The notes below the pieces were generated by a model. It made no database searches, was not told the DNA's origin, and saw only the letters and a list, made by a program, of their open reading frames with translations. A stretch of DNA of 63,875 nt. It comes from a virus. The position numbers were made by a program, and so were the translations under genes. Positions 1 to 63,875 of this stretch are shown one piece after another. Positions within the stretch are counted from its first letter, which is position 1, and every line of letters begins with the position of its first letter. Where the stretch lies: IMG/VR virus record IMGVR_UViG_3300023278_002646, positions 1 to 63,875 of that record, one strand, 5' to 3'.

Positions 1-43
1 TTATACCAGTAATACTGGTTGAAATGTCTAGTCCTAAAATCAT
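1..43 (-). CDS. RuvC-like / RNase H-fold nuclease, N-terminal fragment
   Basis: Only the first 14 codons are inside the window; the gene runs off the left edge. The start is an ATG at 41-43, 14 bases after the stop of the repeat protein upstream. The peptide reads MILGLDISTSITGI. A hydrophobic strand followed by D-I-S-T-S-x-T-G is the usual first beta strand and catalytic Asp of phage RuvC-like Holliday junction resolvases and other RNase H/actin-fold proteins. The family call rests on this motif alone, and an actin-like ATPase would also fit. No strong Shine-Dalgarno is visible. The palindrome at 5-19 lies inside these codons. Confidence 0.45.
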   Translation of the reverse strand, partial: MILGLDISTSITGI

Positions 44-56
44 TACCAATGATATA

Positions 57-1331
57 TTATTTAAGATACTTTTTAAAGATCTGTTTTAAAGAAGATTTTC
101 CACCGGTTGCGGCGATGAAGGCGGGCGGGGGCGAGTCGCCGCGGGTGGTGGTGCCAAGGTGTTTGCCCTTTATATACCAAGAATTTTGGCCTTTGTATGC
201 ATTCTCAATAGCAGGACCGTCTACGCGATGGTGTTTGTCGTTTAAATACCATTCTTTTTGGCCGGTGGGATGTTCAATAGCAGGTCCACCTTCACGGTGA
301 AGTTTGCCGTTTAGATACCAATATTTGGAGCCATGTGCTTCTTCAACCGCAGGGCCATCGACGCGATGAGGTATGCCGTTCAGATACCAAGATTTGTTGC
401 CGCTAGCATATACAGACGCGGGGCCGTCTTCACGGTGAAGTTTGCCATTCAGAAGCCAAAACTCACCTTTAGCGGCGCCAGCCTTGATGAAAGTGCGTCC
501 ATCGCCTAAATCTTTGTAATCATAAGTGTTAACTATATTAAGTATCTTTTCTGGAAGAAACTTATTTCCCTTAAGTAAGAGAACAAGTTTGGCCTCCATG
601 AAAGCACCAATCTCGTCATCAGTAACATCCATAAACTGTTCTGTTCCAAAGTGGATCTGAACGTCTTTGGAGGAATCTTTTTTATGCTTGAAGATGATAA
701 GTGGATCGTCTGGCTCGTGGTACTGGTCATAATAGTCCAATCCTGGCGCAGCAGTACACCACTCGGTGCCTTTGCCCAAAGAACAAGCGGCTGCTTTCGT
801 TTCAGGAATATAAACGTCCCATTCGTTGTCAGAGTGAATAAGTTTTTCGCCTGCTTTTGCTTGCGTTGGATTTACCTTAGATGCTAGATGATCTTTGTAG
901 GGGCCGCGGGCCTTATTAACAATGTTATATAACTCAGCGAAGTCTTTAACCTGGTTAATATCTTTTTTATTAAGAAGACGATCTAGTTTTTGCTGTTTAA
1001 TCTGAAAGAAGGTTTCAAGTTGGCTGCGAATCTCAGGTCCCAGTCCAGTAAAGCGAGTTGCGATCGCTGTGGATATTAGCCAGTTAAGGGCAGTTGCTTT
1101 GTCTTTTTCCGTAATATCTGCCGGGACTGCATTCAGCACTTGTTTAGCCAAATGGTCTTGCGTCTCCTCAGGAGACCATGGTGGGGAGACATATGTAGGG
1201 ATCGGAGCGCGGGGCCCAGGGTTTGCTGCAGCCCTTTTAAACTTCTTGGAATCAAATCTTTGTTTAACTTGTTCGTAATCAAGTTCTTGAAGAAGAGATT
1301 TTGATTCTTTGATTATCTTGATGCGGATCAT
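57..1331 (-). CDS. Phage protein with WCTA motif and WYLNGKxHRxDGPA repeats
   Basis: 424 residues. Residues 1-150 look helical and basic. A central region at about 165-240 holds a conserved block with LGKGTEWCTA (184-194) and later QIHFGTEQFMD, a pattern I know from many uncharacterised phage proteins. Residues 291-391 carry five tandem units of about 23 residues with the core W-Y-L-N-G-K-x-H-R-x-D-G-P-A, a MORN-like repeat in which the units alternate between HRED/HREG and HRVD. The C-terminus is basic and Gly/Pro-rich. It is the last gene of the baseplate/fibre run. The function is unknown; the repeats suggest protein binding or a rigid beta stack. Repeat recognition is secure; the role is not. 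Confidence 0.8.
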   Translation of the reverse strand: MIRIKIIKESKSLLQELDYEQVKQRFDSKKFKRAAANPGPRAPIPTYVSPPWSPEETQDHLAKQVLNAVPADITEKDKATALNWLISTAIATRFTGLGPEIRSQLETFFQIKQQKLDRLLNKKDINQVKDFAELYNIVNKARGPYKDHLASKVNPTQAKAGEKLIHSDNEWDVYIPETKAAACSLGKGTEWCTAAPGLDYYDQYHEPDDPLIIFKHKKDSSKDVQIHFGTEQFMDVTDDEIGAFMEAKLVLLLKGNKFLPEKILNIVNTYDYKDLGDGRTFIKAGAAKGEFWLLNGKLHREDGPASVYASGNKSWYLNGIPHRVDGPAVEEAHGSKYWYLNGKLHREGGPAIEHPTGQKEWYLNDKHHRVDGPAIENAYKGQNSWYIKGKHLGTTTRGDSPPPAFIAATGGKSSLKQIFKKYLK

Positions 1332-1346
1332 ATTTTAAATAGTTTG

Positions 1347-2555
1347 CTATATATCTAACTTAATCTTAAACGTGAAGTCTCGCTCTACGGTTTTCTTTAC
1401 TGGTGTTGCGACTTTTGCGATTCCAATAAGGTTTCTGTCTTCATCGTAGATGCCGATCTTTGAGATATATGTTGTTTTCTCAAATGATCCGGTTGGGTCA
1501 GGGTAAGGAGAGTTAACTATATTCTTTATTTGTCTTGTCGTCAACTCTTGATATGCGTGAGAACTGGTTGCCGCAAAATCCCCAGTTGAATATTCAACAT
1601 ATGTTGGGTTATTTGAGTGGTTTAAATCACCCTTCTGTGCTGTCGCAAACATCGTAAGAGTTTGTGTATAAGACGTTCCACTCATTTCCATTATGTAAGA
1701 AGAGTTTGGTGCTGTGATTGACCCGGAAATAGACTGGGCAAAGTATATCCACTTTGGATTATCACTAGCAGGCTTGTATGTGTCTGTGCTTGAGTTTAGA
1801 GCCGTAGAACCTGTCAGTATGACAAAGCCTTCGTTGTAGAGTGTCAAGCCAACAGCGCTGCCGGAGTCGGCTCCATAGGTAGAATACAGAACTCCGTCTC
1901 TATTGGTGTCTTGTGCTCTCGCAATCAAGGTTCCTGTAAAGTAGTATTCTAGGTTTACCGATCCTTTTTTGATTTGAGACCCATAAAAAATAGATGGTAT
2001 GTTTACTAGACCAACTTCGGCTGTGTCAAAATCTCTTTGATGCAATGATGATGAATATTCAAAGTGTGTATTCACATAGTTATAGTGATTGATAGTATTT
2101 TTAAGAGCGCGTAGGTGAGATACATACCCGCTTGTTAAAGAAGAGACTGTTCCTACTCGTGCAGTTGAGGTGTCATAGTATTCTTTTGTGATCCCCGAAG
2201 CAAATGGGTAGGAACTTACTATAACATCTCCATATGATGCCGAGTTAAACGATGCTTCTGTGGAAGTTCTAAAATCTATTCTTGTTCCGTTCTTAACAAC
2301 GAAAGGAAAAATAAGACCTGTATCATCAACTTCTCCGATTTTGCGACCGGTTGAGGTAGATGCTCTGTCAATATTTAGTTCGTATAAAGATACCTTGCCG
2401 GCATCAGTTAGTCTGATTGGATCGGCAAAAGCACCAGAGATATTAGGAGCGCTATTATAGTAAGATGAACCACTATATACCAAAAACTTAACACTTGGAT
2501 ATGTCTTTAATGTGTTGTTAAATATCTCATTTTGTTTAAAACGATAATACGGCAT
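1347..2555 (-). CDS. Tail/baseplate structural protein (paralogue of the next upstream gene)
   Basis: 402 residues, rich in Ser, Thr, Tyr and Asn with little charge, as in beta-rich virion proteins. The last 45 residues (SKIGIYDEDRNLIGIAKV ... FKIKLDI) match the C-terminus of the gene at 2588-3664 (SVGLYSPDNELLAVAKL ... IRVRLDY). The mid-region pattern KKGSVNLEYYFTG ... VLYSTYGADSG ... LYNEGFVILTGS also has a counterpart there, so the two are tandem paralogues. It probably belongs to the baseplate periphery or a short fibre. No enzymatic motif was seen. It lies 32 bases downstream of its paralogue and 15 bases before the repeat protein. Confidence 0.7.
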   Translation of the reverse strand: MPYYRFKQNEIFNNTLKTYPSVKFLVYSGSSYYNSAPNISGAFADPIRLTDAGKVSLYELNIDRASTSTGRKIGEVDDTGLIFPFVVKNGTRIDFRTSTEASFNSASYGDVIVSSYPFASGITKEYYDTSTARVGTVSSLTSGYVSHLRALKNTINHYNYVNTHFEYSSSLHQRDFDTAEVGLVNIPSIFYGSQIKKGSVNLEYYFTGTLIARAQDTNRDGVLYSTYGADSGSAVGLTLYNEGFVILTGSTALNSSTDTYKPASDNPKWIYFAQSISGSITAPNSSYIMEMSGTSYTQTLTMFATAQKGDLNHSNNPTYVEYSTGDFAATSSHAYQELTTRQIKNIVNSPYPDPTGSFEKTTYISKIGIYDEDRNLIGIAKVATPVKKTVERDFTFKIKLDI

Positions 2556-2587
2556 AATGAGAATCTGCTCTCAAAGAGAGCCAGTTT

Positions 2588-3664
2588 TTAGTAATCCAAG
2601 CGCACGCGAATAGTAAGCTCTGTTGATGGATCGTTCTTCAAAGGTTCAGACAACTTAGCAACCGCCAGCAACTCATTATCAGGTGAGTATAGACCAACTG
2701 ATGTTATGTAAGATACTGGAAGATCCTGAGAGTTAGTCTTCACTACCATCTTGCTCGCTGATAGATATGTCTGGTTTGATGAATAATTAAAGTCTGTGTT
2801 ATTCACGCGGCAGAAATAAATCGTGGAGTTTAACTCTGTTGTGTTATTGAAAGAAATGTTCTCAACTCGATGACGGAATCCATCCGCATTTCCTTCAATT
2901 GTAGTTCCGCTAAGAAAGCTATCAATACCACTTGGGTCTGTTGTGCTCATACTGACTGGTGTTGTAAGCAAGCCTCCAAACATCGAGGCTGTAACAACAG
3001 CAATGCCAGCTTGGTAATATAGAAGACCAGCCGGAACATATCCAGAACTATCAACCGCAGAAGCATTTAAAGCCGAACCTGTTGCATATAAAATACCATA
3101 CTCTCCCGCTGGGGAGTTAACCTTATAACCGGTTGAGCCACTCTTATCTGTTAAACTAATTGTTCCGTTAAATGGGCTAACATATGCAGTCGCATCGGAC
3201 GATGCGCTGACGCCCATTGTCAAAGTGAAAGAGCCCTTCTTAACCTCATCTTTGGCAAGCAGTCTCGTAAAGTTAATGAAATAAGCTTCATTAATCTTTG
3301 TTCCACCGGTAAGATCGCCATCTTCGTCAAAAGGTCGAACGGCACTGTTTTCATCAAAACCGACAAGCACCTGAGCCATCTGATTGTAGATGTTAATCTT
3401 TTTAGCATTCTGGGTCGATGCTGCGCCGGACAAGCCAGAAGTCGCAGTATATCCACAAGTTAAATCAAAAATGTGGTTTGCCGAAGAACTTAAGTATGGG
3501 TAATCATAAACTGACTGGAACATTCCGTGTGAAAAGTTCTTAATGTTGTTGTCCGCATATGTGCCGGATACTATTGATCCCGTAATCGGTATTGCCTCAT
3601 GTAGTAAGTTTCTTGTTACTACCGAGTCTTTTGCTGTCTCTAACGCTTTAAATGAAGTTGCCAT
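2588..3664 (-). CDS. Tail/baseplate structural protein (tandem paralogue)
   Basis: 358 residues of beta-rich, Ser/Thr/Gly-heavy composition. Its second half aligns by eye with the 402-residue neighbour: KKGSFTLTMG, then EYGILYATGSALNAS, then GLLYYQAGIAVVTAS, ending in SYITSVGLYSPDNELLAVAK and a charged IRVRLDY tail. The conserved tail reads like an attachment domain shared by two appendage proteins with different N-terminal parts. It is co-transcribed with the 314-residue protein upstream (19 bp gap). No specific T4 homologue is recognised. Confidence 0.7.
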   Translation of the reverse strand: MATSFKALETAKDSVVTRNLLHEAIPITGSIVSGTYADNNIKNFSHGMFQSVYDYPYLSSSANHIFDLTCGYTATSGLSGAASTQNAKKINIYNQMAQVLVGFDENSAVRPFDEDGDLTGGTKINEAYFINFTRLLAKDEVKKGSFTLTMGVSASSDATAYVSPFNGTISLTDKSGSTGYKVNSPAGEYGILYATGSALNASAVDSSGYVPAGLLYYQAGIAVVTASMFGGLLTTPVSMSTTDPSGIDSFLSGTTIEGNADGFRHRVENISFNNTTELNSTIYFCRVNNTDFNYSSNQTYLSASKMVVKTNSQDLPVSYITSVGLYSPDNELLAVAKLSEPLKNDPSTELTIRVRLDY

Positions 3665-3683
3665 TATAATATCCTTTTATTAA

Positions 3684-4628
3684 CTAGTTTTTCTTAACGA
3701 ACCGGATTGGAATATCAAGTGTGTAACCAGTTGAAACACCAGAGATTCTAACTGTTGAATCGATAAACTTATAATCTGCGGCTAGCAAAGTATTGCCACC
3801 GCTTGTAATGCTTGAGGCGCCGGCACTTCCGAGTTGATTAAACAAGAAAGCACTTGTCCTTAGATCCAAAGATGCTGCCACCTTAAACTGGATTCTAGTA
3901 CCGCGTGGTCCGTCGATGATAGAAGAAACGCCAGTCTCCAAGTTGCTTACGATTCCAGTGCCGTCTGACACAGAGAAGATGTATGTAGCAATATTATCAT
4001 CATCAATAGAAGAGGGAGATATACTTTGTGCTGATGTGACGCCTGTAGTGGAGCGAAGTTGTCCAAGACGATTATCAATCTGAACAAAATACTGCGTCTC
4101 TACTAGTGTATCATCCTCATCAACTAACGAAATCTCATTTGAAAGCTCGGTCGTATCTAATCCCTGATCAGCTTGAACGTGATTTAGTCCCTGAGCCGGA
4201 TTGAAACCATTAAATATTCCCTTGTCTAAGGAGCGTCCTTCACCTGTCAAAGCATCAACCGTGGTCTGGTCGACCAAGTTAACGTAGGAATTTAGCCCTG
4301 TATAGAATGGTTGAGCATCAGAGTTAGTGTTTGCTAGTATCACAGGAAGATATAACAAATCGTTGCGAGAGTATGAAAGTAATCTAGATTTCATACTTGA
4401 CATATTATTAGTAAATGATTCCAAAACAGGTGTTTGAAGAATATTGATATCGTAGTACGCAGAACCGCTTGTGTTGTTCTTGTCGTACAGTCCGTAATCA
4501 ATCTCATCATCGCCAAGAGCGAACTTGGAAATGTTAAATCTTCCATTTCCTTCTGCTAATCTTTTTCTTCCTAGATCTGTTAAAACAGCATCTAAGATAA
4601 TGTCACCTGAGTTGTCTAAGAATCCCAT
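3684..4628 (-). CDS. Baseplate/tail-associated protein with LTDxGRxRLAEG N-terminus
   Basis: 314 residues. The N-terminus MGFLDNSGDIILDAVLTDLG followed by RKRLAEGNG is typical of a widespread phage virion family, and the same L-T-x-x-G-R-x-R-L-A-x-G signature starts the 303-residue protein at 10009-10920. Next comes KFALGDDEIDYGLYD, also typical of that family. The rest is beta-rich with no motif I recognise. A good Shine-Dalgarno (AGGAAGAGGA) precedes the ATG. It probably forms part of the baseplate or a fibre connector. Confidence 0.7.
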   Translation of the reverse strand: MGFLDNSGDIILDAVLTDLGRKRLAEGNGRFNISKFALGDDEIDYGLYDKNNTSGSAYYDINILQTPVLESFTNNMSSMKSRLLSYSRNDLLYLPVILANTNSDAQPFYTGLNSYVNLVDQTTVDALTGEGRSLDKGIFNGFNPAQGLNHVQADQGLDTTELSNEISLVDEDDTLVETQYFVQIDNRLGQLRSTTGVTSAQSISPSSIDDDNIATYIFSVSDGTGIVSNLETGVSSIIDGPRGTRIQFKVAASLDLRTSAFLFNQLGSAGASSITSGGNTLLAADYKFIDSTVRISGVSTGYTLDIPIRFVKKN

Positions 4629-4669
4629 ATTATTATCCTCTTCCTATAAATAGTATTGAAATGTTTTTA

Positions 4670-7360
4670 TTAACTTGCATTTGTGACCCCGGGGTTCTTA
4701 AACGTTAAGTTAAGATCCATTTTCTTTCCAGTCTTCTTACTTGTCACTCTTAGTTTGAAGGTTTTGGTCCAAACTTTATTAACCCCATCTACCCCTAATA
4801 TACTGTCTTCCGGGGTTTCGTCTATGTTGGATGGAGGGTTGACTTCAGACTCCAGAGCGACTTGCTGAAAACTTGGTTCAATATAAATAAATCTTCTTCC
4901 ATCCTTAAGATACGTTGGCTTGCTTGCTTTGAAAGCAAAAACACTCTGTCTTAAATAGATTTGATCATTGTTATCAACCATTTCAAGTTCAAAAATATAA
5001 GTTGGGTTTGATATATTATTGTGAATATCTACGGCCCGGGCGCAATAGTAATACTTCTGATTTGTTGATATTGCATCTTCAAAGTATCCCGGGGTTCCTA
5101 TATTAGGGTCTACCGTGATAGCATTATTGTTGAAGTCTTTATAAGATTTCGGTTTCTCGCTAATACGGAATAACTCATACCGGTCAATCATATCGTCTGA
5201 TTTATACCTGATTTTTTTATTTTGTGAAATAATCTGATTGTAGGTTAAGTTTTCCCCAGTCTGTCCGAAATATTCTTCTTCTATATACCCTCTATCTGAA
5301 TCTAATATTTCAACTGGCTTGTCGTAAAAGTCACCAAAATTTGTGTTTAATAAAATCTTAACTTTATTTCTAACGCCCTTTACGGGATAAAAAGATATAT
5401 CTGGGGATACCGGTGGCTTATCGACAACTGATACAGTCAATCCCTCAAAGGAATACGGGACGACCAATGCTTTTATAGATATCTTATTTTCGAACTCTAA
5501 GTTAAATCCTTGAGTTGGTCCATATATGACGCCAGTTCCTTGAGATTCATAAATCACCTGAGGATCATCAAACTCAACGTTATTATACTTATATTCATTT
5601 CCAAATACTAATATAACCTTCTTAAATACATATGTGTATTTTTGACCGTATTTGATTTGAGTGTCATAATAGGTTGTATCTACCGGAGGAGAGGGAAGAA
5701 ACTTTGGTGATATATAAAATGTCTGAACTGGTTCTTCTGATAAGCCTTCTTCCACAGAGCCTCTATACTTCTCTACAATATATAACAAAGTTTCAGTATC
5801 ACAAGACTTATTTTCATAAACTTCTTTGAGTGTTCTTTTAAATGATTCTAGTTTGTCACCATCGGATAGGAAACCAAATGTATTATAAGCAGCCCCGATA
5901 TCCAGCTCTAACTCGCCTTCTCCGGTTTTTCCAAAATAATCTCTAAGAAACCTTACCCCATATTTATCTTGAATCTTGTTTGGACCATCTGCGATCCCAG
6001 AAATATCAACATCAATATTGTTGCCATTTGGTGCCAGCATGGCAGTAAATAGGATTTGGTTATCTGGGTGTAAGGTGAACAACTCCTTGTAATCCGTATC
6101 GGAAGTGCTAAATGCAAAGTCCCCAGTAGTAGAATTTGATACCACTTTCTTTCGTGTTGAAAAGCGAGCACTAGCATTGGTTGTTTTATCTTTAATAATC
6201 GCGTAAGCTTGTAAGATATCTACAAAATCTTTAGTATCCTCATTCTGAATCAGTTGCGTCATTAAGGACGCGTCACTAGAAATATCCCCAGTTGTTCTGT
6301 CTGTCTCAAACCCAATCGTTAGCTTATTGTAGTAAGGCAAACTTTCATCAATGATTGAATCCTCATTTAAAACGGCTAAATCAGAATACAAAACAGCAGT
6401 ATCGCCATTGTTGCTTTTTACTATTGACGGATCAAATCCTGTCGGGATAGATGTCATATTATCCGAGTAGAGATTGTAATATATGCCGCTATTTGTTTCC
6501 AGAGCAGAACCAAACCCTGCTGTATTAAACCAAGGAATCATTCCATCCATCGTTATGGCTATCCTATGATAAGGTGCCAAAAACTCTGATGAAGTGTTTT
6601 GAAGCTCTAACTGAAGATAATAAGCATTTGGAATAAAGTATTCTTGGAGCTTTTCTACTACATCTTCGTAATCTGGATTTGAGTTAACATAATAGTTATA
6701 GACTGGTTCTACGTTAGTTGTGAGTCCAGATGCCTGTCTTACATTCTTGATTGGGGAAAATAAATAATAGTTTGATGTGTGATCGAAGTAAGCCCTATTA
6801 AGACCTCCGTTTAAGAGACCTCCGTAAGTAGCCTCTTCTTCTGTTACACGATCCACAATCGTAACATTTGGTCCTATTATATACTCTTCAAAGTTATCTC
6901 GATACCAACTATAAGGTGCCGCATTGTAAGAGTTCCAAGCTCGCACTTTTCTAGTAAACGATATGGATTGGTCATCATCCAAAAATAACGCCGACAGGAT
7001 TATGTTGACTCCTCCCGCGGGATCAGCAACTTGTTTATTTAATCTTCCTATTCCATCAGGATCCTCATCGAAAGCCCCAACAGCAATATTCCCCCCATCT
7101 TCAAGTCCCGATAGTGAATTCTCATAGTTATATAGCGCTGGTCCATTAGAACCATTGTACGCAGTATAATATGAAGCCATAAGACCTCTAAGAGAATCAG
7201 CAGTTCCCCAGTTATCTCTTACCATTGGGTGAAAATCTATAGTCTTTCCATCAACTCTGGCGGTATTAGGGGTATCGATGCCTCGGTCCTTTGGTCCATC
7301 CAATCGATAATCTACTAGAAGTAACTGATCTTTTAATGATTTGTCTTGTATGATAGCCAT
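4670..7360 (-). CDS. Large virion structural protein (unknown, 896 aa)
   Basis: 896 residues rich in Asn, Asp, Tyr and Ser, with no signal peptide, membrane segment or enzymatic motif. The N-terminus (KSLKDQLLLVDYRLDGPKDR) is charged; the middle describes many short beta segments; the last 100 residues contain a repeated Lys/Gly-rich strand pattern ending KKTGKKMDLNLTFKNPG. It lies between the 881-residue protein (3 bp upstream) and the 314-residue protein, and such long proteins next to wedge genes are usually baseplate or fibre components. I do not recognise a family, so the call rests on composition and position. Confidence 0.65.
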   Translation of the reverse strand: MAIIQDKSLKDQLLLVDYRLDGPKDRGIDTPNTARVDGKTIDFHPMVRDNWGTADSLRGLMASYYTAYNGSNGPALYNYENSLSGLEDGGNIAVGAFDEDPDGIGRLNKQVADPAGGVNIILSALFLDDDQSISFTRKVRAWNSYNAAPYSWYRDNFEEYIIGPNVTIVDRVTEEEATYGGLLNGGLNRAYFDHTSNYYLFSPIKNVRQASGLTTNVEPVYNYYVNSNPDYEDVVEKLQEYFIPNAYYLQLELQNTSSEFLAPYHRIAITMDGMIPWFNTAGFGSALETNSGIYYNLYSDNMTSIPTGFDPSIVKSNNGDTAVLYSDLAVLNEDSIIDESLPYYNKLTIGFETDRTTGDISSDASLMTQLIQNEDTKDFVDILQAYAIIKDKTTNASARFSTRKKVVSNSTTGDFAFSTSDTDYKELFTLHPDNQILFTAMLAPNGNNIDVDISGIADGPNKIQDKYGVRFLRDYFGKTGEGELELDIGAAYNTFGFLSDGDKLESFKRTLKEVYENKSCDTETLLYIVEKYRGSVEEGLSEEPVQTFYISPKFLPSPPVDTTYYDTQIKYGQKYTYVFKKVILVFGNEYKYNNVEFDDPQVIYESQGTGVIYGPTQGFNLEFENKISIKALVVPYSFEGLTVSVVDKPPVSPDISFYPVKGVRNKVKILLNTNFGDFYDKPVEILDSDRGYIEEEYFGQTGENLTYNQIISQNKKIRYKSDDMIDRYELFRISEKPKSYKDFNNNAITVDPNIGTPGYFEDAISTNQKYYYCARAVDIHNNISNPTYIFELEMVDNNDQIYLRQSVFAFKASKPTYLKDGRRFIYIEPSFQQVALESEVNPPSNIDETPEDSILGVDGVNKVWTKTFKLRVTSKKTGKKMDLNLTFKNPGVTNAS

Positions 7361-7363
7361 ATT

Positions 7364-10009
7364 CTAATAATCCGTATTTGTTTCTATAGATAGTTCACGG
7401 GTTTGGTTAGACTGTGAAGTCGAGCGCGTGTTTCGTGAGGTTGATCGACTCAAAGTAATGTTTTTTGAATACAAGATCCCAACATCATCCAAATCTATGC
7501 TGGGCATTTCGTTTGCAACGCTTCTCTTTACTTTATTTGTGTTGCCCGAGATACTTCTTTTGTTATTAGAAACACTTGGCGTTCCTACAATAAACATACT
7601 AGTCATAGGCTCCATGTTTAAAATGTCAGAAGTTCCCACGGCGTCAGATACTTTAACCAATCTACACATAAGCGGCTTATCCTCTGTGCTAGCTTTACTA
7701 AACTTTTCCTTATTTAGTAGTTTCCAGTTTTGGTTTGCCACACCTACCGTAACATCATATGAATCTAAATACTGAACTTGTGCCACAGAGTTATAGTTTA
7801 TAGCATTTGATAGAGCCGAGCCATTTTGTAAGACTGTATTATCCTCATTAAACTTCTGTAAGGCTGGGGATCCTGCAAGTGCCTCTTGGTTTGTTATTGT
7901 TGTAACAGGAACGAAGGAAGTTACACTTTGTTCTACAATATTTCCTATTAGAGAGTTTGAATATATATCAACAGACGGCGTTGCTGTAACGTTTGAGGTC
8001 GTTGAGCCAGATTGAGTGGTTCCTGAACCTTTCTCAAAGATAAAGTCAGATGTAGAAGAGAGATAATCCTCTGCATCAATAATGCTTTTAAACATCTTTT
8101 TTGAGCCGGCTATTTCTCTAAGGGGTCTCTTGTTTCTTCTGGCAGAGATATTTAGTCCTGCGAGAATATTGTCAACAGCGCTTGAAGCTTTCTGGCTTTT
8201 ATTAGCTTTAAACACCCTGTCCTTATTAGTTCGTGACTCTATCAGTGGGAGCGCGCTAACTGTTTGTACAGATATATCTCTGGTATTAATACTTAAAGGG
8301 TTAGGTAACAAGTTTATGCTATTAGCAGTTAAATAACCAAATGGATTCAGTACATCAGCTTGAGTATTCGTTATATTATATTTTGATACTTCACTGTTGG
8401 CGCGCGTTGTATAGTCAGCAAAGGAGATGCTTGGTAGTGCCGGCGCAACTTCTGTCACGTTATCGTCAAGATAGTTTAATCCAAAATCTTTAGTCCCCGT
8501 AAAGTAATATACTTCCCCGAAAATATATTCTACTCTCAATGTTGGATCGTGAGTTGACATGTATATTTTCGAGTCGACGCTAAAGGTTTCATCTTTTTTC
8601 TTCTTTGGATGCAGAATGCTCTCTAACTTACTAATGTAGTCATTCATAATAGATAAAAACATCTGCTTATCCGAGCCATAACTTGGATTAAATCTGTTAA
8701 TGAATGCTAATAAGTTTTTCTTCCACTGTCTTCTTGAGTAAGTACTGAACGGTTGGGCTCCAAGAATTACTTGTACAGAAGAAAGAAAATCATTGATAAT
8801 CTCCATATAGGATGATTGTAAATCGGGAATCTCTCTAATCGAAGAAATCTTTCTCATACTTGTGCGGAGTGGAGCCAATAAGCTTTCTATTAGTTCTTTT
8901 GTATTATCTTCAAGAATAATCTCTGCTTTGTATTCAGCCACACCAGAGTTTATGCCCTCTGTTGTCTGATCAACAAAAAATACTTGACCTAGATTGCCGT
9001 CATTTAGAATATTATCAACGATAGAGCATCCGTCTCTCAAACTAGCCACTCTCTTATATCTGCTGTCCTCTTTTAAGCCACACTTTTGGGAGCGCCCAGG
9101 AGTCAAAGAGTTTCCTGCTGCTTCATAGCCGGATGATTTTTGGTAGATGATTATATCCTTAATGTTTACGGCTGTTAGGAGGGTTTGATTATTTTCTATT
9201 AGTCCTCCAAATCTAGTGTTGTTTTTAGCGAAGTTTAATATATTGAATGTAAATGAGCCATTAACTTTACCATTGCTTCCCCGAGACAAGGTTATCGGAG
9301 AGAAATAGCTATTATTCATCTTTGTATATCGAAAGTTTAAAGAATCTATGGTTCGTATGATTCGTAAATCTTTAACTCTGACATTTGGAACCTGTGTTAT
9401 CTCAAGATTGGGGTGCGAGCCTTCAATGTGAGTGTTGCCGACCATAAAGTTATTGTTTTGTATATGAGCGGATCCAGGCCAAATAGTTCCCTGCGTTCCG
9501 TATATGGGGCTGGTTTCCGCTAATCTATACACTGTTGAGTTCAAAAGTGTTTGATTTCCAGATACTATCGTTTCTTTAACAACATTCCCTACCAAGATTG
9601 TCTGCCCAACTTCCAACGTTGAACAAACTAAAACATATAAATCACTAGCTTGCGGTATGACAAAGTTCTTTTGGTAAAAAAAGCTGTAGATATCTTTGCT
9701 TTTTTCTGTTCTGGCTTTGACTGTATAATCCTTATACGAGGGCGCAAAAGCATAGTTGTTTTGGGAGTTGTTTTTTATTGTCTGTTTTAGTAGATCCCGA
9801 TCTGATGCTAACAACTCAATCTCTGTTTTAGAGTTAGAAAAATATATAAAATTATTAAACTTTTTATTTTTCTTTCTTAATAGGGTTTTCTGCTCATTAG
9901 AGATCCCTAGAGTTACAGCGTAGTCGCCGTTCGAATCCGTGTTAAATCTAACATCCTGTATGTTAATGAAAGGTATGCTACTTTTGTATGGACCAATAGA
10001 TATAGTCAT
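7364..10009 (-). CDS. Large virion structural protein (unknown, 881 aa)
   Basis: I place the start at the ATG whose A is at 10009, giving MTISIGPYKSSIPF and 881 residues. It forms a TAATG overlap with the stop of the 303-residue gene; a GTG six bases upstream is less likely. The protein is Asn/Ser/Thr/Ile-rich. The N-terminal 300 residues look beta-rich. A more helical, charged stretch follows around residues 380-520 (including KKKKDETFS), then a Ser/Thr/Asn-rich C-terminus with many RS, RST and RNTRST patches. No catalytic motif was seen. It is probably a baseplate or tail-fibre subunit. Confidence 0.65.
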   Translation of the reverse strand: MTISIGPYKSSIPFINIQDVRFNTDSNGDYAVTLGISNEQKTLLRKKNKKFNNFIYFSNSKTEIELLASDRDLLKQTIKNNSQNNYAFAPSYKDYTVKARTEKSKDIYSFFYQKNFVIPQASDLYVLVCSTLEVGQTILVGNVVKETIVSGNQTLLNSTVYRLAETSPIYGTQGTIWPGSAHIQNNNFMVGNTHIEGSHPNLEITQVPNVRVKDLRIIRTIDSLNFRYTKMNNSYFSPITLSRGSNGKVNGSFTFNILNFAKNNTRFGGLIENNQTLLTAVNIKDIIIYQKSSGYEAAGNSLTPGRSQKCGLKEDSRYKRVASLRDGCSIVDNILNDGNLGQVFFVDQTTEGINSGVAEYKAEIILEDNTKELIESLLAPLRTSMRKISSIREIPDLQSSYMEIINDFLSSVQVILGAQPFSTYSRRQWKKNLLAFINRFNPSYGSDKQMFLSIMNDYISKLESILHPKKKKDETFSVDSKIYMSTHDPTLRVEYIFGEVYYFTGTKDFGLNYLDDNVTEVAPALPSISFADYTTRANSEVSKYNITNTQADVLNPFGYLTANSINLLPNPLSINTRDISVQTVSALPLIESRTNKDRVFKANKSQKASSAVDNILAGLNISARRNKRPLREIAGSKKMFKSIIDAEDYLSSTSDFIFEKGSGTTQSGSTTSNVTATPSVDIYSNSLIGNIVEQSVTSFVPVTTITNQEALAGSPALQKFNEDNTVLQNGSALSNAINYNSVAQVQYLDSYDVTVGVANQNWKLLNKEKFSKASTEDKPLMCRLVKVSDAVGTSDILNMEPMTSMFIVGTPSVSNNKRSISGNTNKVKRSVANEMPSIDLDDVGILYSKNITLSRSTSRNTRSTSQSNQTRELSIETNTDY

Positions 10010-10920
10010 TAACACGGCTCCTCATTCTCAGTAGAGTATAGGTCTCTATTTAACTTAATCCTGCTGGCATTTGTTGTTATTGCCGAATCATTGATGTTTA
10101 GTTCTTGAATGACTTCCAAAGGAATCTCGCCGTCAAATAAAACATTCATAAAGTATTCAACATTATCCTGAGTTGAGCTAACTATCTCTGTGTCGCTTTC
10201 AGCGGTAAAGGACATTTGAGTATATCCCGTAGAACTTGATTGAAATACTTCTATTTCAAAGTTCTTTTTCTCAAAATTAGTATTTTCCTCAAGCAATTCT
10301 ATCATTAAATAGTTTTCTTTTAATGCCAAAAAGATATTCTCATCACCCAAGTATCCGGTAATAGAATCAGAAGTTATTTCCCCCTGCTTAAAATAAGTTT
10401 CATAATCAATGTTTATATCAATCTGTGGGATGTGCTCGATATATCCTTCATCACTTAAGTATCTTTGTGCCTGGGAGGCTGTCGGGTTTGATAAGACCTG
10501 TAGATTCCAAGCGGGAGCATACTTGATGTTTAAAGAAGAGCGACCTAATGGATACGCATCGATGGATCCTTTATCACCATAGGGCTGGCTCTTAAAGAAC
10601 TCGACATTATTAGCAGGATCTGATGTGTGTCCTCCAATAGATGAGTTAAACGAAGAAGAAATAGAATCTACAAACCTTCCTACACGAAGTTCTGCGCCTT
10701 CCCTAGTTGGATTGATTTTTAACTTTGGAGTGTTGCTTTGGATTCTTGGTTCGGCATCGTTCTGATCCTCTGTATATCCAGAGCCACTAACATCATACAT
10801 TACGTCATCGTCAAAGAAGGCGTAATAAGTTGGATTTAGTTGTCCTGCCGCGAGACGATCTCGTCCATAGTTGGTGAGCATAACCTCAAGAACTTCTTCT
10901 TTTTTGTTAAAAAACTCCAT
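10009..10920 (-). CDS. Baseplate/tail-associated protein with LTNYGRDRLAAG N-terminus
   Basis: 303 residues. The N-terminus MEFFNKKEEVLEVMLTNYG then RDRLAAGQLNPTYYAFFDDD shares the L-T-x-x-G-R-x-R-L-A-x-G signature and a following acidic FDDD/LGDDE element with the 314-residue protein at 3684-4628, so the two use the same N-terminal domain. The rest is acidic and beta-rich and ends in a Cys. The ATG overlaps the stop of the giant 2942-residue gene (TAATG), and its own stop overlaps the next start the same way, indicating translational coupling. A structural role is inferred. Confidence 0.7.
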   Translation of the reverse strand: MEFFNKKEEVLEVMLTNYGRDRLAAGQLNPTYYAFFDDDVMYDVSGSGYTEDQNDAEPRIQSNTPKLKINPTREGAELRVGRFVDSISSSFNSSIGGHTSDPANNVEFFKSQPYGDKGSIDAYPLGRSSLNIKYAPAWNLQVLSNPTASQAQRYLSDEGYIEHIPQIDINIDYETYFKQGEITSDSITGYLGDENIFLALKENYLMIELLEENTNFEKKNFEIEVFQSSSTGYTQMSFTAESDTEIVSSTQDNVEYFMNVLFDGEIPLEVIQELNINDSAITTNASRIKLNRDLYSTENEEPC

Positions 10921-13900
10921 TATGTATCATTTCCTACAGCTACTACTGGGGGACCGCCAGCAACATCTTTAGAAGCATACTGAACTGTTTCATCCATCTT
11001 AACTAGTTCGACCAATGAGAAGTAATCGTAGGGCCAGTTATATGAATAGTCGCCAATGTTGTCTTCGAAAGCAGAAGTGTCTTCTGTTACTAATGATCTT
11101 CTGTACTTCTCGAAAGATTTCTTGGCGCGCTTCTTAACCTTGAAAACAAGCCACTGAATATCCTCAGAGTTGTCAACGAGTAAATCAAGAACTTGCTTAT
11201 CATCGATAACTACTTCTTTTTGCTCGAACTTTTCATTAATGTTTGGCGGCAAGTTTTGCCACATATCAGCGATATCTTGCTGTGTTATCGTTGCCGAGAA
11301 CTCGAAAGCATACATCAATATTGGTTTAACTGTCGCATTCGTTACAAAGTCAAATTTTGGTGGGAATACATATTTCTCTAGTTTTTGACTAATGTTTTCA
11401 TACTCAACATTATCTTTCTTGATGCCAAAGAACTTTCTTCTATTGTTTACTGTCTTGAATGGAATCGCAACCACTGCTTCTTCAAGAACATTTTGCTTCT
11501 TAACTTCCCCTACTCGCTGTGGGATTCCCGTGTCTATTCCGACTACATCAGCCAAAGATTTAAAATCAGTAAAGTTAAATGTAGCATTGGATATACCGGC
11601 AGTTCCATCGGTTTTTTCAACCACATAGAATACACCTTCTTGTGAACCGGTCGGGATTATGCCGTATTGATGCCACATTCCTTTCACTTTTATCTGCTCT
11701 GCTGTTGAAAGTCCTCCACCGACAAAACTTCCCGTTGTTCTTGTGCTGTCAGCATTCGCAAAGTTTAATATTGGGGTTTCAAACTTTGGCTGAATTAACC
11801 AGCGCTTTTGAGGAGAAACTGTGCCTCGGGGAACTTCGGAATAATACTGTTTAAAATTAAAACATGAATCCATGTACATCGCTGTTCTATTGGGATATCC
11901 ATCTCTTGCTTGTCTAGAATATACAAAGTAGGTGTTTGATAATATCTCTTCTAGAGTCGGTACACCCGTAGTTTGTGCTGTATATACAAACTCTATATCT
12001 GCCGAACCAGACCAGTAAGGGGCAGTTACATGTGTAAAGTACGATCGCGTCTGGTTAGGGTTGTTGCCGCCTAGTGGGTACCCAAAGGCGCCTTCGCGGG
12101 AATACATATCAAAAGAACTCGTATCTACTTCTAGATCAGTAGTCAAAGTTCTAAACATTTTTAGACGCATTCTGTATTCTGATCCCGATACAACCGGCTC
12201 AAATTGGTCCTCTCTTTTGGAGGACATGCCCGACATTCCATTTGTGAAAAAGTTAGTTGTCTCACATAAGAAGTTGTCGATTGCTAGCTCGTAGAACTTC
12301 TTGCCGGCATTGATTTTCATGTATACATTTCCGGAGCCGCCACTATCAAGAAGTTCATCATTTGCTACGCCGGTGTCATACCAAGCTCCGGAGCCGGTTA
12401 TAAAGTTCTCGTTAAAATAGCTCAAAGGACGATATAGAGACTCAAAAGGCATCTTTTGGATGTAATAGCCGTTTGTGCCAGCGCTGGCTGGGTTGTTCGA
12501 TGAGAGAGAGATTTGTGCGCCGTAGTTAACTATACCCTCAAATAAACTCGTGTTTGTAGAGGAAGTAACCGGAATTGATTCATTGGCAGTAATATCTTTT
12601 GCGACAGTACCAGTATTGGCTAGGACGTAACTGCTTACACCAATGCCAGACTTGATCGTATTAAATAAGATACCCGGTGAAAATAATGGTTCTAAAAGTG
12701 TTCTATAAGATTGAGAGCGAGTCGCAGATCCGACATCAGACACCTCAGCATATGGAGCATAAGACCGCGAGAATAAGGACGCCAACTCTACTGTTCTTTC
12801 TGCCGGGTAGAATCCCTTATATGGTAGGAACTTAAGAAGAGCGTTACAGCGAAGAGAAACCTTATCTCTTTCGATCTTAAGAATCCCAGAACGTTGCTCA
12901 TTTAGATCCTCATCAATAACAGAGAAATACTTTAAGAAATCAGAGTTTGAATAAGTCTTGTAGAAATCAGTATGGGAACTATCACTGATAGCAGCCCCAG
13001 TCAGGCTAAACACATTATCAATATCAACTAAGAAATCGCCCTCATTATCTTCTACATAAGTCTCTATAAGTTCACTGATTCTAAACTCTGGGACTATTGA
13101 GTGATCCTTTCCTACCAAAGCAATCTTTTCAGCATATGTAGAGTAATCTTCATATGGCTTCTTGCCTGATTGCGTTCCTGCTTCCCAGAGAGCATCGCCG
13201 GCATAAACTTTATCGCCCCCTGCACTCGATGATCCCGCGGGCACGCGGGCAGCATAGGTTGCCGCTGGTCTAATATTTGCGACAGTTTGGAGACCAAATC
13301 TAGAATAAGAGTTCATGAGTTCACCAGCACCATCATCAGTCCTAACAGACGATGTTGTAGCAAAGTTTAAGTGACCATCAAGAGGCCAAGTTGAACTAGA
13401 ATTAATGGCTACTCCCTGTGAGTTATCTTCCCCGCCATATGTGACAGAGCGCTTGGTTCTATCATCATCCCAAATGTTTGTGATAGTAAAGTTTGTTCTT
13501 CTACGAACTATATCATCAAACATATTGATATCTGATGGATATAGATTTTCTGTGTATGAAACTGCTACGCTCATGCTGCTACTTAAAGTAAAGTCAAGTA
13601 TAGAGCGATAAGATTTAAGTCTGTCGACATTAGACTTTAATCCATAGAAGTTATTTAACTCATTGTGTGAGAAGTAATCGATCTCGTTTCTAAACGGAGC
13701 ATCAACAATAACATTGTTTGCTACATTAGAATCTGATGTGTTGTCTTCCAACATAAAGGTTATTGGAGAAGAGTTCATCGAGATAGGAGCTTCTGTGAAG
13801 TCAACAAACGTGTTTGGCTTCAATCCTAAACTTGGTCCATCTTTCAAATCAAGCAAACGTTTTGGCGGGACTAGATAACCAATCTGGTTTGTTTCTCTTA

Positions 13901-16900
13901 AGTTTCTCGCGACCTTTGTCTCACCAGCACGGATTTGCTTCCAAGTTGGGTATCCGTATGGTCCGTTACGCATTGTAGTTAGAACATTCAACAAATCGGC
14001 ATCGTTATCTAATGCTGATCCGTGCCAATAGTCTGCGTTAACATAAGCCGATACAGAGTTTGAATCAAGTGGGAAACCTATTGTGTGAGAAGAAGCGGTT
14101 ATTGGATCTACCAAAGCAGTTGTTAATCCAACAAATGTAGTATCTTCATATGTTCCTGATATGATTAGTTGACTTAAAGTGCTCGCACTAAAACAAGATG
14201 GTCTATCATTTCCATAGATAATCTGTCCCACTGCCAGAGAAGCTGTAACCCAGGAGTACTGCTGTGTAGAACGCGGGATAGCGTGTTGAACGAATAAGTT
14301 GTCAAATACTTCTTGTGTGAAATATCCCGCAGAGGCAGAGGCAATACGTCGTCGTCTGTTTCTGTTAGTCTTATGCCAAGAAGGAGTTGTAACATATGTG
14401 TTAGCCGGTACGGAACCATACGCTGCATCAGAACCAAATGGACCAGCGTGAAGTGTGGCTCTTTGATCAAGACCTCGATTCTTCCCAATCTGATCAACAA
14501 TCGTGACAGTTCTTCCAGCAGTTGGATCAACTGACGCAGAGCCGGATAAGCCATAGTTTCTAACAGAAAGGTTTCGGTAAGGTAATACATTGTATACAGA
14601 TAACTCTTCATGAGCAGGATCCATATAGCCCCGGGACATCACCTCGTAGCCGCAACCAGCGAACCGGTTAACAATGACAGTTTCATTTGAGTTCGCGCCG
14701 GTTCTGTTTGGAAGCTCGTAGTTTAGGTTGCCTCCTGTGTTTGCGTTATCTTCTCCGGTATCTATTATAGCATCGGCGCCGCCAGTGAATCCGGTTGCCC
14801 TTAAGTTTCCAGAGCTGTCATCTGTGATAGTTCCATTACCTAATACGCCACCAGCCCCTTGTACTATATCAATCGTATCGGCGCCGTTAGCGCTCGTGGT
14901 GCCGCCGTAAACAGTTCCAAAAGGAGAGTCATCTAAAGCGTCCTGAAGAATATCACGGGTAACCGTGAGTGAGCCTTTAACCTGCACAAGTATGGTTGGA
15001 TAACCTGAGAAATCAGTAGACGCTGTTGTAAAAAAGATTGCTATGTTTTGAACAACTCCATCATTTCTTAAAAACGGTATATCAAAGGCTTGAACGGATG
15101 ATGATGGAGGATTATTGAGAAGTCCAATAGTACCTGTCGCTTTTACAGCCGGTGACAATACTGCGTAATAAAGCGGAAAGCGCCCTCTTGTCGCTAGTGT
15201 CTCTGGATAAAGAGCAAAATCAAATGATTGATCTTGGAAAAACGGATCATTGATAGAACGACCTGCCGTCTGAATAACTTGATAGTTCTTCTGGTAGTTG
15301 CCGATTGCGTTGTGGGCTATTGTTCCCGACAATCTTGTGCCGGCAGAAGCAGTTGTCATTAAGATATTCTTAATATTAACCGCACGTTTTGCCGTTTCAT
15401 CTCTGAACCTCTGGGCTGTTGGTAGATCAGCCAACCATCCTAGGGGTGCAGAGCCGGCTGGAGAGTCCGCAAACGGATAGTTTGGCGGAACTATGCCTAA
15501 TGCTCCAACCGCACCAGACGGTATCTCAGCGCTTCCAGTGTCTAGTCCCAGAGTTAGGCGGAAGCCTTCTGCTCTGTTTTCGCGAGTGTCAGTGCCGGCA
15601 TTCAACTCTGTATGTCGATAATATCTTCCGCCAACAAACTTCTCTGTGAATGGACCCTGCAATGGAGTATCTGTATTATTAACAAAGTCATTGTGTAAGT
15701 TTGTGACAGTTACGCCTGACTTATATCCTGCGGATACTACTGAGTTGTATCCTGTTGTAACAGAAGAGCTATATAAGCTAAACGGGGCATACATATTGCC
15801 ATCAAATTTTAACTTATCGTTGTCGCCTCTGTTGATTGACGGGTTCAATCCAAAGCCAAGTCTTTGCTTGGCTTCCGGAGAGTATACGTCTGGTGTATCA
15901 ATCAACTCTTCCACATCCGTATCAAAGGACAACATAATATTTTTTGGAATATTAGATGTCGCTACAAGAGGACCATAAGGCTGTGTGGCTGCGAAAGCAA
16001 AATCAGGCTTGTTGCTTTGATGTCGTGATGTACCAGCGAGTGCCGTCTGCGCTTGTACAGACAGCTTAACTGGTGATCCAATCCTTCTGTTATAACCAGA
16101 ACGTACTGCGTCTAGAATGCCAGTTCTATCTGAGGATGTCGATTCTTTGCGATATCTTTGCCATGGTAGATTAGCATTTTCTTGATCTGCTGATTCATCC
16201 GGGGAGTGTAAGAACTTCCACCTTTTAGTTTGAAGATAGTTGGATGACCCAACCTGTCTCTTTGTCAATTTGGTGGCAGAGTTTATCCCAGAGCCTGCTG
16301 CTAAATCATGATGACTAGAATCTGATGGATACTCCCCATTAGGTGTATCAACAATCCCAGATACATCTGTTGCTCCCTTTTTCTCAAGGAAAGGAAATAT
16401 ATTTCTGTATTTTGATCTCTCTAGAATGTGGTTTTCTATAATAGTTTTTATATTATCGGAGAAATCGGCTGATGCTGGGACAAGCTGACCGAGCATCACA
16501 GACAAAGAAGAGTCAAACCACTTATAGAACTCATAGAACTTGTCAAAGTCTAGTTCATCGTTGCCTACCTTTTCAAAGAACTTCTGGCGCATAAACTTAA
16601 GTTGTTTATACTCGGGACGGAACCTTTCAACGGGATCTCCTATTAAGTTGTGAAGATCTTTAAGGTTTGCAAAGTAGTTGATAATCTCCTCAGAGATCGT
16701 CTGATACATGCTCTTTTCAAAAGCAAAGTAATAGTTTATCGGTCTTGACTCAGTTGTAAAGACATCTTGGTCTTCGGTTGATAGAACCTTAACCATATCC
16801 TCTGATTGCATGTTCTCTGGTAGATTAAGTTTAGAAGATACAACGTAATCTTTATCTATTGCTGTGGTGGAGGATGCCTTAAAGAAGTCACCCCTAGCAG

Positions 16901-19748
16901 TGTGTTGCTTGTTTAGGATATTTCCTAAATCACCAAATCTTGTAAAATCGGCTGACCCAGAACTAATGTCATCAACTACTAGTTGCCCTAGTGCATTAGA
17001 ACCAGTATTAGTTAAGAACTCCCAGTTAAATGTTAGAGTATCAAACTGTGTTACGTCTCCAAAAGAAGCTGATGGATTAAACGGGAAGGCATAAAGATGA
17101 GGCTGCAGTGCTCCATAGTTTTCAGTATCTAGCGAGTGTGCTGCTAAAGCTTCATCTGGAATATAATCAAGCCAATATCTACAAGCATTAACCTTTATAT
17201 CCGATGTCTCTAACACAGAACCGGTAAAGTTTGTTCTGTGTGCTCCAATATAAAATCTCTTGTTGTCGGTAACGAATGCTGCTGGTGGATTCGTTACAGT
17301 TCCAGAAACTGTGAACTGCTCTAGAATCTCTCCCGAATCGGTCTCAACGCCGTGAAGTTCAACAACGTAGTTTGTGTTAGTGCCGTCGACCAAACCTCTT
17401 AATGGATATTGTTCTGGCCTTATTCTAACTGAAAGGTTCCAAGTTGTGTTGTTATACACATCCTCATATAAGACAGACGATATTTCCGGCACGGATCCGC
17501 CAGCAGTGCCGGTTAATACAAACTTAACATTTGTAGAATCCAACTCATCTCTAACGGCATAAACTTGGAAGTTTGATGCGTCAGATGCAGCCCACGTTGT
17601 ATCAGATGCTGTATTTACTGCTGTATGAACGCCGAATAGTGATGCGCTTATAGTGTTAGTATTAACATAAACAGTTGAAGATTCGTCCAACTTAAGGGGA
17701 AATAGTATGTCTGCTTCCAATGTAGTAGCATACCCATCGGACAAACTTGTGCTAGACGTTACATAGCCAACAGAATTTGAATTTGAAGAATCCGTATAGT
17801 TGTATACTGTCGCAGATTTGTTCTCGGCAGTATTAAAGTTAGCAAACTTATCTGCGACGACGACGTTTCTTCTGTTGTTTCGCATTTCATACTGAACGTT
17901 GTCAGCATACATGTTAAGTTTTATAAGTTCGTCATCAATACCAAAGCAGCGAATCAAGTTTCTAAACGACTTTACTGTTCCCTTGGATTTGTAAATGTAG
18001 TTTAAGTTGTTGTAAATGTTCTGGTAGATAATGTTCTTTGTATCGTGTAAAGACTTTTCGTATACAAGATCTTCACTTCTATCGGCTAGTTTCTCAAGAA
18101 CATCAGCATCTAAGAAGATCTCTGGTGCCACAAAACCGTATGAGGATAATAGTTTTTCAGCAAATGGTAGTGGCTTATCACTCCCGCTAGGGTATTGAAT
18201 ATTCTTAAGTTGGTTTAAGTTCTCAATCTGAAGATGTAATGTATCAAAGTAACTGGAGATTATTTGCGTTAGATACTTAACATTCTTTGATCCCTCAACA
18301 TCTTCCTCTGTAATCCATGAAGGAATCGAGTTGTATATGGACGCATTGTTATTAACATCGTGAGCCGATCCAGAGGATTCCAATCCCGAAGATAATGACA
18401 CCACTTCTGGGTGGAAAGAGTAAATGATAGGATCTTTGAACTCACTTATGGCTGCGTTTGAAAGAACAATCGCGGAACCGGTGTTTCTAGAGTTAGTGGT
18501 GTAACCTGTCCAGGCACCATTCGAGAAACGACCAGAGTAATCCAAAACTGAACTATCAGTTGCTGTAACTCCCGTGATTCCTTCGTTAAACTTAAAGTAA
18601 ACTCCCAAGTCTACATTGGCAGATTCTTCTGTTGTTGTAAACGGCGTTGGATCGGTGTTGACTCCACCTCCAACTTGAGTAAACCAAAAGCGACCTATTT
18701 CCTTAGAAGAACGCTGCGTTTTCCAGTATCTAAGTTCGTCTACTGATCCAGATAACTTACCGGCGCCTACTGCTGCTGTTGAGCCGGAAGGCGAAGCAAT
18801 AAGAGCACCAATGTATGCTCTCAGGCTTGAACTATCCGTATCATCAATGCCGGAAGTCCCAAGAGTGCTTTCATTATTTAAATCTCCATCTACATAGAAT
18901 CTTGTAGTTACGCCACTTGATGCTGATTTGGCTGTTACAGCATAATGGTGCCAGTTACTATCAGCAACCGATGCTGTTGTAAATGTAGTTGCTGCAATAG
19001 ATTGCTGGTAGAATCCTGTTGAACCAGAGTAAATCGTAAGAAGAAATGGATCCAAACCATCTGTAGCGCCAGAAAGTTCTAATCTAAACCTAACATAATC
19101 AGCAGAAGATGAGTTTTCGCCATTCCAAAGATCGAAGAGAACTTCTTTTTCTGTGGAACTGGTGATAAAACTGGCTTTATTGAGCCAGAACTCCAAGGAA
19201 GCACCTTGGGTTGCTAAATCAATCTCTAAGTTTGAGACTCTGTTTTTATCTGGCTCGTAATAGTTAGAACCTGTGAACTGTGTAGAAAGCGGTGTGGAAC
19301 CATTTGGATTAGGGTTCGGACCACCTTTTACATAAATGTATTCTAAATCTCCAGATAATCCATACCCATCAGCGGTGGAAGCTTGTGTTCCCCAACCATC
19401 TGCTGAGATGATCGCATACCCGTTTGTTCTAGGGTATAGGTTGTCATAGATATGTAAATCAATGTAAGTAGATTCGTTTTGCCACTCAAGGCGCTCTCTT
19501 AATGAGCCATCGTATGGATATTCATTATATATTCTTTTAATGGCTTGATCATAGTATTCGACAGCCGAGCCATAACGAGCAAAGTTAGCAGGATCAGAAA
19601 AGTCTACCCTAGGGATATACCTTTCTTCCTCGATAATGTCTTGTACGTGATATTCAGCCGACTCTACTTGAGAGCCGATTTCTTCCGCTGTTTTACCTGA
19701 CAGAGACTTTATGTCTTCTGTTATCTCAAAATACTTTTTTAAGCTCAT
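10920..19748 (-). CDS. Giant virion protein with two LamG/concanavalin-like regions (2942 aa)
   Basis: At 8.8 kb this is the largest gene here. The N-terminal 120 residues are helical and charged. Residues of about 150-360 form a LamG/pentraxin-like domain with the hallmark DSNWHHYAVT, a RFYVDGDLN strand and a closing DELRYWKTQRSSKEIG. A second, weaker LamG-like region at about 690-900 has DNKRFYIGAHRTNFTGS and KVNACRYWLDYIPDE. The middle is Gly/Ser/Asn-rich. The C-terminus is helical and charged (DIQWLVFKVKKRAKKSFEKY). It sits directly after gp6-like and 509-residue genes, the place of large wedge or fibre components (gp7-like or proximal fibre). LamG folds often bind glycans, so host-surface contact is a reasonable inference. 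Confidence 0.75.
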   Translation of the reverse strand: MSLKKYFEITEDIKSLSGKTAEEIGSQVESAEYHVQDIIEEERYIPRVDFSDPANFARYGSAVEYYDQAIKRIYNEYPYDGSLRERLEWQNESTYIDLHIYDNLYPRTNGYAIISADGWGTQASTADGYGLSGDLEYIYVKGGPNPNPNGSTPLSTQFTGSNYYEPDKNRVSNLEIDLATQGASLEFWLNKASFITSSTEKEVLFDLWNGENSSSADYVRFRLELSGATDGLDPFLLTIYSGSTGFYQQSIAATTFTTASVADSNWHHYAVTAKSASSGVTTRFYVDGDLNNESTLGTSGIDDTDSSSLRAYIGALIASPSGSTAAVGAGKLSGSVDELRYWKTQRSSKEIGRFWFTQVGGGVNTDPTPFTTTEESANVDLGVYFKFNEGITGVTATDSSVLDYSGRFSNGAWTGYTTNSRNTGSAIVLSNAAISEFKDPIIYSFHPEVVSLSSGLESSGSAHDVNNNASIYNSIPSWITEEDVEGSKNVKYLTQIISSYFDTLHLQIENLNQLKNIQYPSGSDKPLPFAEKLLSSYGFVAPEIFLDADVLEKLADRSEDLVYEKSLHDTKNIIYQNIYNNLNYIYKSKGTVKSFRNLIRCFGIDDELIKLNMYADNVQYEMRNNRRNVVVADKFANFNTAENKSATVYNYTDSSNSNSVGYVTSSTSLSDGYATTLEADILFPLKLDESSTVYVNTNTISASLFGVHTAVNTASDTTWAASDASNFQVYAVRDELDSTNVKFVLTGTAGGSVPEISSVLYEDVYNNTTWNLSVRIRPEQYPLRGLVDGTNTNYVVELHGVETDSGEILEQFTVSGTVTNPPAAFVTDNKRFYIGAHRTNFTGSVLETSDIKVNACRYWLDYIPDEALAAHSLDTENYGALQPHLYAFPFNPSASFGDVTQFDTLTFNWEFLTNTGSNALGQLVVDDISSGSADFTRFGDLGNILNKQHTARGDFFKASSTTAIDKDYVVSSKLNLPENMQSEDMVKVLSTEDQDVFTTESRPINYYFAFEKSMYQTISEEIINYFANLKDLHNLIGDPVERFRPEYKQLKFMRQKFFEKVGNDELDFDKFYEFYKWFDSSLSVMLGQLVPASADFSDNIKTIIENHILERSKYRNIFPFLEKKGATDVSGIVDTPNGEYPSDSSHHDLAAGSGINSATKLTKRQVGSSNYLQTKRWKFLHSPDESADQENANLPWQRYRKESTSSDRTGILDAVRSGYNRRIGSPVKLSVQAQTALAGTSRHQSNKPDFAFAATQPYGPLVATSNIPKNIMLSFDTDVEELIDTPDVYSPEAKQRLGFGLNPSINRGDNDKLKFDGNMYAPFSLYSSSVTTGYNSVVSAGYKSGVTVTNLHNDFVNNTDTPLQGPFTEKFVGGRYYRHTELNAGTDTRENRAEGFRLTLGLDTGSAEIPSGAVGALGIVPPNYPFADSPAGSAPLGWLADLPTAQRFRDETAKRAVNIKNILMTTASAGTRLSGTIAHNAIGNYQKNYQVIQTAGRSINDPFFQDQSFDFALYPETLATRGRFPLYYAVLSPAVKATGTIGLLNNPPSSSVQAFDIPFLRNDGVVQNIAIFFTTASTDFSGYPTILVQVKGSLTVTRDILQDALDDSPFGTVYGGTTSANGADTIDIVQGAGGVLGNGTITDDSSGNLRATGFTGGADAIIDTGEDNANTGGNLNYELPNRTGANSNETVIVNRFAGCGYEVMSRGYMDPAHEELSVYNVLPYRNLSVRNYGLSGSASVDPTAGRTVTIVDQIGKNRGLDQRATLHAGPFGSDAAYGSVPANTYVTTPSWHKTNRNRRRRIASASAGYFTQEVFDNLFVQHAIPRSTQQYSWVTASLAVGQIIYGNDRPSCFSASTLSQLIISGTYEDTTFVGLTTALVDPITASSHTIGFPLDSNSVSAYVNADYWHGSALDNDADLLNVLTTMRNGPYGYPTWKQIRAGETKVARNLRETNQIGYLVPPKRLLDLKDGPSLGLKPNTFVDFTEAPISMNSSPITFMLEDNTSDSNVANNVIVDAPFRNEIDYFSHNELNNFYGLKSNVDRLKSYRSILDFTLSSSMSVAVSYTENLYPSDINMFDDIVRRRTNFTITNIWDDDRTKRSVTYGGEDNSQGVAINSSSTWPLDGHLNFATTSSVRTDDGAGELMNSYSRFGLQTVANIRPAATYAARVPAGSSSAGGDKVYAGDALWEAGTQSGKKPYEDYSTYAEKIALVGKDHSIVPEFRISELIETYVEDNEGDFLVDIDNVFSLTGAAISDSSHTDFYKTYSNSDFLKYFSVIDEDLNEQRSGILKIERDKVSLRCNALLKFLPYKGFYPAERTVELASLFSRSYAPYAEVSDVGSATRSQSYRTLLEPLFSPGILFNTIKSGIGVSSYVLANTGTVAKDITANESIPVTSSTNTSLFEGIVNYGAQISLSSNNPASAGTNGYYIQKMPFESLYRPLSYFNENFITGSGAWYDTGVANDELLDSGGSGNVYMKINAGKKFYELAIDNFLCETTNFFTNGMSGMSSKREDQFEPVVSGSEYRMRLKMFRTLTTDLEVDTSSFDMYSREGAFGYPLGGNNPNQTRSYFTHVTAPYWSGSADIEFVYTAQTTGVPTLEEILSNTYFVYSRQARDGYPNRTAMYMDSCFNFKQYYSEVPRGTVSPQKRWLIQPKFETPILNFANADSTRTTGSFVGGGLSTAEQIKVKGMWHQYGIIPTGSQEGVFYVVEKTDGTAGISNATFNFTDFKSLADVVGIDTGIPQRVGEVKKQNVLEEAVVAIPFKTVNNRRKFFGIKKDNVEYENISQKLEKYVFPPKFDFVTNATVKPILMYAFEFSATITQQDIADMWQNLPPNINEKFEQKEVVIDDKQVLDLLVDNSEDIQWLVFKVKKRAKKSFEKYRRSLVTEDTSAFEDNIGDYSYNWPYDYFSLVELVKMDETVQYASKDVAGGPPVVAVGNDT

Positions 19749-19755
19749 ACTTTAA

Positions 19756-21285
19756 CTATTCTTCAACTCTAAATTTGAACGTTTGAGGTTGCTCTTGCCA
19801 AGAATTAATGCTGTCATTATAATAAGATAATCTTATCTCATACATATAGTCTGCTTCCAAAAGAGACATATCTAAATCAAAGTAGTTGCCTTCTTTGTCG
19901 TAGGATAAGTAAGTGCTGTAATCCGAACCAGTTCCATAAGGGACTGCTGACAGATTATCTGTTACGCGATATACGCCGTATGAAGCGCTCTCAATAACAT
20001 CAGTTGGATTGTTTGCGGTCGCAACTGTATAAATCGTTGGAGACCAGTTCCTATCGCGAACAAAGAACCTAAATCTTGCTGTATCTTGTCTCGAATACTT
20101 CTTTTTAAGATTTCTACAAGATGTAATCCTATTGAATGTTGGGGCACTATCGTAAGTTGGCATCAACTCTGGATAGAATGAGCCAGTAAAGAACTCTACT
20201 CCCCCGGAGTGCCATACATCGTGTATCTCTTGAAGGGGTGTAGAAGCCGCCGTAAGAGCTACATCACAAGAATAGATGCCGGCACTCACATAACTTGCCG
20301 TAGCGTTTGTATCGCCGGCAGAGACCGTGCTCCCTCCTGCTGATAATGCGATTGCTGATCCGGTTGGTGTTCCAAAAGAACTTGAGTAGAAAGATACTGA
20401 TAAATCTCCTGTGCCAACTGATGGGAGGTTTCTCAACCCACCTCTTACATAGTTGTAGAAATACAGGCTATTTAAGTTAAATTCTGCTGGCGCGCGGGAA
20501 GAAGAGAAATAGAAGTTCTCTCTGTCATCTTGGACACGCGAGTCCCAGCGCGCTTCCAAAACAGGACGCTTAAAAAAGAACTCGCTCGATCGAGCAAAGA
20601 ACTTCTTTGTGTAATATGATTGAGTTGCCCCGACAGTGTTCTGGATTACCGGGCCCACGTCGGCGCCCGTGGAGGATGAAAAATAAGCTTCCTGAGATGC
20701 TGTTAGGCGAATCCCAAAACCGTAGTTATTAGCAAAAGCTGGGTCAGCGCCAGAGATCCACTTTTCTACTACATCGCTAACATCCACTTCTAGATTTTCA
20801 TAACCCTGCGGAAAGCTAACATTATAGTTTGAGGCGGTTCTGTAGTCACCTCCAACATCTGTCCAAGATGTAGAACTATCAGATTTTATCCAATTAGATA
20901 CTCCTAGGTCTTTATACTCGTCCATATCAAGTCCAGTACCCTCAGACCATGATCGAGACACTGGTGCTACCACCAAATTAAAATCCTGTGGTAGCGTAAA
21001 TGGATGCTCTGCGTTGGACATCTTTAAAAAGAATGAAACTGAACCAGATGCTGGTATTGTGCCTGCTGTGCGATCGGTAGAAACCTTGGAAACTGGGAAC
21101 TCAATCAATATTCTGGATAGTTCCTGTGATTGTCCGGTTGAACCAGATTCTTGTCCGTAAATAGAAAACACTTCTAGAGAATCGGCATAACCCATATTGG
21201 AGCCAGAACCTCTAGTTACAAGATTGGCTTCATAAGCATTTGTAATTGTATTATCTGCGCTAGCAGTATATCTTAAAATAGCCAT
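19756..21285 (-). CDS. Virion structural protein with DNRLR-like N-terminal fold (509 aa)
   Basis: 509 residues. The start MAILRYTASADNTITNAYE and the following GSNMGYADSLEVF, RILIEFPV and DVSDVVEKWISG resemble beta-sandwich modules found in marine myophage baseplate/tail proteins and in DNRLRE-type domains (one strand per line, with W-x-x-G motifs). The C-terminal 80 residues (YMYEIRLSYYNDSINSWQEQ) read like an immunoglobulin-like strand set. The ATG overlaps the gp6-like stop by one base (TAATG). It is probably a baseplate wedge partner located between gp6-like and the giant LamG protein. Confidence 0.65.
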   Translation of the reverse strand: MAILRYTASADNTITNAYEANLVTRGSGSNMGYADSLEVFSIYGQESGSTGQSQELSRILIEFPVSKVSTDRTAGTIPASGSVSFFLKMSNAEHPFTLPQDFNLVVAPVSRSWSEGTGLDMDEYKDLGVSNWIKSDSSTSWTDVGGDYRTASNYNVSFPQGYENLEVDVSDVVEKWISGADPAFANNYGFGIRLTASQEAYFSSSTGADVGPVIQNTVGATQSYYTKKFFARSSEFFFKRPVLEARWDSRVQDDRENFYFSSSRAPAEFNLNSLYFYNYVRGGLRNLPSVGTGDLSVSFYSSSFGTPTGSAIALSAGGSTVSAGDTNATASYVSAGIYSCDVALTAASTPLQEIHDVWHSGGVEFFTGSFYPELMPTYDSAPTFNRITSCRNLKKKYSRQDTARFRFFVRDRNWSPTIYTVATANNPTDVIESASYGVYRVTDNLSAVPYGTGSDYSTYLSYDKEGNYFDLDMSLLEADYMYEIRLSYYNDSINSWQEQPQTFKFRVEE

Positions 21286-23084
21286 TATCTAATAGCTCCC
21301 TTAATATCAATGTTGGCAAACTTAAGTTCAAACACGGCATTGTTCTTGCCTTCTATTCTTCTGCCATCTGCTGATAGGTTATCTGTAAAGTTAAATGATG
21401 TGCTCGCATAAGATGCACCGTTCTTCCCAACGATTTCCAAATCAACAACATCAATAATCCCATTCACCTTTTGAAGAACTTTATAGAAATCTGTTATTAG
21501 AATAGACTCGCCTATATCATACTGATTCTTTATTAGAAAATCTCTAATCGCGTTGTTTGCTCGGCTAATAACAGTATATCGGTTGGTGTTTAGATCTATC
21601 GCAACGGAATAGTTAATCCCAAAGTTTACTATCTCCGCATCCAATATATCAATAGTATCATTAACTACCTTATATTGTATAAGCCAGTTTTTTAAGTTGT
21701 TTTTAAGTGTTGTGTTGGCAGGTAGCAACTTTCCACTAGTGTTTTGTGATATAACATAGATGTTAAGATTTCTCTTAAACTCATCAAAGTCTCTAACTAC
21801 AGCTGCTCTTTTAATAGAACCAAACTTGGCTGGCATTCCATAACAAATGGACTGGTAATCTTGGATTGTGACTGCTCTATTTTGAGTTGCGTAAAATCCA
21901 AATACTCTTTGTTTAACCTCTGATGTGGAAGGTAGCGAGACATCACCAACAAAAGGCTCCTCGTTTAGCACTTCCAGAGATGATACAACACCATTTCTTA
22001 ATGCCTGCGATAGTGACCCTTGCGAGGCAAACCTAAATATAGGACGATCAACACCGACTATGGTGTTTTCAGCAGCATTAACATCATTTGTTAAGTTGAC
22101 TCTATAACCTATTCTTAGGGATGTATCTGCTGGTGCGATTCCAAACTTATCGGTGCTTATAAGTTTTGTTGGATCAAAATCCAAGTCAGTTATATAAGTT
22201 CTGCCATTCAAATCCAAAACAAGATTGCTAGGATCCGCTACCGAGTTGGACAACAACTCCGAATCAGAACCATACCCAAACTGTAAGTATGTTTTGTTTC
22301 CTTCTCTTTCGACTGTAAACCTTCTGGCAACCGGAACTGCTTTGAGAATGTTTCTAACAGTAGAATTAGTTGATGTGTTCGTATTTCTTATTGCCTTGTA
22401 TACAACGTTTTGAGATAGGTGATCTACTTCAACGTATTCATGACCTTCTGTATCAGTAACAGAGAGCACTTCTGCTACTCTACTGTTTTCTAGATCTACA
22501 CGTAAGAATCTCTGGAACTGTCCTACCGTGGTCTCTTTAAACAAGGTTCGTCCTGAAACTGCTCTACCTTGTGATCGAATCACATAGTTTGTTGGGTTTC
22601 CGGTTGTAGAATCAACAGTTCCAACGACAACTTGGTTTGTAGAGACAGCGAAGTCAACATCTTCTAGTAAAGTATACAAACCTCCACCAGTTGAAGAGAA
22701 AATGGATCCAGCCCGTAACACCGGAGCATAGTCTAGATTTGGACCAGCAGTGTTATTATCAGACGGCACTTGGACATAAAAAGTAAGCAAGCCATAAGAT
22801 GAGGGGCTAGTGTTTAGTTTGAACCCCATCTGGCGCGCAAGGCGCACTACATTATTATATTCGATCGATGTTTCTAAGAAGGACTCGTTTGTTTGATAAT
22901 CTAGATAAAAAGATAAGATGTCGCCAATATACGAAACCGTATCCAACATCAATGAACCAAAAGATGCCTTGTTGAAATCTTTATAGTTATCGGGGTAATA
23001 TCTTTTAGCGTAGTTCTCTAAATCCCTACGAATAGAATCAAAGTCGCGACTTGTGTAATCGATTGGTTGTAGTTTCTTAGGCAT
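21285..23084 (-). CDS. Baseplate wedge protein, T4 gp6-like
   Basis: 599 residues, close to T4 gp6 (660). The N-terminus has the family pattern YTSRDFDSIRRDLENYAKRY, then DYKDFNKASFGSLMLDTVSY and DILSFYLDYQTNESFLETS, followed by VRLARQMGFKL. These are the most conserved parts of gp6/gpJ-like wedge proteins. The C-terminal third (RAVTIQDYQSICYGMPAKFG ... ILDAEIVNFGINYSVAI ... DFYKVLQKVNGIIDVVDLEI) is the gpJ/gp6 baseplate assembly core. gp6 dimers tie wedges into the inner baseplate ring. The gene follows the gp25-like gene by 11 bases, the same order as in T4-like phages. Confidence 0.9.
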   Translation of the reverse strand: MPKKLQPIDYTSRDFDSIRRDLENYAKRYYPDNYKDFNKASFGSLMLDTVSYIGDILSFYLDYQTNESFLETSIEYNNVVRLARQMGFKLNTSPSSYGLLTFYVQVPSDNNTAGPNLDYAPVLRAGSIFSSTGGGLYTLLEDVDFAVSTNQVVVGTVDSTTGNPTNYVIRSQGRAVSGRTLFKETTVGQFQRFLRVDLENSRVAEVLSVTDTEGHEYVEVDHLSQNVVYKAIRNTNTSTNSTVRNILKAVPVARRFTVEREGNKTYLQFGYGSDSELLSNSVADPSNLVLDLNGRTYITDLDFDPTKLISTDKFGIAPADTSLRIGYRVNLTNDVNAAENTIVGVDRPIFRFASQGSLSQALRNGVVSSLEVLNEEPFVGDVSLPSTSEVKQRVFGFYATQNRAVTIQDYQSICYGMPAKFGSIKRAAVVRDFDEFKRNLNIYVISQNTSGKLLPANTTLKNNLKNWLIQYKVVNDTIDILDAEIVNFGINYSVAIDLNTNRYTVISRANNAIRDFLIKNQYDIGESILITDFYKVLQKVNGIIDVVDLEIVGKNGASYASTSFNFTDNLSADGRRIEGKNNAVFELKFANIDIKGAIR

Positions 23085-23095
23085 AGTTTACTTCT

Positions 23096-23494
23096 CTAAA
23101 TAGGTTGGTCGACATCAATTTGCAGTGCTGTTGAACGTTGGAGTGGCAATATTGTAAATAATATTGAAACAGATAAGTTATGTGGAAATATATCTGGATT
23201 GTCTTCTGGTATCTGAAACCGTATATCATCAATGCGAATGTATCTTAAGTATCTCTGAGTTTGCTCTCTTATTCTTGAAGATATATTAGAGTATGTATTA
23301 CTATCATTTAACTCAAATAAATATCTGCGCAAACCTACGCCAAAGTTTGGATCCATTATTCTTTCACCCGGGATGGTAAGAATAAGCATTTTTAGATTCT
23401 GCTTTGCTAAATCTTCAAAATTTGTATTTAAGTTATATGGGCCAAATACTTCACTTACAGTTAATGGAAGTTTTGGCGAAAGTCCGGACGGCAT
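23096..23494 (-). CDS. Baseplate wedge protein, gp25-like
   Basis: 132 residues, the same size as T4 gp25. The family block MLILTIPGERIMDPNFGVGL followed by RRYLFELND is clear (residues 43-72; the E-R-x-M-D-P-x-F-G motif). The rest, IRIDDIRFQI, is the usual C-terminal strand. gp25 starts sheath polymerisation at the baseplate and contacts gp6 through a short N-terminal knob helix. Location next to the gp6-like gene supports the call. Older annotation of this family as lysozyme does not hold up structurally. Confidence 0.93.
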   Translation of the reverse strand: MPSGLSPKLPLTVSEVFGPYNLNTNFEDLAKQNLKMLILTIPGERIMDPNFGVGLRRYLFELNDSNTYSNISSRIREQTQRYLRYIRIDDIRFQIPEDNPDIFPHNLSVSILFTILPLQRSTALQIDVDQPI

Positions 23495-23504
23495 TTATCC
23501 TCTC

Positions 23505-25064
23505 CTAAGTTTGTTCCTCAGTATCCCCACATGGAGATTCTTCGGTAACTGGGTCTACTTGATCACTACACTCGTTTTCGTTAGCATTTTGGGCGCTAGC
23601 ATCAACAACATTTTGCGTTTGGTTTGTAATATCATTTTTAAGTAGTTCCAATAGCAAATAAATCAATCCCAGAGGACTCGGCGGCATCATTAGCATTCCA
23701 GATACAGTGCCTGTAAAATCTACACCATCTATCGATATTCGCGGGAAGAAGTTCTCTGGTATCTCTGCCTGAGTGCCTTCGACGCCTTCGAGTCCAGCAT
23801 TCATTCCATTCTCGACCAAGCAGAAAAGAATTGATAATAGATCTTCGCCTGTTAAGTTTGGCTCAATAGGTATAAGAAGATTTTCTGTGGCTGCAGTTAT
23901 TTGTTCATTGGCAGTTCTTACAGCAGGATCTATTGCGGCTGCTAGTTCATTGAAAGCAAATCCCGTTCCGGTCTTAATCACTTTGGATATCGCAACGTGT
24001 GGATCGATCAGTTCTGTGAGTCCCTTCAAAATGTCAATCGGTGTCTTAATAATCATCTTGAGAATAAAGTCTCTTGCTGCCGAGTTAAAGGCAGCATTCT
24101 GATCTTGTCCGGTTGAACTTGCTACTGCCGCGTTGGAGGCAGGTCTAGATAAGTCTGGTGTTGAATCAAAGTTATTATCATTTGCGATCGTAGATAATAA
24201 TATGCTTAATACCCTATCTTTTGGCGCGACAAAAGCGTTGTTAATGCCTTGAAAATACTCTGATGTAAGATAAAAGTTATGTATTAAGGGTATTAAAGAT
24301 ATTGTATCTGAATCAAATGTAGTTGAGAAGAACCTATCAAAGTTTTGATCATTAAGAATAAAACTTATATCATCATCTTTATAATCAATCCCGAGAGTCT
24401 TAATAAGATGTTCTTGTGTGGATACAGCAGTAGAAACAGCTTCTTGTCTTAAATCTAACTCTTGATTAAGAACAAACAACAGGTTCTCGACGCGAGTGGG
24501 TGTCCATCGTCCTAATCTTCCATCTAACGGAAATCGGCGGCTGGGACCCGGGGGATTGGGGAAAACATCATAGGAAAAATCTCCAAGAAGGACCTGATAT
24601 ATTAAGATTAGGTTTCGAACTGTATAAGTTCGAACGTCATCTGGGGGTTGGACTAACTCGCTCCAAAAGAATCTCTCGGCATCTGCGCGTGCGTATGAGA
24701 GGAAGTTTGTCAAGTCAGTTGTCTGAAAATTTAAGTCTGTATACCATTGATCTATATTAAACTCTGGGAATATTTGCTGCTTAAAGTCTAGCGGAGTATT
24801 GCTAAATAAGTCTGCTGCTCTCTGGATTGTCCGATTTGAATCTTCCAACAACTCCAACCATAACTCACGACGCGAAGAGTTGGCATTACCTAGGTTTCCT
24901 TTTGTGAGAGGATCTGGATGAGGTTCATCTGGCTGGAAACTAAAACCGGGGCCTCCATTTCCAGCGTCAGATAAAGGCAATCCTAACTCGCTATGTAGTT
25001 CATTTATGCTGCTGATTGCGGCATTGCGATCTATGGGATTTTCACCGATATAATAAGTTGTCAT
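23505..25064 (-). CDS. Virion structural protein (unknown, 519 aa)
   Basis: 519 residues, acidic, starting MTTYYIGENPIDRNAAISSI. Residues of about 1-330 are helical with many Asp, Phe and Leu. A conserved-looking amphipathic stretch KTPIDILKGLTELIDPHVAI lies near 345, and a hydrophobic segment MLMMPPSPLGLIYLLLELLK lies near 465, followed by an acidic, Asn/Gln-rich tail. The hydrophobic stretch could insert in a membrane or pack inside the hub. The gene stands between the 1595-residue protein and gp25-like, suggesting an internal hub or tape-associated role. No family is recognised. Confidence 0.6.
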   Translation of the reverse strand: MTTYYIGENPIDRNAAISSINELHSELGLPLSDAGNGGPGFSFQPDEPHPDPLTKGNLGNANSSRRELWLELLEDSNRTIQRAADLFSNTPLDFKQQIFPEFNIDQWYTDLNFQTTDLTNFLSYARADAERFFWSELVQPPDDVRTYTVRNLILIYQVLLGDFSYDVFPNPPGPSRRFPLDGRLGRWTPTRVENLLFVLNQELDLRQEAVSTAVSTQEHLIKTLGIDYKDDDISFILNDQNFDRFFSTTFDSDTISLIPLIHNFYLTSEYFQGINNAFVAPKDRVLSILLSTIANDNNFDSTPDLSRPASNAAVASSTGQDQNAAFNSAARDFILKMIIKTPIDILKGLTELIDPHVAISKVIKTGTGFAFNELAAAIDPAVRTANEQITAATENLLIPIEPNLTGEDLLSILFCLVENGMNAGLEGVEGTQAEIPENFFPRISIDGVDFTGTVSGMLMMPPSPLGLIYLLLELLKNDITNQTQNVVDASAQNANENECSDQVDPVTEESPCGDTEEQT

Positions 25065-25073
25065 AATAAACCC

Positions 25074-28000
25074 CTACGATGGTATAGATGGTAAACCACC
25101 CACAGGGATCCCTCCGCTTGTCTGTTGGTTATCTGATGAAACAGGAGCAAACCCTTCGTTTCTGTACCCTAAATCTAACAATCTATAAACATTTGTCCCT
25201 CGTTTAAACCATAACTTAAAATAACGGCGTCCTGTGATGTCTTCTTCGCTGACTACCTCGGAAAACCCAGAATCATTATCGGTTTGTTGTGTTTCATCTA
25301 AAGTTCCCTTAACTTGCCATCCATATCTTATTACTGGATTTGCTGCTCCTCCGAGTAATATAGCAACCCCGGGTATTGCTTCTGTTAAAACAGCATTCGG
25401 ATAATCTGACTGAATGAGGTTTCTGGCTGTGTTAAGTGCCCAATACTCATCCTCTGTGGATGTGCTAGATATATGAACAAAGATTCTATTTGTATTTGTA
25501 TTCTCGATCACTGTTTCATTAACGTATCTTTGTTGTACTTGCGTTAATGGATTTTGCTGACTTGGATATATAACATTCCCAAAATCAGATGCGGAAACGG
25601 GCAGAGGATCTAGATTTCTATCTTGTCTTTCAGAGGTTAATAGATTCTCATATTGTTCTTCCGCAACTGCCGCGGCATTTTCTCCCGAAAGTTTCATTGT
25701 CATCATCAAGCCAGTTTCTGGAATATTTAGGACCTCTATTGATGATGGAGTCAGTTGAGACAGCGCGCTAGAAATCGCAGCAGGATCATCGTTCCCAACT
25801 GTTATTCCCGGGAGAGTTCTCAATATAGACTCATTAAACGACATTTGATTTGTATTCGGGAGCGCTTTTCGCAACGCATTATTGATTGCTTGCCTGCTTC
25901 TATCAATCCTATCTGTTATTAGGAAGTCCAGTATCTCATCAAACCCAAAGAAGGTATCTTCATCTGTTACCGAAAACTGTGTGCCGGCAGGGATTGCGAC
26001 GGAACCATCGAGATATAGTATACCTCCCCTATTAACAACAACTGATCTTTGCGACTTTAAGTTGAAATAGGAAGTTAAATCCATTCGTATTCTATTTTCT
26101 GCTGATGGCTCAATATTATCAAAGTAAGTTAATAGCGATTGTAATATTTGCGATCTTATAAAAGTGAACACAAAACTGTTTCTGTCAAGAATGTTGTCGA
26201 TGTTATATGCCGACATAACAAAGATATTCTTGATGATAGTTTCTGCTATGTGTATTTGAACCATTAGCAGATACATTCCATACTTTATAACATTTCTAAC
26301 CTTTGAACTTAATGGAACGTCCTCGCCGCTACAAGCTGATTCTTTATATTCCTCAATCATTTGATTGATGATACCTTGGATATCTAGAAAATCTCCTAGT
26401 TCATCAGGAGGGCAGTTATCTGTTTGGCTAAAAAAGTTTAAGGATTGTAATGTTGCTGCGTCAAATATTCCGTTGTCCAAGATATATTCAAAGGCGTTCT
26501 CTACCAACTGTCCGTATACTCTCGGGAAGTCACTGTAATAGACTTCTTTATCCATATCTAGAGTTTGCTCGCTAAGAGAATCTAGGAACGGTTGGGCAAA
26601 CTTCTGTGCGAAAACATTTACATTCTCTAAAACATCTTCCTGTGGTTCTGAGGTATCCCATTCTGCTGCTGTCGCAAACTTTTCACCTCCTAGGATTTCA
26701 TCTTCCGCATTGTTTTGATAGAACCGATCCAGATTGAAATCTATTTTTAACTGTGAGTCGTTTTGTGTTTCTCCTCTGGCTGGGTATATCAAGGAAAGAC
26801 TATTTGGAGTTCTCGTTATCGGCTCAATATCGCGGGCAAGACCGGATTGTGCTTCGTCTTGTGCTACATCTGATACCTCTTCATCCTCAATATCTGTAAT
26901 ACTCTGAAATATATCCTCCTCATCCGGATTAGGACCAGAATCTATGTCGGATTGTGCTTCAAAAAACGGAATGGTGCCAGAGTCACCACCGATAACTGGC
27001 AGTGTCGATTGCGCATCGGGGCTAGGTCCTGAACCAATCAGAGACTGTTCTTGATAAAATGGAATATCAGTAGGATTATCAAACTTAAATAATAGCTCTA
27101 AATCTTCATAATCTTGATTAGCACCTTCAACTCCTTGAACTGTGATTCTAGAACTATAAAATTTTTGTGTCGTGGTTGACAACTCAGTGGCATTATAACT
27201 GAATGTGTCTGGCTGTATGTAATCTCTAAACCTGTTTATGAACTCTTGGTTAAACTTGTATGTTGTAAATACCGGGTTGGCAGCTGCCTGTGGATCATTT
27301 AGTTGTTCTAGTTTGTTTGCTATTCCGGTGATTCCATTTGTAAACTCAGGATCATTTAACGTATCCGACAATATCCCGAGAACTGCGGCGCCACCGTCTT
27401 CCAAAGTATTTAGGTCAAATCCTAAGGCACTTGATAGATCTACGGGGCAGTTGTCTAAATCTATTGTATTACCTACTCCTTCGAGAGCAGTTATAATCGC
27501 TGTCAAGAAGTCCAAGTTGATAGCAGAACCAGAAGGTTCAATGCCTGCGTTCACGAAAGAGTCCAGAACCGGTGACTGGTTTTGTAAAACCGGTTCCAAC
27601 AAAATCTCTTTTGCCGAATCTGCTGATGATATAAACTGTAACTGAACTGTTTCTGCCAAAACATTGAACGTCTCGGGGATTGACTTAGAGATTGTTGGGT
27701 CAACAAACTCACTATCCGGACACTCTAAATCAAAATTCGGAGGATTAACCGTTAGACCATTCTCAATAAGATCCAAAAGTTCTTGTAGATTTTCGTCTGC
27801 TAAATCTCCCTCATTCAAGCAAACATTATCTTGGTTTATCTCATAAAGTTCATTTGCTATTTGATTACATAAAGATGTCGCATCTACAACTGCTGATAAA
27901 TCAGCAAAAAAGCCAAGTATATCTGATGTTGAGTTAAGGTTATTTCTTACAACATCCAATGAGTAGTCTTGGTTGAACTCTAAAATGTTGTCCAATAAGC

Positions 28001-29861
28001 TGTCCGGTGCGTCTTCACGATTAAGAAGAAGGATGCATATATCGATTGAACTTAATATAACCGATAGATCACTTAAATATTGTAATATTTGTTCGTTTGA
28101 CAGCCCATTTTTGCTTGATAACTGGTCTAGTTGAGAACCGGCACCAACAGTAGGAAGCAAACTGTTCTCCGGATTAGGATTATTATCTATAAAATCAACT
28201 AAGTCATTGGCGCCATAGTCTGAGGATCTTGGAGTATTTAAATTACAGTTCTCTCTTAGTAGTTCAGCAACCTTCTTAATAACTTCCAGTACAGTTTGCT
28301 GGATTGTGTCGATGATCGTCTTTTCTATCTCTTTCCACAGGTCCCCAGAAATAGTAAAAGGCTTAAACATTTCCAGATCAATACTTGGTTGATTGATTGG
28401 AGATGATTTTGGCTTATCGGGAGGGTAGTATATGGATGATGAGGACCTAACTAGCGCATTCTGCACAGCCTTATTGATTCTGCCTAACTCTACATTCATG
28501 CCAAATGTCATACATATAAAAGCTTCTTTGGCTAGTTCATCTATTCCCAGTTGTCTAAAAAGATATTTAAGCTCCGGGTTTTGATCCATAAAACCAAAAG
28601 GACCGTCTTCTAGAACTCTTCCTATTACCTTAGTTACCTCAACACCGGTATTTAATACTTTAGCCTTCTGGGCTGCTGCCACTCTCTTATAAACGTCTGG
28701 ATTATCCGCTACTTCTTGTTTTAGTTTTTGTAGTTCATCTGTATCAAAGTAATCTTTAAAGCTTTTTTCTAATGAATCAACATTGTTGACATCTATGAGA
28801 CCATATTCATTAGCTACTTTTAGTAGTATATTGTCTAGTTCCTTCTTAGGTTGCGGATTAAAGTTGTCGAAAACGGTGCCGGGGGGACGGTTAAGAGAAT
28901 CTTTTACCGTATCATCGTCCAAGAAATCAAAAAATGAATAACTTGTTCCTGAGTTGTTCGCGCCCTGAATGGATGTTAAGACATTCCGGTAGTTTCTTAG
29001 GAGCGCTAATGTGAGTGGATCCTGTAAGAGTTTGTTATATTTAACGATTGAGAAGTAGCCTATCTTGAGTGGCTCGCTTTGAATCGATTTTTCTATCAAA
29101 AGATAGTTTATTCCAGATATTGCTATCTTTCCGTTCTTCTTGCCGAACAAAAGAGTTAAAGTATCTGCTTCCGAAAAGTCATAACTTGGAGACTGGATCC
29201 GCAACTGTCTTGTAAGCTCTGTTACTAGCAGGTTGAGTATCTTTGTCGCGGCGATACTCATGTACCCAAAGTCAACATTTAAGTCTATTTGACCCTCAAA
29301 ACCTTTATACTGAGAATCAAAAGTCTTTAGTCCATTATTTAAAAGCTTGTTCTCAGTACCGATTGTCCCTACCGTGAGCGTCGTCTCAGCAATAGAACTT
29401 CCTATACCTTCTCTCTCATTAAAGAAATCTAAGTTAGGCTCATAGAACGGCATCTTGCTGTCAGATTCTAGTTCTTCTCTTTTACTGTCGAAGTCATACC
29501 TAAGGTTTAATACAACAACGATTTTTGGACCAGGGGGGCTCGTTTCATAGCTCGTGTCAACCCTGACCAGATTCTTTAACTCATCTTTTATTTCAGAAGC
29601 AACATCTATGATACTAATATCACAACTAGGCTTATTAGAGTTTGGATCGCAGTTAGTCTGGAAATACTGAACATCAAATAAGTATGAATAAAACTCTGGC
29701 AAGTATGAGGTTATGAACTCTTGGACAGCAGCCTCCTTTATTCCATCATCCAATGGAGCAAGAGGAAGAAGATCCTTACTAACTTTAATCTTGACTTTGT
29801 AAAGTCCGCTTTCTTTTTCATAGAACGGAACATTAAAAGTGCTATTTTTATACATAACCAT
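25074..29861 (-). CDS. Giant virion protein with internal repeat (1595 aa)
   Basis: 1595 residues, strongly acidic and largely helical by composition, with scattered hydrophobic segments. It contains a short imperfect tandem repeat at about residues 925-985: IPFYQEQSLIGSGPSPD, then IPFFEAQSDIDSGPNPD. No signal peptide or catalytic motif is visible. The start (ATG at 29861, with a second ATG two codons in) lacks a clear Shine-Dalgarno, so it may be at the third codon. The gene lies between a lysozyme-hub module and gp25/gp6. A baseplate hub, or less likely a tape-measure-like protein, fits this position. I do not recognise a family. Confidence 0.6.
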   Translation of the reverse strand: MVMYKNSTFNVPFYEKESGLYKVKIKVSKDLLPLAPLDDGIKEAAVQEFITSYLPEFYSYLFDVQYFQTNCDPNSNKPSCDISIIDVASEIKDELKNLVRVDTSYETSPPGPKIVVVLNLRYDFDSKREELESDSKMPFYEPNLDFFNEREGIGSSIAETTLTVGTIGTENKLLNNGLKTFDSQYKGFEGQIDLNVDFGYMSIAATKILNLLVTELTRQLRIQSPSYDFSEADTLTLLFGKKNGKIAISGINYLLIEKSIQSEPLKIGYFSIVKYNKLLQDPLTLALLRNYRNVLTSIQGANNSGTSYSFFDFLDDDTVKDSLNRPPGTVFDNFNPQPKKELDNILLKVANEYGLIDVNNVDSLEKSFKDYFDTDELQKLKQEVADNPDVYKRVAAAQKAKVLNTGVEVTKVIGRVLEDGPFGFMDQNPELKYLFRQLGIDELAKEAFICMTFGMNVELGRINKAVQNALVRSSSSIYYPPDKPKSSPINQPSIDLEMFKPFTISGDLWKEIEKTIIDTIQQTVLEVIKKVAELLRENCNLNTPRSSDYGANDLVDFIDNNPNPENSLLPTVGAGSQLDQLSSKNGLSNEQILQYLSDLSVILSSIDICILLLNREDAPDSLLDNILEFNQDYSLDVVRNNLNSTSDILGFFADLSAVVDATSLCNQIANELYEINQDNVCLNEGDLADENLQELLDLIENGLTVNPPNFDLECPDSEFVDPTISKSIPETFNVLAETVQLQFISSADSAKEILLEPVLQNQSPVLDSFVNAGIEPSGSAINLDFLTAIITALEGVGNTIDLDNCPVDLSSALGFDLNTLEDGGAAVLGILSDTLNDPEFTNGITGIANKLEQLNDPQAAANPVFTTYKFNQEFINRFRDYIQPDTFSYNATELSTTTQKFYSSRITVQGVEGANQDYEDLELLFKFDNPTDIPFYQEQSLIGSGPSPDAQSTLPVIGGDSGTIPFFEAQSDIDSGPNPDEEDIFQSITDIEDEEVSDVAQDEAQSGLARDIEPITRTPNSLSLIYPARGETQNDSQLKIDFNLDRFYQNNAEDEILGGEKFATAAEWDTSEPQEDVLENVNVFAQKFAQPFLDSLSEQTLDMDKEVYYSDFPRVYGQLVENAFEYILDNGIFDAATLQSLNFFSQTDNCPPDELGDFLDIQGIINQMIEEYKESACSGEDVPLSSKVRNVIKYGMYLLMVQIHIAETIIKNIFVMSAYNIDNILDRNSFVFTFIRSQILQSLLTYFDNIEPSAENRIRMDLTSYFNLKSQRSVVVNRGGILYLDGSVAIPAGTQFSVTDEDTFFGFDEILDFLITDRIDRSRQAINNALRKALPNTNQMSFNESILRTLPGITVGNDDPAAISSALSQLTPSSIEVLNIPETGLMMTMKLSGENAAAVAEEQYENLLTSERQDRNLDPLPVSASDFGNVIYPSQQNPLTQVQQRYVNETVIENTNTNRIFVHISSTSTEDEYWALNTARNLIQSDYPNAVLTEAIPGVAILLGGAANPVIRYGWQVKGTLDETQQTDNDSGFSEVVSEEDITGRRYFKLWFKRGTNVYRLLDLGYRNEGFAPVSSDNQQTSGGIPVGGLPSIPS

Positions 29862-29868
29862 AATATAT

Positions 29869-30855
29869 TTAATTTGTGCTATTATATTTGCTTAATATAA
29901 ATAGACCCTTATCATTTTCTGTGGCCTCTGCTCCTGCGGGAGTATCTAAATAGTTTTGTTTGATGCCGCTCATCTTTTGCATGTGTAGCATTAACTGTAC
30001 CTCTACATTGGTGAGAGTATTGATTAGAGCCTCTGTGCCCTTCGGTAATAGATTTTCAAAGTCAGGTGATGTCAGTTGTCCATAAAAAGGCGAACGGTGC
30101 GTGTGCGTCAGTAGAGCCTGCGTTAGGGTCCTGTTGTATTCAAGGAAGTTTTTGAAAAGCTCTCTTAAATCGTGAATAGCATCAATCGTCTCAGTTAAGC
30201 ATCTCTGAAGGTTCGCTCCCTTTACCATTGGTTGTAGATCCGAATCATCATTCATCGCGATTAGATCTATACCATAAGCCTGGGTGGATGCGTTTGTTAA
30301 GTCTCCACCTTGAGAATTTTCCTTATCCGTTCTGGTTACTAGTTTTATATTTTCGCGTGCGACAAACCTTAATGTATCTGCTTTCAAAGCCACCGTGCTG
30401 CGAGGACTATCTCCGGTGGTATTACCGACTGTGCCCTCTGGAAGTCCGAAATATGAATCTACATTTGCTTTCTGTGAAATATAGATGCGTGCAGCATCAA
30501 GCTTAAAGTTAGGATCGACATTTATAAGTTTTCCCTTATTGTCTCTATGGACTGCTCTATAACCTAATCTGCCTGCAACCATATCAATAGAAGCACAGTG
30601 AGTATCTTTTGAGCCACCATATCCTGATAATATGTTGCTTGGCCTGTCTAAGCCGAGAACTATAAAAGAGTTTCCTTTATTGACAACCTTCTCTTCTTTA
30701 ACAGAAATGTATACCGGAACGTCGAAGTTGCGTCTTGTTCCTTTTCCAAATCCAAAATACTGTGCTTTTCCTTCTTCTGTCAGCGAGTCATAAGTGGCCC
30801 GATCGGATTTGGGAATGAGGTTTTCATTAATTGCTGGGTTTTTCTTGTTTGCCAT
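29869..30855 (-). CDS. Baseplate hub/spike-associated protein (328 aa)
   Basis: 328 residues. Residues of about 45-110 contain short beta strands (RRNFDVPVYISVKEEKVV, NSFIVLGLDRPSN). A strand-turn series follows (ARIYISQKANVDSYFGLP, VALKADTLRFVARENIKLVT), which reads like the triple-stranded beta-helix of spike C-termini. After residue 200 the sequence becomes helical with a LTHTHRSPFYGQLTSP segment. It is 8 bases downstream of the lysozyme-hub gene, so it probably supplies the membrane-piercing needle as a separate polypeptide. The role is inferred from position and strand pattern. Confidence 0.6.
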   Translation of the reverse strand: MANKKNPAINENLIPKSDRATYDSLTEEGKAQYFGFGKGTRRNFDVPVYISVKEEKVVNKGNSFIVLGLDRPSNILSGYGGSKDTHCASIDMVAGRLGYRAVHRDNKGKLINVDPNFKLDAARIYISQKANVDSYFGLPEGTVGNTTGDSPRSTVALKADTLRFVARENIKLVTRTDKENSQGGDLTNASTQAYGIDLIAMNDDSDLQPMVKGANLQRCLTETIDAIHDLRELFKNFLEYNRTLTQALLTHTHRSPFYGQLTSPDFENLLPKGTEALINTLTNVEVQLMLHMQKMSGIKQNYLDTPAGAEATENDKGLFILSKYNSTN

Positions 30856-30863
30856 AGGTTATG

Positions 30864-32060
30864 TTAGATTGTTGGGGTTGTCCCAGTGATAGCGGCGTAT
30901 TCTTTCGATAAGCGAGGAGCATATTTTTTAACATTTGCTGGACCATTGTAGAGGCTAGCCAGTTTTTCCCAATCCTTCTTTTTGGCTGCTGTCTTTGCGC
31001 CGGGAGAACCTTTAAACCACGTCAGAAGTAACTCATATGAAACACCTTCTGGATCAGACTTAAAGCGAGCTAGCTCACCTTCTGGATTTGAGCGATATCC
31101 TTCAAAGTTATATCCCAGTACCTGATACAACCCAAACGATGTAGAATACATTGCTAGTGGGGCGTTAACTGCATATGCGCGGTCGAATGCGTTTTTATTT
31201 GTCTCGCTAGCAACGAGTGAAAAAGGTACTTTGTTATTACGAGTGAATGGGATTTTAGATAGTTCCGTATTACTTACGCCGAACTCTGCTGCCTTCTCAT
31301 AAAATTTGTGAGGCTCAAATCTGATTGCTGACGCAGAGCCACCGGATTCTACTGCTTCGATAGCTTGAATAACCGCCGATTCTACACCCAGAGCATCCGC
31401 AGCTGCCTGTTGGGCTTCGGTCGGAGGTCCGGGTTTTGACTTTGCAACATAGTTGGAATTTGCACCGTCACCCAAAGGAGCCGGTATACCCTTCCTAAAC
31501 GCTTCGTTTATCGCTTCTGACGCAATATTCTCGATTTGAATCGGTCCACCAACCTTTCTAACTATTCTTGGATTAAAAAGGTTATTTATGTCTTCATATT
31601 TAACCGCTACCAGAGTTCCTAACTCCAAAGGTAAGTTTTGTGTTCCTTCTACGTCGGAATAAATGTCTGGATATGTTATCAATACCGGATCGTTAAAAGA
31701 TTTTGGAGCAGGACGACATTCAAGCTCGGGAATATATACTTTATAAGCAAAAGAAGCATATTTTTTTGGATTTTCTTCTGGTTTTTCATCATCACCGGTT
31801 TCATTTATCTTATATACAAACTCCTCAAACATTGCTGTTCTGTTTTTGTATGACGGATATGCCACGGGACGATAGCTTACAATCACTCCATTAAGTTCTG
31901 CGACGTTATCGAGTGTGTCTTTTCCAAAGACTTTTTCCACAGCAAAGCGCAGGAAGGTGGTAGCACCGGTTCTCCGTCTATCGCCAGAGTCTCCGGAACT
32001 ATTATCTTCTAGATTATTAAGAGAGCCATAAGGCAAGTCAGATAACTTTATTTCAGCCAT
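30864..32060 (-). CDS. Baseplate hub lysozyme, gp5-like with N-acetylmuramidase domain
   Basis: 398 residues. Residues of about 50-170 look like the OB-fold domain of gp5-type hub proteins (GVIVSYRPVAYP ... FAYKVYIPELECRP ... LPLELGTLVAVKYEDINN). After a Pro-rich linker, residues 215-395 match the phage N-acetylmuramidase family (PF11860 type): AIEAVESGG with the probable catalytic Glu238, FEPHKF (Glu249, His251), then TSFGLYQVLGYNF and LASLYNGP. It would cleave host peptidoglycan during tail penetration. T4 gp5 uses a different lysozyme fold (GH24), so this is a domain swap. The lack of a beta-helix tail here agrees with a separate spike gene downstream. Confidence 0.82.
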   Translation of the reverse strand: MAEIKLSDLPYGSLNNLEDNSSGDSGDRRRTGATTFLRFAVEKVFGKDTLDNVAELNGVIVSYRPVAYPSYKNRTAMFEEFVYKINETGDDEKPEENPKKYASFAYKVYIPELECRPAPKSFNDPVLITYPDIYSDVEGTQNLPLELGTLVAVKYEDINNLFNPRIVRKVGGPIQIENIASEAINEAFRKGIPAPLGDGANSNYVAKSKPGPPTEAQQAAADALGVESAVIQAIEAVESGGSASAIRFEPHKFYEKAAEFGVSNTELSKIPFTRNNKVPFSLVASETNKNAFDRAYAVNAPLAMYSTSFGLYQVLGYNFEGYRSNPEGELARFKSDPEGVSYELLLTWFKGSPGAKTAAKKKDWEKLASLYNGPANVKKYAPRLSKEYAAITGTTPTI

Positions 32061-32361
32061 CTTCTTTATTCTCGTTTAGAATATCAAACAGCTGTTCTTT
32101 GTCGTCTTCTGTGAGACCTACTTGATTTGTCTTTTGTCTTTGAAGGATGGCGGCAAGCTTTACAAGCTGCTCGTTGGACCTTTGAAGGTTTTCTACATAC
32201 TTAGCCGCGATAGGTCCCATCTCTCTTCTATCGGCGGTAGAGGCTTTCATATCGGTCATAACATCTATCAGTAATGATTTAGCCATAGCCCGATCCTCTT
32301 CAATGTTAGTTGTTGTTTTCTCTATATAAGTCTCTAAACTTAAATCTCGCTGTTTTCCCAT
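32053..32361 (-). CDS. Small helical phage protein (102 aa)
   Basis: 102 residues, charged and mostly helical, starting MGKQRDLSLETYIEKTT. No family is recognised. It overlaps the 3' end of the sigma factor gene by 22 bases and the start of the lysozyme-hub gene by 8 bases, so it is translationally coupled to both. A coiled-coil segment is likely at about 55-85 (ENLQRSNEQLVKLAAILQRQ). A structural or chaperone role for the hub is possible but not shown. Confidence 0.65.
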   Translation of the reverse strand: MGKQRDLSLETYIEKTTTNIEEDRAMAKSLLIDVMTDMKASTADRREMGPIAAKYVENLQRSNEQLVKLAAILQRQKTNQVGLTEDDKEQLFDILNENKEDG

Positions 32362-33026
32362 TTTACTTTAAACGTCCTATATCTCTTACGAAGTTTATTA
32401 AGATTATTGACTACCTGTTTGGTATTCAATCCAGTAAGTTCGCGAAGGTATAAGTAAATAGCCTTTTTGTTGAAAATTTCTATTTGTTCAGCAGAGTCTA
32501 AAAGAATACGAACAGCCATGAGAACTTTTTTCTCGTTTTCTTTGATCATGAAAGAGTCCCAAGTATCGATCTCTGTATTAAGAGATCTCCAAAACTCTAT
32601 CTCTGATCGCTTCTCATAATAGGTTGGTTCGTCTGATATTAAATCTTCGTCCAACTCATTTAAAATATCCTCCATAAACACCTCAGTTCTAAGGCGCTTC
32701 TTTGTTCTCTTGATCTTATGAATAAACCAGTTTTTAGTTACAACCGAGAAATATGAAAAAGCTTTTGAGCCTTTATTTGGATCATACTTGTTTAGTATAG
32801 TTGTAAGCCAGACCTTGCAGTCTGATCTTAGATAATCAATATTCGGCAGTGTTGTGAAACGATAAGTATAAATAATCTTATCGACCATCTGTTCAAAGGC
32901 AGGCTGTATATACTCTTCGTATAACTTGGACCTTAGTTCATAGTCTGTTGTCGATGCGTATTTAACTATCGCGTCTTCGTGGACCTGCGTAAAGTAATGA
33001 TTTTTCTTGCTCTTCTTCCTCGGCAT
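32340..33026 (-). CDS. Late transcription sigma factor, T4 gp55-like
   Basis: 228 residues. The arrangement of KYDPNKGSKAFSYFSVVTKN followed by WFIHKIKRTKKR matches sigma region 2 (core binding and -10 melting) as seen in T4 gp55 and cyanophage homologues. The C-terminal part (LTGLNTKQVVNNLNKLRKRY) looks like a helix-turn-helix. T4 gp55 redirects host RNA polymerase to late promoters, so this protein is expected to switch on the virion genes that follow it here. It overlaps the upstream membrane-protein gene by 65 bases; a GAGGAAG Shine-Dalgarno nine bases before the ATG supports this start. Confidence 0.85.
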   Translation of the reverse strand: MPRKKSKKNHYFTQVHEDAIVKYASTTDYELRSKLYEEYIQPAFEQMVDKIIYTYRFTTLPNIDYLRSDCKVWLTTILNKYDPNKGSKAFSYFSVVTKNWFIHKIKRTKKRLRTEVFMEDILNELDEDLISDEPTYYEKRSEIEFWRSLNTEIDTWDSFMIKENEKKVLMAVRILLDSAEQIEIFNKKAIYLYLRELTGLNTKQVVNNLNKLRKRYRTFKVKWENSEI

Positions 33027-33330
33027 TTAGTGCTTCCTCTAGCTCTTGTTCTAACTCTTCATCTATTGTGTGTTCGAATATCTCTCTAAAGTTTGAGATC
33101 TCATCGTTAACTTCTCTGATTCTTGTAATAAGTTCTTGTATCACAGGTTCTCCGTGATACGAGTTCATACTATACATATCCTTGGAAAATACTTGGAATG
33201 CTTTTGTAGTCAAAAACAAATCAGATAAGTTCTCAGAAATAAAGATAAACTTACGCAACAATCTAGCCACATACCACAGTAGCAAAGCATTGGCGATTAG
33301 AGAGCTTGTTAAGATTATATACGTGAGCAT
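32962..33330 (-). CDS. Small single-pass membrane protein with acidic C-terminus
   Basis: 122 residues from the ATG at 33330, which overlaps the stop of the FmdB-like gene (TGATG) after an AAGGG Shine-Dalgarno. A hydrophobic segment at residues 3-22 (TYIILTSSLIANALLLWYVA) followed by RLLRK predicts an N-in or signal-anchor membrane helix. The rest is cytoplasmic or periplasmic helical sequence with a very acidic Glu-rich stretch at about 90-115 and a basic tail. The function is unknown; its position directly before the sigma gene is noted. Confidence 0.7.
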   Translation of the reverse strand: MLTYIILTSSLIANALLLWYVARLLRKFIFISENLSDLFLTTKAFQVFSKDMYSMNSYHGEPVIQELITRIREVNDEISNFREIFEHTIDEELEQELEEALNAEEEEQEKSLLYAGPRRRDS

Positions 33331-33578
33331 CAACGACCCTTGTCCAAATCGTCTCTCTGTTGACGTAAGGCTTTGCGAGAGTCCTTTATGAACTCTTCTG
33401 TGGTGGCGCCAACCTTTTTCTTCACTACCGATTTCTTGCCTGTGCTAAACCTTGTTAAAAGTTTTACCAAAGTGCTTCCAGAATCACATTTTGGACATGC
33501 TGATTCTATCTCACACGATGGGTGATTTATTGTAGATACTTCTTCACAGGCTGTGCATCGGTATTGATATCTTGGCAT
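33330..33578 (-). CDS. FmdB-family zinc ribbon protein
   Basis: 82 residues. MPRYQYRCTACEEVSTINHP with C8-x2-C11 and a second CPKC pair at about 33-36 forms the FmdB/CxxC-CxxC zinc ribbon. A basic linker (KKSVVKKKVG) and a helical charged C-terminus (FIKDSRKALRQQRDDL) follow. Family members are putative regulators; in phages their role is unknown and could be nucleic-acid or polymerase binding. The start overlaps the stop of the 53-residue gene upstream (TAATG). Confidence 0.85.
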   Translation of the reverse strand: MPRYQYRCTACEEVSTINHPSCEIESACPKCDSGSTLVKLLTRFSTGKKSVVKKKVGATTEEFIKDSRKALRQQRDDLDKGR

Positions 33579-33739
33579 TAACGCCTTTTCTCTAGAGCCT
33601 TAAGGCGTCTGTCGATGTCGCCCAAGTGCTTTTCAAGATCTCGCGCTTGCTGACGGACCGCGGTTCGAACAACCTCATCGATTAGTTCTCTTGCCTGTCC
33701 CTCTGTTAAATATCTTGCCTCTGTAGTCTTCTTAAGCAT
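33578..33739 (-). CDS. Small charged protein (53 aa)
   Basis: This short gene fills the gap between the FmdB-like gene and the 65-residue gene. It starts MLKKTTEARYLTEGQARELI and ends DRRLKALEKRR. It is helical and rich in Arg, Lys, Glu and Leu, and the last 25 residues could form a coiled coil. The ATG is at 33737-33739 and the stop overlaps the FmdB-like ATG (TAATG). The coupling and codon pattern support a real gene. No family is recognised. Confidence 0.65.
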   Translation of the reverse strand: MLKKTTEARYLTEGQARELIDEVVRTAVRQQARDLEKHLGDIDRRLKALEKRR

Positions 33740-33743
33740 TTTA

Positions 33744-33941
33744 TTATCCTTCCTCGTTTAGTTCGACTGTATCAAAGTTAATCGTTGGTGGATTAGTTAC
33801 CACCAATTCTGATTGAGATGGATCTTCTGGATTTACTTGAAGGTTCATCTCTCGTAAGACAGGAACAATATCAGTTTGTTCCATTAATGATCTTTGGAGA
33901 GCCATCATTAGGGCTCCTACTGCTTGATTTGATAATCTCAT
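33744..33941 (-). CDS. Conserved small T4-like phage protein (65 aa)
   Basis: I place the start at the ATG at 33939-33941, giving MRLSNQAVGALMMALQRSLM. A strong AAGGAG lies 7 bases upstream, overlapping the last codons of the epimerase gene, whereas a longer form starting at 33971 would lie inside that gene without support. The N-terminus is an amphipathic helix; the C-terminus (SELVVTNPPTINFDTVELNE) is extended. Similar small proteins with a RLSNxAVGALMMALQ start occur next to structural genes in T4-like marine phages. The function is unknown. Confidence 0.75.
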   Translation of the reverse strand: MRLSNQAVGALMMALQRSLMEQTDIVPVLREMNLQVNPEDPSQSELVVTNPPTINFDTVELNEEG

Positions 33942-33942
33942 T

Positions 33943-34773
33943 TTATTCTCCTTGTTTATTAAAACAATCATATATTGATTGGGTTGGGTCTATTTTAGCT
34001 GTCCATCCGATGTTTTTTAATTTAGTTATATCCGCTTTGGAAGTTAGAATATCTCCATCTCGTGGAGGAGTATTTATAAATTCAGCTTTATTATTAATAA
34101 CATTTATAATATCTTTTATTTGATTTAAAGAAATGGTTGTTCCAGTTCCAACATCATAAAACTCTCCATTAAATTTCTTATCATAATTCATACAAAAGAT
34201 GTTTGCGTCAATTATGTCTGCAACATTAATAAAATCCCTACTCTGTTCTCCATCTCCATCAATTTTTAAAGGTAACCCCCTTTTAATCATTTCTATCCAA
34301 GCACTTATGACAGTTGAATAGGAACCGCTATATTCCTGATCAGCAGAAAAAACATTATAGTAACGTAATGACACGGTGTCTAATTTGTATAAATCTGAAT
34401 AGAGTTTGCATTCCTGCTCACAAATTAGCTTATGAAGACCATAAGGAGAAGTGGGTCCTTTACCATTTCCGACTGCTGCAGCTGACGAGCTAAATATAAC
34501 TCTTTTTACATGGTGATTATAAGCCCACTCCAGAAGAATTGAGGTGGCATATGCATTTTGTCTAAATGTGTAGCTTGGATTACGAACTGAATATTCAACA
34601 CTTGGAAGAGCAGCCATATGAAAAACATAATCATAATCTTTATCAGGAAGGCAGCTGATTAAGTCTTCTCCATCCTTTAAGTCAATTCCGGTAACGTTAT
34701 GACCTAGATCGAGAAGGTGCGCGCACAACTTTGAACCTATATAGCCCTTATGCCCTGTTATTAACGTTTTCAT
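33943..34773 (-). CDS. NAD-dependent sugar epimerase/dehydratase (GalE-like SDR)
   Basis: 276 residues from the ATG at 34773 (MKTLITGHKGYIGSKL), two bases after the upstream stop; an in-frame extension to 34812 would overlap that gene. The Rossmann motif T-G-H-K-G-Y-I-G, the strand VFHMAALPSV, the catalytic Ser region IFSSSAAA and the Y-x-x-x-K pair in SPYGLHK place it in the extended SDR family. The closest pattern is UDP-glucose or UDP-N-acetylglucosamine 4-epimerase (GalE/WbpP type). It would interconvert nucleotide-sugar epimers in the cytoplasm. It is the last gene of the glycan cassette. Confidence 0.85.
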   Translation of the reverse strand: MKTLITGHKGYIGSKLCAHLLDLGHNVTGIDLKDGEDLISCLPDKDYDYVFHMAALPSVEYSVRNPSYTFRQNAYATSILLEWAYNHHVKRVIFSSSAAAVGNGKGPTSPYGLHKLICEQECKLYSDLYKLDTVSLRYYNVFSADQEYSGSYSTVISAWIEMIKRGLPLKIDGDGEQSRDFINVADIIDANIFCMNYDKKFNGEFYDVGTGTTISLNQIKDIINVINNKAEFINTPPRDGDILTSKADITKLKNIGWTAKIDPTQSIYDCFNKQGE

Positions 34774-34775
34774 AG

Positions 34776-35753
34776 CTATAGAATATTTGTATTTCTGAGT
34801 TGCTGTAGACAACTCTCCCAGTTTTCAAACATGATTCCCTTATCATCAATATAACATACAGCACGGGGTTTCTCGGCGGTCACCTTACTGATATACTGAC
34901 TAAGGTTGTGCTTTTTTAGCCACTCCCAAACCAGTTCTGTGCCTGTTTTCCCATTCACTAAACCGCGATCTTTTCGAGCTTTACAGGTATAAACTATTAA
35001 AGTATACTTATCAGACAACTCTTTTAGAGCAGTGCGCACACCCTCAACTGGCTGATCATATATTGTTCCATCGTAGAATCCCTTGGAACACTGGTGAATT
35101 ACTTTATCAAAATCAACTCCGATATTAATTTTTTCATCGGGGTAGCTATGTTCTCGAATCTCTCCACCTTTCCAGTTTAATTTATCGAGATCGTCCGGTG
35201 CGTTGTGTCCAATTGGAGGGCAAATCTTACCCGAACCGTGGGTTAATTGGTAACTTAATAACAAAGTTAAAACTTCGGCGGTATGATAATAATTTGCCCC
35301 AAGAACAACTTCTGTAAGTGTTGATATCTCGGCCGGGATGGCGTGTGAGGTAATCATCGCAACTTCCATATTGTTGTCTTGACCCCACTGCAGAGCTTTA
35401 ATAATATCCATTGACTTACCCGAAGACGAAACTCCTAAAATCAAAGATCTCTTCATTTGGGTTTTAGTTTTTGTTGTTGTTCTGGCAGTAAGCCAGCTAA
35501 CCATCCATTGTTCAAAGTTTGTATCATTGATAAATGAAGTTGCTACCACCGCCGAGCCGGGACACATAGCATTCTTTGTTCCGTTAGACAACCTCGTCAT
35601 GTCTACAGCGGCATGGTCAGCAATAGCTAAATTTCCGCCATGGCCTAAAACATATATATCGTCACATCTATTAAACTTTTTTTGTAATTCTTTCCATTCT
35701 GGTGTGTTGACAACCGATACAAATCGTTGTCCAATATTTTCAAAATTAAGCAT
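34776..35753 (-). CDS. Fusion of GmhA-like SIS isomerase and HAD phosphatase
   Basis: 325 residues. Residues of about 10-175 form a SIS domain like phosphoheptose isomerase GmhA: GHGGNLAIADHAAVDMTR, VATSFINDTNFE, LGVSSSGKS (phosphate-binding Ser-rich loop) and YYHTAEVLTLLLSYQL. Residues of about 205-325 are a HAD-like domain with DFDKVIHQ (nucleophile Asp), TCKARKDRG and CYIDDKGIMFENW (metal-binding Asp pair). GmhA makes D-glycero-D-manno-heptose 7-phosphate from sedoheptulose 7-phosphate; a phosphatase step is also part of heptose activation, so the fusion could do two steps. The substrate is an inference. It overlaps the aldolase gene by 8 bases. Confidence 0.8.
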   Translation of the reverse strand: MLNFENIGQRFVSVVNTPEWKELQKKFNRCDDIYVLGHGGNLAIADHAAVDMTRLSNGTKNAMCPGSAVVATSFINDTNFEQWMVSWLTARTTTKTKTQMKRSLILGVSSSGKSMDIIKALQWGQDNNMEVAMITSHAIPAEISTLTEVVLGANYYHTAEVLTLLLSYQLTHGSGKICPPIGHNAPDDLDKLNWKGGEIREHSYPDEKINIGVDFDKVIHQCSKGFYDGTIYDQPVEGVRTALKELSDKYTLIVYTCKARKDRGLVNGKTGTELVWEWLKKHNLSQYISKVTAEKPRAVCYIDDKGIMFENWESCLQQLRNTNIL

Positions 35754-36429
35754 TTCTTATGATCTCCCTATGATATTCAATTATTGCCATCGTATCCATA
35801 CCTAAACACTTTATACCATAATTAGGATATTTGCCTATCTGTGATTTTACATCTGTAGGGATATGAATCGCTCTTTTTTCAATTGGTAGTATATCATTTA
35901 TTTTATCAATATACAGCATAAAAAGATTATTATCAAATTCTCCGGGTATTCCCAAGCTCAATGATAGATCGTAAGGACCTACAAGATAATAGTCAAAATT
36001 TAACGCTACAATACTAGCTAAGTTTTCAACTCCCTCTTTTGTTTCTATTTGTGGTATCAAAATTGGATCGTCACTTATAAGGCTTCTTTCTCCCCACATA
36101 TTTTGCCTAACAAGCCCTAAGCCGCGGACGCCGCGCGGAGGGAAACAGGAAAAATCTATGATCTTTTTTGCCTGTTCGGTCGTTTCGACTGTTGAAAATA
36201 TAAGACCATGTGCGCCAGAGTCAAGATAGTATCTAATCTTTGTCTTATCAATCTCTGTTAGGCGAACAAGACATATCTTGCCAGATAAAGTGGCAACCTG
36301 TATACAAGTGATCACCGTCTCATCATTAAATCCACCATGCTCTGTGTCTAACACAACTCCTTCGCAGCCAGAGTTGCATAGTATCTCAGTTATCAAAGGA
36401 GAGGGTATTTGTTGCCAAGTTAAAATCAT
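35746..36429 (-). CDS. HpcH/HpaI-family aldolase
   Basis: 227 residues, slightly shorter than the usual 250. Diagnostic elements are VLDTEHGGF near residue 27, FPPRGVRGLG, the metal-ligand Glu in PQIETKEGVENL, and the metal-ligand Asp in GPYDLSLSLG. The family cleaves or forms 2-keto-3-deoxy acids through a divalent-metal-bound pyruvate enolate. In this cassette it might act on a 2-keto acid sugar or supply a C3 unit, though nonulosonate synthases are a different family. It overlaps both neighbours by a few bases. Confidence 0.85.
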   Translation of the reverse strand: MILTWQQIPSPLITEILCNSGCEGVVLDTEHGGFNDETVITCIQVATLSGKICLVRLTEIDKTKIRYYLDSGAHGLIFSTVETTEQAKKIIDFSCFPPRGVRGLGLVRQNMWGERSLISDDPILIPQIETKEGVENLASIVALNFDYYLVGPYDLSLSLGIPGEFDNNLFMLYIDKINDILPIEKRAIHIPTDVKSQIGKYPNYGIKCLGMDTMAIIEYHREIIRNA

Positions 36430-36890
36430 CTAGAATACTCTTCTATCAGGTCCGAACATACGCCGGCAGCTACCTGAAATTCTTCATGACTGTAACTAAC
36501 TCTTTCAGGCATAACACATATTGATTTTGTTGTTAGAAGATTCCCAGGATAAGTCCAAAGGTACCCTCTCGTAGTTAATGTAACATCGTCCTCCTGATGC
36601 CAAAAACAGTGTATTCCCATAAATAACAAATTTTTTAGTGCTTCAATATTCTTAGCATGACACCATAGAGCATTATTATAGAAATAAGTCTTATGTACCT
36701 CATATTGAGGCTCATCGTGACCAAGATACCATTTATTATTCTCATACCAGACATCTATCTCAACGTTATAGCCGTTGCTTATAGCCTGTTGGATATAGTC
36801 TGGATTGTTTTCTCGATCGGGATTCGGGCCATTGATGTTACCTCTATGAGAAATTAGTATCACTTCTTTACCACATATGCTGAGGGGCAT
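36426..36890 (-). CDS. GDPD-like (glycerophosphodiesterase/PI-PLC fold) protein
   Basis: 154 residues, shorter than full GDPD enzymes (about 240). ILISHRGNINGPNPDRENNP contains the H-R-G active-site start, VEIDVWY supplies the metal-ligand E-x-D, and YLGHDEP supplies the second catalytic His. The C-terminal half of the barrel appears compressed. Proteins of this kind sit in bacterial and phage surface-glycan loci and may act on phosphodiester-linked glycan decorations. The start lies inside the TylF-like gene by 31 bases. Fold call good; substrate unknown. Confidence 0.75.
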   Translation of the reverse strand: MPLSICGKEVILISHRGNINGPNPDRENNPDYIQQAISNGYNVEIDVWYENNKWYLGHDEPQYEVHKTYFYNNALWCHAKNIEALKNLLFMGIHCFWHQEDDVTLTTRGYLWTYPGNLLTTKSICVMPERVSYSHEEFQVAAGVCSDLIEEYSR

Positions 36891-37555
36891 ATATAGTTTA
36901 ATGACTTTATCTCAACATCCTTATCATTAAAAAAACAATCTACCGCATTAGCCTCAGACCATCTATGGAAAGCATACTCATCAAAAACTACAATACCTCC
37001 CTTAACTACTCGGGGCCACAAAGCCTCTAAAGCAGCGTAAGTTGGATCCTGAACATCGAGGTCGATATACAACAGTGATATTCTAGCCCCTGGGCGCTCT
37101 GTAACATATTCTCCGGCAGTTTTACATATGTCACCGCTTACCAACTCGTATTCGTGCTCCTCAAAACCACAGGAGGCTATAAACGCGTCGAACTTGTCCC
37201 TATGATTATTTGCGTGTGCATAGTCTCTTTTATCAAATAGAGTTTTCATGGCTTCGGCATCCTGCCCTGAGAGAGATTCGACTAATTTATCAGAATCAAA
37301 AAAATCAAAACCTATTACTTTTTTGCCACTATTCGGGCACAAAAATCTTTTTAATTTTAAAAAGGTAAGAAGACCTGTCCCCTTAAAGACTCCACATTCC
37401 ACTAAGTCACCCGGAAGGTTTTTGACTTGATTGACTAATAATGTCCTGGCCAGTAGCTTTCCAAACACCTTAGTGTCTGAACTAAGCATAAATCCATTAA
37501 AGCTATCAAATAGCTTTTGGGTTGTGTCAATGATTTCTAATTCTTTTAGTTTCAT
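36860..37555 (-). CDS. TylF-like SAM-dependent O-methyltransferase
   Basis: 231 residues. LVECGVFKGTGLLTFL is the SAM-binding loop, VIGFDFFDSD the acidic loop after beta-2, and ISLLYIDLDVQDPTYAALEA the Mg-binding Asp region typical of macrocin O-methyltransferase TylF and its surface-polysaccharide relatives. The later KGGIVVFDEYAFHRWSEANA is also characteristic. It probably methylates a sugar hydroxyl of the glycan made by this cassette. It starts one base before the HAD-nucleotidyltransferase stop codon. Confidence 0.85.
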   Translation of the reverse strand: MKLKELEIIDTTQKLFDSFNGFMLSSDTKVFGKLLARTLLVNQVKNLPGDLVECGVFKGTGLLTFLKLKRFLCPNSGKKVIGFDFFDSDKLVESLSGQDAEAMKTLFDKRDYAHANNHRDKFDAFIASCGFEEHEYELVSGDICKTAGEYVTERPGARISLLYIDLDVQDPTYAALEALWPRVVKGGIVVFDEYAFHRWSEANAVDCFFNDKDVEIKSLNYICPSAYVVKK

Positions 37556-38929
37556 TTATTTACCGTGAAATTTGTTAAAGTAGTCTAGATCCTCCGGAGT
37601 TCCGATTCCCCACATACCCTGTTCCATATGAAACGTTTTAATTTTCTTTCCATCCTCAATGGCCTGATTGAATACAGGGCATACATAAAATTCGTTATTT
37701 ACACGAAGATTATCCTTAATCATGTCCTCGGCGTATTTTACATAGTCTGAACCCTTACGCCAATAGTAAATACCGGTGGTTGCTATGTTGCTGATTGGCT
37801 TTTTTTCGGCCACTTCCGAGACGAAACCGTCAGCGTTCAACTTAGCAAAACTCCATTTTGGATGCGTGGCTGTAAAGGTAAGCATTCCTCCGTCAATTTC
37901 GTCCGCTTCCATGGAATACATAAACTCATTACTATCCCAATCTAGGAATTGATCAGAGTTAGCATACACCAAGGGCTCATTATTGTTAATAAATTTTTTT
38001 GCTAATAGCGTAGTGCATGCAGCACCTTCAGTCATACCATCAACTTGTACAACTTCGCACCCGGGGGAGATAAGTCCCAAGAGATGGCGAAGATTGTATT
38101 TTTCGTAATGCTCCTTCTGAACAACAAAAATGTGTTTTGCGTCGATGTTTAAATTATCAACCACCAATTGAATCATTGGCTTTCCTCTTACCTCAATTAG
38201 CGGCTTTGGAAAAGTATAGCCGGCCTTTTGGAATCTCGATCCGGCGCCGGCCATTGGAATGAGAACATTCATTTTACCTCCTTGCCACTTGGGCTTAATT
38301 TTGTTTTGCGATTCCGCTTTATTAATTGTTTCTTTAATTTTATCATAGCAAACATCTTCACTGTTTTTAACTGCGCACAAATATGCTCCACTACAGAGTG
38401 CAGCTTTTCTGCCATGGTGTGAGTCTTCCACGATTACCGTCTCACCCGGATCCACATCAGCCTTCAACATACATCGCATATAAATCTCCGCGCTAGGCTT
38501 AGGCTTATTTACATCTTGGTTGGTATATAGAAAGTCAATATGTTCAAATAGTCCTTTGCGAATCAATTGCAGTTTGGCAGTATCACGAATAGAATTGGTT
38601 GCGCATGCTATTTTATATCCTTCATATTTCAACTTTTTCAAAATTGATTTCATCCTCAAGTCTGGCCCAAAAGCATCAATAATTTCAATTGTTTTGTTTT
38701 GCTTTGCTTTCCACACAGCATTATGAAGAAATTCTGGGAGTCCCTTATTAGCTGTTAACATTTTAAGCTTTCTAGTTGTTGAGAGCCCATCATATGTCGA
38801 GAGATGTTCAGCACGATGTATGACATATTTGATATCAATATCTGATAACGATTTGTTTAAGGCTTGGTAGTGTAATTCTCGGGCGTCGACCAACACGCCG
38901 TCGAGATCGAATATTACTAACTTAATCAT
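37556..38929 (-). CDS. Fusion of HAD phosphatase and sugar nucleotidyltransferase
   Basis: 457 residues from the ATG at 38929 (MIKLVIFDLDGVLVDARELH), which overlaps the upstream stop by 8 bases; an extension to 39019 would run into the glycosyltransferase gene. Residues 1-215 are a beta-phosphoglucomutase-like HAD domain: DLDGVLVD, CATNSIRDTAK, VNKPKPSAEIY, VIVEDSHHGRKAA. Residues 220-457 are a nucleotidyltransferase: NVLIPMAGAGSRF, FPKPLIEVRGKPM, VYANSDQFLDWDS (metal-binding region), WSFAKLN. It would dephosphorylate and/or activate a sugar phosphate to NDP-sugar. An internal start with its own strong ribosome binding site lies at the domain junction (see the site at 38270-38285). Confidence 0.85.
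   Translation of the reverse strand: MIKLVIFDLDGVLVDARELHYQALNKSLSDIDIKYVIHRAEHLSTYDGLSTTRKLKMLTANKGLPEFLHNAVWKAKQNKTIEIIDAFGPDLRMKSILKKLKYEGYKIACATNSIRDTAKLQLIRKGLFEHIDFLYTNQDVNKPKPSAEIYMRCMLKADVDPGETVIVEDSHHGRKAALCSGAYLCAVKNSEDVCYDKIKETINKAESQNKIKPKWQGGKMNVLIPMAGAGSRFQKAGYTFPKPLIEVRGKPMIQLVVDNLNIDAKHIFVVQKEHYEKYNLRHLLGLISPGCEVVQVDGMTEGAACTTLLAKKFINNNEPLVYANSDQFLDWDSNEFMYSMEADEIDGGMLTFTATHPKWSFAKLNADGFVSEVAEKKPISNIATTGIYYWRKGSDYVKYAEDMIKDNLRVNNEFYVCPVFNQAIEDGKKIKTFHMEQGMWGIGTPEDLDYFNKFHGK
38270..38285 (-). promoter_or_regulatory. Internal ribosome binding site and start for the nucleotidyltransferase domain
   Basis: On the minus strand AAGGAGG is followed four bases later by ATG AAT GTT, the first codons of the nucleotidyltransferase domain. 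This Shine-Dalgarno is better than those of most genes here. It would allow a free 238-residue enzyme (37556-38272) to be made besides the fusion. The residues just before it (KPKWQGGK) look like a linker. This may record a recent gene fusion by loss of a stop codon. Confidence 0.6.
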
Positions 38930-39851
38930 CTCGAAGTTTCTCCCCACCTTTTGTTGGGTGAATATCGATATCGCCTTGTTTATCAACATCCAACCAAATA
39001 TCGCCGCTTCTCCAGCCAACTATGTTTTTGTTGTGAAGTTCGATATTCTTTTCAAAACCGTAGTATTGCACAAAACTCGGTACTTTTGGTGGCGTGGGTG
39101 GATTGTCAATAAAATCTTGAGTCCAATTAACGAGCCATCCATTATATGATGGTTGTGTCTTCCAAGTGTCTTTCCATTTCCAGTAAAATATCTGCGTAGT
39201 ATGATACCAAGCTTCGTCCCAAAGTTCATTAGATTTTATTTCTTTCCAATCAGCGTTGCCACCTTGATACTCGGACGTATCAAGTGGCAGAGCGTCTTGG
39301 TGATTTAAAAGTCTTTGATGTACAAAATCACCGATCATTGATTTTTCCTTGTTGTATATTAAAGCTCGAATATAATAATCTGCCTCTTTGTTCCCTGGCG
39401 TGAGATAACGTTCGTCCCACATACCAATTTTTTTGACTGCTTCAGGCCGGTAACTGACAATATTATCTCCCAATTGACCGGTCACAAAAGTATACTTCAT
39501 ATGAAGCCTGAGAAGGTTATATGCCCAGTGAGGAGACAGAACAATGTCGTTTTGCATCGTAACCACAATTTTAGCGTCCGGGTTGTCTAGATCCTTAAAT
39601 CCATGCAAAAGTGCTTCGTTCCAATTTCTAGCAAGATTACCAGTATCATTATCTATTCTAGTATTATTGTGAATAACATTTACTTTATTCGCGAACTCCT
39701 CTTCTAGAAAAAAATCAGAGTGATTGTTGATTATATTTACTTCTGTGTTGGGTATCGAGGTAAAATCTGTCTTGTTAAACAAAATATCTAGGGTTTTATT
39801 TAAAATCTTAGTTCTACGATAGGTCACGATATATATCTTCATATTTTTCAT
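38922..39851 (-). CDS. GT-A fold (family 2-like) glycosyltransferase
   Basis: 309 residues. The N-terminus MKNMKIYIVTYRRTKILNKT is the usual GT2 start; VVTMQNDIVLSPHW carries the acidic nucleotide/metal-binding motif (N-D-I in place of D-x-D); DERYLTPGNKEADYYIRAL supplies the acceptor-side acidic pair. Trp-rich sequence in the C-terminal third (WYHTTQIFYWKWKDTW) is unusual. It is soluble with no membrane segment. It would transfer an activated sugar to a growing glycan or a virion protein. Confidence 0.75.
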   Translation of the reverse strand: MKNMKIYIVTYRRTKILNKTLDILFNKTDFTSIPNTEVNIINNHSDFFLEEEFANKVNVIHNNTRIDNDTGNLARNWNEALLHGFKDLDNPDAKIVVTMQNDIVLSPHWAYNLLRLHMKYTFVTGQLGDNIVSYRPEAVKKIGMWDERYLTPGNKEADYYIRALIYNKEKSMIGDFVHQRLLNHQDALPLDTSEYQGGNADWKEIKSNELWDEAWYHTTQIFYWKWKDTWKTQPSYNGWLVNWTQDFIDNPPTPPKVPSFVQYYGFEKNIELHNKNIVGWRSGDIWLDVDKQGDIDIHPTKGGEKLRDD

Positions 39852-40495
39852 ATAATTTTCCTTAATTTATCTGCTCGATCCCAATCGGACTCAATGTCAA
39901 TATCTATATTTTCTGGCTCAGTTAATCCGTAAAAATAAGGATTTAAGCCCACGCGTGAATTAGTGCTCATTATAACCTGCGGATCAAAAATATAAAAGGC
40001 TGAATTTTCTTCATATAGAGCTGGCAAATCTTGTGTTTGCTCCATTTTTACTGGGTTGTGATTCACGGGACAGTATCCGTAAGCTTCTTGTCTCCAAAAG
40101 CGTGATTGGTAAATATTACAAGCGACCACTGAGTCATAGGTGTGTATAAACTTTTCTGCCTCTATGATGGTTTCTCTTTTCAAAAAAGGACTTGTAACAT
40201 GAATCTGAACTAGAGGAGAATCAACGTTGTGAGATTTTATAAAGTCTTCTATTAGATCACAAACTGATACTTTATCCCCTCTTAATTTTTCTTTTCTGTT
40301 AAAAGCGGCGACATTGGCTAATCTATTATCCTTCTTAATAAGATCTATGATCTCATCACTATCAGTATCAACATAAACTTCATCGTGTGGATATTTTAAA
40401 AGAGTGTGCTTAAAAAGCGGCTCTGTACCAAAAATTCTAAAATTTTTTCTTTTCACTCTTTGAGAATTGTGCTTGATAGGGATAAAAATTTTCAT
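39848..40495 (-). CDS. CMP-sugar synthetase-like cytidylyltransferase
   Basis: 215 residues. MKIFIPIKHNSQRVKRKNFR corresponds to the N-terminal CTP-binding motif of CMP-N-acetylneuraminate/CMP-Kdo synthetases (I-P-x-K-x-x-S-x-R-x-x-x-K-N). DEVYVDTDSDEI, VQIHVTSPFLKRETI and the C-terminal ENIDIDIESDWDRAD complete the family. It would activate a 3-deoxy-2-ulosonic acid (sialic-acid-like) with CTP. It is one of two such enzymes in the cassette; this one lacks the cupin fusion. It overlaps both neighbours by 1-4 bases. Confidence 0.82.
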   Translation of the reverse strand: MKIFIPIKHNSQRVKRKNFRIFGTEPLFKHTLLKYPHDEVYVDTDSDEIIDLIKKDNRLANVAAFNRKEKLRGDKVSVCDLIEDFIKSHNVDSPLVQIHVTSPFLKRETIIEAEKFIHTYDSVVACNIYQSRFWRQEAYGYCPVNHNPVKMEQTQDLPALYEENSAFYIFDPQVIMSTNSRVGLNPYFYGLTEPENIDIDIESDWDRADKLRKII

Positions 40496-41673
40496 TATAC
40501 TTCATTTAGAGATTCTTCTATCAGACGACAGCCATATCCCACATCTTCGCTTGAGATGGCAAGGCTTGGACGCAAACGAATTGATCTTTGTCCAGTAGAA
40601 TTACAAATCATACCCTTATTGTACAACTTCTTCATAAATTTATTGCGCGTTGTAGTGTCTTTAAGATCAAAACCAATGATTAAACCTTTAGAGCGTAACC
40701 CACAGATCGTAGGAATTTGAGACAATCTCTCGATTATTTCCTCGCTTCGAAAGCGTACATTTTCAAGAATGTCATATTTTTCATACGCGCGGATAATATA
40801 TTTAGAGCGAATCATATCTAAAGTGTCCGAGTTCCAAGTTACCTCAAGTCGATCGACATGTTCACGATCAAATATACCATTGTATTTTTTTACTGCCATA
40901 AACCCAGAAACTTGCGTTTTTTTACCAAATAATACCATATCCGGAACGATATTAAGATGCTCGAAATACCACAACTTTCCAGTGCTACCAAAACCAACTT
41001 GTATCTCATCAAAAACCAAAGGTACCTCGTAGGTATCGCACAACTCTCTTATTTTTGCAAAAAATTGCACATCATGATGAATATCTCCAGCAGTGCATTG
41101 AATTGGCTCCACCATCAAGCAAGTGACAGGTCTAGCCTTGTTTGACAGGTACTGCTCCACTTGTTTAAGATCATAATCACACTTGGTAGAAAATATCTCT
41201 GGCAGGCCGGCAAGGCGCTTTTTAGACGAATAAAACCTATCCGTGATGAAGCCACCGTAACTATTGACTCCATGGAAACTGTTCTTAAAAGACAAGATAT
41301 TTAAGGGCCTGTAGTTGCTGTGATGTAGACAAGTTTTGATTGCAGCTTCTACTGCTAGCGCTCCAGTCGAGCAGTAATGAAAGTTAGAAAATTTGCCGCG
41401 GCTGCAGTACTCAGAAAAAGTTTGATCAAACTCCTCAGTTTCCTTAGAGACAAATTCACAATTTGTAACCTTTGTGTGCGCACAACGACAAATCTCAGTC
41501 AGAAAGTCAGGATCCCGAAACACTTCATGATTATATCCCAATGGCAAAGACGCGTACATACCAAAAAAATCTAAATAAGATCGGCTCGTATTATCATCAT
41601 AAAGGTATGATCCTGCGCTTTTCTGGAAGTTTATCTTTATATCAAATATACTTCCTCTGGCTATATTACTCAT
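40495..41673 (-). CDS. Class III aminotransferase, lysine 6-aminotransferase-like
   Basis: 392 residues from the ATG at 41673 (MSNIARGSIFDIKINFQKSA). This start overlaps the upstream stop by 8 bases and has an AAGGAAA Shine-Dalgarno; an upstream in-frame start at 41709 is less likely. PLP-fold elements are FHYCSTGALAVEAAIKTC, SFKNSFHGVNSYGG, VEPIQCTAGD, VFDEIQVGFGSTGKLW and the probable Schiff-base Lys in VLFGKKTQVSGF. The FDEIQ and FGKKTQVSG wording is closest to L-lysine epsilon-aminotransferase. In a sugar cassette it may instead aminate a keto-sugar or aldehyde. Confidence 0.8.
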   Translation of the reverse strand: MSNIARGSIFDIKINFQKSAGSYLYDDNTSRSYLDFFGMYASLPLGYNHEVFRDPDFLTEICRCAHTKVTNCEFVSKETEEFDQTFSEYCSRGKFSNFHYCSTGALAVEAAIKTCLHHSNYRPLNILSFKNSFHGVNSYGGFITDRFYSSKKRLAGLPEIFSTKCDYDLKQVEQYLSNKARPVTCLMVEPIQCTAGDIHHDVQFFAKIRELCDTYEVPLVFDEIQVGFGSTGKLWYFEHLNIVPDMVLFGKKTQVSGFMAVKKYNGIFDREHVDRLEVTWNSDTLDMIRSKYIIRAYEKYDILENVRFRSEEIIERLSQIPTICGLRSKGLIIGFDLKDTTTRNKFMKKLYNKGMICNSTGQRSIRLRPSLAISSEDVGYGCRLIEESLNEV

Positions 41674-42805
41674 TCGTGTGGTTTCCTTCAGGGTAAGAAT
41701 GAACAACATCGTCCCGACTTATGGCGAGTCTCGTGGCTTGTATATCTCCGCGGGCAGTTATTTTATGAACTACGCCCTTGGGAATAAATACAAAATCATT
41801 CTTCTTAACAACATAAGTTCTTCCGTCAATTTCCCAGTCCCATTCGCCCTCAACTATAAACCACCATTCATTCCAATCAGGGTGATAGTGTCTGCGATTG
41901 CCTTCACCGGGCATTTGAGAAATCAATGTAGCACTGTTGTTCTCACTATTAATTACCCTATGACACCAGCTCTCTTCCCTACCGTTGTCCGCTAGTATAT
42001 CTTCTAGGTTTACGATCATTTGGTTAGATAAATTATAACTCGATTGTGCGACACCATCCTTTGACAGAATAGTAGGAACATCGATTTCAGAATGCTCTTC
42101 ACCATAATACTTTACAGCAAACTGCTTTTCTTTTGTCATGCTTCGGGCAACGCTCTCAGCCAATTGAAATTCTTCTTCATTATCAATGTCAATGGTAGAA
42201 TATCCCTTGAGAGTAAAATACCCTATTTTACCGTCGCCGCCATGATACCCTGCGCCGTATTTCTTCATGTTTTGAAAATAGTTGGTTTTTCGCCACCCCA
42301 TGAGGGAGCAGCCGTATGCTTTAATGGGCTCTAAAGTTTGTGAAGGAGGGGTCTCCTTCTTTTGATCAAAGTTGATGGGCTGGCCCTCGTAGACAGCTTC
42401 AATCCTCACATCTACCATCGATATTAAGGTATCATAGCCGTTATAAACAAAAGTTTGAACAAACTCTCTAATTTCTGCCGGTGTAATAAATGGAGAAGTC
42501 GGGAGAACCTGAATAACAATATCTCCTCCTACGTTCTTGAAAAAATCTTCTGTCCACATATCATTACTGGCAGAGTCCGTTGAGAATTTCTTCGGCCTCT
42601 GGTAAAAATTAACCTTGGAGGACATTGCTATCTTTTCAATAATTTCAGACTCTGAATTTATCCAAATCTCATCGAAACAATCTGCAGCTTTTACAGCATC
42701 GATGGCGTACTGGATTAAGGGCTTACCGTTCAATAGCCTAATATTCTTTTTTGGGATTCTTTTGCTGCCCATCCTGGCTGGAATCATGGCGATTACTTTT
42801 GACAT
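41666..42805 (-). CDS. Fusion of CMP-sugar synthetase-like domain and cupin
   Basis: 379 residues. Residues 1-225 are an acylneuraminate cytidylyltransferase-like domain: VIAMIPARMGSKRIPKKNIR, GKPLIQYAIDA, VIQVLPTSPFITPAEI, GYSTIDIDNEEEFQLAE. Residues of about 305-350 are a cupin with H-Y-H ... E-W-W-F-I-V-E-G-E and a closing IPKGVVHKI, including the three His and one Glu that bind metal. The cupin could act as a sugar-acid epimerase or isomerase, or bind the ligand. This domain pairing is uncommon. It precedes the aminotransferase with an 8-base overlap. Confidence 0.82.
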   Translation of the reverse strand: MSKVIAMIPARMGSKRIPKKNIRLLNGKPLIQYAIDAVKAADCFDEIWINSESEIIEKIAMSSKVNFYQRPKKFSTDSASNDMWTEDFFKNVGGDIVIQVLPTSPFITPAEIREFVQTFVYNGYDTLISMVDVRIEAVYEGQPINFDQKKETPPSQTLEPIKAYGCSLMGWRKTNYFQNMKKYGAGYHGGDGKIGYFTLKGYSTIDIDNEEEFQLAESVARSMTKEKQFAVKYYGEEHSEIDVPTILSKDGVAQSSYNLSNQMIVNLEDILADNGREESWCHRVINSENNSATLISQMPGEGNRRHYHPDWNEWWFIVEGEWDWEIDGRTYVVKKNDFVFIPKGVVHKITARGDIQATRLAISRDDVVHSYPEGNHTNE

Positions 42806-42819
42806 TTCTTTTCCTTTTA

Positions 42820-44730
42820 TTACTGAGTTGTGTGATAAATCTTAGGCAATGTCTTGAACTTTTCGATTCTTTCAGCTATTGCATTCGAATGCAGAGTTTC
42901 CTTGATTTCATCATTTAAGATAAGTCTAGGGTCGGCATCAAGGACATTTCTGCAGTGCATGATCTGTGACATCTGGTCATGTAACATCGTGTCCGGACCC
43001 AAATAAGTACCATCGGGCCCTTGGGCTTTTATGTAGGCAGGGTTATACTTGTCTTCCATGTTTTTGACAACACCAAAATTGTAGAAATTAACTCCAAATA
43101 CTGCCAGTTCCCTGAGAGGGCATGCTAAGAGCATGTTCATAGCGCCATATCCAGAGTTAAAATTTCCGGAATAGTAAGTATAATGCCCAGGGCCCACCAT
43201 CTCAATGTGAGGCTTAGCGTACACCTCCCAGTAAAGCGCCCAGCGCTCCCAAGAATCATCCTCGTTTTGCAAGTGTGCTAAAGGAACGCCATACTTTTTT
43301 AGGTAATCGTTGTACTCTTTAACTACTGAGTACCACTGGTTGCTGCCGGGGTAAGGGTACTCTCTTGCCACTGTGTCATTACAAATAATAAATTGAGGAT
43401 AGTCCTCTTTAGATATCCCTTCCAAGAAGGAGGCAACCTTTCCACTATATGAGGAATTTAGACAACTTTGCACAATGTCTGTACGGCTACCGAAGTCTTC
43501 GCTGTCCCAGATTTCCGGCTGGATCCTCACCACAACATCATAGCTATCTATAAGCTTGCCCTTCTTTTGTCCGCACAAGTAGGGGGCCGGTCCTACAAAG
43601 GCAACTCTTTTGTCTCTGAGATATTCTTGAAGTTTGGGATTCGTTTGTGCGTTCTTAATGAAGAGTTCACTATTATCTTTCATTGTTTGAAAGATTTCCA
43701 CACACTCGTTCATATTGATGTTTCGGCGGTGTTTCAGCTCTGCGTTAACTGTTTCTACGATCTGTCCCCATGGATTGGTTTTTGTTTTAAGTCGCTCAAA
43801 CGTAACCTCACGACGGAGAACAGTCTCTACTTCCCCGATAAAATCAGTCTCCAGCACCTCAAATTGTTGATGAAGTCCGTGATTCTTATTGATGAAGAAT
43901 TCGTGCCCTAAATCAAAAAAGTTAGAAATTTTCTCTTTGTCATAATAATTGATATCAGAAGGTGAAGCCTCTGGTGCCAGAGACTGTTCTCTCATGAGTG
44001 ATACGAATACATTTTTAACAAACAAGCTATCATCGAGTTGCTGTTGGGAGGTTGAGTTTAACTCAAGAAGTCGCATTTTCTTAAAGGAGTCTCTGATCCA
44101 CTTCCACATCTCATCCATTTTGTATTTTGAAAAGCGTCCGTCTTTGTTGTAAATTGCGTCAGGGTCGCTAACCGCATTGTCATACAGCATTTTATGACTG
44201 CAGATCACATTTTTCAAGAAAGGAATCTCTTGGATGTTAAACATGTGACAAGCGTCGATATTCACAGAAAAGTCTGTGCAGAGCGGAAAAAACCAGTCCA
44301 TTAATGAATGGTGTACCACCTTTAAGCCAAAGTGCGTAAACGGAATGCAGGAATAGTCTCTACTGTTAAGATATTCTACATCTGTGGCATATGGCGTTTG
44401 CAAGTTATTTCCGGGGTAGTATGTCAGGACTGCTGGGTTTAGCTCCAGATCTTCTAGTATTTGCTCTAAAACGACCAGTGACCTCTGTGGTCGAAAGTGA
44501 TAATCGTAATCAACGAAAGCATAATAATCATAGTTTTTTGGAACCAAAGAGGCCAAAAGGTTTCTCGTCTCAGACCATGTAGTCCCGGGACAATACTGAA
44601 GAGCGTCGGGGTGTGACGCGTCATGTGTAACAAAATAAAAATCACAATCAACTTTGTCTTTGAAGAACTCGACATGATCAGGATTTGGGTTTTCGGGCGT
44701 AACCTGCAGTATGCATAACCGCTTTGTCAT
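42820..44730 (-). CDS. Bifunctional glycosyltransferase with GT29 (sialyltransferase)-like C-terminus
   Basis: 636 residues. Residues 1-200 look like a GT-A type domain with AFVDYDYHFRPQRS (a D-x-D motif). Residues of about 370-600 carry three motifs in the order seen in GT29 sialyltransferases: an L-motif-like KRVAFVGPAPYLCGQ ... IDSYDVVVRIQPE ... FGSRTDIV; an S-motif-like YYSGNFNSGYGAMNMLLACP and ELAVFGVNFY; and a VS-like MLHDQMSQIMHCRNVL. GT29 enzymes use CMP-sialic acid, fitting the two CMP-sugar synthetase-like genes directly downstream. No signal anchor is present, so it works in the cytoplasm. The GT29 call comes from motif order by eye. Confidence 0.7.
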   Translation of the reverse strand: MTKRLCILQVTPENPNPDHVEFFKDKVDCDFYFVTHDASHPDALQYCPGTTWSETRNLLASLVPKNYDYYAFVDYDYHFRPQRSLVVLEQILEDLELNPAVLTYYPGNNLQTPYATDVEYLNSRDYSCIPFTHFGLKVVHHSLMDWFFPLCTDFSVNIDACHMFNIQEIPFLKNVICSHKMLYDNAVSDPDAIYNKDGRFSKYKMDEMWKWIRDSFKKMRLLELNSTSQQQLDDSLFVKNVFVSLMREQSLAPEASPSDINYYDKEKISNFFDLGHEFFINKNHGLHQQFEVLETDFIGEVETVLRREVTFERLKTKTNPWGQIVETVNAELKHRRNINMNECVEIFQTMKDNSELFIKNAQTNPKLQEYLRDKRVAFVGPAPYLCGQKKGKLIDSYDVVVRIQPEIWDSEDFGSRTDIVQSCLNSSYSGKVASFLEGISKEDYPQFIICNDTVAREYPYPGSNQWYSVVKEYNDYLKKYGVPLAHLQNEDDSWERWALYWEVYAKPHIEMVGPGHYTYYSGNFNSGYGAMNMLLACPLRELAVFGVNFYNFGVVKNMEDKYNPAYIKAQGPDGTYLGPDTMLHDQMSQIMHCRNVLDADPRLILNDEIKETLHSNAIAERIEKFKTLPKIYHTTQ

Positions 44731-45728
44731 TAAAGTAATCCTTCGGCAATCTTTGTTAGATCAATTGTTTTGTACCATTTATTATACCAAGATATCGTAA
44801 TATTTAAACCTTCTTTTAAAGTAATTGTCGGTTGAAATGCAATGGCATCTTCCAGCTTTTTCGTGTCTGGGCACCGTCGCTGTACCGAGCCGGGTGGTGC
44901 GTTTTCGATGTCAAACTTATCCCCAAGTTTATACCATTCTGTAATAATTTTGGCAACTTCAAGGATTTTAACCTCTTCTTCAGAATTGCCAATATGATAT
45001 ACACCGGCTGGCACATCAGACAATGCTAACGATAACGTAGCCTTCGTGGCATCATCAATATAGCAAAAAGCCCTAGTCTGGTCGGCGCCATAGATTTTAA
45101 AGGGAATTTCACCCTCCATTGCTCTTCTGATAAATTGAGGCATTACATGCTTGGTGCCCATTCGGGGTCCATAAATATTGTGATAACGGATGATCTGATA
45201 GTCGATACCATATTGCTCCGCAAAACTGTTTATGAGGATCTCGCATGCGAGCTTGCTTCCTCCATAGGAAAATCGGGGATTTATAACATCCTCAATAGTG
45301 CATGCCACATCTTCACTCGTTGGTATCTGCGTGGGGTCTCTATTAATTGTTCCGGCGTATACTTCAGAAGAAGAAGTAAAAATGAACTTTGCTTTAGTGT
45401 CCCTGAGATGTTCCAATAAGAGCATCGTGCTGGTAATTGCAACGTCCATAACTGTATATGGGATTTTGTAGAAGTTTTCTGTCCCGTTGATCGCGGCGAG
45501 ATGGAACACAGTGTCATAATCGGTCTCCAGCAGCTGTACATCTTCTTTTTGTGTGAGATCAAGTTGAAAAAATCCTACGCCGTTGTTTTCTATTAGATTA
45601 TGAACAAATTCGTCCTGCTTTCCGCGGGCATTGTTATCACAGATATGAACCGTATGCCCTTCGGCTGCTGCGTGTTGTGCCAAATGAGCACCGATAAACC
45701 CGGTGCCTCCGGTAATGAGAATTTTCAC
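44730..45728 (-). CDS. NAD-dependent nucleotide-sugar epimerase/dehydratase (SDR)
   Basis: 332 residues. MKILITGGTGFIGAHLAQHA is the Rossmann motif, TVFHLAAINGTENF the second-strand block, FTSSSEVYAG the catalytic Ser/Thr region, and FSYGGSKLACEI holds Tyr-x-x-x-Lys. RAFCYIDDATKA and VYHIGNSEEEVKI are typical of dTDP-glucose dehydratase and UDP-glucuronate decarboxylase relatives. With the UDP-sugar dehydrogenase-like gene upstream, a UDP-glucuronate to UDP-xylose or epimer route is conceivable. It overlaps the neighbours by 1-4 bases. Confidence 0.85.
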   Translation of the reverse strand: MKILITGGTGFIGAHLAQHAAAEGHTVHICDNNARGKQDEFVHNLIENNGVGFFQLDLTQKEDVQLLETDYDTVFHLAAINGTENFYKIPYTVMDVAITSTMLLLEHLRDTKAKFIFTSSSEVYAGTINRDPTQIPTSEDVACTIEDVINPRFSYGGSKLACEILINSFAEQYGIDYQIIRYHNIYGPRMGTKHVMPQFIRRAMEGEIPFKIYGADQTRAFCYIDDATKATLSLALSDVPAGVYHIGNSEEEVKILEVAKIITEWYKLGDKFDIENAPPGSVQRRCPDTKKLEDAIAFQPTITLKEGLNITISWYNKWYKTIDLTKIAEGLL

Positions 45729-46525
45729 TGCTTTCTCATTCCATCGTAAACTGTTACTTGATACTTGTCGTTTTCATCCAACAGCATTTGAAAGAAATTA
45801 ATATCTAAGCCAGCTTCTCTAACTAAGGTTGCTATAGCCGATGTATCTTTCGGCAGGCAAACACCTCCAAAACCTCTAAAATTTTTATTACATTGTAGAT
45901 ATGAATTAGTAATATGAGAACGATTAACTAACGCATTCTTAACTGCTGTATAATCTGCATCTAGATGATCGCAAACTTCATAAAAACTATTAGCAAGAGT
46001 GATTAGTGTGGCATTATAAATGTTGTTATAATATTTAACGATCTCAGCCTCCACTGGCTTTAACTGCACTACCTTTGCAGGATAATGCCCATGGGCCTTC
46101 TTAATAATTTCAAACACATTTTCTTTCTCTGTTCCTACAACACACAAATCGTGATTTTCAATAAAGTCCGTTACAGCGCATCGTTCGCGCAAAAACTCAG
46201 GGACGAAGCATATGGCAAGATTAGGATATGCATCAATGAGTCGATGCGTAGTCCCGGGCTCGACGGTTGATTTAATAGCTGCGACACCGGTGTAGCCAGC
46301 TTTTGAAAGCGAAGCTAGGCTAGACTCTACGATTGACGTATCACATTTGCCATTATTGTCTGGTGGCGTTGGGACACACAGGAAACACACCTCCGTATCT
46401 AATACATCCTCGAAAGCACTGTTCTCATACCTAGGATCGTAATAACTTGTGATATGCCCTAATTCTCTAAATCCAGTTTCGGCAGCTGATCCAACCACCC
46501 CTAGTCCTAAAATTCCAATTTTCAT
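45725..46525 (-). CDS. UDP-sugar 6-dehydrogenase-like protein lacking the C-terminal domain
   Basis: 266 residues against about 430 for typical UDP-glucose/GDP-mannose dehydrogenases. The NAD-binding start MKIGILGLGVVGSAAETGFR, the block CFLCVPTPPDNNG, AIKSTVEPGTTHRL, FVPEFLRERCAV, and the catalytic-Cys motif FGGVCLPKDTSA (Cys in G-G-x-C-x-P-K-D) are all present. The UDP-binding third domain is missing. Either this is a minimal enzyme or the substrate is bound by a partner. It overlaps the DegT-like gene by four bases. Confidence 0.82.
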   Translation of the reverse strand: MKIGILGLGVVGSAAETGFRELGHITSYYDPRYENSAFEDVLDTEVCFLCVPTPPDNNGKCDTSIVESSLASLSKAGYTGVAAIKSTVEPGTTHRLIDAYPNLAICFVPEFLRERCAVTDFIENHDLCVVGTEKENVFEIIKKAHGHYPAKVVQLKPVEAEIVKYYNNIYNATLITLANSFYEVCDHLDADYTAVKNALVNRSHITNSYLQCNKNFRGFGGVCLPKDTSAIATLVREAGLDINFFQMLLDENDKYQVTVYDGMRKQ

Positions 46526-47115
46526 TTCTTAAACACTCCCATTTTACGAAGATCTGGCCAGTCCTCCAAGGTCCATTGTCGAGGTTCTGTTGCAATTGCC
46601 TCCGGTAATTTTTCAAGTCCTTTTATCGCAGTCTCTGGTGTCATATAGTAATGATATCCAACTGTTGTAATATCTTGAGATGCCCATGGAATATCCGGAA
46701 GCCGGCCATCGTAAGACATTTTTTTAAGTTCTGCGGCTGCAGCTAGATCGTCACACAATATAATGCCGCCGCGGCCCAAACTTAAATGCTTACGGAATTG
46801 AAAACTCACGCACATAAAGGTTCCTGGCATATAGGAATGCTCTTTCCATAGCACTGCAGCATCGATAATATTAGTTCCACCAAGATAATAATAATCTAGC
46901 CAATTTTCCTGTCGCCACTCCAGTTCAATATTCAACTTTCTTGATAACATCGGCACAGATATATATGTCTGCACCGGTGTTGAAAATTTCTTTACATTTT
47001 GGTGGCGCAGGCATAATTCTAAGCCGTGAGTGCAACAATCTACCGCTATAGCGTATGGTGCTCCAAAAAATTTAGCTATTTCTTTTTCAAATTTAGATAC
47101 TGCCTCGAAACTCAT
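46522..47115 (-). CDS. Minimal DegT/DnrJ/EryC1-like aminotransferase (197 aa)
   Basis: 197 residues, about half the usual 370. The N-terminal FEKEIAKFFGAPYAIAVDCC matches the family start (E-x-E-x-A-x-x-x-G). TNIIDAAVLWKE corresponds to the PLP-stacking D-A-A motif. FQFRKHLSLGRGGIILCDD matches the Schiff-base motif (S-F-x-x-x-K-x-x-x-x-G-x-G-G) with Lys kept. What follows is cut short: the C-terminal domain is nearly absent, and about 30 residues between strands are missing near residue 80. It could be an active minimal enzyme, or a PLP-fold protein with a changed role. Codon coupling to both neighbours argues against a decayed gene. Confidence 0.75.
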   Translation of the reverse strand: MSFEAVSKFEKEIAKFFGAPYAIAVDCCTHGLELCLRHQNVKKFSTPVQTYISVPMLSRKLNIELEWRQENWLDYYYLGGTNIIDAAVLWKEHSYMPGTFMCVSFQFRKHLSLGRGGIILCDDLAAAAELKKMSYDGRLPDIPWASQDITTVGYHYYMTPETAIKGLEKLPEAIATEPRQWTLEDWPDLRKMGVFKK

Positions 47116-47654
47116 TTAACACACTCCACATTCAAACTCATTAAGATACCATTATCTTTATCCATATGCGGCATATGTGCCTGTGAATGGTCATCAAATT
47201 CTGCATGGTCGGTCTTCCTCCAATCCCACATCCTGCAATCAGAAAATCCAGCTTGTTCTAGAACTGCACAAATTGATTGAAAATCGTAAACCGTCTTGTG
47301 ATATATAGTCTGGTCTCCCATTGGCATTTTGCCATATAAAAGCCCTACAAAATAATTTAAGTCATACTTACCTTTAGAATACAGATTTGCAATCATCCGA
47401 AAATTGGGAACAGCAATTCTCAAGACTCCCCCTAGTTTTAAAACCCTGTGCCATTCGGTTAGTAGATGCGGGATCTCTTCACGATCAAAATACTCCACTA
47501 CGTGCGAAGCGTATATCAAGTCTACGCTGTCATCCTCATAGTCTGACAGATCTGTAATTGAAAAGGAGTCTAAATGTTCATAATCTCCTGAGTCTATATG
47601 ATCCCACCCTGGTCCAAAGTCTCTCCAGCCACAGCCCATATTTATTTTAATCAT
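47112..47654 (-). CDS. Class I SAM-dependent methyltransferase (type 11-like)
   Basis: 180 residues. INMGCGWRDFGPGWDHIDSG is the SAM loop followed by the acidic Asp; the block DDSVDLIYASHVVEYFDREE is the motif after beta-4; EWHRVLKLGGVLRIAVPNFR is the classic post-motif of Methyltransf_11 members. The substrate is unknown. In this cassette it would methylate a sugar or a lipid-linked glycan. The start overlaps the cupin gene stop by 8 bases and its own stop overlaps the DegT-like start. Confidence 0.85.
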   Translation of the reverse strand: MIKINMGCGWRDFGPGWDHIDSGDYEHLDSFSITDLSDYEDDSVDLIYASHVVEYFDREEIPHLLTEWHRVLKLGGVLRIAVPNFRMIANLYSKGKYDLNYFVGLLYGKMPMGDQTIYHKTVYDFQSICAVLEQAGFSDCRMWDWRKTDHAEFDDHSQAHMPHMDKDNGILMSLNVECVK

Positions 47655-48090
47655 CTGGCATAAACTCCTTGTCTGCCTTTAATCCGTAATAAGGCCCAGA
47701 CTTATACTCCAAAATCAGAGTATCGTCTTTCATAATTTCATATGTATGACCGCCATAAAGTGTGATGGACAAGTCTCCTTGTTCTAGTATTATATTTGTA
47801 ATGTGTGAGAAGTCTTCATCGTATAACGTAGCTTTTACGGCGCCGCGAACCACATACCATGACTCCTGTGCAATCGACGTGCTTGGGACCTCCTTAAAAA
47901 TATGTTTGTGTGCGCGGAAAGTTCTCCCAGCATCGTGCTTCATAACTGCTAGCTGCAGGTATTCCTCGTCTGGAATAATATCTTCCCTAGTATCATTAAA
48001 TAAAGAAGTTCTATAAATAACATGCAGAAGCTTGTCGGGATCTTTTTGGGAATATATTTTCATTGCCGGCGAAGAAGAAAAAATAGTCAT
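47647..48090 (-). CDS. Cupin-domain protein
   Basis: 147 residues. A single beta-barrel pattern is visible: EEYLQLAVMKHDAGRTFRAH, then ESWYVVRGAVKATLYDED, then LEQGDLSITLYGGHTYEI. The first cupin motif keeps His residues (F-R-A-H-K-H) and the second keeps G-G-H. It may be a sugar-nucleotide isomerase (FdtA/WxcM-like) or a binding protein. It starts after an AGGTAAATAAA leader and sits two bases from the GT42-like stop. Confidence 0.7.
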   Translation of the reverse strand: MTIFSSSPAMKIYSQKDPDKLLHVIYRTSLFNDTREDIIPDEEYLQLAVMKHDAGRTFRAHKHIFKEVPSTSIAQESWYVVRGAVKATLYDEDFSHITNIILEQGDLSITLYGGHTYEIMKDDTLILEYKSGPYYGLKADKEFMPDD

Positions 48091-48091
48091 T

Positions 48092-48784
48092 TTATTTACC
48101 TAACGCTTTCTTTAGAGGCATCATCTTAAAGCATCTCAAGGTGCTTGTTGGACTGCAGTTTATAATTTCTACTCCAGCATGCGCTGCCCTGTAGGCAAAT
48201 TTGTTCCAAGTTGGTTTATGAAAATCTTGGCCGCGAGGAATATTATATTCATCCCCAGCCTGTTGATAATCGCTAAACCAGTAATTAGGATTCTCCTTGG
48301 GTGTCTCTTTCATTCGAAGAGCAACCCCGTCTCGTTCGGAGCCATCAACAAATTCTACATAATTGCAATCAACACCCAAAAGAATTATCTTTCTGTATCC
48401 CATACAAACAGCAGCCGAAGATGCATTGGCGCCAGAATTTCCATTATCATGAAAAGACACAAAATCATTATGTGACTTATTCCATTTATTAGTGGTGCCA
48501 TATTGTTGCAGACTTACATACTGAAATTTATCGTTGCCAGACAGGTTTCTAATATAAAAGCACTTTTTAATAGGTGTGTTCTCGATGAGATTGATAAAAC
48601 TTTCTTTATGGTTATCTGTGACACGATAATCAAAGCACCCATGGTAAGTCGGATACCAGTTCATTCTCTCGTAGGCGCGGTAAGCTGCATTCAGCCCAAA
48701 TGTATCATACCCATCAAGATCAGCAAAATCTATATCCGCTAGGGAAGGTCCATTGCCCATCAGAATAATTGTTTTTTCACTCAT
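48092..48784 (-). CDS. GT42 sialyltransferase-like / DUF115-type protein
   Basis: 230 residues. IILMGNGPSLADIDFADLDG near the start matches the nucleotide-binding loop of GT42 sialyltransferases such as Campylobacter Cst-II (A-G-N-G-P-S-L-x-x-I-D-x-x-x-L), followed by YDTFGLNAAYR. Later, NSGANASSAAVCMGYRKIIL then LGVDCNYVEF parallels the second GT42 motif (S-G-x-x-x-x-x-x-A-x-x-x-G-Y-x-x-I-x-x-x-G-x-D). DUF115 proteins also carry G-N-G-P-S-L, so a non-transferase role is possible. CMP-sugar genes downstream favour a CMP-sugar-dependent transferase. Confidence 0.65.
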   Translation of the reverse strand: MSEKTIILMGNGPSLADIDFADLDGYDTFGLNAAYRAYERMNWYPTYHGCFDYRVTDNHKESFINLIENTPIKKCFYIRNLSGNDKFQYVSLQQYGTTNKWNKSHNDFVSFHDNGNSGANASSAAVCMGYRKIILLGVDCNYVEFVDGSERDGVALRMKETPKENPNYWFSDYQQAGDEYNIPRGQDFHKPTWNKFAYRAAHAGVEIINCSPTSTLRCFKMMPLKKALGK

Positions 48785-49629
48785 ATATTACTCCAAAAAT
48801 CATTCATTTGATTTTGAATATGTCTTTTGATGCTTTCTGACGTTTTAAACCATTTCTCATCTTTATGTTGAACATTATCATTTAATTTTAGATCACAACC
48901 CAAAATTTTTGCTTCCATTACAATTCTAGGGCATGTGTCTCCTCCCAATGGGCGAAAAATAAGACCCCTTGAAGTAGAGAGTTTTATTAGCATTTCGTGA
49001 TAAGGCAAACCATTTATTACTTCATAATTAAGATTATTGTTTTTAGCAAAATTAATATTATCTTTGGTACCCTTAATCCAAGAGTTGGAACCTAATATCA
49101 AATACTTATTATCTTTAATATTATCTTTAATGGAAAACATAAATTTAAGATCTCCCTTATTAAACACAGAATTTAGAACACTTGTTTTTTCTGATCTTAA
49201 AAAGATTAGATTATTTAAATATGTTTGCCTCTGTATCACAGACATAAACCATATGTGATTTGCATACCCATAAAATGCTCTGTTAATCTTTCCGGTAGTG
49301 GATATATGGCAGTCGCATTTCATTCCTGTTTCAGCCAAATGTTTTTCAGGAGATCGATAAATACAGTATTTATAATCATATTCAATAATTGAATAATTAA
49401 TGTTTTTGCATAAGAATACTTTCATTCTATCATTAAGCAAAGAAAAATTACATATAACCCAATCAAAATCCTTGTTATCTAATACTTCTTGTTCTGTTAA
49501 GTTACGACAATACTTTTTTTCTATTTTTACGTCTTCTGGCGAGTATGATACTATACTATCTGTTGTAAGTTCGGCGCCTCCAGAATAATCCTCTGAGTAG
49601 AAATCTGCTAAAAATATTATTTTTCTCAT
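48781..49629 (-). CDS. GT-B-like glycosyltransferase (AT-rich gene)
   Basis: 282 residues. FLADFYSEDYSGGAELTTDS has the G-G-A-E-L start of family 4-type glycosyltransferases; LGSNSWIKGTKDNINFAKNN marks the start of the second Rossmann lobe; IFRPLGGDTCPRIVMEAKIL carries the nucleotide-sugar E-A motif. The gene is visibly richer in A/T and Lys/Asn/Ile codons than its neighbours, which suggests a separate origin. Its stop overlaps the GT42-like start (ATGA). Confidence 0.7.
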   Translation of the reverse strand: MRKIIFLADFYSEDYSGGAELTTDSIVSYSPEDVKIEKKYCRNLTEQEVLDNKDFDWVICNFSLLNDRMKVFLCKNINYSIIEYDYKYCIYRSPEKHLAETGMKCDCHISTTGKINRAFYGYANHIWFMSVIQRQTYLNNLIFLRSEKTSVLNSVFNKGDLKFMFSIKDNIKDNKYLILGSNSWIKGTKDNINFAKNNNLNYEVINGLPYHEMLIKLSTSRGLIFRPLGGDTCPRIVMEAKILGCDLKLNDNVQHKDEKWFKTSESIKRHIQNQMNDFWSNI

Positions 49630-50882
49630 AGTAAATCAGCAAGCAATGAATCTACCTCTTCTTCCAAGGCTCTTTGTTCCTCTTCATCAACTATACAGTT
49701 AATAAAATTAGAATATATAATCTCATCCGTAAAGTTCTCGCGGATGTAGTTCTTTAAGCCCTCAGCTTCATTACGATAGTGAGTTTCCTTTTCCAGGCAT
49801 TCTGTTAGGGCGCGCTTATAAGAGTTCTCGCGGGCGAAGGCCCACTTTGAATCAGCTTGGATTACTCCATTCCAAACAGCAGACTTTTGAACTTCATTTA
49901 CATCATAGTCAACTCTAACGATTCTTGGAACTTGCTTGCCTTTCTTGTTTGGTTTACAAATAAAGTCCATTTGACCAGACCAAGCTGTCGTAATAAGAGG
50001 CAAACCGTGATAAGCAGCTTCAAACAAAGGAAGCCCATATCCTTCGCCGTGACCAATATTAATCAAAGCTTTCATTGTAGGGTGCTCGTAGAGCCACGCT
50101 AGGTTCCCAGGAGAGACTTCACCATGGATTAGGTATACCGAGCACTTACGCTCGCCAAAAGCCTTTAGAAGAGATTCTAGACGCTTCTGTGTTAACTCTC
50201 GATCCATTACAGAATCAGACGCTGTATTTGTCTTTAATACAAGACCTACATCCTCCTCATTCCTGAACGTCTCAACAAACCACTTAACCGTGTTCTCTAG
50301 ATTCTTTCTAGGTCCCCACTGTGATATCGCAAGAAAGTTCTTGTCCGTCTTAAAGTCAATGTTAACTTCTTCTGGTTCAAACTCTCTAACCGGATAGTTG
50401 ACTGCTTCTATTGGAACTTGAAGTCCCCAGCCTTTGATCTCATTTCCGTTTTGATCCTTTACATCATAGGTTGTCTGTTCAAACACCTTCTTAGAGTGAT
50501 TTGATACAACAATCAGCTTATCTACATTATCGTTTGACTTTTGGATCCACTGTGGGGCTACTTTTGTTGTTTCAATGCCGGCAGTATATCCAATGTTTAC
50601 AGGAGCTATCTTTTCAAACTCGTTAGGTACTGTAACTTGTAAAGATATGTCAAACTGACCTTTTTGCTGTACGTGTACTTGTGTCTTAATGAGACACTCG
50701 TTGATAAAGTTAGTTTCTTCATCAATATTTGTTATCTGCCCGGTGCCTCCCCAAGCAATATTGACGATATAAATATCAAATAAATCTGGTCTTGAACGTA
50801 GTGAGCGCAGAGCAAATCGTGATTGCTCGCCATATCCGGATCGAGATAGGATTGGCCCTTTGATTAATACTTTCTTTAACAT
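49626..50882 (-). CDS. Family 4-type glycosyltransferase (418 aa)
   Basis: 418 residues. The N-terminal GPILSRSGYGEQSRFALRSL is the acceptor-side loop; KNFLAISQWGPRKNLENTVK is the start of the C-terminal Rossmann lobe; NIGHGEGYGLPLFEAAYHGL contains the E-x7-E donor-binding motif, followed by PLITTAWSGQMDF. It would transfer a sugar from an NDP donor. It overlaps the next glycosyltransferase gene by one base; the two form a pair at the head of the cassette. Confidence 0.85.
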   Translation of the reverse strand: MLKKVLIKGPILSRSGYGEQSRFALRSLRSRPDLFDIYIVNIAWGGTGQITNIDEETNFINECLIKTQVHVQQKGQFDISLQVTVPNEFEKIAPVNIGYTAGIETTKVAPQWIQKSNDNVDKLIVVSNHSKKVFEQTTYDVKDQNGNEIKGWGLQVPIEAVNYPVREFEPEEVNIDFKTDKNFLAISQWGPRKNLENTVKWFVETFRNEEDVGLVLKTNTASDSVMDRELTQKRLESLLKAFGERKCSVYLIHGEVSPGNLAWLYEHPTMKALINIGHGEGYGLPLFEAAYHGLPLITTAWSGQMDFICKPNKKGKQVPRIVRVDYDVNEVQKSAVWNGVIQADSKWAFARENSYKRALTECLEKETHYRNEAEGLKNYIRENFTDEIIYSNFINCIVDEEEQRALEEEVDSLLADLL

Positions 50883-52132
50883 TAAAATACCCTCACTTCG
50901 TATGCATTGTAACCTTCACGGTCTTCCCAAGAACCCTTTTCTTCGTGGATTGAAGTAAACAACTCATCCCATCTTTGAACATACTTATCAAAGTTAAAAC
51001 GATCTTGTGTCCAGGCTCTTCCCTTGACGCCGAGTTCTGTTCTCTTCTCATCGCCCATCTCATATAGTTCAACCATAGCATTAACAAAATCATCTTTACT
51101 TAGACGATCTTCGTGAATAAATGGAACCTGCTGGGAGCCAATGATTGCCTTTGAAACCGGGTTCAATCCTATTCCAAAGAACTGTTCTCCGTCAGTTACT
51201 TGATCCTGTAATCCGCCCGTCATATTAACTAAGATAGGAGTTCCGCAAGATAGTGATTCTAACGTTGAAAGACCAAACCCTTCGGCATCAGAGATACACG
51301 CTGTTACATCCGCAATGTTATACATATGTGCTAGATCTCTCGCATTGACCTTTTCTCGCGAAAATAAAACTTGTCCTTCTGTTAATCCAAGTTCGTGAAT
51401 AATTGCTTCCAAGTCTTGTCCATGCTGATCCTTTACATCAGTATGCATAATCAAGCACGCATTCTCATGACCAACCTTATCTAAGAAGTCTTTAAACCAC
51501 CAGATTAAAGTGCCTGATTGTTTGCGGCGGGCATTTCTGCTATTCCAGAAACATACAAACTTATTATCTAGATTCTTTTGCTGTCTCCATTTAAGAATGT
51601 CGTCTTTTTCAAGAGGTTTAAAGATCTCGCCGTCAACTGCGTGAGGGATATAAGAAGAATCAACCTCTGGTGCTACTGTCTCGACAATATCGTGCGTAAG
51701 CTTTGATATACAAGCAACATGATCGTTGGATAGATAGAACTTACGGTTATAGGTAGGATAAGGATAGTTGTCCCAAACATGGTAATAAACCATTGGAACG
51801 TTGGCTCTAATTTCGTTCTCGATGTTCCAAAGCCATCCATAGAACCTAGGATCGGTCATAAACCACAGAATATCAGGCTTTTGCTGCTTGATCATTGCGC
51901 GGACCATATCTGGATTACCGTATCCATCAACAGGCCATATAACCCAATCTTCTCCCCACTCTTCAAGATGCTGAGGGTCGTGATTTGGGTGCTTTACGGC
52001 ACCACCAAAAGAAACAAACTGGTATTTACCAGTCTTAAGCATTCCTTCGATCATATATTTTGTTTGAGTTCCAACACCGCTTGGGGACAGTGGGTGGTCA
52101 CTGATAGTAAAGATCTTAATCTTCTCTGACAT
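50882..52132 (-). CDS. Family 4-type glycosyltransferase (416 aa)
   Basis: 416 residues. The start KIKIFTISDHPLSPSGVGTQ, the block FVCFWNSRNARRKQSGTLIW and the donor-binding ISDAEGFGLSTLESLSCGTP then ILVNMTGGLQD define a GT4 enzyme (E-x7-E present). It begins the cassette, eight bases after the PD-(D/E)XK nuclease stop. GC content looks higher than in the middle of the cassette. Confidence 0.85.
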   Translation of the reverse strand: MSEKIKIFTISDHPLSPSGVGTQTKYMIEGMLKTGKYQFVSFGGAVKHPNHDPQHLEEWGEDWVIWPVDGYGNPDMVRAMIKQQKPDILWFMTDPRFYGWLWNIENEIRANVPMVYYHVWDNYPYPTYNRKFYLSNDHVACISKLTHDIVETVAPEVDSSYIPHAVDGEIFKPLEKDDILKWRQQKNLDNKFVCFWNSRNARRKQSGTLIWWFKDFLDKVGHENACLIMHTDVKDQHGQDLEAIIHELGLTEGQVLFSREKVNARDLAHMYNIADVTACISDAEGFGLSTLESLSCGTPILVNMTGGLQDQVTDGEQFFGIGLNPVSKAIIGSQQVPFIHEDRLSKDDFVNAMVELYEMGDEKRTELGVKGRAWTQDRFNFDKYVQRWDELFTSIHEEKGSWEDREGYNAYEVRVF

Positions 52133-52140
52133 TTAGTTTC

Positions 52141-52926
52141 CTATCTACAATGTTCTGTATTCCGGAGAGAACAGGGATACGGTTTCGAACAGTTCAGTCT
52201 ATTCTTGATTGTGAAACCAGTTTTAATATTGTATATCGCCTGATACAAAAGTTTAAGAGCATTTTCAGTTTTTTTAGATCCGCTAGTAACTCTAAAAATC
52301 TCAACTCTTTTACTTTTTGCTGTTCTCTTTAATAAAGCAAAGTGTGTTTCTACATCTTTGGGGTCTAACTTGTGCTTCTGGCAGAAGAAGTGCTTGTATA
52401 AAGTTAACTGGTATGTTACTAACTTCTCTGCTTTCTTTCTTGAATCCCAGCCCCAAGAGCAAGTCTTCCAATCAAAGATATGATATTTGTCTCCTACCTT
52501 CACTACCGCATCAACGAATCCTTTAAAGTTATAACCAAAGTTTTCTATCTCTTCATATAAGAGTTCTTCGGAAGAGTAAACCTCATAGTCGCCAAAGTAG
52601 TCGTCTAGTGCGTCTTCTACTTCTGCTAGGATTGCTGGTCCTGCTGTGCGCATCTGGACGATATTCTTATTGTTTACTTCAACATTCTTTTCAGCAAGTT
52701 TTTGTAGTTCTTGATCGAAGCCAATCTGGAATACTTTTTCTTCGTCAATGTTCTCGCGAAGAAGCTTCTTTTCACATACGTCGTGAATAGCAGTGCCGAA
52801 TGCGGTATATTCGTTGCCCTCAAATGAGGCAACCTTTTCGATCCAGTTCTTTTTGTGATAGTGGGGGCAGTGTGCCCAGTCTTTTAGTTCGGAATATGAG
52901 ATATGTGTTTTCTTATTATCGACCAT
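52141..52926 (-). CDS. PD-(D/E)XK nuclease, Cas4/RecB-like with Cys cluster
   Basis: 261 residues. Catalytic residues are in order: His49 (GTAIHDV), Asp139 (FKGFVDAVV), Asp152 and Lys154 (IFDWKT), and Gln173/Tyr177 (TYQLTLYKHF), the pattern of RecB/Cas4-type exonucleases. Cys20 near the start and Cys246, Cys252 and Cys260 at the very end could bind a 4Fe-4S cluster as in Cas4 and AddB, although the spacing differs. In phages such enzymes act in recombination or DNA-end processing. It overlaps the upstream HEAAH-protein gene by 11 bases. Confidence 0.85.
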   Translation of the reverse strand: MVDNKKTHISYSELKDWAHCPHYHKKNWIEKVASFEGNEYTAFGTAIHDVCEKKLLRENIDEEKVFQIGFDQELQKLAEKNVEVNNKNIVQMRTAGPAILAEVEDALDDYFGDYEVYSSEELLYEEIENFGYNFKGFVDAVVKVGDKYHIFDWKTCSWGWDSRKKAEKLVTYQLTLYKHFFCQKHKLDPKDVETHFALLKRTAKSKRVEIFRVTSGSKKTENALKLLYQAIYNIKTGFTIKNRLNCSKPYPCSLRNTEHCR

Positions 52927-53542
52927 TCAGGACTGCTTCGACTTTCTGGTATAGCACCGGGCTTATCTTTCTAAGATACTGTGGACTCTCTGTAAAGTAT
53001 TTCTCAAATCCGTTAGCAAAATACTCTTGAATAGAGGTTGCTCCATATGGTGAGCAAAATAGCCCCATTGTTATAGACAACAAAGTAGGATACCCAACTA
53101 CATCCGATAGAAAGTTATCAAATGCCTCGTTGTATTCTAAATATTCATATCTTCTCTGTGGCACTTGATCGAACCCAGCAGCATTAAGAAGATGATAAAG
53201 ACGCCTTCTCTTTCCAGCAAACTCGGCTACCAAACTATCATCATAAATAAAGTTAGGATCTACAGCCTCGGCAGCGTGAGCGGCTTCGTGAACAAAGTTC
53301 TCAATCATATCCTCGTTTGTAGGTTCATCTAACTTCATATAAATCGCACCATCGCTATAAGCAGCGTTGCGACCATCTAACTTTGGATTTTCCGAGATAT
53401 AACAAACATCAACATTTTGTAGAACTGCTCTCGGTAACAGTTCTTCTATTTGATTACAGAAAAGCGGAATATCAACTTGGGGTTCTGTTTCCCCAAATAC
53501 AAAAACAGGAATATTATGAATGTAATATTCTCTGTTAAACAT
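52916..53542 (-). CDS. Putative zincin-like protein with HEAAH motif
   Basis: 208 residues. FVHEAAHAAE at 83-92 has the H-E-x-x-H zinc site (His85, Glu86, His89), and Glu107 in LVAEFAGKRRR could be the third ligand. There is no signal peptide. Upstream strands (GAIYMKLDEPTNEDMIEN) fit a metalloprotease fold. The substrate is unknown. It lies between the 79-residue helical protein and the nuclease, coupled by short overlaps. Confidence 0.65.
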   Translation of the reverse strand: MFNREYYIHNIPVFVFGETEPQVDIPLFCNQIEELLPRAVLQNVDVCYISENPKLDGRNAAYSDGAIYMKLDEPTNEDMIENFVHEAAHAAEAVDPNFIYDDSLVAEFAGKRRRLYHLLNAAGFDQVPQRRYEYLEYNEAFDNFLSDVVGYPTLLSITMGLFCSPYGATSIQEYFANGFEKYFTESPQYLRKISPVLYQKVEAVLNGR

Positions 53543-53774
53543 TCTTCTTTTCCATCTGCTCTATATCATTTAGAGCCTGCTCATATCCTCGTAAAAAGTT
53601 CTCTTCGGCAACAGCCATCAAAAACTCTGGGAACTCTGCTGCGAAGACTTCAACAGCCATATGAACTGTGATCTCTTCTTCTGCTGCTGCTAGTCGTTCA
53701 CCAATATAGTTAACGACTAAATCTTTAAGTCCTGTTTGCGAACTTACAACTTCTCTTAACGCCTCGTTTTCCAT
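53535..53774 (-). CDS. Small acidic helical protein (79 aa)
   Basis: 79 residues, acidic, almost entirely helical by composition (ENEALREVVSSQTGLKDLVV, AAAEEEITVHMAVEVFAAEF). A GAGGT Shine-Dalgarno precedes the ATG. The stop overlaps the HEAAH-protein start by 8 bases. No family is recognised. Confidence 0.65.
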   Translation of the reverse strand: MENEALREVVSSQTGLKDLVVNYIGERLAAAEEEITVHMAVEVFAAEFPEFLMAVAEENFLRGYEQALNDIEQMEKKNV

Positions 53775-53783
53775 TTCTTAACC

Positions 53784-55103
53784 TCATAAGTTTTCTGCGG
53801 CGAAGGTAGCAACTCTTGAGCGTTCTCCCTTAAGTAAGGTTACGTGGGCTGCTAACTCAAAATTCTTAAACTTCTCAACAGCGTGAGTAAGTCCATTTGT
53901 CGTAGCATCGATGTAAACATTATCAATCTGTTCCACATCGCCCGTTAGCACAATCTTTGTTCCTTCACCAACTCTTGTAATGATAGTCTTTAATTCGTGA
54001 GTTGTCAAGTTTTGTGCCTCATCAATGATAATAAAAGCCTTTCCAATCGATCGACCTCGAATATAAGTGATGGCTTCAATCTCGATTGTGCCTTGTTCCA
54101 TATACATATCAAGAGTTACCTTATCATTCCCCATAAGAGTCTGTAAGTTGTCCTGAATAGGCATAAGCCAAGGAGACATCTTTTCTTCCATTGTTCCCGG
54201 CAAGAATCCAATGTCCTTTCCAAGCGGCTGTACCGGTCGAGAAACGATTACACGAGTGTAGGTGCTGCTACGGTCGTCTAAGGTCTGTTCAAGGGCAGCA
54301 GCAATCGCACAGAGCGTCTTACCGCTACCAGCCTTACCGATGGCTGTAACAACCTCAATGTCCGGGTCCATTAAAGCATCAATCAAGAAAGATTGCTCTT
54401 TGTTTCTTGGCTTGATTCCCCATACACCCTTCTTATCCTTGTGTAGTCTGCGAATGGGTGTGTGATCATTTAAATATCTACCTAATGCTGTCTTTTTCTC
54501 GTTTGCGTTTGAGATAAGCATTACATATTCATTTGTTTTAAGATTTACACCGTCAAGATAAACGTCTTCCTTCTCATAGAACTGATCTACGATTTCATCA
54601 TCTACTAGGATCTCTGTAAATCCAGTGTAAATGGAGTCGCTATCATCAACTATTTGCTGGTTTTGAAAATCTTCACAAGGCAATCCAATCGCGTCTGCAA
54701 TAACACGCATATTGATGTCGCGTGATACAAGGATTACTTGTCTTTCAGATTCTCTCGCTACTGTTCTTGCCGTAGCAATAATAAGATGATCTGGAATCTT
54801 AATATCCAAATCTGGTGGAAGATCATCTCTATCTATATCAGAAGCAGAAACAGATCGTATAAGTCCAAGACCTTCACGGATAAGGACTCCTTCCTTGAGA
54901 GAACCCTTATCACGGAGTTCATCCCAAATACGAATGATTTTTCTTGCCTGGGCACCAACTAAATCTTGGCGCTTCTTATGCTTATCAATCTCTTCAAATA
55001 CTTTTAAAGGAACATAAATGTCGTGGGTTTTAAAAGCGTATATTGCGTCTGCATTCGTTAGATAAACGCTAGTATCTAACACATATATTTTTTTAGGGCT
55101 CAT
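53784..55103 (-). CDS. phoH: PhoH-family ATPase with N-terminal PIN domain
   Basis: 439 residues, the full PIN-PhoH length. Residues 1-150 are a PIN-type nuclease domain (VLDTSVYLTNADAI, IPDHLIIATA, ILVSRDINMRVIAD, with acidic active-site residues). Residues of about 235-439 are the PhoH ATPase: Walker A GKAGSGKT, SRPVQPLGKDIGFLPGTMEE, Walker B AFIIIDEAQN, LTGDVEQID. Such proteins are linked to RNA processing and are common in marine phages. The combination suggests a nucleic-acid-dependent ATPase/RNase. Confidence 0.93.
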   Translation of the reverse strand: MSPKKIYVLDTSVYLTNADAIYAFKTHDIYVPLKVFEEIDKHKKRQDLVGAQARKIIRIWDELRDKGSLKEGVLIREGLGLIRSVSASDIDRDDLPPDLDIKIPDHLIIATARTVARESERQVILVSRDINMRVIADAIGLPCEDFQNQQIVDDSDSIYTGFTEILVDDEIVDQFYEKEDVYLDGVNLKTNEYVMLISNANEKKTALGRYLNDHTPIRRLHKDKKGVWGIKPRNKEQSFLIDALMDPDIEVVTAIGKAGSGKTLCAIAAALEQTLDDRSSTYTRVIVSRPVQPLGKDIGFLPGTMEEKMSPWLMPIQDNLQTLMGNDKVTLDMYMEQGTIEIEAITYIRGRSIGKAFIIIDEAQNLTTHELKTIITRVGEGTKIVLTGDVEQIDNVYIDATTNGLTHAVEKFKNFELAAHVTLLKGERSRVATFAAENL

Positions 55104-55137
55104 AACGATCCAATCTGTAATAAGTAGAGTATGGCTT

Positions 55138-55653
55138 TTAATATTCTCCGGTTTTTGGTATATCGCCGGATTGAATCACCTGAACCAAAGTAGGTTGGGG
55201 GTCCTCATCATCGAAAAGAGATGGATCCATACCGGCGTCAGTGACTAGTGTTGAAGAACTTTGTATTTTTCCGCCTCCAACACTCCAAAGCATCTCGATA
55301 TCAAACTCATCACATACATCCATTTCTGGTGTATTGTTGGTTTTTCTATCACCGCCATTAGCAAAGTAATCCGGTTTAATACGACGAAGCGCTTCACAGA
55401 CAGTACCATCGGAATCATCTACATATGTGGTTTTTGCTGTGGCTGTAAACCCTTCGATGATTTCGCAGCGCTCCTCAAAAGGCATAAAGATATATCCCTT
55501 CTTTCTCATTAGCCAATCATCAGAGTTAACGATCACAGTGACGTGTCCAAACTTTGATGCTTCCTTAATCATACGAAGATGACCAATATGAACCGGGTCA
55601 AAGCCTCCTGAGACACATACTGTTGTATAAGGTGTTGGCTTTTCTTTACTCAT
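55138..55653 (-). CDS. Cytidylyltransferase-like nucleotidyltransferase (RfaE/HldE C-domain type)
   Basis: 171 residues from the ATG at 55653, which overlaps the upstream stop by eight bases; a longer form to 55755 would run through that gene. VCVSGGFDPVHIGHLRMIKE holds the H-x-G-H active site (HIGH), VIVNSDDWLMRKKGYIFMPF is the family middle block, and CEALRRIKPDYFANGGDR closes it. This wording is nearest to the ADP-heptose synthase adenylyltransferase domain. Together with the GmhA-like SIS domain at 34776-35753 it could serve heptose activation, but other HIGH-type substrates are possible. Confidence 0.82.
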   Translation of the reverse strand: MSKEKPTPYTTVCVSGGFDPVHIGHLRMIKEASKFGHVTVIVNSDDWLMRKKGYIFMPFEERCEIIEGFTATAKTTYVDDSDGTVCEALRRIKPDYFANGGDRKTNNTPEMDVCDEFDIEMLWSVGGGKIQSSSTLVTDAGMDPSLFDDEDPQPTLVQVIQSGDIPKTGEY

Positions 55654-55888
55654 CTTCTTGAGGACCGGTTGTTGAAAGAAAGTTTCTTTCAATAGCACTA
55701 ATTGCTTCCTCAGAGTCGGATAATCTTGTAATCGCCGTAGCAATCTCATTAACAATGCTTGGATGCTCGGCTACACCGGCTGGATTGTTTAGATAAAGTT
55801 CTATTACTGCGATAGACTCTTGTCTATCTGCTTCAAAACGAGCAAGTGCTGCTCTTATTAGTTGTTCAGCCATCATGTTATTCTTCAT
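55646..55888 (-). CDS. Small helical phage protein (80 aa)
   Basis: I place the start at the ATG at 55888 (MKNNMMAEQLIRAALARFEA), seven bases after an AAGGAG Shine-Dalgarno; an upstream in-frame start lies within the SNase gene. The protein is helical, with repeated A-x-x-R patterns, and ends in an acidic tail (PQEDE). Similar small proteins starting MxAEQLIRAALARxE occur in T4-like marine phages. The function is unknown. Confidence 0.7.
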   Translation of the reverse strand: MKNNMMAEQLIRAALARFEADRQESIAVIELYLNNPAGVAEHPSIVNEIATAITRLSDSEEAISAIERNFLSTTGPQEDE

Positions 55889-55889
55889 T

Positions 55890-56222
55890 TTAATACTCCT
55901 TCTTTTCGGCATACCCAGATTCTACTAGAAGTTCATTAACATTTTCATCTTTTAAATGAATGATTCCAATATATCGTCCGTATTTGCCTTTCTTGTCTTT
56001 TAATGTTTGTATGATTACATCTTTGTCAAGTATTAAAGATCTTAAATAATCTCTACTCTTTAAACCTTCTGGTCTTTGCTTTCCTCTTATTTCGGGAGCA
56101 TTGATACCGTGTAGTCTAATCTTTACTTTGTTTGTAATCTGGAATCCTAAATCTAAGATCGCAGTCACAGTATCTCCGTCATAAACAGAAATAATCTTTG
56201 CTTTGTAAAAATACGGTTTCAT
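55890..56222 (-). CDS. Thermonuclease (SNase-like) protein
   Basis: 110 residues, a minimal staphylococcal nuclease fold. KIISVYDGDTVTAILDLGF carries the Asp-Gly-Asp calcium site, KIRLHGINAPEI the first catalytic Arg and the A-P-E motif, and GKYGRYIGIIHL the second Arg. There is no signal peptide, so it acts inside the cell, perhaps in host DNA or RNA breakdown or tRNA turnover. It starts ten bases after tRNA-Ser. Confidence 0.9.
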   Translation of the reverse strand: MKPYFYKAKIISVYDGDTVTAILDLGFQITNKVKIRLHGINAPEIRGKQRPEGLKSRDYLRSLILDKDVIIQTLKDKKGKYGRYIGIIHLKDENVNELLVESGYAEKKEY

Positions 56223-56231
56223 AATATTGTA

Positions 56232-56319
56232 TGGCAGAGAGGGAGGGATTCGAACCCTCGGTAGCTTTCGCTACACTCACTTAGCAGGCGAGCACCATCG
56301 GCCTCTCGGTCACCTCTCT
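56232..56319 (-). tRNA. tRNA-Ser(GCT)
   Basis: 88 nt with encoded CCA. The acceptor stem AGAGAGG/CCTCTCT, anticodon loop CTGCTAA and a long variable arm with a GTAGC-GAAA-GCTAC hairpin identify a class II serine tRNA reading AGC/AGU. It is the last tRNA of the array, ten bases before the SNase gene. Confidence 0.93.
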
Positions 56320-56329
56320 AATGTTAATA

Positions 56330-56404
56330 TGGAGCGGGTGATGAGATTTGAACTCACGACCCTCGCCTTGGCAAGGCGATGCTCTACCACTGAGCTACAC
56401 CCGC
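56330..56404 (-). tRNA. tRNA-Gly(GCC)
   Basis: 75 nt with encoded CCA. The acceptor stem GCGGGTG/CACCCGC, anticodon stem TCGCC/GGCGA with loop TTGCCAA, and T arm GTGAG/CTCAT are all consistent. It reads GGC/GGU codons. Confidence 0.95.
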
Positions 56405-56421
56405 TTAGTGTATATAGTAAA

Positions 56422-56498
<77 letters not shown>

Positions 56499-56502
56499 AA
56501 TA

Positions 56503-56579
56503 TGGTGGGCGGCGAGAGATTCGAACTCCCGACCTGATGCGTGTAAAACAACTGCTCTAACCAACTGAGCTAGCCGCCC
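56503..56579 (-). tRNA. tRNA-Val(TAC)
   Basis: 77 nt with encoded CCA. Acceptor GGGCGGC/GCCGCCC, anticodon loop TTTACAC (TAC), variable region AGGTC. The anticodon stem GTTGT/GCATC holds a U28-U42 mismatch, shared with the Ala and Thr tRNAs next to it. It reads GUA and GUG. Confidence 0.9.
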
Positions 56580-56584
56580 TAAAA

Positions 56585-56660
56585 TGGTGGAGATGATAGG
56601 AATCGAACCTACGACCTGATGCGTGCAAGGCAACTGCTCTCCCAACTGAGCTACATCCCC
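56585..56660 (-). tRNA. tRNA-Ala(TGC)
   Basis: 76 nt with encoded CCA. Acceptor GGGGATG/CATCTCC contains the G3-U70 wobble pair that specifies alanine. The anticodon stem GTTGC/GCATC (U28-U42 mismatch) encloses loop CTTGCAC. Its acceptor stem is identical to that of the tmRNA at 58047-58360. Confidence 0.93.
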
Positions 56661-56665
56661 AAAAG

Positions 56666-56731
<66 letters not shown>

Positions 56732-56741
<10 letters not shown>

Positions 56742-56944
56742 AGTTCTATCCATAATACTTTATATTGTAAGTAGTTTTCAGGACTACTAATCTTTACTGG
56801 TATTTTCTTACTACTAGTTTTCCAAGTTAACTTTTCAACCTCAATACTCATTGATAGTATAAACGGATCATTGGTATTAGGATAGTGAAAGTTATAGTGA
56901 CCAATCACAGAAGGATAAACTGTTGTTCCTTTTCTTACTATCAT
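56732..56944 (-). CDS. Small hypothetical protein (70 aa)
   Basis: 70 residues starting MIVRKGTTVYPSVIGHYNFH and ending WIELPV; the stop falls inside the 5' end of tRNA-Thr. The ATG follows the upstream stop directly (TAAATG). Composition is ordinary for a small folded protein with several beta strands. There is no recognised family. The overlap with a tRNA is unusual but only ten bases. Confidence 0.55.
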
Positions 56945-57187
56945 TTAGTTGTTCTCATCTCTGTCGAATGTGTCGATATAAGTAATAATGGTAAATAAGT
57001 TGTTCCACTGTAATGGAACAGCCTTTCTTAACCTAGAAGCATCTTCTATTAGATCAGGATATACATATAAAGTTAAGCCATGTGTTCCATTTTTAACTTC
57101 ATACAAGGCATAATCTCCAAATTCTGTTTGTGCTTTTAACAATAATATTTCTTTTTGGCTTTTAGATAGTTTTTTAATCTTTGTCAA
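56945..57187 (-). CDS. Small hypothetical protein (80-105 aa, start uncertain)
   Basis: An ATG at 57262 gives 105 residues but would overlap the upstream gene by 89 bases. A TTG at 57187 (then TKIKKLSKSQKEIL), overlapping the upstream stop by 14 bases, gives 80 residues and fits the local habit of short overlaps, so I list that form. The core FGDYALYEVKNGTHGLTLYV then YPDLIEDASRLRK looks like a small alpha/beta fold. No family is recognised. Confidence 0.5.
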   Translation of the reverse strand: MTKIKKLSKSQKEILLLKAQTEFGDYALYEVKNGTHGLTLYVYPDLIEDASRLRKAVPLQWNNLFTIITYIDTFDRDENN

Positions 57188-57374
57188 CGTTCTTCTTTCG
57201 TCTAGTTTTTTTATGAAGCTTTTCAAATAAAAGCTTTTTCCAAAGTGTACCTTCAACTTCATCTTCCGGCATATTAAGAGAATATAGACCAGCTAGAATA
57301 AGACGAATCTCTCGGTTTGATAGATAAACTGTTTTTAAGAAAGCAGGAATCTTTTTTTCTTTATGTTCAGACAC
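57174..57374 (-). CDS. Small basic protein (66 aa, GTG start)
   Basis: 66 residues, GTG start at 57372-57374 with a near-perfect AGGAGG seven bases upstream. Sequence starts MSEHKEKKIPAFLKTVYLSN and ends in a basic stretch KKTRRKKNVDKD. It is the first gene after the sigma70-like promoter at 57432-57459, so it is likely expressed early. The basic tail suggests nucleic-acid or ribosome binding. No family is recognised. Confidence 0.65.
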   Translation of the reverse strand: MSEHKEKKIPAFLKTVYLSNREIRLILAGLYSLNMPEDEVEGTLWKKLLFEKLHKKTRRKKNVDKD

Positions 57375-57431
57375 ATTATGTCCTCCTGTTATAACTTATA
57401 TAGTTTATTTTCTTTGTTACTTTCAGTAATC

Positions 57432-57459
57432 ATTATACAAGATATAATATATTAGTCAA
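57432..57459 (-). promoter_or_regulatory. Sigma70-like promoter
   Basis: On the minus strand TTGACT (57454-57459) and a perfect TATAAT (57432-57437) are separated by 16 bases in an AT-rich region, 58 bases upstream of the GTG of the 66-residue gene. It overlaps the last codons of the lipoprotein gene. It would let host RNA polymerase transcribe the three small genes and then the six tRNAs. Confidence 0.75.
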
Positions 57460-57997
57460 GTTGTTTTTTAAGATAAATAACAGATTTTGAAGAATATCCA
57501 TTAATATAAGTATCTTGACCATATTCTGGCTCTTCAACAACCAAATACATCTCTAATGGAGGGCTATTTTCAGGTCTCCACTGAAACTCTAGGACTCTTT
57601 CCTCATTATACCAGAACCAATCAAACTCGTCATTCTTGATGCGATCAAAAGCATTTATACATCCAAACTGATTGTTAGTAATAATAGGAAGAATACTATC
57701 ATATAAAGAATGTCCAGAGTATAGGTTTAAGTTTTCTCCACATACTTTAACTCTTTCATCAGCATTCTCAGGATATTGTACTGATAAAGAAAAGAAATCT
57801 GCTTCTATAATCTCGGACGTTATATCGTGAGCATAACAATAGACTATTGTACCTGAGTCGTTGGAATCGTTGGGTGTTCCATCATCCCACAAACAGGACA
57901 TTGGAAACATATACTCACCATAATCTATTTGTGGAGGCTCCTCTTCAGTAAGGGAACAGGCAGATAATAAAAAGATTAATACTAGTAATCTATACAC
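57452..57997 (-). CDS. Predicted phage lipoprotein (181 aa)
   Basis: GTG start at 57997. The N-terminus MYRLLVLIFLLSAC is a short signal peptide ending in lipobox L-S-A-C; Cys14 would be lipidated, and Ser at +2 favours outer-membrane retention in Gram-negatives. The mature part is acidic, rich in Tyr, Trp and Asn, with four more Cys (MSCLW, VYCYA, KVCGE, FGCIN) that could form two disulfides in the periplasm. Phage lipoproteins often block superinfection (as T5 Llp does), and o-spanins are another class, but this one is longer and no spanin partner is seen. No family is recognised. Confidence 0.7.
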   Translation of the reverse strand: MYRLLVLIFLLSACSLTEEEPPQIDYGEYMFPMSCLWDDGTPNDSNDSGTIVYCYAHDITSEIIEADFFSLSVQYPENADERVKVCGENLNLYSGHSLYDSILPIITNNQFGCINAFDRIKNDEFDWFWYNEERVLEFQWRPENSPPLEMYLVVEEPEYGQDTYINGYSSKSVIYLKKQLD

Positions 57998-58046
57998 TCT
58001 ATAATAACTATATTACTAATAATAATAAAACTTAAATAATATATTT

Positions 58047-58360
58047 TGGTGGAGATGGTGGGAATCGAACCCACGTCCAAAGTATCTTCATTTTCAAGTC
58101 ATTCACAGGTTTAGTTTATTTTTCTAAATAAACAAAATATCAGTTCTGATTAGATCCGCTCAGATAAGTAAAAGCGTTTTTGTTTTGTTTGTTCTTCTTG
58201 GACACCCGGCGAAGAACAACCGGGGGTTAAGCAGCTAGTGCTAGACCGTAATCTGCTTCGTTTGCAGTTATATGTTTCTAACTAATATTTTATGTGATTG
58301 AGTTAGCTTTCACAACCTGCACTATCCAGTTTATTTACCCTGTCGAAACCGGTCATCCCC
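58047..58360 (-). ncRNA. ssrA: tmRNA (one-piece), tag ANEADYGLALAA
   Basis: 314 nt. The 5' end GGGGATGACCGGTTTCGACA is the conserved tmRNA start; the 3' end has a T arm (GTGGG-TTCGATT-CCCAC), acceptor strand CATCTCC and an encoded ACCA. The acceptor stem GGGGATG/CATCTCC carries the G3-U70 alanine identity pair. The tag reading frame at 58227-58265 reads A-N-E-A-D-Y-G-L-A-L-A-A-stop, ending in the ALAA degron recognised by ClpXP. A GC hairpin (CCCGG..CCGGG) follows the tag. It would rescue stalled ribosomes and tag nascent peptides during infection. It is not the two-piece type. Confidence 0.95.
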
Positions 58361-58397
58361 TTTTAAATATTTTCCTTGACAGATTAAAAGAAATAGT

Positions 58398-58736
58398 TTA
58401 TTCTTTGTTTGTGTCGAACTTCCTTTTTATCTCTAACCAAGAACTAGCATTGATCCCTAATATTCTTCTAATCTCAACATTAGTGTCGGTAATGCTAATA
58501 ACAGCATTATACAATGCTTCTTTAAGAATATTAACTGAGTTAGACCAAAGATTAAATCCATACAACTTACCATTTGTAAGTCGCATAGAACATTCTAACT
58601 TTAATCCTATAATCTCTTCCAGAGTTAAAGCAGACAACATTACTTCAAACGGTTCAGAAGACTTTCCTTCTTTACGAAGTGTGTTAGATAATGATTTGTT
58701 TCTGCTAAAACCCTTTTCAATATTAGGGTTTGCCAT
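58398..58736 (-). CDS. Hypothetical phage protein (112 aa)
   Basis: 112 residues, mixed charge, starting MANPNIEKGFSRNKSLSNTL. A pattern EEIIGLKLECSMRLTNGKLY followed by ALYNAVISITDTNVEIRRIL suggests alternating helices. It sits three bases after the acidic 282-residue gene and 38 bases before the tmRNA 5' end. No family is recognised. Confidence 0.6.
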   Translation of the reverse strand: MANPNIEKGFSRNKSLSNTLRKEGKSSEPFEVMLSALTLEEIIGLKLECSMRLTNGKLYGFNLWSNSVNILKEALYNAVISITDTNVEIRRILGINASSWLEIKRKFDTNKE

Positions 58737-58739
58737 ATA

Positions 58740-59588
58740 TTACTGCTCTAGAAGCTTATCGATAAGGCTTTCAAGATTGATTGACATACCTTCTTCCAAC
58801 TCAAACTCTGGAACATCTGTCTCAGGATCAACGAGGTCATCAGTCTCGGTTGGAGCAGCTGCCGGAGCGTCAGGAACAGCATCCGCGGCCTCCTCAGGCT
58901 CTTCAACATTTACTTGCAGCTCACTTTCATACTTATCGAAGTATAAAGCAAGGTTTTTAAGAAGATACTCTTCGAACATACTGATGTCTTGTGCATTATC
59001 AAGGTTGTCGAAAGCAGTTAAAATATTCTTCTCAACATTCTGGAAGTCGCTATATGCTCTGTTGCGACCTGTTTTATCTTCTCCATCCAGACCAAATGTA
59101 TCTCTTTCATCTGGTTCTTCTTCTGGCTCTTCTGCTTCGTCTGAAACATCAATAAAATCCGGATCATCCTCAGGACGATCAGAAACAGTAATATCGATTT
59201 CTTCTTCTACTGGCTCAAGTTCAGCGTCAGAACCAGCATCTTTACGAGACTCTTCGGGGGCAAGAGACTTCTCCACAGCACTTAGGATGTGGTTGCGGTA
59301 TGAGTCTCTCTGTTGCTTATCAGTGGTAAGAGACTTATATCCTGTCTCTACGACAGAAAGAACATTAGAGTTCTTAAGAAGGTCTTCTAGGGCATTGATA
59401 CCAGTGTTTTCGTGCTTCGCTACAGAAGCAACAGCAGACTGACCTTCAAGCAAGCTTCGAACAATAGAGCGAAGCTTCTTTTCTTCGTTCAGTCTTTTTG
59501 TGTCTTTCTTATTTATTATGTGACGAATAGCTTTACGCACGTTCTCACGGAGCATTAGCTCTTCTGCAAATTCTTTACGATCAATCAT
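58740..59588 (-). CDS. Acidic phage protein (282 aa)
   Basis: 282 residues. The N-terminal 90 residues are basic and helical (MIDRKEFAEELMLRENVRKA, SIVRSLLEG). Residues of about 115-165 are a low-complexity acidic stretch rich in Glu, Asp and Pro; helices follow at 180-215 (DFQNVEKNILTAFDNLDNAQ), then a second acidic Ala/Pro-rich region and an amphipathic C-terminal helix (SINLESLIDKLL). This layout resembles scaffold or internal head proteins, but no family is recognised. Confidence 0.6.
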   Translation of the reverse strand: MIDRKEFAEELMLRENVRKAIRHIINKKDTKRLNEEKKLRSIVRSLLEGQSAVASVAKHENTGINALEDLLKNSNVLSVVETGYKSLTTDKQQRDSYRNHILSAVEKSLAPEESRKDAGSDAELEPVEEEIDITVSDRPEDDPDFIDVSDEAEEPEEEPDERDTFGLDGEDKTGRNRAYSDFQNVEKNILTAFDNLDNAQDISMFEEYLLKNLALYFDKYESELQVNVEEPEEAADAVPDAPAAAPTETDDLVDPETDVPEFELEEGMSINLESLIDKLLEQ

Positions 59589-59591
59589 TGT

Positions 59592-61730
59592 TTAGCCCAC
59601 CGATATTCCTAATAAATAGTCCATCACTTCAGTAACCAACTCATCCTCGGCAATGAAGTTTTTTGGATGCCTCTTTTTCTTTTTCTCTGATCCAACAACA
59701 TCAGGAGCGCGCCCAGAGAATCCTGCTACGGCGCCGCCGCCCATAGCGGACATTTCTTCAAGTTTTCCTTGAAGTATATCATAGATTTCTTGATTATAAA
59801 ATCCCATAATACTTTGAAAGTCTTCTGGTGTCGCACCTTTGAGTGCTTTTCTTAAAGTTGTGCCCGACATTTCACCGAAGCCAGGAACATCAATCTCAAC
59901 ATGAGGAGCAACTGCGATGTAACCGTGCTTACCGAGCCCTACAAGCTCTTCTCCTGGCTTATAAGTCTTATAGTAAGCAGGAGTGCCTTTCTTCGTGAAA
60001 CCGTCTAGGTTCGCAAATCTCGGGCTCTCACGCATATCCTTTCCACCGACAGCGAAAACAACTGCTGTTGCGTCTGGATCAAAGTTTTGAGTTACTTCTT
60101 CGGCAACATAAGGTTTTCTGGTCATCACGATCTTATCGGCAGGGATCCCGTGAGCCACCATAATCTTTTTCTTTTCTTCAAAGCTTAGTGGAGACGTTGG
60201 ACCTGTCTTATTCGAAGTCACAACGAATGTGTTCTCGGCACCATATTGTTTGGCAAGTGCCTTATAAGTTGCGTAGTGATGACGACCCATTGGCTGGAAT
60301 CGACCGGGGTAAATAGCAATAACTCTTTTTTGGTCTTGCTCATTCAAAGCCCAGTTAACTGCCTCAGCCAAAGCAATCTTTACTTTACTTTCTTCGCGGA
60401 CCAAAGAAGTGATTGGAGCCCCACCAAGAAGGTTCTCGTAAAGTGCTTGATTCTTGTTTGCAACAGAAGGAAGATTTCGAGACCATTCCAAAAGAGTCTT
60501 TGATACAGAATAACCATCGGTTCCCCAATATACTGATAAACTCTCTGTCTGCTGGAACTTGGCGCCTTTATCTACTGCAAAGTTTGCCTTGCTGAACTCT
60601 AAACGATCAACAAACTTAACGCCATTACCAATGTGATCAACAGCAACATAACCTTCCGGGTTGCTTGCGACCAAATCGCCTGAACCATCATCAATAAAAT
60701 GCTTTGTGTTATATACAGCGTTGTTATATTTGGCGATGAATATGTTTTTTGCTTCAAATAGAAGTCGCGAGACTCTAAAAAGATTAACAAGATCTTCCTT
60801 TCTATCATCAATAGAAGAAAGCATTTCCTGTCCTTTTTGAGTTGCCTTTAATCTTCCTCTCTCAGACTTCAAAGAATTGATTCTTTTTTCTAGACGACCA
60901 GAATACCAACGCTTGAAACCATCAAGAGACTTCTCGGGATCCTCAATAAACTGACCACCCTTAATCTCAGAGTTAATGTAGATATTAAGAAGATCCATCG
61001 GCAGACCATCATAGTTAATCTTGATTTGATCTGCGGCTGAAACTAATTCCTTAACCTTCGCCTCTTCATCTTCAGTTAAAGTAACGGTGCCTGTATCATC
61101 TGTGAAATAAGCATCATCAACCCAAACGCCGGGGACTTTATTCAACCCACTTACGTCTGCGCCAAAAGAAGCCCCACCATCCAAACTATCATAAGTCGTA
61201 TGAAATACAATACCAAACTTTGATTCGGCAATCTCTTGACCAAACTTGGAGTTGACAGGAGCAGCATAAGTAATAGTATTTGGCTTGAAAGCATAATGAG
61301 GCTCACCATCAACATCAATAGTGCTAATCATCTCATCATCAAACATAAAGTCGCCTTGAAGAATCTTTTGGATTCCTAATCCAGGCAAATAGCGAAGCGC
61401 TTTAACTAACTTATCAACCAAACCCGGAGCATGCCCGTGATTTCTCTGGACATCTTCGGGGGTATAGTTTATCTTTGGGACTTTATTAAAGATAGATTTG
61501 GTACCAACAAAGAACTTACCGTTCTCGGGATTGATACCAGCAAAAATAGCAGGAGCCCCGTCCCATTTAACGGAGGTCTTTACTTTTGAATCAACATTGC
61601 CTTTTAACTCTTCCAACAACTCAAGCAAGAATGCCCGAGCCATATCATAACCTTTTGGACCTTGTGTTAAAACAAGTTCTTCAAGGTGAGTTAAGTGAGT
61701 GTTTGCTTTTCCTTCATCCAGAAGAAACAT
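59592..61730 (-). CDS. Fusion of RNA-ligase-like and HIGH-type nucleotidyltransferase domains
   Basis: 712 residues. Residues of about 40-390 look like the nucleotidyltransferase core of the RNA/DNA ligase superfamily: motif I VKWDGAP with Lys55 and K-x-D-G, FVGTKS near 75, a motif IIIa-like GDFMFDDEM near 127, motif IV-like PEGYVAVD near 358 (Glu359), and a motif V-like VKFVDRLEFSKANF. Residues of about 468-650 form a HIGH-type domain: IAIYPGRFQPMGRHHYATYK and PLSFEEKKKIMVAHGIP, with VFAVGGKDM later, as in NMN adenylyltransferases. It could seal or cap RNA ends, or attach nucleotides. Both domains keep key residues. Confidence 0.75.
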   Translation of the reverse strand: MFLLDEGKANTHLTHLEELVLTQGPKGYDMARAFLLELLEELKGNVDSKVKTSVKWDGAPAIFAGINPENGKFFVGTKSIFNKVPKINYTPEDVQRNHGHAPGLVDKLVKALRYLPGLGIQKILQGDFMFDDEMISTIDVDGEPHYAFKPNTITYAAPVNSKFGQEIAESKFGIVFHTTYDSLDGGASFGADVSGLNKVPGVWVDDAYFTDDTGTVTLTEDEEAKVKELVSAADQIKINYDGLPMDLLNIYINSEIKGGQFIEDPEKSLDGFKRWYSGRLEKRINSLKSERGRLKATQKGQEMLSSIDDRKEDLVNLFRVSRLLFEAKNIFIAKYNNAVYNTKHFIDDGSGDLVASNPEGYVAVDHIGNGVKFVDRLEFSKANFAVDKGAKFQQTESLSVYWGTDGYSVSKTLLEWSRNLPSVANKNQALYENLLGGAPITSLVREESKVKIALAEAVNWALNEQDQKRVIAIYPGRFQPMGRHHYATYKALAKQYGAENTFVVTSNKTGPTSPLSFEEKKKIMVAHGIPADKIVMTRKPYVAEEVTQNFDPDATAVVFAVGGKDMRESPRFANLDGFTKKGTPAYYKTYKPGEELVGLGKHGYIAVAPHVEIDVPGFGEMSGTTLRKALKGATPEDFQSIMGFYNQEIYDILQGKLEEMSAMGGGAVAGFSGRAPDVVGSEKKKKRHPKNFIAEDELVTEVMDYLLGISVG

Positions 61731-61737
61731 TATCTTT

Positions 61738-61986
61738 TCAACTCTCCTTATTTTCTTCTAATATCGTAACTTGCTCTTCAAGAATACTTACACGCTCTTG
61801 AAGCCGTCTTGTCTGTCGCCTAACTTGTTTTAGACTTTCTTTGGCCATCTCAATCCGGCGCGCATCCTTTTTAGAACGCGGCATTATATTTTCCAGAACC
61901 TCAGAAATAGAATCTAAATAACTAGACGTAGCAGGGCCTTTGCCCTCGTTCATAATGAACTGACGAGTTAGCCGACGATAATCCAT
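61738..61986 (-). CDS. Small coiled-coil protein (82 aa)
   Basis: 82 residues. MDYRRLTRQFIMNEGKGPAT, then a basic region and a clear coiled coil at about 48-80 (ESLKQVRRQTRRLQERVSIL, EEQVTILEEN, with hydrophobics at a/d spacing). A GAGGAA Shine-Dalgarno overlaps the stop of the Lys/Ala-rich gene. It may be a scaffold or oligomerisation protein. Confidence 0.7.
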   Translation of the reverse strand: MDYRRLTRQFIMNEGKGPATSSYLDSISEVLENIMPRSKKDARRIEMAKESLKQVRRQTRRLQERVSILEEQVTILEENKES

Positions 61987-61989
61987 CGT

Positions 61990-62217
61990 TTATTCCTCGA
62001 TGTCTTTCAGAACAACTTTCTTTTCAGGAGCCGGCCTGACTGCTTTCTTGGGCGCCGGCTTTACTGCTTTCTTGGGTGCTGCCGCCGGAACAGGCTTTAC
62101 GGCAGCCTTCTTTGCTGCGGCTTCTTTTGCGGCAGCCTCTTCAGCAGCCTTCTTCGCTGCGGCTTCTTTTGCTGCGGCTTCTGCTCTTCTTCTTCTTTTA
62201 ATAAACGGTGCAACCAT
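61990..62217 (-). CDS. Lys/Ala-rich low-complexity basic protein (75 aa)
   Basis: 75 residues. After MVAPFIKRRRRAEA come tandem AAAKEAAAKKAAEE units, then repeated AAPKKAVKPAPKKAVRPAP and an acidic end. Composition is that of histone H1-like or HupB-tail-like proteins that bind DNA electrostatically. In a phage it might condense DNA, be packaged with it, or be a linker. The repeats also create a long antisense reading frame, which is an artefact. No family beyond composition. Confidence 0.7.
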   Translation of the reverse strand: MVAPFIKRRRRAEAAAKEAAAKKAAEEAAAKEAAAKKAAVKPVPAAAPKKAVKPAPKKAVRPAPEKKVVLKDIEE

Positions 62218-62218
62218 T

Positions 62219-62974
62219 TTACTTACTCTCCTTTTTGATTCTTCGTAGGATTCTACGAGTGATTTGCTTTGCCTCGTGGACAGAGATCATTTTTGGTGCT
62301 GTTGTTTCCTCAACAGTCTCCTCATCTTCTGTCCGGCCACAGTTTGATTCGTCAAGATCTTCTTTCTTGGCGTCCTTAGCAGCATCCTTCATTGACTCTT
62401 CTTTATCGCCATCCTTATCTACATCAAGGAAGTCTGGCTTGGCGCCTTCACTAAGAAGTCCCCATTTCTTCATCAACTTTGTGTTGATTTCATTGTTTTT
62501 CCACTCTTTAAGTGACATCTTTGGTTCTCCTGAATCCGAGAAATCAATCTCGATATTAATTTTTCCTGTTTTAATTAGATCTTCAAAGTCTCTAAATATT
62601 AAATTTCCTTTTTCGTATGCCTCTCGCTCCATTTCTCTAAGGTGCGGATCTTTCTGGGCATACCCTTCGCCAGTAGCATTATCAGTTGTAAAATCTCCAC
62701 GACAGTTCTGATCGTGATGAACTAGTTCGTGCGATAAAGATCTCAATATATCTTTTGGATGCCTTCCATCTGTATAAAGAACAATCTGGTAGTTCTGTGG
62801 GTCATAGTAAGCAGTCTTGCCTAACATCCTGCCGGCATTATCCTGATCACTTTGAAAAACGATCGAGGCGCCTTTATCAAAGCCAAGTTGTTTTTGAGAA
62901 TAAGGAAAAAAGTTATCAACCATCTGTTCAAGATGGCGAGTGTTTCCAGCAGTATTGTTTACGCACTTATGCAT
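62219..62974 (-). CDS. Zincin-like metallopeptidase with C-terminal Ca-binding-like loop
   Basis: 251 residues. RSLSHELVHHDQNCRGDF has the H-E-x-x-H zinc site (His82, Glu83, His86), and LREMEREAYEKGN downstream could give the third ligand. The C-terminal part has GAKPDFLDVDKDGDKEES with D184-x-D186-x-D188-G, an EF-hand/dockerin-like calcium loop, then a Lys/Asp/Ala helix and a basic amphipathic end (HEAKQITRRILRRIKKES). The calcium-loop segment recurs in phage virion proteins. It may process a virion protein or act on the host; no signal peptide is present. No clear Shine-Dalgarno. Confidence 0.72.
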   Translation of the reverse strand: MHKCVNNTAGNTRHLEQMVDNFFPYSQKQLGFDKGASIVFQSDQDNAGRMLGKTAYYDPQNYQIVLYTDGRHPKDILRSLSHELVHHDQNCRGDFTTDNATGEGYAQKDPHLREMEREAYEKGNLIFRDFEDLIKTGKINIEIDFSDSGEPKMSLKEWKNNEINTKLMKKWGLLSEGAKPDFLDVDKDGDKEESMKDAAKDAKKEDLDESNCGRTEDEETVEETTAPKMISVHEAKQITRRILRRIKKESK

Positions 62975-62980
62975 TATCTA

Positions 62981-63301
62981 TTAAATAGTTGAAAAAAGAA
63001 GAAAAAGAGCAGCCCATAAATGATATCCAAAAACAATCAAATATATTAAGTTTAAAATTAAAAGAATATAAAATACTCTGCGTTTGAATCTTTTCCTGAA
63101 AAAGTAAAGAATATATAAGCCAACTCCACTTAATCCTAACTTTGCTAAGACAAATAAAACCGGAGAATGTTGAAAAAAGAAATCCATTATTGGATTTGCT
63201 TCCGTAGCAAGTCCGTTTTGAACCCAAAATAACGTTGCCGTAAGATCTACAATAATGAGGATAGATAGAAAATAAACTAATCTAGCTATTTTCCTCAGCA
63301 T
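62981..63301 (-). CDS. Small polytopic membrane protein (DUF5658-like)
   Basis: 106 residues with three hydrophobic segments: LVYFLSILIIVDLTATLFWV, VLFVLAKLGLSGVGLYILYF and VFYILLILNLIYLIVFGYHL. N-A-N-P-style turn GLATEANPIMDFFF and basic loop RKRFKRRV follow the DUF5658 pattern. It could be an inner-membrane protein, but it is not a typical holin. The ribosome binding site lies in a hairpin loop (see 63298-63319). Confidence 0.75.
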   Translation of the reverse strand: MLRKIARLVYFLSILIIVDLTATLFWVQNGLATEANPIMDFFFQHSPVLFVLAKLGLSGVGLYILYFFRKRFKRRVFYILLILNLIYLIVFGYHLWAALFLLFSTI

Positions 63302-63319
63302 CTATCTCCTTTAAGATGC
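63298..63319 (-). promoter_or_regulatory. Hairpin with the ribosome binding site in its loop
   Basis: On the minus strand GCATCT and AGATGC pair as a 6 bp stem around a 10-base loop holding AAAGGAG; the ATG start of the membrane protein falls in the 3' arm. Opening or closing this hairpin could control translation of the gene. Stem length is modest, so chance is possible. Confidence 0.4.
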
Positions 63320-63332
63320 TTCCAATTCCAAC

Positions 63333-63650
63333 TCACTGTATTTTGCCTTGCCCTGGACCTTTTTCATAAGTAATTGCTTTGAATGCTTTTTCAAGATAGT
63401 CGGCTGCTTTGGTGATCTTTGCCTGAACCCAAGGCTCAAGATTTTCGTCATCCATCAACATATCGTGAAGTTGCTGTGCCTGCGCAGCCATATGATATAG
63501 AGATCTGCGAGCCATCTGCCCTTCATATCCATCTGGATCCTTGTCGTGTGCTGGCGCCTGTTGTGTTTCACCGGGCATTTCCAGTAGAATGGAAGTACCA
63601 GTTAGTTCATCAGAGATCATCTCTTTAAGTTGTGCTTTAGTAATCTTCAT
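63333..63650 (-). CDS. Conserved small phage protein (105 aa)
   Basis: 105 residues. The N-terminus MKITKAQLKEMISDELTG is a short basic helix of the kind that starts several proteins in this type of phage; RRSLYHMAAQAQQLHDMLMD then a helix (LEPWVQAKITKAADYLEKAF) follow. A GAGGAATAACA leader supports the start. Function unknown; probably virion-related. Confidence 0.7.
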   Translation of the reverse strand: MKITKAQLKEMISDELTGTSILLEMPGETQQAPAHDKDPDGYEGQMARRSLYHMAAQAQQLHDMLMDDENLEPWVQAKITKAADYLEKAFKAITYEKGPGQGKIQ

Positions 63651-63666
63651 TGTTATTCCTCTTGTA

Positions 63667-63875
63667 CTAATCTTTATCAGTTAATAAATCTACGGCTTTT
63701 ACTTGCTCTTCTAAGCCACCAAAGTCGCCGCCTCCCATTCCAATCATACCACCACCGGCATAATCTCCTCCGGAGCCTCCACTAAATCTCTGCTGATACT
63801 CCGGAGCCGCGACAACTCGCTGGTCAGGCATTGGATGAGCGCCAGAACCTTCAAGGCTGTTTAAAGCCTTTCTAA
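63667..63875 (-). CDS. Gly-rich protein, C-terminal fragment
   Basis: The last 69 codons of a gene that enters from the right edge. The fragment begins RKALNSLEGSGAHPMPDQRV, continues QQRFSGGSGGDYAGGG and GMGGGDFGGLEEQ, and ends LLTDKD before a TAG. The Gly-rich segment looks like a flexible linker. There is not enough sequence to name a family. Confidence 0.65.
   Translation of the reverse strand, partial: RKALNSLEGSGAHPMPDQRVVAAPEYQQRFSGGSGGDYAGGGMIGMGGGDFGGLEEQVKAVDLLTDKD

Follow-up and report, generated by a model that had tools for sequence, protein, structure and literature searches.

An exchangeable, all-soluble glycan-building cassette in an uncultured marine myophage

The virus analysed here (IMG/VR record IMGVR_UViG_3300023278_002646; its 63,875 nucleotides are referred to as the window) is an uncultured marine myophage that carries an exchangeable, all-soluble glycan-building cassette. 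The cassette appears to make an acidic sugar resembling sialic acid or KDO and to attach it through sialyltransferase-type enzymes, and it probably alters the surface of the virus or the host. We lean slightly towards an overall explanation in which an exchangeable soluble cassette supplies a CMP-activated acid made by an HpcH-type aldolase, which a GT29-like domain transfers to a cytoplasmic acceptor.

Organization of the cassette

A sequence-only reading of this DNA had described a block of 18 genes for surface sugar chemistry at 33943-52132. The block is present there, entirely on the minus strand, but comprises 20 genes, and we have hardly any doubt that it is a glycan cassette. Inspection of the open reading frames showed that neighbouring genes overlap or sit a few bases apart. 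The same genes occur in roughly the same order in eight relatives (L001-L008), making the cassette more than a chance assembly. Two starts given by the ORF finder were too long: that of the HAD/nucleotidyltransferase gene is likelier at 38929, given the lengths of its orthologues (455-460 aa), and that of the last epimerase at 34773. The genes and their flanks are as follows, with G001 and G012 denoting two relatives.

52141..55103, minus: flank A, with nuclease-like, metalloprotease-like, small and PhoH genes (nuclease-like, metalloprotease-like and PhoH genes 74-91% identical in G012)
50882..52132, minus: GT4 glycosyltransferase (Glycos_transf_1 1.4e-14); conserved frame, outside the swapped unit; 83% identity in G012, though the interior cassette there differs from that of the window
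49626..50882, minus: GT4-like glycosyltransferase (GT1/GT4 3.2e-5, just under cut-off); 76% in G012; the final conserved gene before the swapped unit begins on this side
48781..49629, minus: putative glycosyltransferase, no family match in Pfam; first swapped gene (30% in G012, 54% in G001)
48092..48784, minus: Maf/GT42-superfamily transferase, here 'GT42-like' (phage family profile against CstII chains 1.9e-5; AF2 model pLDDT 90.5)
47647..48090, minus: WbuC-like cupin (NCBIfam cupin_WbuC 8.5e-8, below cut-off)
47112..47654, minus: SAM-dependent methyltransferase (Methyltransf_11 3.4e-8)
46522..47115, minus: shortened DegT/LegC-like protein (DegT 7.2e-14), 197 aa against ~385 at full length, with the PLP-lysine motif SFxxxK retained
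45725..46525, minus: short nucleotide-sugar dehydrogenase, UGDH-like (UDPG_MGDP_dh 8.4e-19), without the C-terminal domain; swapped out in L002-L005, L007 and L008
44730..45728, minus: NAD-dependent sugar dehydratase/epimerase, RmlB/LegB-like (Epimerase 8.6e-46; TIGR01181 146.9 bits and LegB 112.6 bits, both under the equivalog cut-offs)
42820..44730, minus: two-part protein with a C-terminal GT29-like sialyltransferase domain (PF00777 above cut-off)
41666..42805, minus: CMP-sugar synthetase (CTP_transf_3 1.8e-22) fused to a cupin (Cupin_2 1.8e-15), CMPcup
40495..41709, minus: class III aminotransferase, lysine epsilon-aminotransferase-like (Aminotran_3 4.6e-59)
39848..40495, minus: second CMP-sugar synthetase-like protein (CTP_transf_3 4.4e-13)
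38922..39851, minus: putative glycosyltransferase, no Pfam match; conserved at 73-81% across the group
37556..38929, minus: fusion of HAD phosphatase (HAD_2 4e-27) and sugar-1-phosphate nucleotidyltransferase (NTP_transferase 6.8e-12)
36860..37555, minus: TylF-type O-methyltransferase (TylF 2e-11)
36426..36890, minus: small protein, no family match, conserved in L001-L008; by eye, possibly a reduced glycerophosphodiester phosphodiesterase-like domain
35746..36429, minus: HpcH/HpaI-type pyruvate aldolase (PF03328 1.5e-13)
34776..35753, minus: SIS-type sugar-phosphate isomerase, GmhA-like (GmhA 1.9e-5, below cut-off; phosphoheptose isomerase 5i01 5.5e-5), with a HAD-like domain
33943..34773, minus: NAD-dependent epimerase, the last cassette gene (Epimerase 4e-44); 59% in G001, just 21% to an unrelated epimerase in G012
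32053..33578, minus: flank B, with small genes and a late sigma factor (PHROG 234 late sigma 9.2e-7); 59-90% identity in G012

Most of the cassette could in principle be neutral cargo carried along by recombination, several of its genes having decayed. The short DegT and UGDH-like proteins, far below family length, would fit this, as would the gain and loss of individual genes seen in a presence/absence comparison of the relatives. However, the nine phages for the most part keep their reading frames intact (a truncated GT29-like gene in L008 being the clearest exception), and HpcH, the aminotransferase and the activators all have invariant catalytic residues, making this explanation very improbable. 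Two late-promoter motifs occurred in the window at chance level (TATAAATA, 8 versus 5.9 expected; CTAAATA, 17 versus 16.6) and give no pointer to expression timing.

Exchange between related viruses

The sequence-only reading had left it to a comparison of related phages whether the cassette is swapped as a unit. That comparison indicates that it is almost certainly exchanged in this way between related viruses, the exchanged unit being its inner ~15.7 kb. One relative shares the flanks of the window (up to 91%) but not the cassette, whereas another shares the cassette and has more diverged flanks. Swapping of the cassette as a whole is consistent with selection for variation in surface identity. 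The tail-fibre genes differ from those of the backbone relative and the cassette relative alike, and thus do not help in choosing between virion and host surface as the site of the glycan. Recombination alone could yield co-divergence of the donor module, the GT29 domain and HpcH.

Replacement of the donor-sugar module goes with the greatest divergence in the GT29 domain, followed by HpcH, and with hardly any in the GT42-like protein. Identity of the GT29 C-terminal domain is 71.3 within and 51.2 between donor types, a gap of 20.1 that is the largest of 18 segments; the corresponding gaps are 11.7 for HpcH and 2.7 for the GT42-like protein. Of the two sialyltransferase-type proteins, only the GT29 domain tracks the CMP-donor module across relatives; the GT42-like protein, with its gap of 2.7 against 20.1, probably uses another donor. 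A CMP-activated ulosonic-type donor is likely to serve the GT29 domain.

Activating enzymes and transferases

Both proteins first read as CMP-sugar synthetase-like match CTP_transf_3 above the Pfam cut-off of 22.6 bits (80.6 for 41666-42805 and 50.0 for 39848-40495), and both resemble CMP-NeuAc synthetase 1qwj (2.8e-19 and 6.9e-14, respectively, the latter in a near full-length alignment). The CTP-binding motif and an Asp pair are present in each. The CMP-synthetase/cupin fusion has a PARMGSKRIPKKN-type N-terminal CTP-binding motif, TSPF and Mg-binding D206/D208, invariant in 19 sequences; the second synthetase has PIKxNSQRVxxKN, in which Lys replaces Arg, TSPF and D198/D200, invariant in 4 sequences. 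Neither activator reaches the NCBIfam equivalog cut-off for NeuA, PseF or KdsB (PseF, 81.5 and 54.6 bits versus 205.7; the KdsB models also score under cut-off).

The call of a GT29-like transferase at 42820-44730 was borne out by a match to PF00777 (1.1e-5; 25.4 bits versus a cut-off of 23) and by the predicted fold. This 636-residue protein consists of an N-terminal part of ~340 aa of unknown type and a GT29-like domain at ~345-636, with the PF00777 match confined to residues 345-431 in the C-terminal half. The pLDDT of the whole model is low (66.5) and higher in the C-terminal domain; GT29 enzymes make up the whole of its top 25 PDB fold matches (best E 9.2e-6, probability 1.00), and the predicted fold matches that of mammalian GT29 sialyltransferases (GT-A variant 2). 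What we take to be the sialylmotif L and S regions read KRVAFVGPAPYL..G..IDSYDVVVR..DFGSRTD and NFNSGYGA..LL..L.VFG, and D395, R402, G414, N525, G527 and G546 are nearly invariant in 20 sequences. Motif VS (H-x4-E) is not matched, as H584 is nearly invariant and the fifth residue after it is a glutamine (Q589) across the family; we therefore class the protein as GT29-like only. A GT29-family protein of an uncultured phage (A0A6J5NLG3) is present in a viral structure library, and so phage GT29 is not new in itself.

The GT42-like assignment of 48092-48784 misses the Pfam cut-offs (CST-I, PF06002, 0.0039, 17.1 bits versus 25; MptE-like, 1.3e-6, also below) but is upheld by the CstII profile match and by a Maf/CstII fold. 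Its model matches Maf 5mu5 (9.6e-6) and CstII (1.6e-4) with probability 1.00 and modest TM-scores of 0.48-0.52. N32, the putative counterpart of CstII Asn31, is invariant in 17 sequences; H189 (DFHKPTW), which may correspond to CstII H188, is conserved among the nine phages, though not in more distant homologues. Structure prediction thus gives a sialyltransferase fold for both transferases; with the CTP-binding residues present in both activators, the check proposed in the sequence-only reading did not overturn it. The two folds, at first called unrelated, are not so: both families have the GT-A variant 2 fold, CstII is also among the matches of the GT29-like model, and GT29 and GT42 are treated as phylogenetically related (PMC5811610). 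Comparing the GT29-like and GT42-like families by profile gives a weak match (probability 8.9%), yet aligns the same motifs.

Possible source of the acid

As first read, the cassette lacks NeuB: we found no PF03102 match in the window, itself a genome fragment, or in the eight cassette-frame records, which are possibly fragments. Homologues of KdsA/DAHP synthase and NanA/DapA were likewise absent from the window and the eight relatives, one of 195.7 kb. Supply of the acid by the host, as then proposed, is not the sole option, because the cassette carries its own pyruvate aldolase. HpcH is intact and is the only carbon-carbon-forming candidate in the cassette; it scores 51 bits with PF03328 (cut-off 25), aligns with KDG aldolase 4tv5 (5.1e-25) and has invariant D28, H31, R56, E129 and D154 (catalytic His/Arg and metal-binding Glu/Asp). 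On this basis HpcH is a candidate source of a 2-keto-3-deoxy sugar acid, and it could be the enzyme through which the donor acid is made, a step that we consider plausible but somewhat doubtful. The class III aminotransferase resembles L-lysine epsilon-aminotransferase 2jjh (4.8e-76), with K263-K264 invariant.

HpcH also lies beside the CMP-synthetase/cupin fusion, together with a KdsB-class enzyme that scores above NCBIfam cut-offs, in two bacterial operons (L060 and L083), one of which was joined from two contigs through a 127-base overlap; the 285 genomes sampled from the L083 phylum and 136 from the L060 order added too few loci for co-occurrence statistics. HpcH is retained in L005-L008 despite their different donor module.

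The phage might merely activate and transfer a host-made sialic-acid-like sugar, with HpcH and the aminotransferase serving another residue. The lack of NeuB in the window group would suit this, and phages with related cassettes and their own NeuB (L012, L029-L033) suggest that NeuB-type sugars are used in this niche. Nevertheless, HpcH and the aminotransferase share an operon with the activators in both L083 and the window, and HpcH co-diverges with the donor module, making a host-made sugar unlikely.

Many bacteria and other phages have a DHQS-like cyclase instead of HpcH in the CMP-synthetase/cupin operon, a hint that the product there is carbocyclic. The window product could be an activated aminocyclitol or other CDP-linked alcohol rather than an ulosonic acid; the CTP_transf_3 enzymes would then have another hydroxyl or phosphate as their target, and the GT29-like and GT42-like proteins would be repurposed. 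In phages L012-L028, the CMP-synthetase/cupin, aminotransferase and SIS genes adjoin a DHQS-like cyclase and an SDR, and many bacterial loci add a DHQS-like cyclase, an SDR and MocA-type and 2-hydroxyacid dehydrogenases. DHQS and GmhA-like SIS enzymes would both suit a seven-carbon sugar phosphate, and a cytidylyltransferase acting on phosphoglycerate, CpgD, is known (PMC12275187). Against this, every window-group record lacks a DHQS-like gene and has HpcH instead, and for both activators and both transferases the closest structural neighbours act on substrates of the CMP-sialic or CMP-Kdo type; we regard such a product as improbable. Strict mutual exclusion of HpcH and DHQS-like genes was considered and rejected, as the ends of L069 and L083 overlap by 127 bases in what is apparently one operon with both.

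Membrane proteins and the acceptor

Multi-pass membrane proteins were encoded by 0 of 507 ORFs in phage cassette regions, compared with 17 of 415 at bacterial loci (Fisher p = 1e-6). The cassette could nonetheless alter host O-antigen or capsule during infection, blocking superinfection by other phages: it would give nucleotide sugars and soluble transferases for host lipid-linked intermediates, and the host would provide flippase and polymerase. Glycosyltransferase clusters in pelagimyophage hypervariable regions have been read likewise (PMC7029224), and bacterial relatives of the modules lie in loci resembling surface-polysaccharide clusters with membrane proteins. However, all 23 phage cassettes lack an initiating, flipping or polymerising membrane enzyme, and simple side-group modification needs fewer than 20 synthetic genes. 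We therefore hold this possibility as tentative and on balance doubtful.

In the pathway that we favour, HpcH would join pyruvate and an aldehyde into a 3-deoxy-2-keto acid without NeuB; the aldehyde might come from a sugar phosphate on which the SIS/HAD protein acts. The class III aminotransferase would aminate the acid or a precursor of it, one or both CTP_transf_3 enzymes would make the CMP-sugar, and the GT29-like domain would transfer its sugar; the GT42/Maf-like protein and other transferases may add residues from donors common to all members. The most likely target of the glycan would be an acceptor in the cytoplasm, for instance virion proteins, in the way that Maf modifies flagellin; the cassette might instead complete a host lipid-linked glycan. 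According to PMC7591256, citing Khairnar 2020, Maf proteins are able to attach Neu5Ac or Kdo to flagellin, and Kdo transfer has been proposed for plant GT29-like proteins (PMC5811610). The case for the virion as acceptor is evenly balanced, and that for the host surface falls somewhat short of even. The full chain, a phage-exchanged, NeuB- and KdsA-independent route in which an HpcH acid is aminated, CMP-activated and attached to virion proteins by a co-evolving GT29-like domain, is quite unlikely to be right in every part.

Relation to known systems

Phage sugar-gene clusters are already known, with products and targets mostly guessed; cyanophage P-SSM2 reportedly carries LPS gene clusters. 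The cassette resembles the hypervariable-region GT/LPS clusters of pelagimyophages and cyanomyophages in belonging to a large marine myophage and in forming a variable sugar block with a presumed surface change (PMC7029224). Those clusters are reported to hold mostly GT8 transferases, with UGDH and RfaE, and to lie either in the hypervariable region or as small groups elsewhere along the genome (PMC7029224), whereas the window has 20 genes with CTP-dependent activators, GT29-like and Maf/GT42-like proteins and a pyruvate aldolase, and its inner part is swapped whole.

The individual enzymes show a similar mixture. The GT29-like protein shares with animal, bacterial and plant GT29 sialyltransferases the Pfam match, sialylmotif-L/-S regions, a catalytic-type His and the predicted fold, but has no membrane anchor, confines the domain to the C-terminal half of 636 residues and has Gln in motif VS. 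The protein at 48092-48784 has the fold, the GNGPSL and SG motifs and the lack of a membrane segment of Maf/CstII (GT42), but is a single domain of 230 aa below the CST-I and MptE-like cut-offs, has no flagellin and does not track the donor module. CTP_transf_3 activation is common to the Kdo and nonulosonic pathways (KdsA-KdsB, NeuB-NeuA, Leg/Pse), and the SIS isomerase and HAD phosphatase domains resemble those of the Kdo pathway; unlike the known routes, the window has no PEP-dependent synthase, HpcH as its sole carbon-carbon candidate and a class III aminotransferase. An uncharacterised bacterial operon (L050-L076) encodes CMP-synthetase/cupin, class III aminotransferase, SDR, DHQS-like, 2HADH, MocA and SIS proteins. 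The window shares its CMP-synthetase/cupin fusion, aminotransferase and SIS, but the window-group cassette has no DHQS, SDR, 2HADH or MocA and has HpcH and a second CTP transferase.

The comparison yields testable assignments, namely the pairing of transferase with donor module and the boundaries of exchange. If the HpcH route is true, it would yield a CMP-activated acidic sugar without NeuB and would offer an interpretation of the uncharacterised operon found across many bacterial phyla; if the virion is the acceptor, phages would swap their own sugar coats as units. In a tblastn search for cultured-phage relatives in 50,697 phage records, of which 3,643 matched the PhoH control, the GT29-like, CMP-synthetase/cupin and GT42-like proteins had no matches. 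Among the matches listed for the aminotransferase, there were only distant ornithine-type or unannotated proteins (24-30%), and the SIS/HAD protein was matched by its HAD half alone, in three actinophage records.

Genomic setting and exchange of the cassette

The window, a linear record of 63,875 bases, carries six tRNA genes and one tmRNA, along with genes for PhoH, baseplate proteins and a late sigma factor. Its baseplate protein has a best identity of only 28.6%, to a Microcystis phage counterpart, and a 712-aa protein shares 41% identity with Methylophilales phages over half of its length and 38% with a pelagibacter phage. The phage is therefore from an uncultured lineage that has T4-like marine myophages as distant relatives. 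The tmRNA (58047-58360) adjoins the six tRNA genes, and its tag, ANEADYGLALAA, might aid naming of the host.

The cassette lies between a nuclease-like gene (52141) and a small-gene/sigma block (33578), and comprises 20 overlapping or closely packed genes on the minus strand rather than the 18 counted in the sequence-only reading.

Cassette genes, upstream to downstream; families assigned with Pfam and NCBIfam
1, minus, GT4-like transferase (GT4a/GT4b pair)
2, minus, second GT4-like transferase (GT4a/GT4b pair)
3, minus, putative transferase without family assignment
4, 48092-48784, minus, GT42-like protein
5, minus, WbuC-like cupin
6, minus, methyltransferase
7, 46522-47115, minus, short DegT protein
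8, 45725-46525, minus, short UGDH-like dehydrogenase
9, minus, RmlB/LegB-like dehydratase
10, 42820-44730, minus, GT29-like protein
11, 41666-42805, minus, CMPcup (CTP_transf_3-cupin fusion)
12, minus, class III aminotransferase
13, 39848-40495, minus, second CTP_transf_3 protein
14, minus, putative transferase without family assignment
15, minus, HAD-nucleotidyltransferase fusion
16, minus, TylF methyltransferase
17, minus, small protein without family assignment
18, 35746-36429, minus, HpcH-type aldolase
19, minus, SIS-HAD fusion
20, minus, epimerase

None of the nucleotide-sugar enzymes of the cassette reached an equivalog cut-off. The DegT protein has only ~197 aa, is 63-78% conserved in the eight phage records that share the cassette frame (L001-L008) and retains the PLP-lysine motif; full-length DegT proteins of three other phages (L016, L018 and L021) have His in place of that lysine, as ColD-type dehydratases do. 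The UGDH-like dehydrogenase (266 aa) lacks the C-terminal UDP-binding domain and retains the GGVCLPKD cysteine motif.

In one relative, G012 (L016 plus L103-L105), the first flank is mostly 74-91% identical to the window (PhoH 91%, nuclease 88%, GT4a 83%, GT4b 76%) and the other flank 59-90% (sigma 90%, adjoining gene 89%), with block 33943-49629 replaced by a different cassette. In another, G001, the cassette matches gene for gene (46-79% identity), and identity in the flanks is lower than in G012 (metalloprotease 32%, nuclease 53%, sigma 61%, an 82-aa gene 24%). As G012 keeps the flanks without the cassette and G001 keeps the cassette with diverged flanks, the exchanged unit measures ~15.7 kb and leaves out the two GT4 genes, which belong to the conserved side; the swap as a unit that the sequence-only reading had proposed to look for is borne out over this length. 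This is a real, conserved, exchangeable glycan cassette of an already known class, the phage surface-sugar clusters.

Putative tail-fibre/adhesin genes (4670-10920, 25074-30855 and 57-1331) differ strongly from those of both relatives (22-45% identity or no match) and form a second exchanged region; other structural genes are conserved (for example, 19756-21285, 81% in G012).

Donor-sugar enzymes

CMPcup matched the CMP-NeuAc synthetase 1qwj at 2.8e-19, and the second CTP_transf_3 protein did so at 6.9e-14 with a nearly full-length alignment. Both conserve the N-terminal CTP-binding motif and the Asp pair that in this family, as in NeuA/KdsB, binds magnesium. No NeuB, KdsA/DAHP synthase or NanA/DapA was found in the window or the eight cassette-frame records (longest 195.7 kb). 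HpcH is the sole cassette enzyme with chemistry suited to the acid-making step, and is a candidate for it: its best PDB match is 2-dehydro-3-deoxyglucarate aldolase (5.1e-25), and the His, Arg, Glu and Asp of its catalytic class, with roles as in HpaI/GarL, are invariant across four phages. Lysine epsilon-aminotransferase, an enzyme whose target is a terminal amino group or aldehyde, is the nearest match of the class III aminotransferase.

Transferases and their proposed donors

The GT29-like protein has 636 residues in two parts, the C-terminal of which passes the PF00777 cut-off. Sialylmotifs L and S and a catalytic-type His are present; motif VS has Gln, also in short homologues, where GT29 has Glu, and we therefore use only the label GT29-like. 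In structure searches with its AlphaFold model (overall pLDDT 66.5), places 1-25 were all GT29 enzymes, with CstII slightly lower. With the GT42-like model (pLDDT 90.5), the top match was Maf flagellin transferase and the next was CstII. Neither protein had a detectable sequence relative among 50,697 phage records.

The core of the sequence-only reading, a cassette possibly for CMP-activated, sialic-acid-like sugars, withstands the tests that could have refuted it: the two transferases have predicted folds of sialyltransferase type and, since the CTP-binding motif and Asp pair are conserved, its synthetases have not lost their CTP-binding residues. Besides the gene count, two points need correction. 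The folds are not unrelated, as a phylogenetic relationship between GT29 and GT42 is accepted in the literature (PMC5811610), and the acid-making step has an internal candidate, where the sequence-only reading had invoked the host or a different ulosonic acid.

The window and L001-L004 (five phages) carry CMPcup-aminotransferase-CTP_transf_3 as donor module, and L005-L007 (three phages) carry cupin-SDR-CTP_transf_3 at that position. Across 18 gene segments common to both donor types, the difference between within-group and between-group identity was by far the largest for the GT29 C-terminal domain (71.3 versus 51.2), second largest for HpcH (66.3 versus 54.6) and third largest for the GT29-like protein's N-terminal half, and was almost absent for the GT42-like protein (69.4 versus 66.7). 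Because the GT29 domain and HpcH diverge with the donor module and the GT42-like protein barely does, the pattern is most simply read as the GT29 domain using the module's product, HpcH acting in that pathway and the GT42-like protein drawing on a donor that every member shares. Part of it could also stem from recombination between neighbouring genes, but HpcH lies ~4 kb from the module with less-affected genes in between.

In L008 (G008; 195,690 bases), the GT29-like protein retains only its N-terminal 287 residues, and the second CTP transferase is all that is left of the donor module.

Possible destination of the glycan

Hydropathy revealed no membrane segment in any cassette protein of the window. 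By the same simple measure, 0 of 507 ORFs in 23 phage cassette regions had at least four predicted membrane segments, compared with 17 of 415 in bacterial loci (p = 1e-6), and none of the 23 regions supplied a multi-pass initiator, flippase or polymerase. This absence fits either a cytoplasmic acceptor, namely virion proteins, or the finishing of a host lipid-linked glycan. Sugar genes of marine myophages are usually interpreted as changing the host O-chain (PMC7029224), and this alternative is nearly as likely here. The Maf-like fold predicted for the GT42-like protein leads us to lean slightly towards the virion. Maf proteins are components of O-glycosylation systems in the cytoplasm and can glycosylate flagellin with Neu5Ac or Kdo (PMC7591256).

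Relatives outside the phage group

CMPcup was found in ~20 additional viral loci, overlapping ones included, and in ~30 loci of bacteria that belong to many phyla. Most of the bacterial loci also encode an SDR, a sugar phosphate cyclase of DHQS-like type, a 2-hydroxyacid dehydrogenase, a MocA-type oxidoreductase and a SIS isomerase, often with the same class III aminotransferase. Among solved structures, the cyclase matches DHQ synthases and 2-deoxy-scyllo-inosose synthase. This operon, of which a literature search found no description, looks like a pathway to an activated, possibly carbocyclic, sugar, and it is the best support for the alternative that the cassette makes an activated cyclitol. 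Conversely, the gene orders CMPcup-HpcH-KdsB in a SAR116 locus (L060) and CMPcup-aminotransferase-HpcH-methyltransferase-KdsB in an Omnitrophota locus (L083), both with KdsB proteins exceeding NCBIfam cut-offs, offer the best outside support for HpcH feeding a CMP-ulosonate, as judged from gene content. L083 shares a 127-base end with L069, apparently forming one operon with both HpcH and the DHQS-like gene.

The bacterial operon recurs in L050-L076 (for example, L057:9992-17345), with DUF4862 in some cases instead of the aminotransferase, and several phage groups carry a shorter version (L012-L028). Several sugar genes of L047 (JACAFS010000027.1, labelled as a Thaumarchaeota MAG) are 80-90% identical to those of phage L016, so it is very probably a viral contig that was mis-binned. 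A Verrucomicrobia TMED44 locus (L089:820-4064) has cupin-SDR-CTP_transf_3 and, next to it, a SIS-HAD protein sharing 61% identity with that of the window; the locus represents either the source lineage or one more viral contig.

What the first reader, a model, noticed from the sequence alone, without database searches (positions are those of the whole stretch)
59592..61730. RNA-ligase-like domain fused to an NMN-adenylyltransferase-like domain
K55-x-D-G with downstream EGYV and VKFV...SKANF motifs looks like a ligase core, and GRFQPMGRHH plus PLSFEEKKKI is a HIGH-type nucleotidyltransferase. One protein might adenylylate or NAD-cap and then seal RNA, a possible answer to host RNA-cleaving defences. 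Tandem placement near tRNAs and a tmRNA fits an RNA-repair role.
Basis: partly seen in the sequence, partly recalled or inferred. Interest (0 to 1): 0.6.

Follow-up and report, generated by a model that had tools for sequence, protein, structure and literature searches.

The report
Phage ligase-like enzyme with swappable partner
A protein family of unknown function, present in nearly all T4-like phages of marine cyanobacteria, looks like a divergent RNA/DNA-ligase-type enzyme; here it is fused to a second nucleotide-transferring enzyme that has been exchanged for other types in close relatives, beside the phage's own tmRNA and tRNA genes, which suggests a phage RNA-repair function that still has to be tested at the bench.

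Summary
The ORF (59592-61730, minus strand, 712 aa) and every motif named are there. The N-terminal domain is Pfam DUF6267 (E 1e-95), the C-terminal one a HIGH-superfamily nucleotidyltransferase (NTase). DUF6267 has no assigned function, but across 108 non-redundant relatives K55/D57/G58, D127, E359/G360, K372 and R376 are invariant, in ligase motif order. Its predicted structure (pLDDT 91.5) finds no confident PDB match; outside its own family the best viral match is an RNA ligase (E 5e-4). DUF6267 is near-universal in T4-like cyanophages. Of 11 phage records checked, 10 have no other recognisable ligase; T4 has three ligases and no DUF6267. The two domains are neighbouring genes in many phages and fused in others. 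In the window's clade the NTase was exchanged at least twice while the flanks stayed conserved, and a phage tmRNA gene lies just downstream (40 of 44 loci; 0 of 116 standalone loci). NTase partners are mass-spectrometry-detected virion proteins in three cyanophages. Those, and about half of DUF6267 proteins, start with a T4-type capsid-targeting sequence; the window protein keeps only an LxE remnant. The ligase-type fold is well supported. RNA sealing is the most likely reaction but unproven. The NTase substrate is unknown.

The parts
59592..61730 (-). 712-aa fusion protein: DUF6267 (ligase-like) + linker + HIGH-type nucleotidyltransferase + conserved C-terminal tail
60567..61703 (-). DUF6267 domain, residues 10-388; predicted ligase/nucleotidyltransferase core
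   Evidence: Pfam E 1.1e-95; model pLDDT 91.5, pTM 0.88; Foldseek
61713..61724 (-). LLDE (residues 3-6): possible remnant of the LxE prohead-protease site of a capsid-targeting N-terminus
   Evidence: comparison of N-termini; inference for this protein
61551..61568 (-). motif I, K55-W-D-G-A-P (putative AMP-accepting lysine)
   Evidence: K55, D57, G58, P60 invariant in 108 relatives
61494..61514 (-). motif Ia-like FFVGTKS, residues 73-79 (K78 invariant)
   Evidence: motif assignment is inference
61341..61358 (-). motif III-like QGDFMF, residues 125-130 (D127 invariant)
61266..61289 (-). motif IIIa-like FKPNTITY, residues 148-155
   Evidence: motif assignment is inference
60708..61103 (-). all-helical insertion (about residues 210-341); shorter in compact cyanophage versions
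   Evidence: model secondary structure; compact proteins of about 295-307 aa
60645..60659 (-). motif IV PEGYV, residues 358-362
   Evidence: E359, G360, V362 invariant
60603..60617 (-). motif V-like KFVDR, residues 372-376
   Evidence: K372 and R376 invariant
59781..60332 (-). HIGH-superfamily nucleotidyltransferase domain (about residues 467-650), exchanged for other types in close relatives
   Evidence: fold match, PHROG 395/3041, segment identities, tree
60276..60305 (-). HIGH motif GRFQPMGRHH, residues 476-485; last His invariant, first His of HxGH replaced by Gly
   Evidence: alignment A4, motif census
59850..59870 (-). second NTase motif MSGTTLR, residues 621-627 (S622, R627)
59595..59780 (-). 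Gly-rich tail and C-terminal helix (EEMSAMGGGAVAGFSGRAPDV...VMDYLLGISVG), conserved even where the NTase is exchanged
58740..59588 (-). 282-aa acidic ORF of unknown function starting 4 bp after the fusion; a family found at this place in 27 representative loci
58047..58360 (-). tmRNA, tag ANEADYGLALAA; syntenic with the fusion in its clade
   Evidence: (RF00023, E 6.5e-53)
56232..56741 (-). six tRNA genes (Ser, Gly, Pro, Val, Ala, Thr)

Best explanation
The protein is a two-enzyme fusion. DUF6267 is a divergent member of the covalent nucleotidyltransferase (polynucleotide ligase) superfamily: K55 probably takes AMP from ATP (or NAD+) and the domain joins nucleic-acid ends, most likely RNA, for example tRNA or tmRNA cut by host ribotoxins. 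The fused HIGH NTase makes or transfers a nucleotide; NMN-type substrates are the first guess. Its specificity has changed by domain exchange while the ligase part stayed fixed. In cyanophages the NTase partner travels in the capsid, and in parts of the family DUF6267 probably does too, so the pair could act early in infection. Shown by sequence or published data: domain identities, invariant motif set, fusion and adjacency, NTase exchange, tmRNA synteny, NTases in virions. Inferred: ligase-type chemistry (about 0.85), RNA as substrate (about 0.55), NMN-type NTase substrate (about 0.3), packaging of the window protein itself (about 0.3).
For: Invariant motif residues over wide divergence. High-confidence model whose best viral matches outside the family are RNA ligases, E 4.9e-4 prob 0.96 and E 6e-3 prob 0.87; 9 of the top 50 PDB matches are RNA/tRNA ligases, an NAD-ligase adenylation domain or a capping enzyme, though none is significant. 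Profile bridge through a second phage ligase-like family: DUF6267 to it E 0.0018, it to T4 Rnl2 E 0.006, controls 0.3-0.6. Ten of eleven named DUF6267 phage records have no other recognised ligase; T4, with three, has no DUF6267. Neighbouring NTase genes or fusion and an independent fusion of ligase-like and HIGH domains in reverse order. tmRNA just downstream in 40 of 44 marine fusions. RNA-repair-type neighbours in parts of the family: HAD_SAK_1 phosphatase, P-loop kinase, Pol-beta NTase. Virion NTases with capsid-targeting N-termini.
Against: No significant match to a solved ligase structure and no direct hhalign match to T4 Rnl2. Pfam RNA_lig_T4_1 appears only at noise level (3 of 96 members, best E 0.017). 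Motif III has D instead of the usual E. RNA-repair neighbours are found in only 16-25% of loci with enough flank. tmRNA linkage is confined to one clade, so few independent events. Cyanophage DUF6267 genes lie beside replication genes, which also suits a DNA role. No biochemistry.
Confidence: 0.5

Rival explanations
1. DUF6267 is the missing DNA ligase of marine T4-like phages: it seals nicks or Okazaki fragments in place of T4 gp30, and the NTase supplies or recycles its nucleotide cofactor.
For: Near-universal in T4-like cyanophages, which mostly lack PF01068 and PF01653 ligases; located between the primase-helicase/MazG genes and nrd genes.
Against: No OB-fold follows motif V, only short helices, whereas known DNA ligases have an OB domain (own knowledge). 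The closest viral fold matches are RNA ligases. Stenotrophomonas phage DLP_6 has both a PF01068 ligase and DUF6267. Linkage with tmRNA and RNA-repair-type genes.
Confidence: 0.2
2. A nucleotide/NAD+ metabolism or counter-defence module without end joining: the NTase rebuilds NAD+ or a related dinucleotide drained by host defences, and DUF6267 transfers nucleotides to a small molecule or protein.
For: NTase fold matches NaMN adenylyltransferases best; authors of virion proteomes call the partner NMNAT-like; phage NAD+ synthesis modules are known.
Against: Three or more NTase types are exchanged on the same DUF6267, so one fixed metabolite is not obvious. The HIGH motif of the window protein lacks the first His. 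It does not explain the full ligase motif set or the tmRNA linkage.
Confidence: 0.18
3. DUF6267 is a 5'-end adenylyl- or guanylyltransferase (RNA capping or protein AMPylation) rather than an end-joining enzyme.
For: A capping enzyme is among the weak PDB matches (1p16); the superfamily includes capping enzymes (own knowledge).
Against: RNA ligases outnumber capping enzymes among the matches; no OB domain as in known capping enzymes (own knowledge).
Confidence: 0.08
4. DUF6267 is a vestigial enzyme kept as an internal head protein without catalysis.
For: Capsid-targeting N-termini on about half of the family; virion neighbours and partners.
Against: Catalytic-type residues are strictly invariant over wide divergence, which vestigial domains would not keep; members without the targeting sequence are equally conserved.
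Confidence: 0.04

Closest known systems
Pfam DUF6267 (PF19782) / PHROG 455 / cyanophage cluster T4-GC 71
   Same: The window domain is a full-length member (E 1e-95); PHROG 455 spans the ligase-like and NTase parts
   Different: The family has no assigned function; most isolates carry it as a standalone or compact gene
T4 RNA ligase 2 / RNA ligase 1 (PF09414, PF09511)
   Same: Motif order and look: K-x-(D/H)-G, EGYV, K near FS; RNA ligases are the best viral fold matches outside the family
   Different: Not detected by either Pfam model above noise or by direct hhalign; motif III has D; large helical insertion before motif IV; no Rnl2-type C-terminal domain
NMN/NaMN adenylyltransferases and other HIGH-superfamily NTases (PF01467)
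   Same: Fold match prob 1.00; GRFQP and S-x-T-x-x-R type motifs
   Different: Sequence match below Pfam's cut-off; first His of HxGH is Gly; fused to DUF6267; exchanged for other types
Predicted phage RNA-repair systems (ligase + kinase + HAD Swiss-army-knife phosphatase + Pol-beta NTase; PMC7824862)
   Same: Part of the family has the same kinds of neighbours
   Different: The ligase here is a new family; HIGH NTase and tmRNA are added; the window itself shows no kinase or phosphatase within its 2 kb upstream flank
T4 internal head proteins with capsid targeting sequence (IPI-IPIII)
   Same: N-terminus MxxFxxF(L/I)xE with the L/I-x-E prohead protease site (PMC9026906)
   Different: Carried here by enzymes; absent or reduced to LxE in the window's clade; no proteomics for this phage

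Membership tests
Pfam DUF6267 | Full-length profile match over the curated cut-off | tested here: met
   321.6 bits vs 27; residues 10-388 on profile 1-376 of 376
Covalent nucleotidyltransferase (polynucleotide ligase) superfamily | Motifs I, III, IV, V in order with invariant Lys, acidic residues and motif V Lys | tested here: met
   K55/D57/G58, D127, E359/G360, K372 invariant; motif III carries D, not E
Covalent nucleotidyltransferase (polynucleotide ligase) superfamily | Fold of the adenylation domain | tested here: inconclusive
   Viral RNA ligase E 4.9e-4; PDB matches all above E 0.1 though enriched for the superfamily
Covalent nucleotidyltransferase (polynucleotide ligase) superfamily | Self-adenylylation at the motif I lysine | not testable with these tools
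   needs biochemistry
T4 RNA ligase families (PF09414, PF09511) | Profile match over cut-off | tested here: not met
   PF09414: none in DUF6267 phages; PF09511: 3 of 96 members, best E 0.017; none in genome search
ATP- or NAD-dependent DNA ligases (PF01068, PF01653) | Profile match and OB domain | tested here: not met
   no match to DUF6267; no strands after motif V in the model
HIGH-superfamily NTase (PF01467 and relatives) | Rossmann-like NTase fold with HxGH and S/T-x-x-R motifs | tested here: met
   fold prob 1.00; last His and S/R invariant in 29 tails; first His is Gly in the window clade
NMN adenylyltransferase | Activity on NMN or NaMN; canonical GRFQPxHxGH | tested here: inconclusive
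   GRFQP present, HxGH altered to GRHH; activity not testable
T4-type capsid-targeted internal protein | N-terminal targeting sequence with L/I-x-E site | tested here: inconclusive
   Family: 52 of 103 vs 2.6% of other ORFs. Window: only MFLLDE-G remains
T4-type capsid-targeted internal protein | Carrier phages have the T4-type prohead protease (Peptidase S77) | tested here: met
   18 of 21 DUF6267 records (the three misses are contigs of 90-100 kb that may be partial), plus T4
T4-type capsid-targeted internal protein | Presence in the virion | not testable with these tools
   Partner NTases found in three virions; DUF6267 of S-SZBM1 and S-CREM2 is not in the published lists and that of S-SCSM1 is not annotated as a virion protein

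The most novel reading that the evidence does not exclude
One polypeptide with a self-contained NAD+ cycle for nucleic-acid sealing: the DUF6267 domain is an NAD+-dependent ligase that releases NMN, and the fused HIGH NTase turns NMN plus ATP back into NAD+. It keeps RNA or DNA repair running while host defences drain NAD+, and in some relatives the module is injected with the genome.
Probability: 0.08. Interest if true: 0.88.

Novelty: new variant of a known kind. Interest (0 to 1): 0.62.

Why it matters
DUF6267 occurs in nearly all T4-like cyanophages and has had no assigned function. A ligase-superfamily reading gives a testable function to a near-core gene and could explain how these phages do without T4's DNA and RNA ligases. 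The exchanged NTase domain, the fixed tmRNA neighbour and the virion-borne NTase partners suggest a fast-evolving repair or counter-defence module, part of which enters the cell with the DNA.

Tried and rejected
Direct HMM search of the PDB with the protein, the DUF6267 profile and the NTase: no relative. hhalign of DUF6267 against T4 Rnl2: nothing. NCBIfam: nothing. The idea that S-SCSM1 ORF90, next to the virion NMNAT, is DUF6267 was wrong; its DUF6267 is an unlinked compact gene at 221406-222290. The idea that every DUF6267 is packaged was rejected, since the DUF6267 proteins of S-SZBM1, S-CREM2 and S-SCSM1 lack the targeting sequence and are not reported as virion proteins. An NAD-ligase-like NMN-binding domain at the N-terminus (invariant H12, H15, E17): no resemblance to LigA seen by eye, left open. 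Some references were out of frame and redone. RNA-repair neighbours (kinase, HAD, Pol-beta) were not found near the fusion in the window's closest clade.

Full report
Observation. Residues 10-388 are Pfam DUF6267 (E 1.1e-95). The C-terminal part matches cytidyltransferase PHROGs weakly by sequence (E 2e-4) and NaMN/phosphopantetheine adenylyltransferases by predicted fold (prob 1.00). The window is a 63.9-kb virus record.

Is the first domain a ligase? I collected over 300 DUF6267 loci. In 108 representatives below 80% identity, K55, D57, G58, K78, Q125, D127, N151, Y155, H177, N253, K328, E359, G360, V362, K372 and R376 are invariant or nearly so. This is the order I, Ia, III, IIIa, IV, V of the covalent nucleotidyltransferases. 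AlphaFold gives a confident model (pLDDT 91.5, pTM 0.88) with those motifs on or beside beta strands. Foldseek against the PDB gives no significant hit, but 9 of the top 50 are RNA ligases, tRNA ligases, an NAD-ligase adenylation domain or a capping enzyme. Against viral models the first named hits outside the family are RNA ligases (E 4.9e-4, prob 0.96; E 6e-3, prob 0.87). Direct comparison with T4 Rnl2 by hhalign fails. A second ligase-like phage family bridges the gap: DUF6267 to it E 0.0018, it to Rnl2 E 0.006, controls 0.3-0.6 (single comparisons, one family with only three sequences). I put the superfamily assignment at about 0.85. It is not a member of Rnl1, Rnl2 or the DNA ligase families as defined.

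Architecture. In many phages DUF6267 is a standalone gene with a cytidylyltransferase gene directly behind it or one gene further. In the collected set 205 complete members have almost no tail and about 90 carry a tail of 150-430 aa (the sample leans towards the window's relatives). Tails show at least three HIGH subtypes: GRFQPMG-x-HH, GAFKPPHxGH and GRMNPPTxGH. Within the window's clade the NTase was exchanged: against L012 identities are 81% (DUF6267), 71% (NTase), 85% (tail); against L077 83%, 29% and 60%. L077 also keeps the clade's tmRNA tag type, and the DUF6267 tree needs three label changes for GRFQPMG, two forced by well-supported branches. The reverse order, NTase then ligase-like, occurs in Microcystis phage Mel-JY01 and in a megaphage.

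Distribution. DUF6267 is in 467 phage records, 367 Synechococcus and 61 'Cyanophage'. A T4 gp41-type helicase finds 376 and 61 records with the same labels, so DUF6267 is near-universal in T4-like cyanophages; these are counts by name, not matched record by record. It is absent from T4. Of the eleven named DUF6267 phage records, ten have no PF01068, PF01653, PF09414 or PF09511; DLP_6 has a PF01068 ligase. T4 has PF01068, PF09414 and PF09511.

Neighbours. A tmRNA lies 1.2-2.8 kb behind the fusion in 34 of 36 FKPP-type and 6 of 8 GRFQPMG-type loci, and in 0 of 116 standalone and 0 of 14 GRMNPP loci. Tag sequences differ between clades. This is linkage within one clade, so it counts as few independent events. 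Elsewhere in the family neighbours include a HAD phosphatase matching HAD_SAK_1 (RNA-repair type), P-loop kinases and a Pol-beta NTase, each in 16-25% of loci with enough flank. Such sets are described as phage RNA repair (PMC7824862).

Packaging. The partner NTase was found by mass spectrometry in particles of S-SZBM1 (gene 140, directly behind DUF6267 gene 141; PMC9146016), S-CREM2 (ORF154; PMC10665884) and S-SCSM1 (ORF91; PMC9602691). Their N-termini, MRFRQFIIE-A, MKNFSSFLTE-A and MKSFLQFLKE-A, match the T4 pattern, in which about ten N-terminal residues target a protein into the head and the prohead protease cuts after L/I-x-E (PMC9026906). The same N-terminus is on 52 of 103 non-redundant DUF6267 proteins but on 2.6% of other ORFs in these loci. 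Most carriers have the T4-type protease. Against packaging: in these three phages DUF6267 lacks that N-terminus and was not reported in the virion. In the window's clade only an LxE remnant is left. Packaging of the window protein is therefore open. The proteome authors themselves note that such proteins could be carry-over from the lysate.

Function. My best reading is an RNA end-joining enzyme coupled to a nucleotide-making enzyme. A DNA ligase replacing gp30 is the strongest rival, because of the replication-block location and the missing ligase. NAD+ metabolism without end joining is next. The tools here cannot decide between substrates. Novelty: a widespread, unassigned family in a known superfamily with an unusual, exchangeable partner. 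I found no held paper that names DUF6267 or describes such a fusion; most subscription papers are not in that library, so prior recognition elsewhere is possible.

Noticed in passing
window 58047-58360 (-); also L006, L007, L011, L016, L044, L065, L077: A phage-encoded tmRNA gene, conserved across a whole clade of marine phages with clade-specific tag peptides (AN[DE]ADYGLALAA versus ANNNxHFExxxLAA).
   Followed up: partly
L367 2426-4345 (Mel-JY01), L368 3596-6343 (LR756508): A second, Pfam-less ligase-like family (EKLDG ... EGIVFNYNGKVYKLTG) fused behind a HIGH NTase, i.e. the reverse domain order.
   Followed up: partly
L369 from about 2432 (LR756500 megaphage): A standalone member of that second family begins MKFLKSYEEFLNE-N, again like a capsid-targeting sequence.
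   Followed up: no
L051 2287-2910 and 22 other loci: HAD phosphatase of the Swiss-army-knife RNA-repair type (HAD_SAK_1) near DUF6267, some copies with a capsid-targeting-like N-terminus.
   Followed up: partly
L089 1488-3776 and 16 other loci: Pol-beta nucleotidyltransferase fused to a HIGH NTase, a few base pairs behind DUF6267 in this locus.
   Followed up: no
window 55138-55755 (-): A second HIGH-type nucleotidyltransferase (CVSGGFDPVHIGHLRMIKEA), separate from the fusion; relatives of it occur in other loci (cluster 28).
   Followed up: no
window 62219-62974 (-): Putative metalloprotease (HELVHH) upstream of the fusion; its KPDFLDVDKDGDKEESMK segment resembles KPDFLDLDKDGNKKEPMK of the S-SCSM1 virion protein ORF92.
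   Followed up: no
L002 (S-PM2, AJ630128) 7947-9726: DUF6267-NTase is split over two ORFs in this record, while the structure library holds a 591-aa fused version from S-PM2 (A0A0M6VVW4), so the old record probably has a frame error.
   Followed up: partly
window about 34-52 kb (-): Long block of sugar-nucleotide, aminotransferase and glycosyltransferase genes, suggesting surface-sugar or glycan modification by this phage.
   Followed up: no
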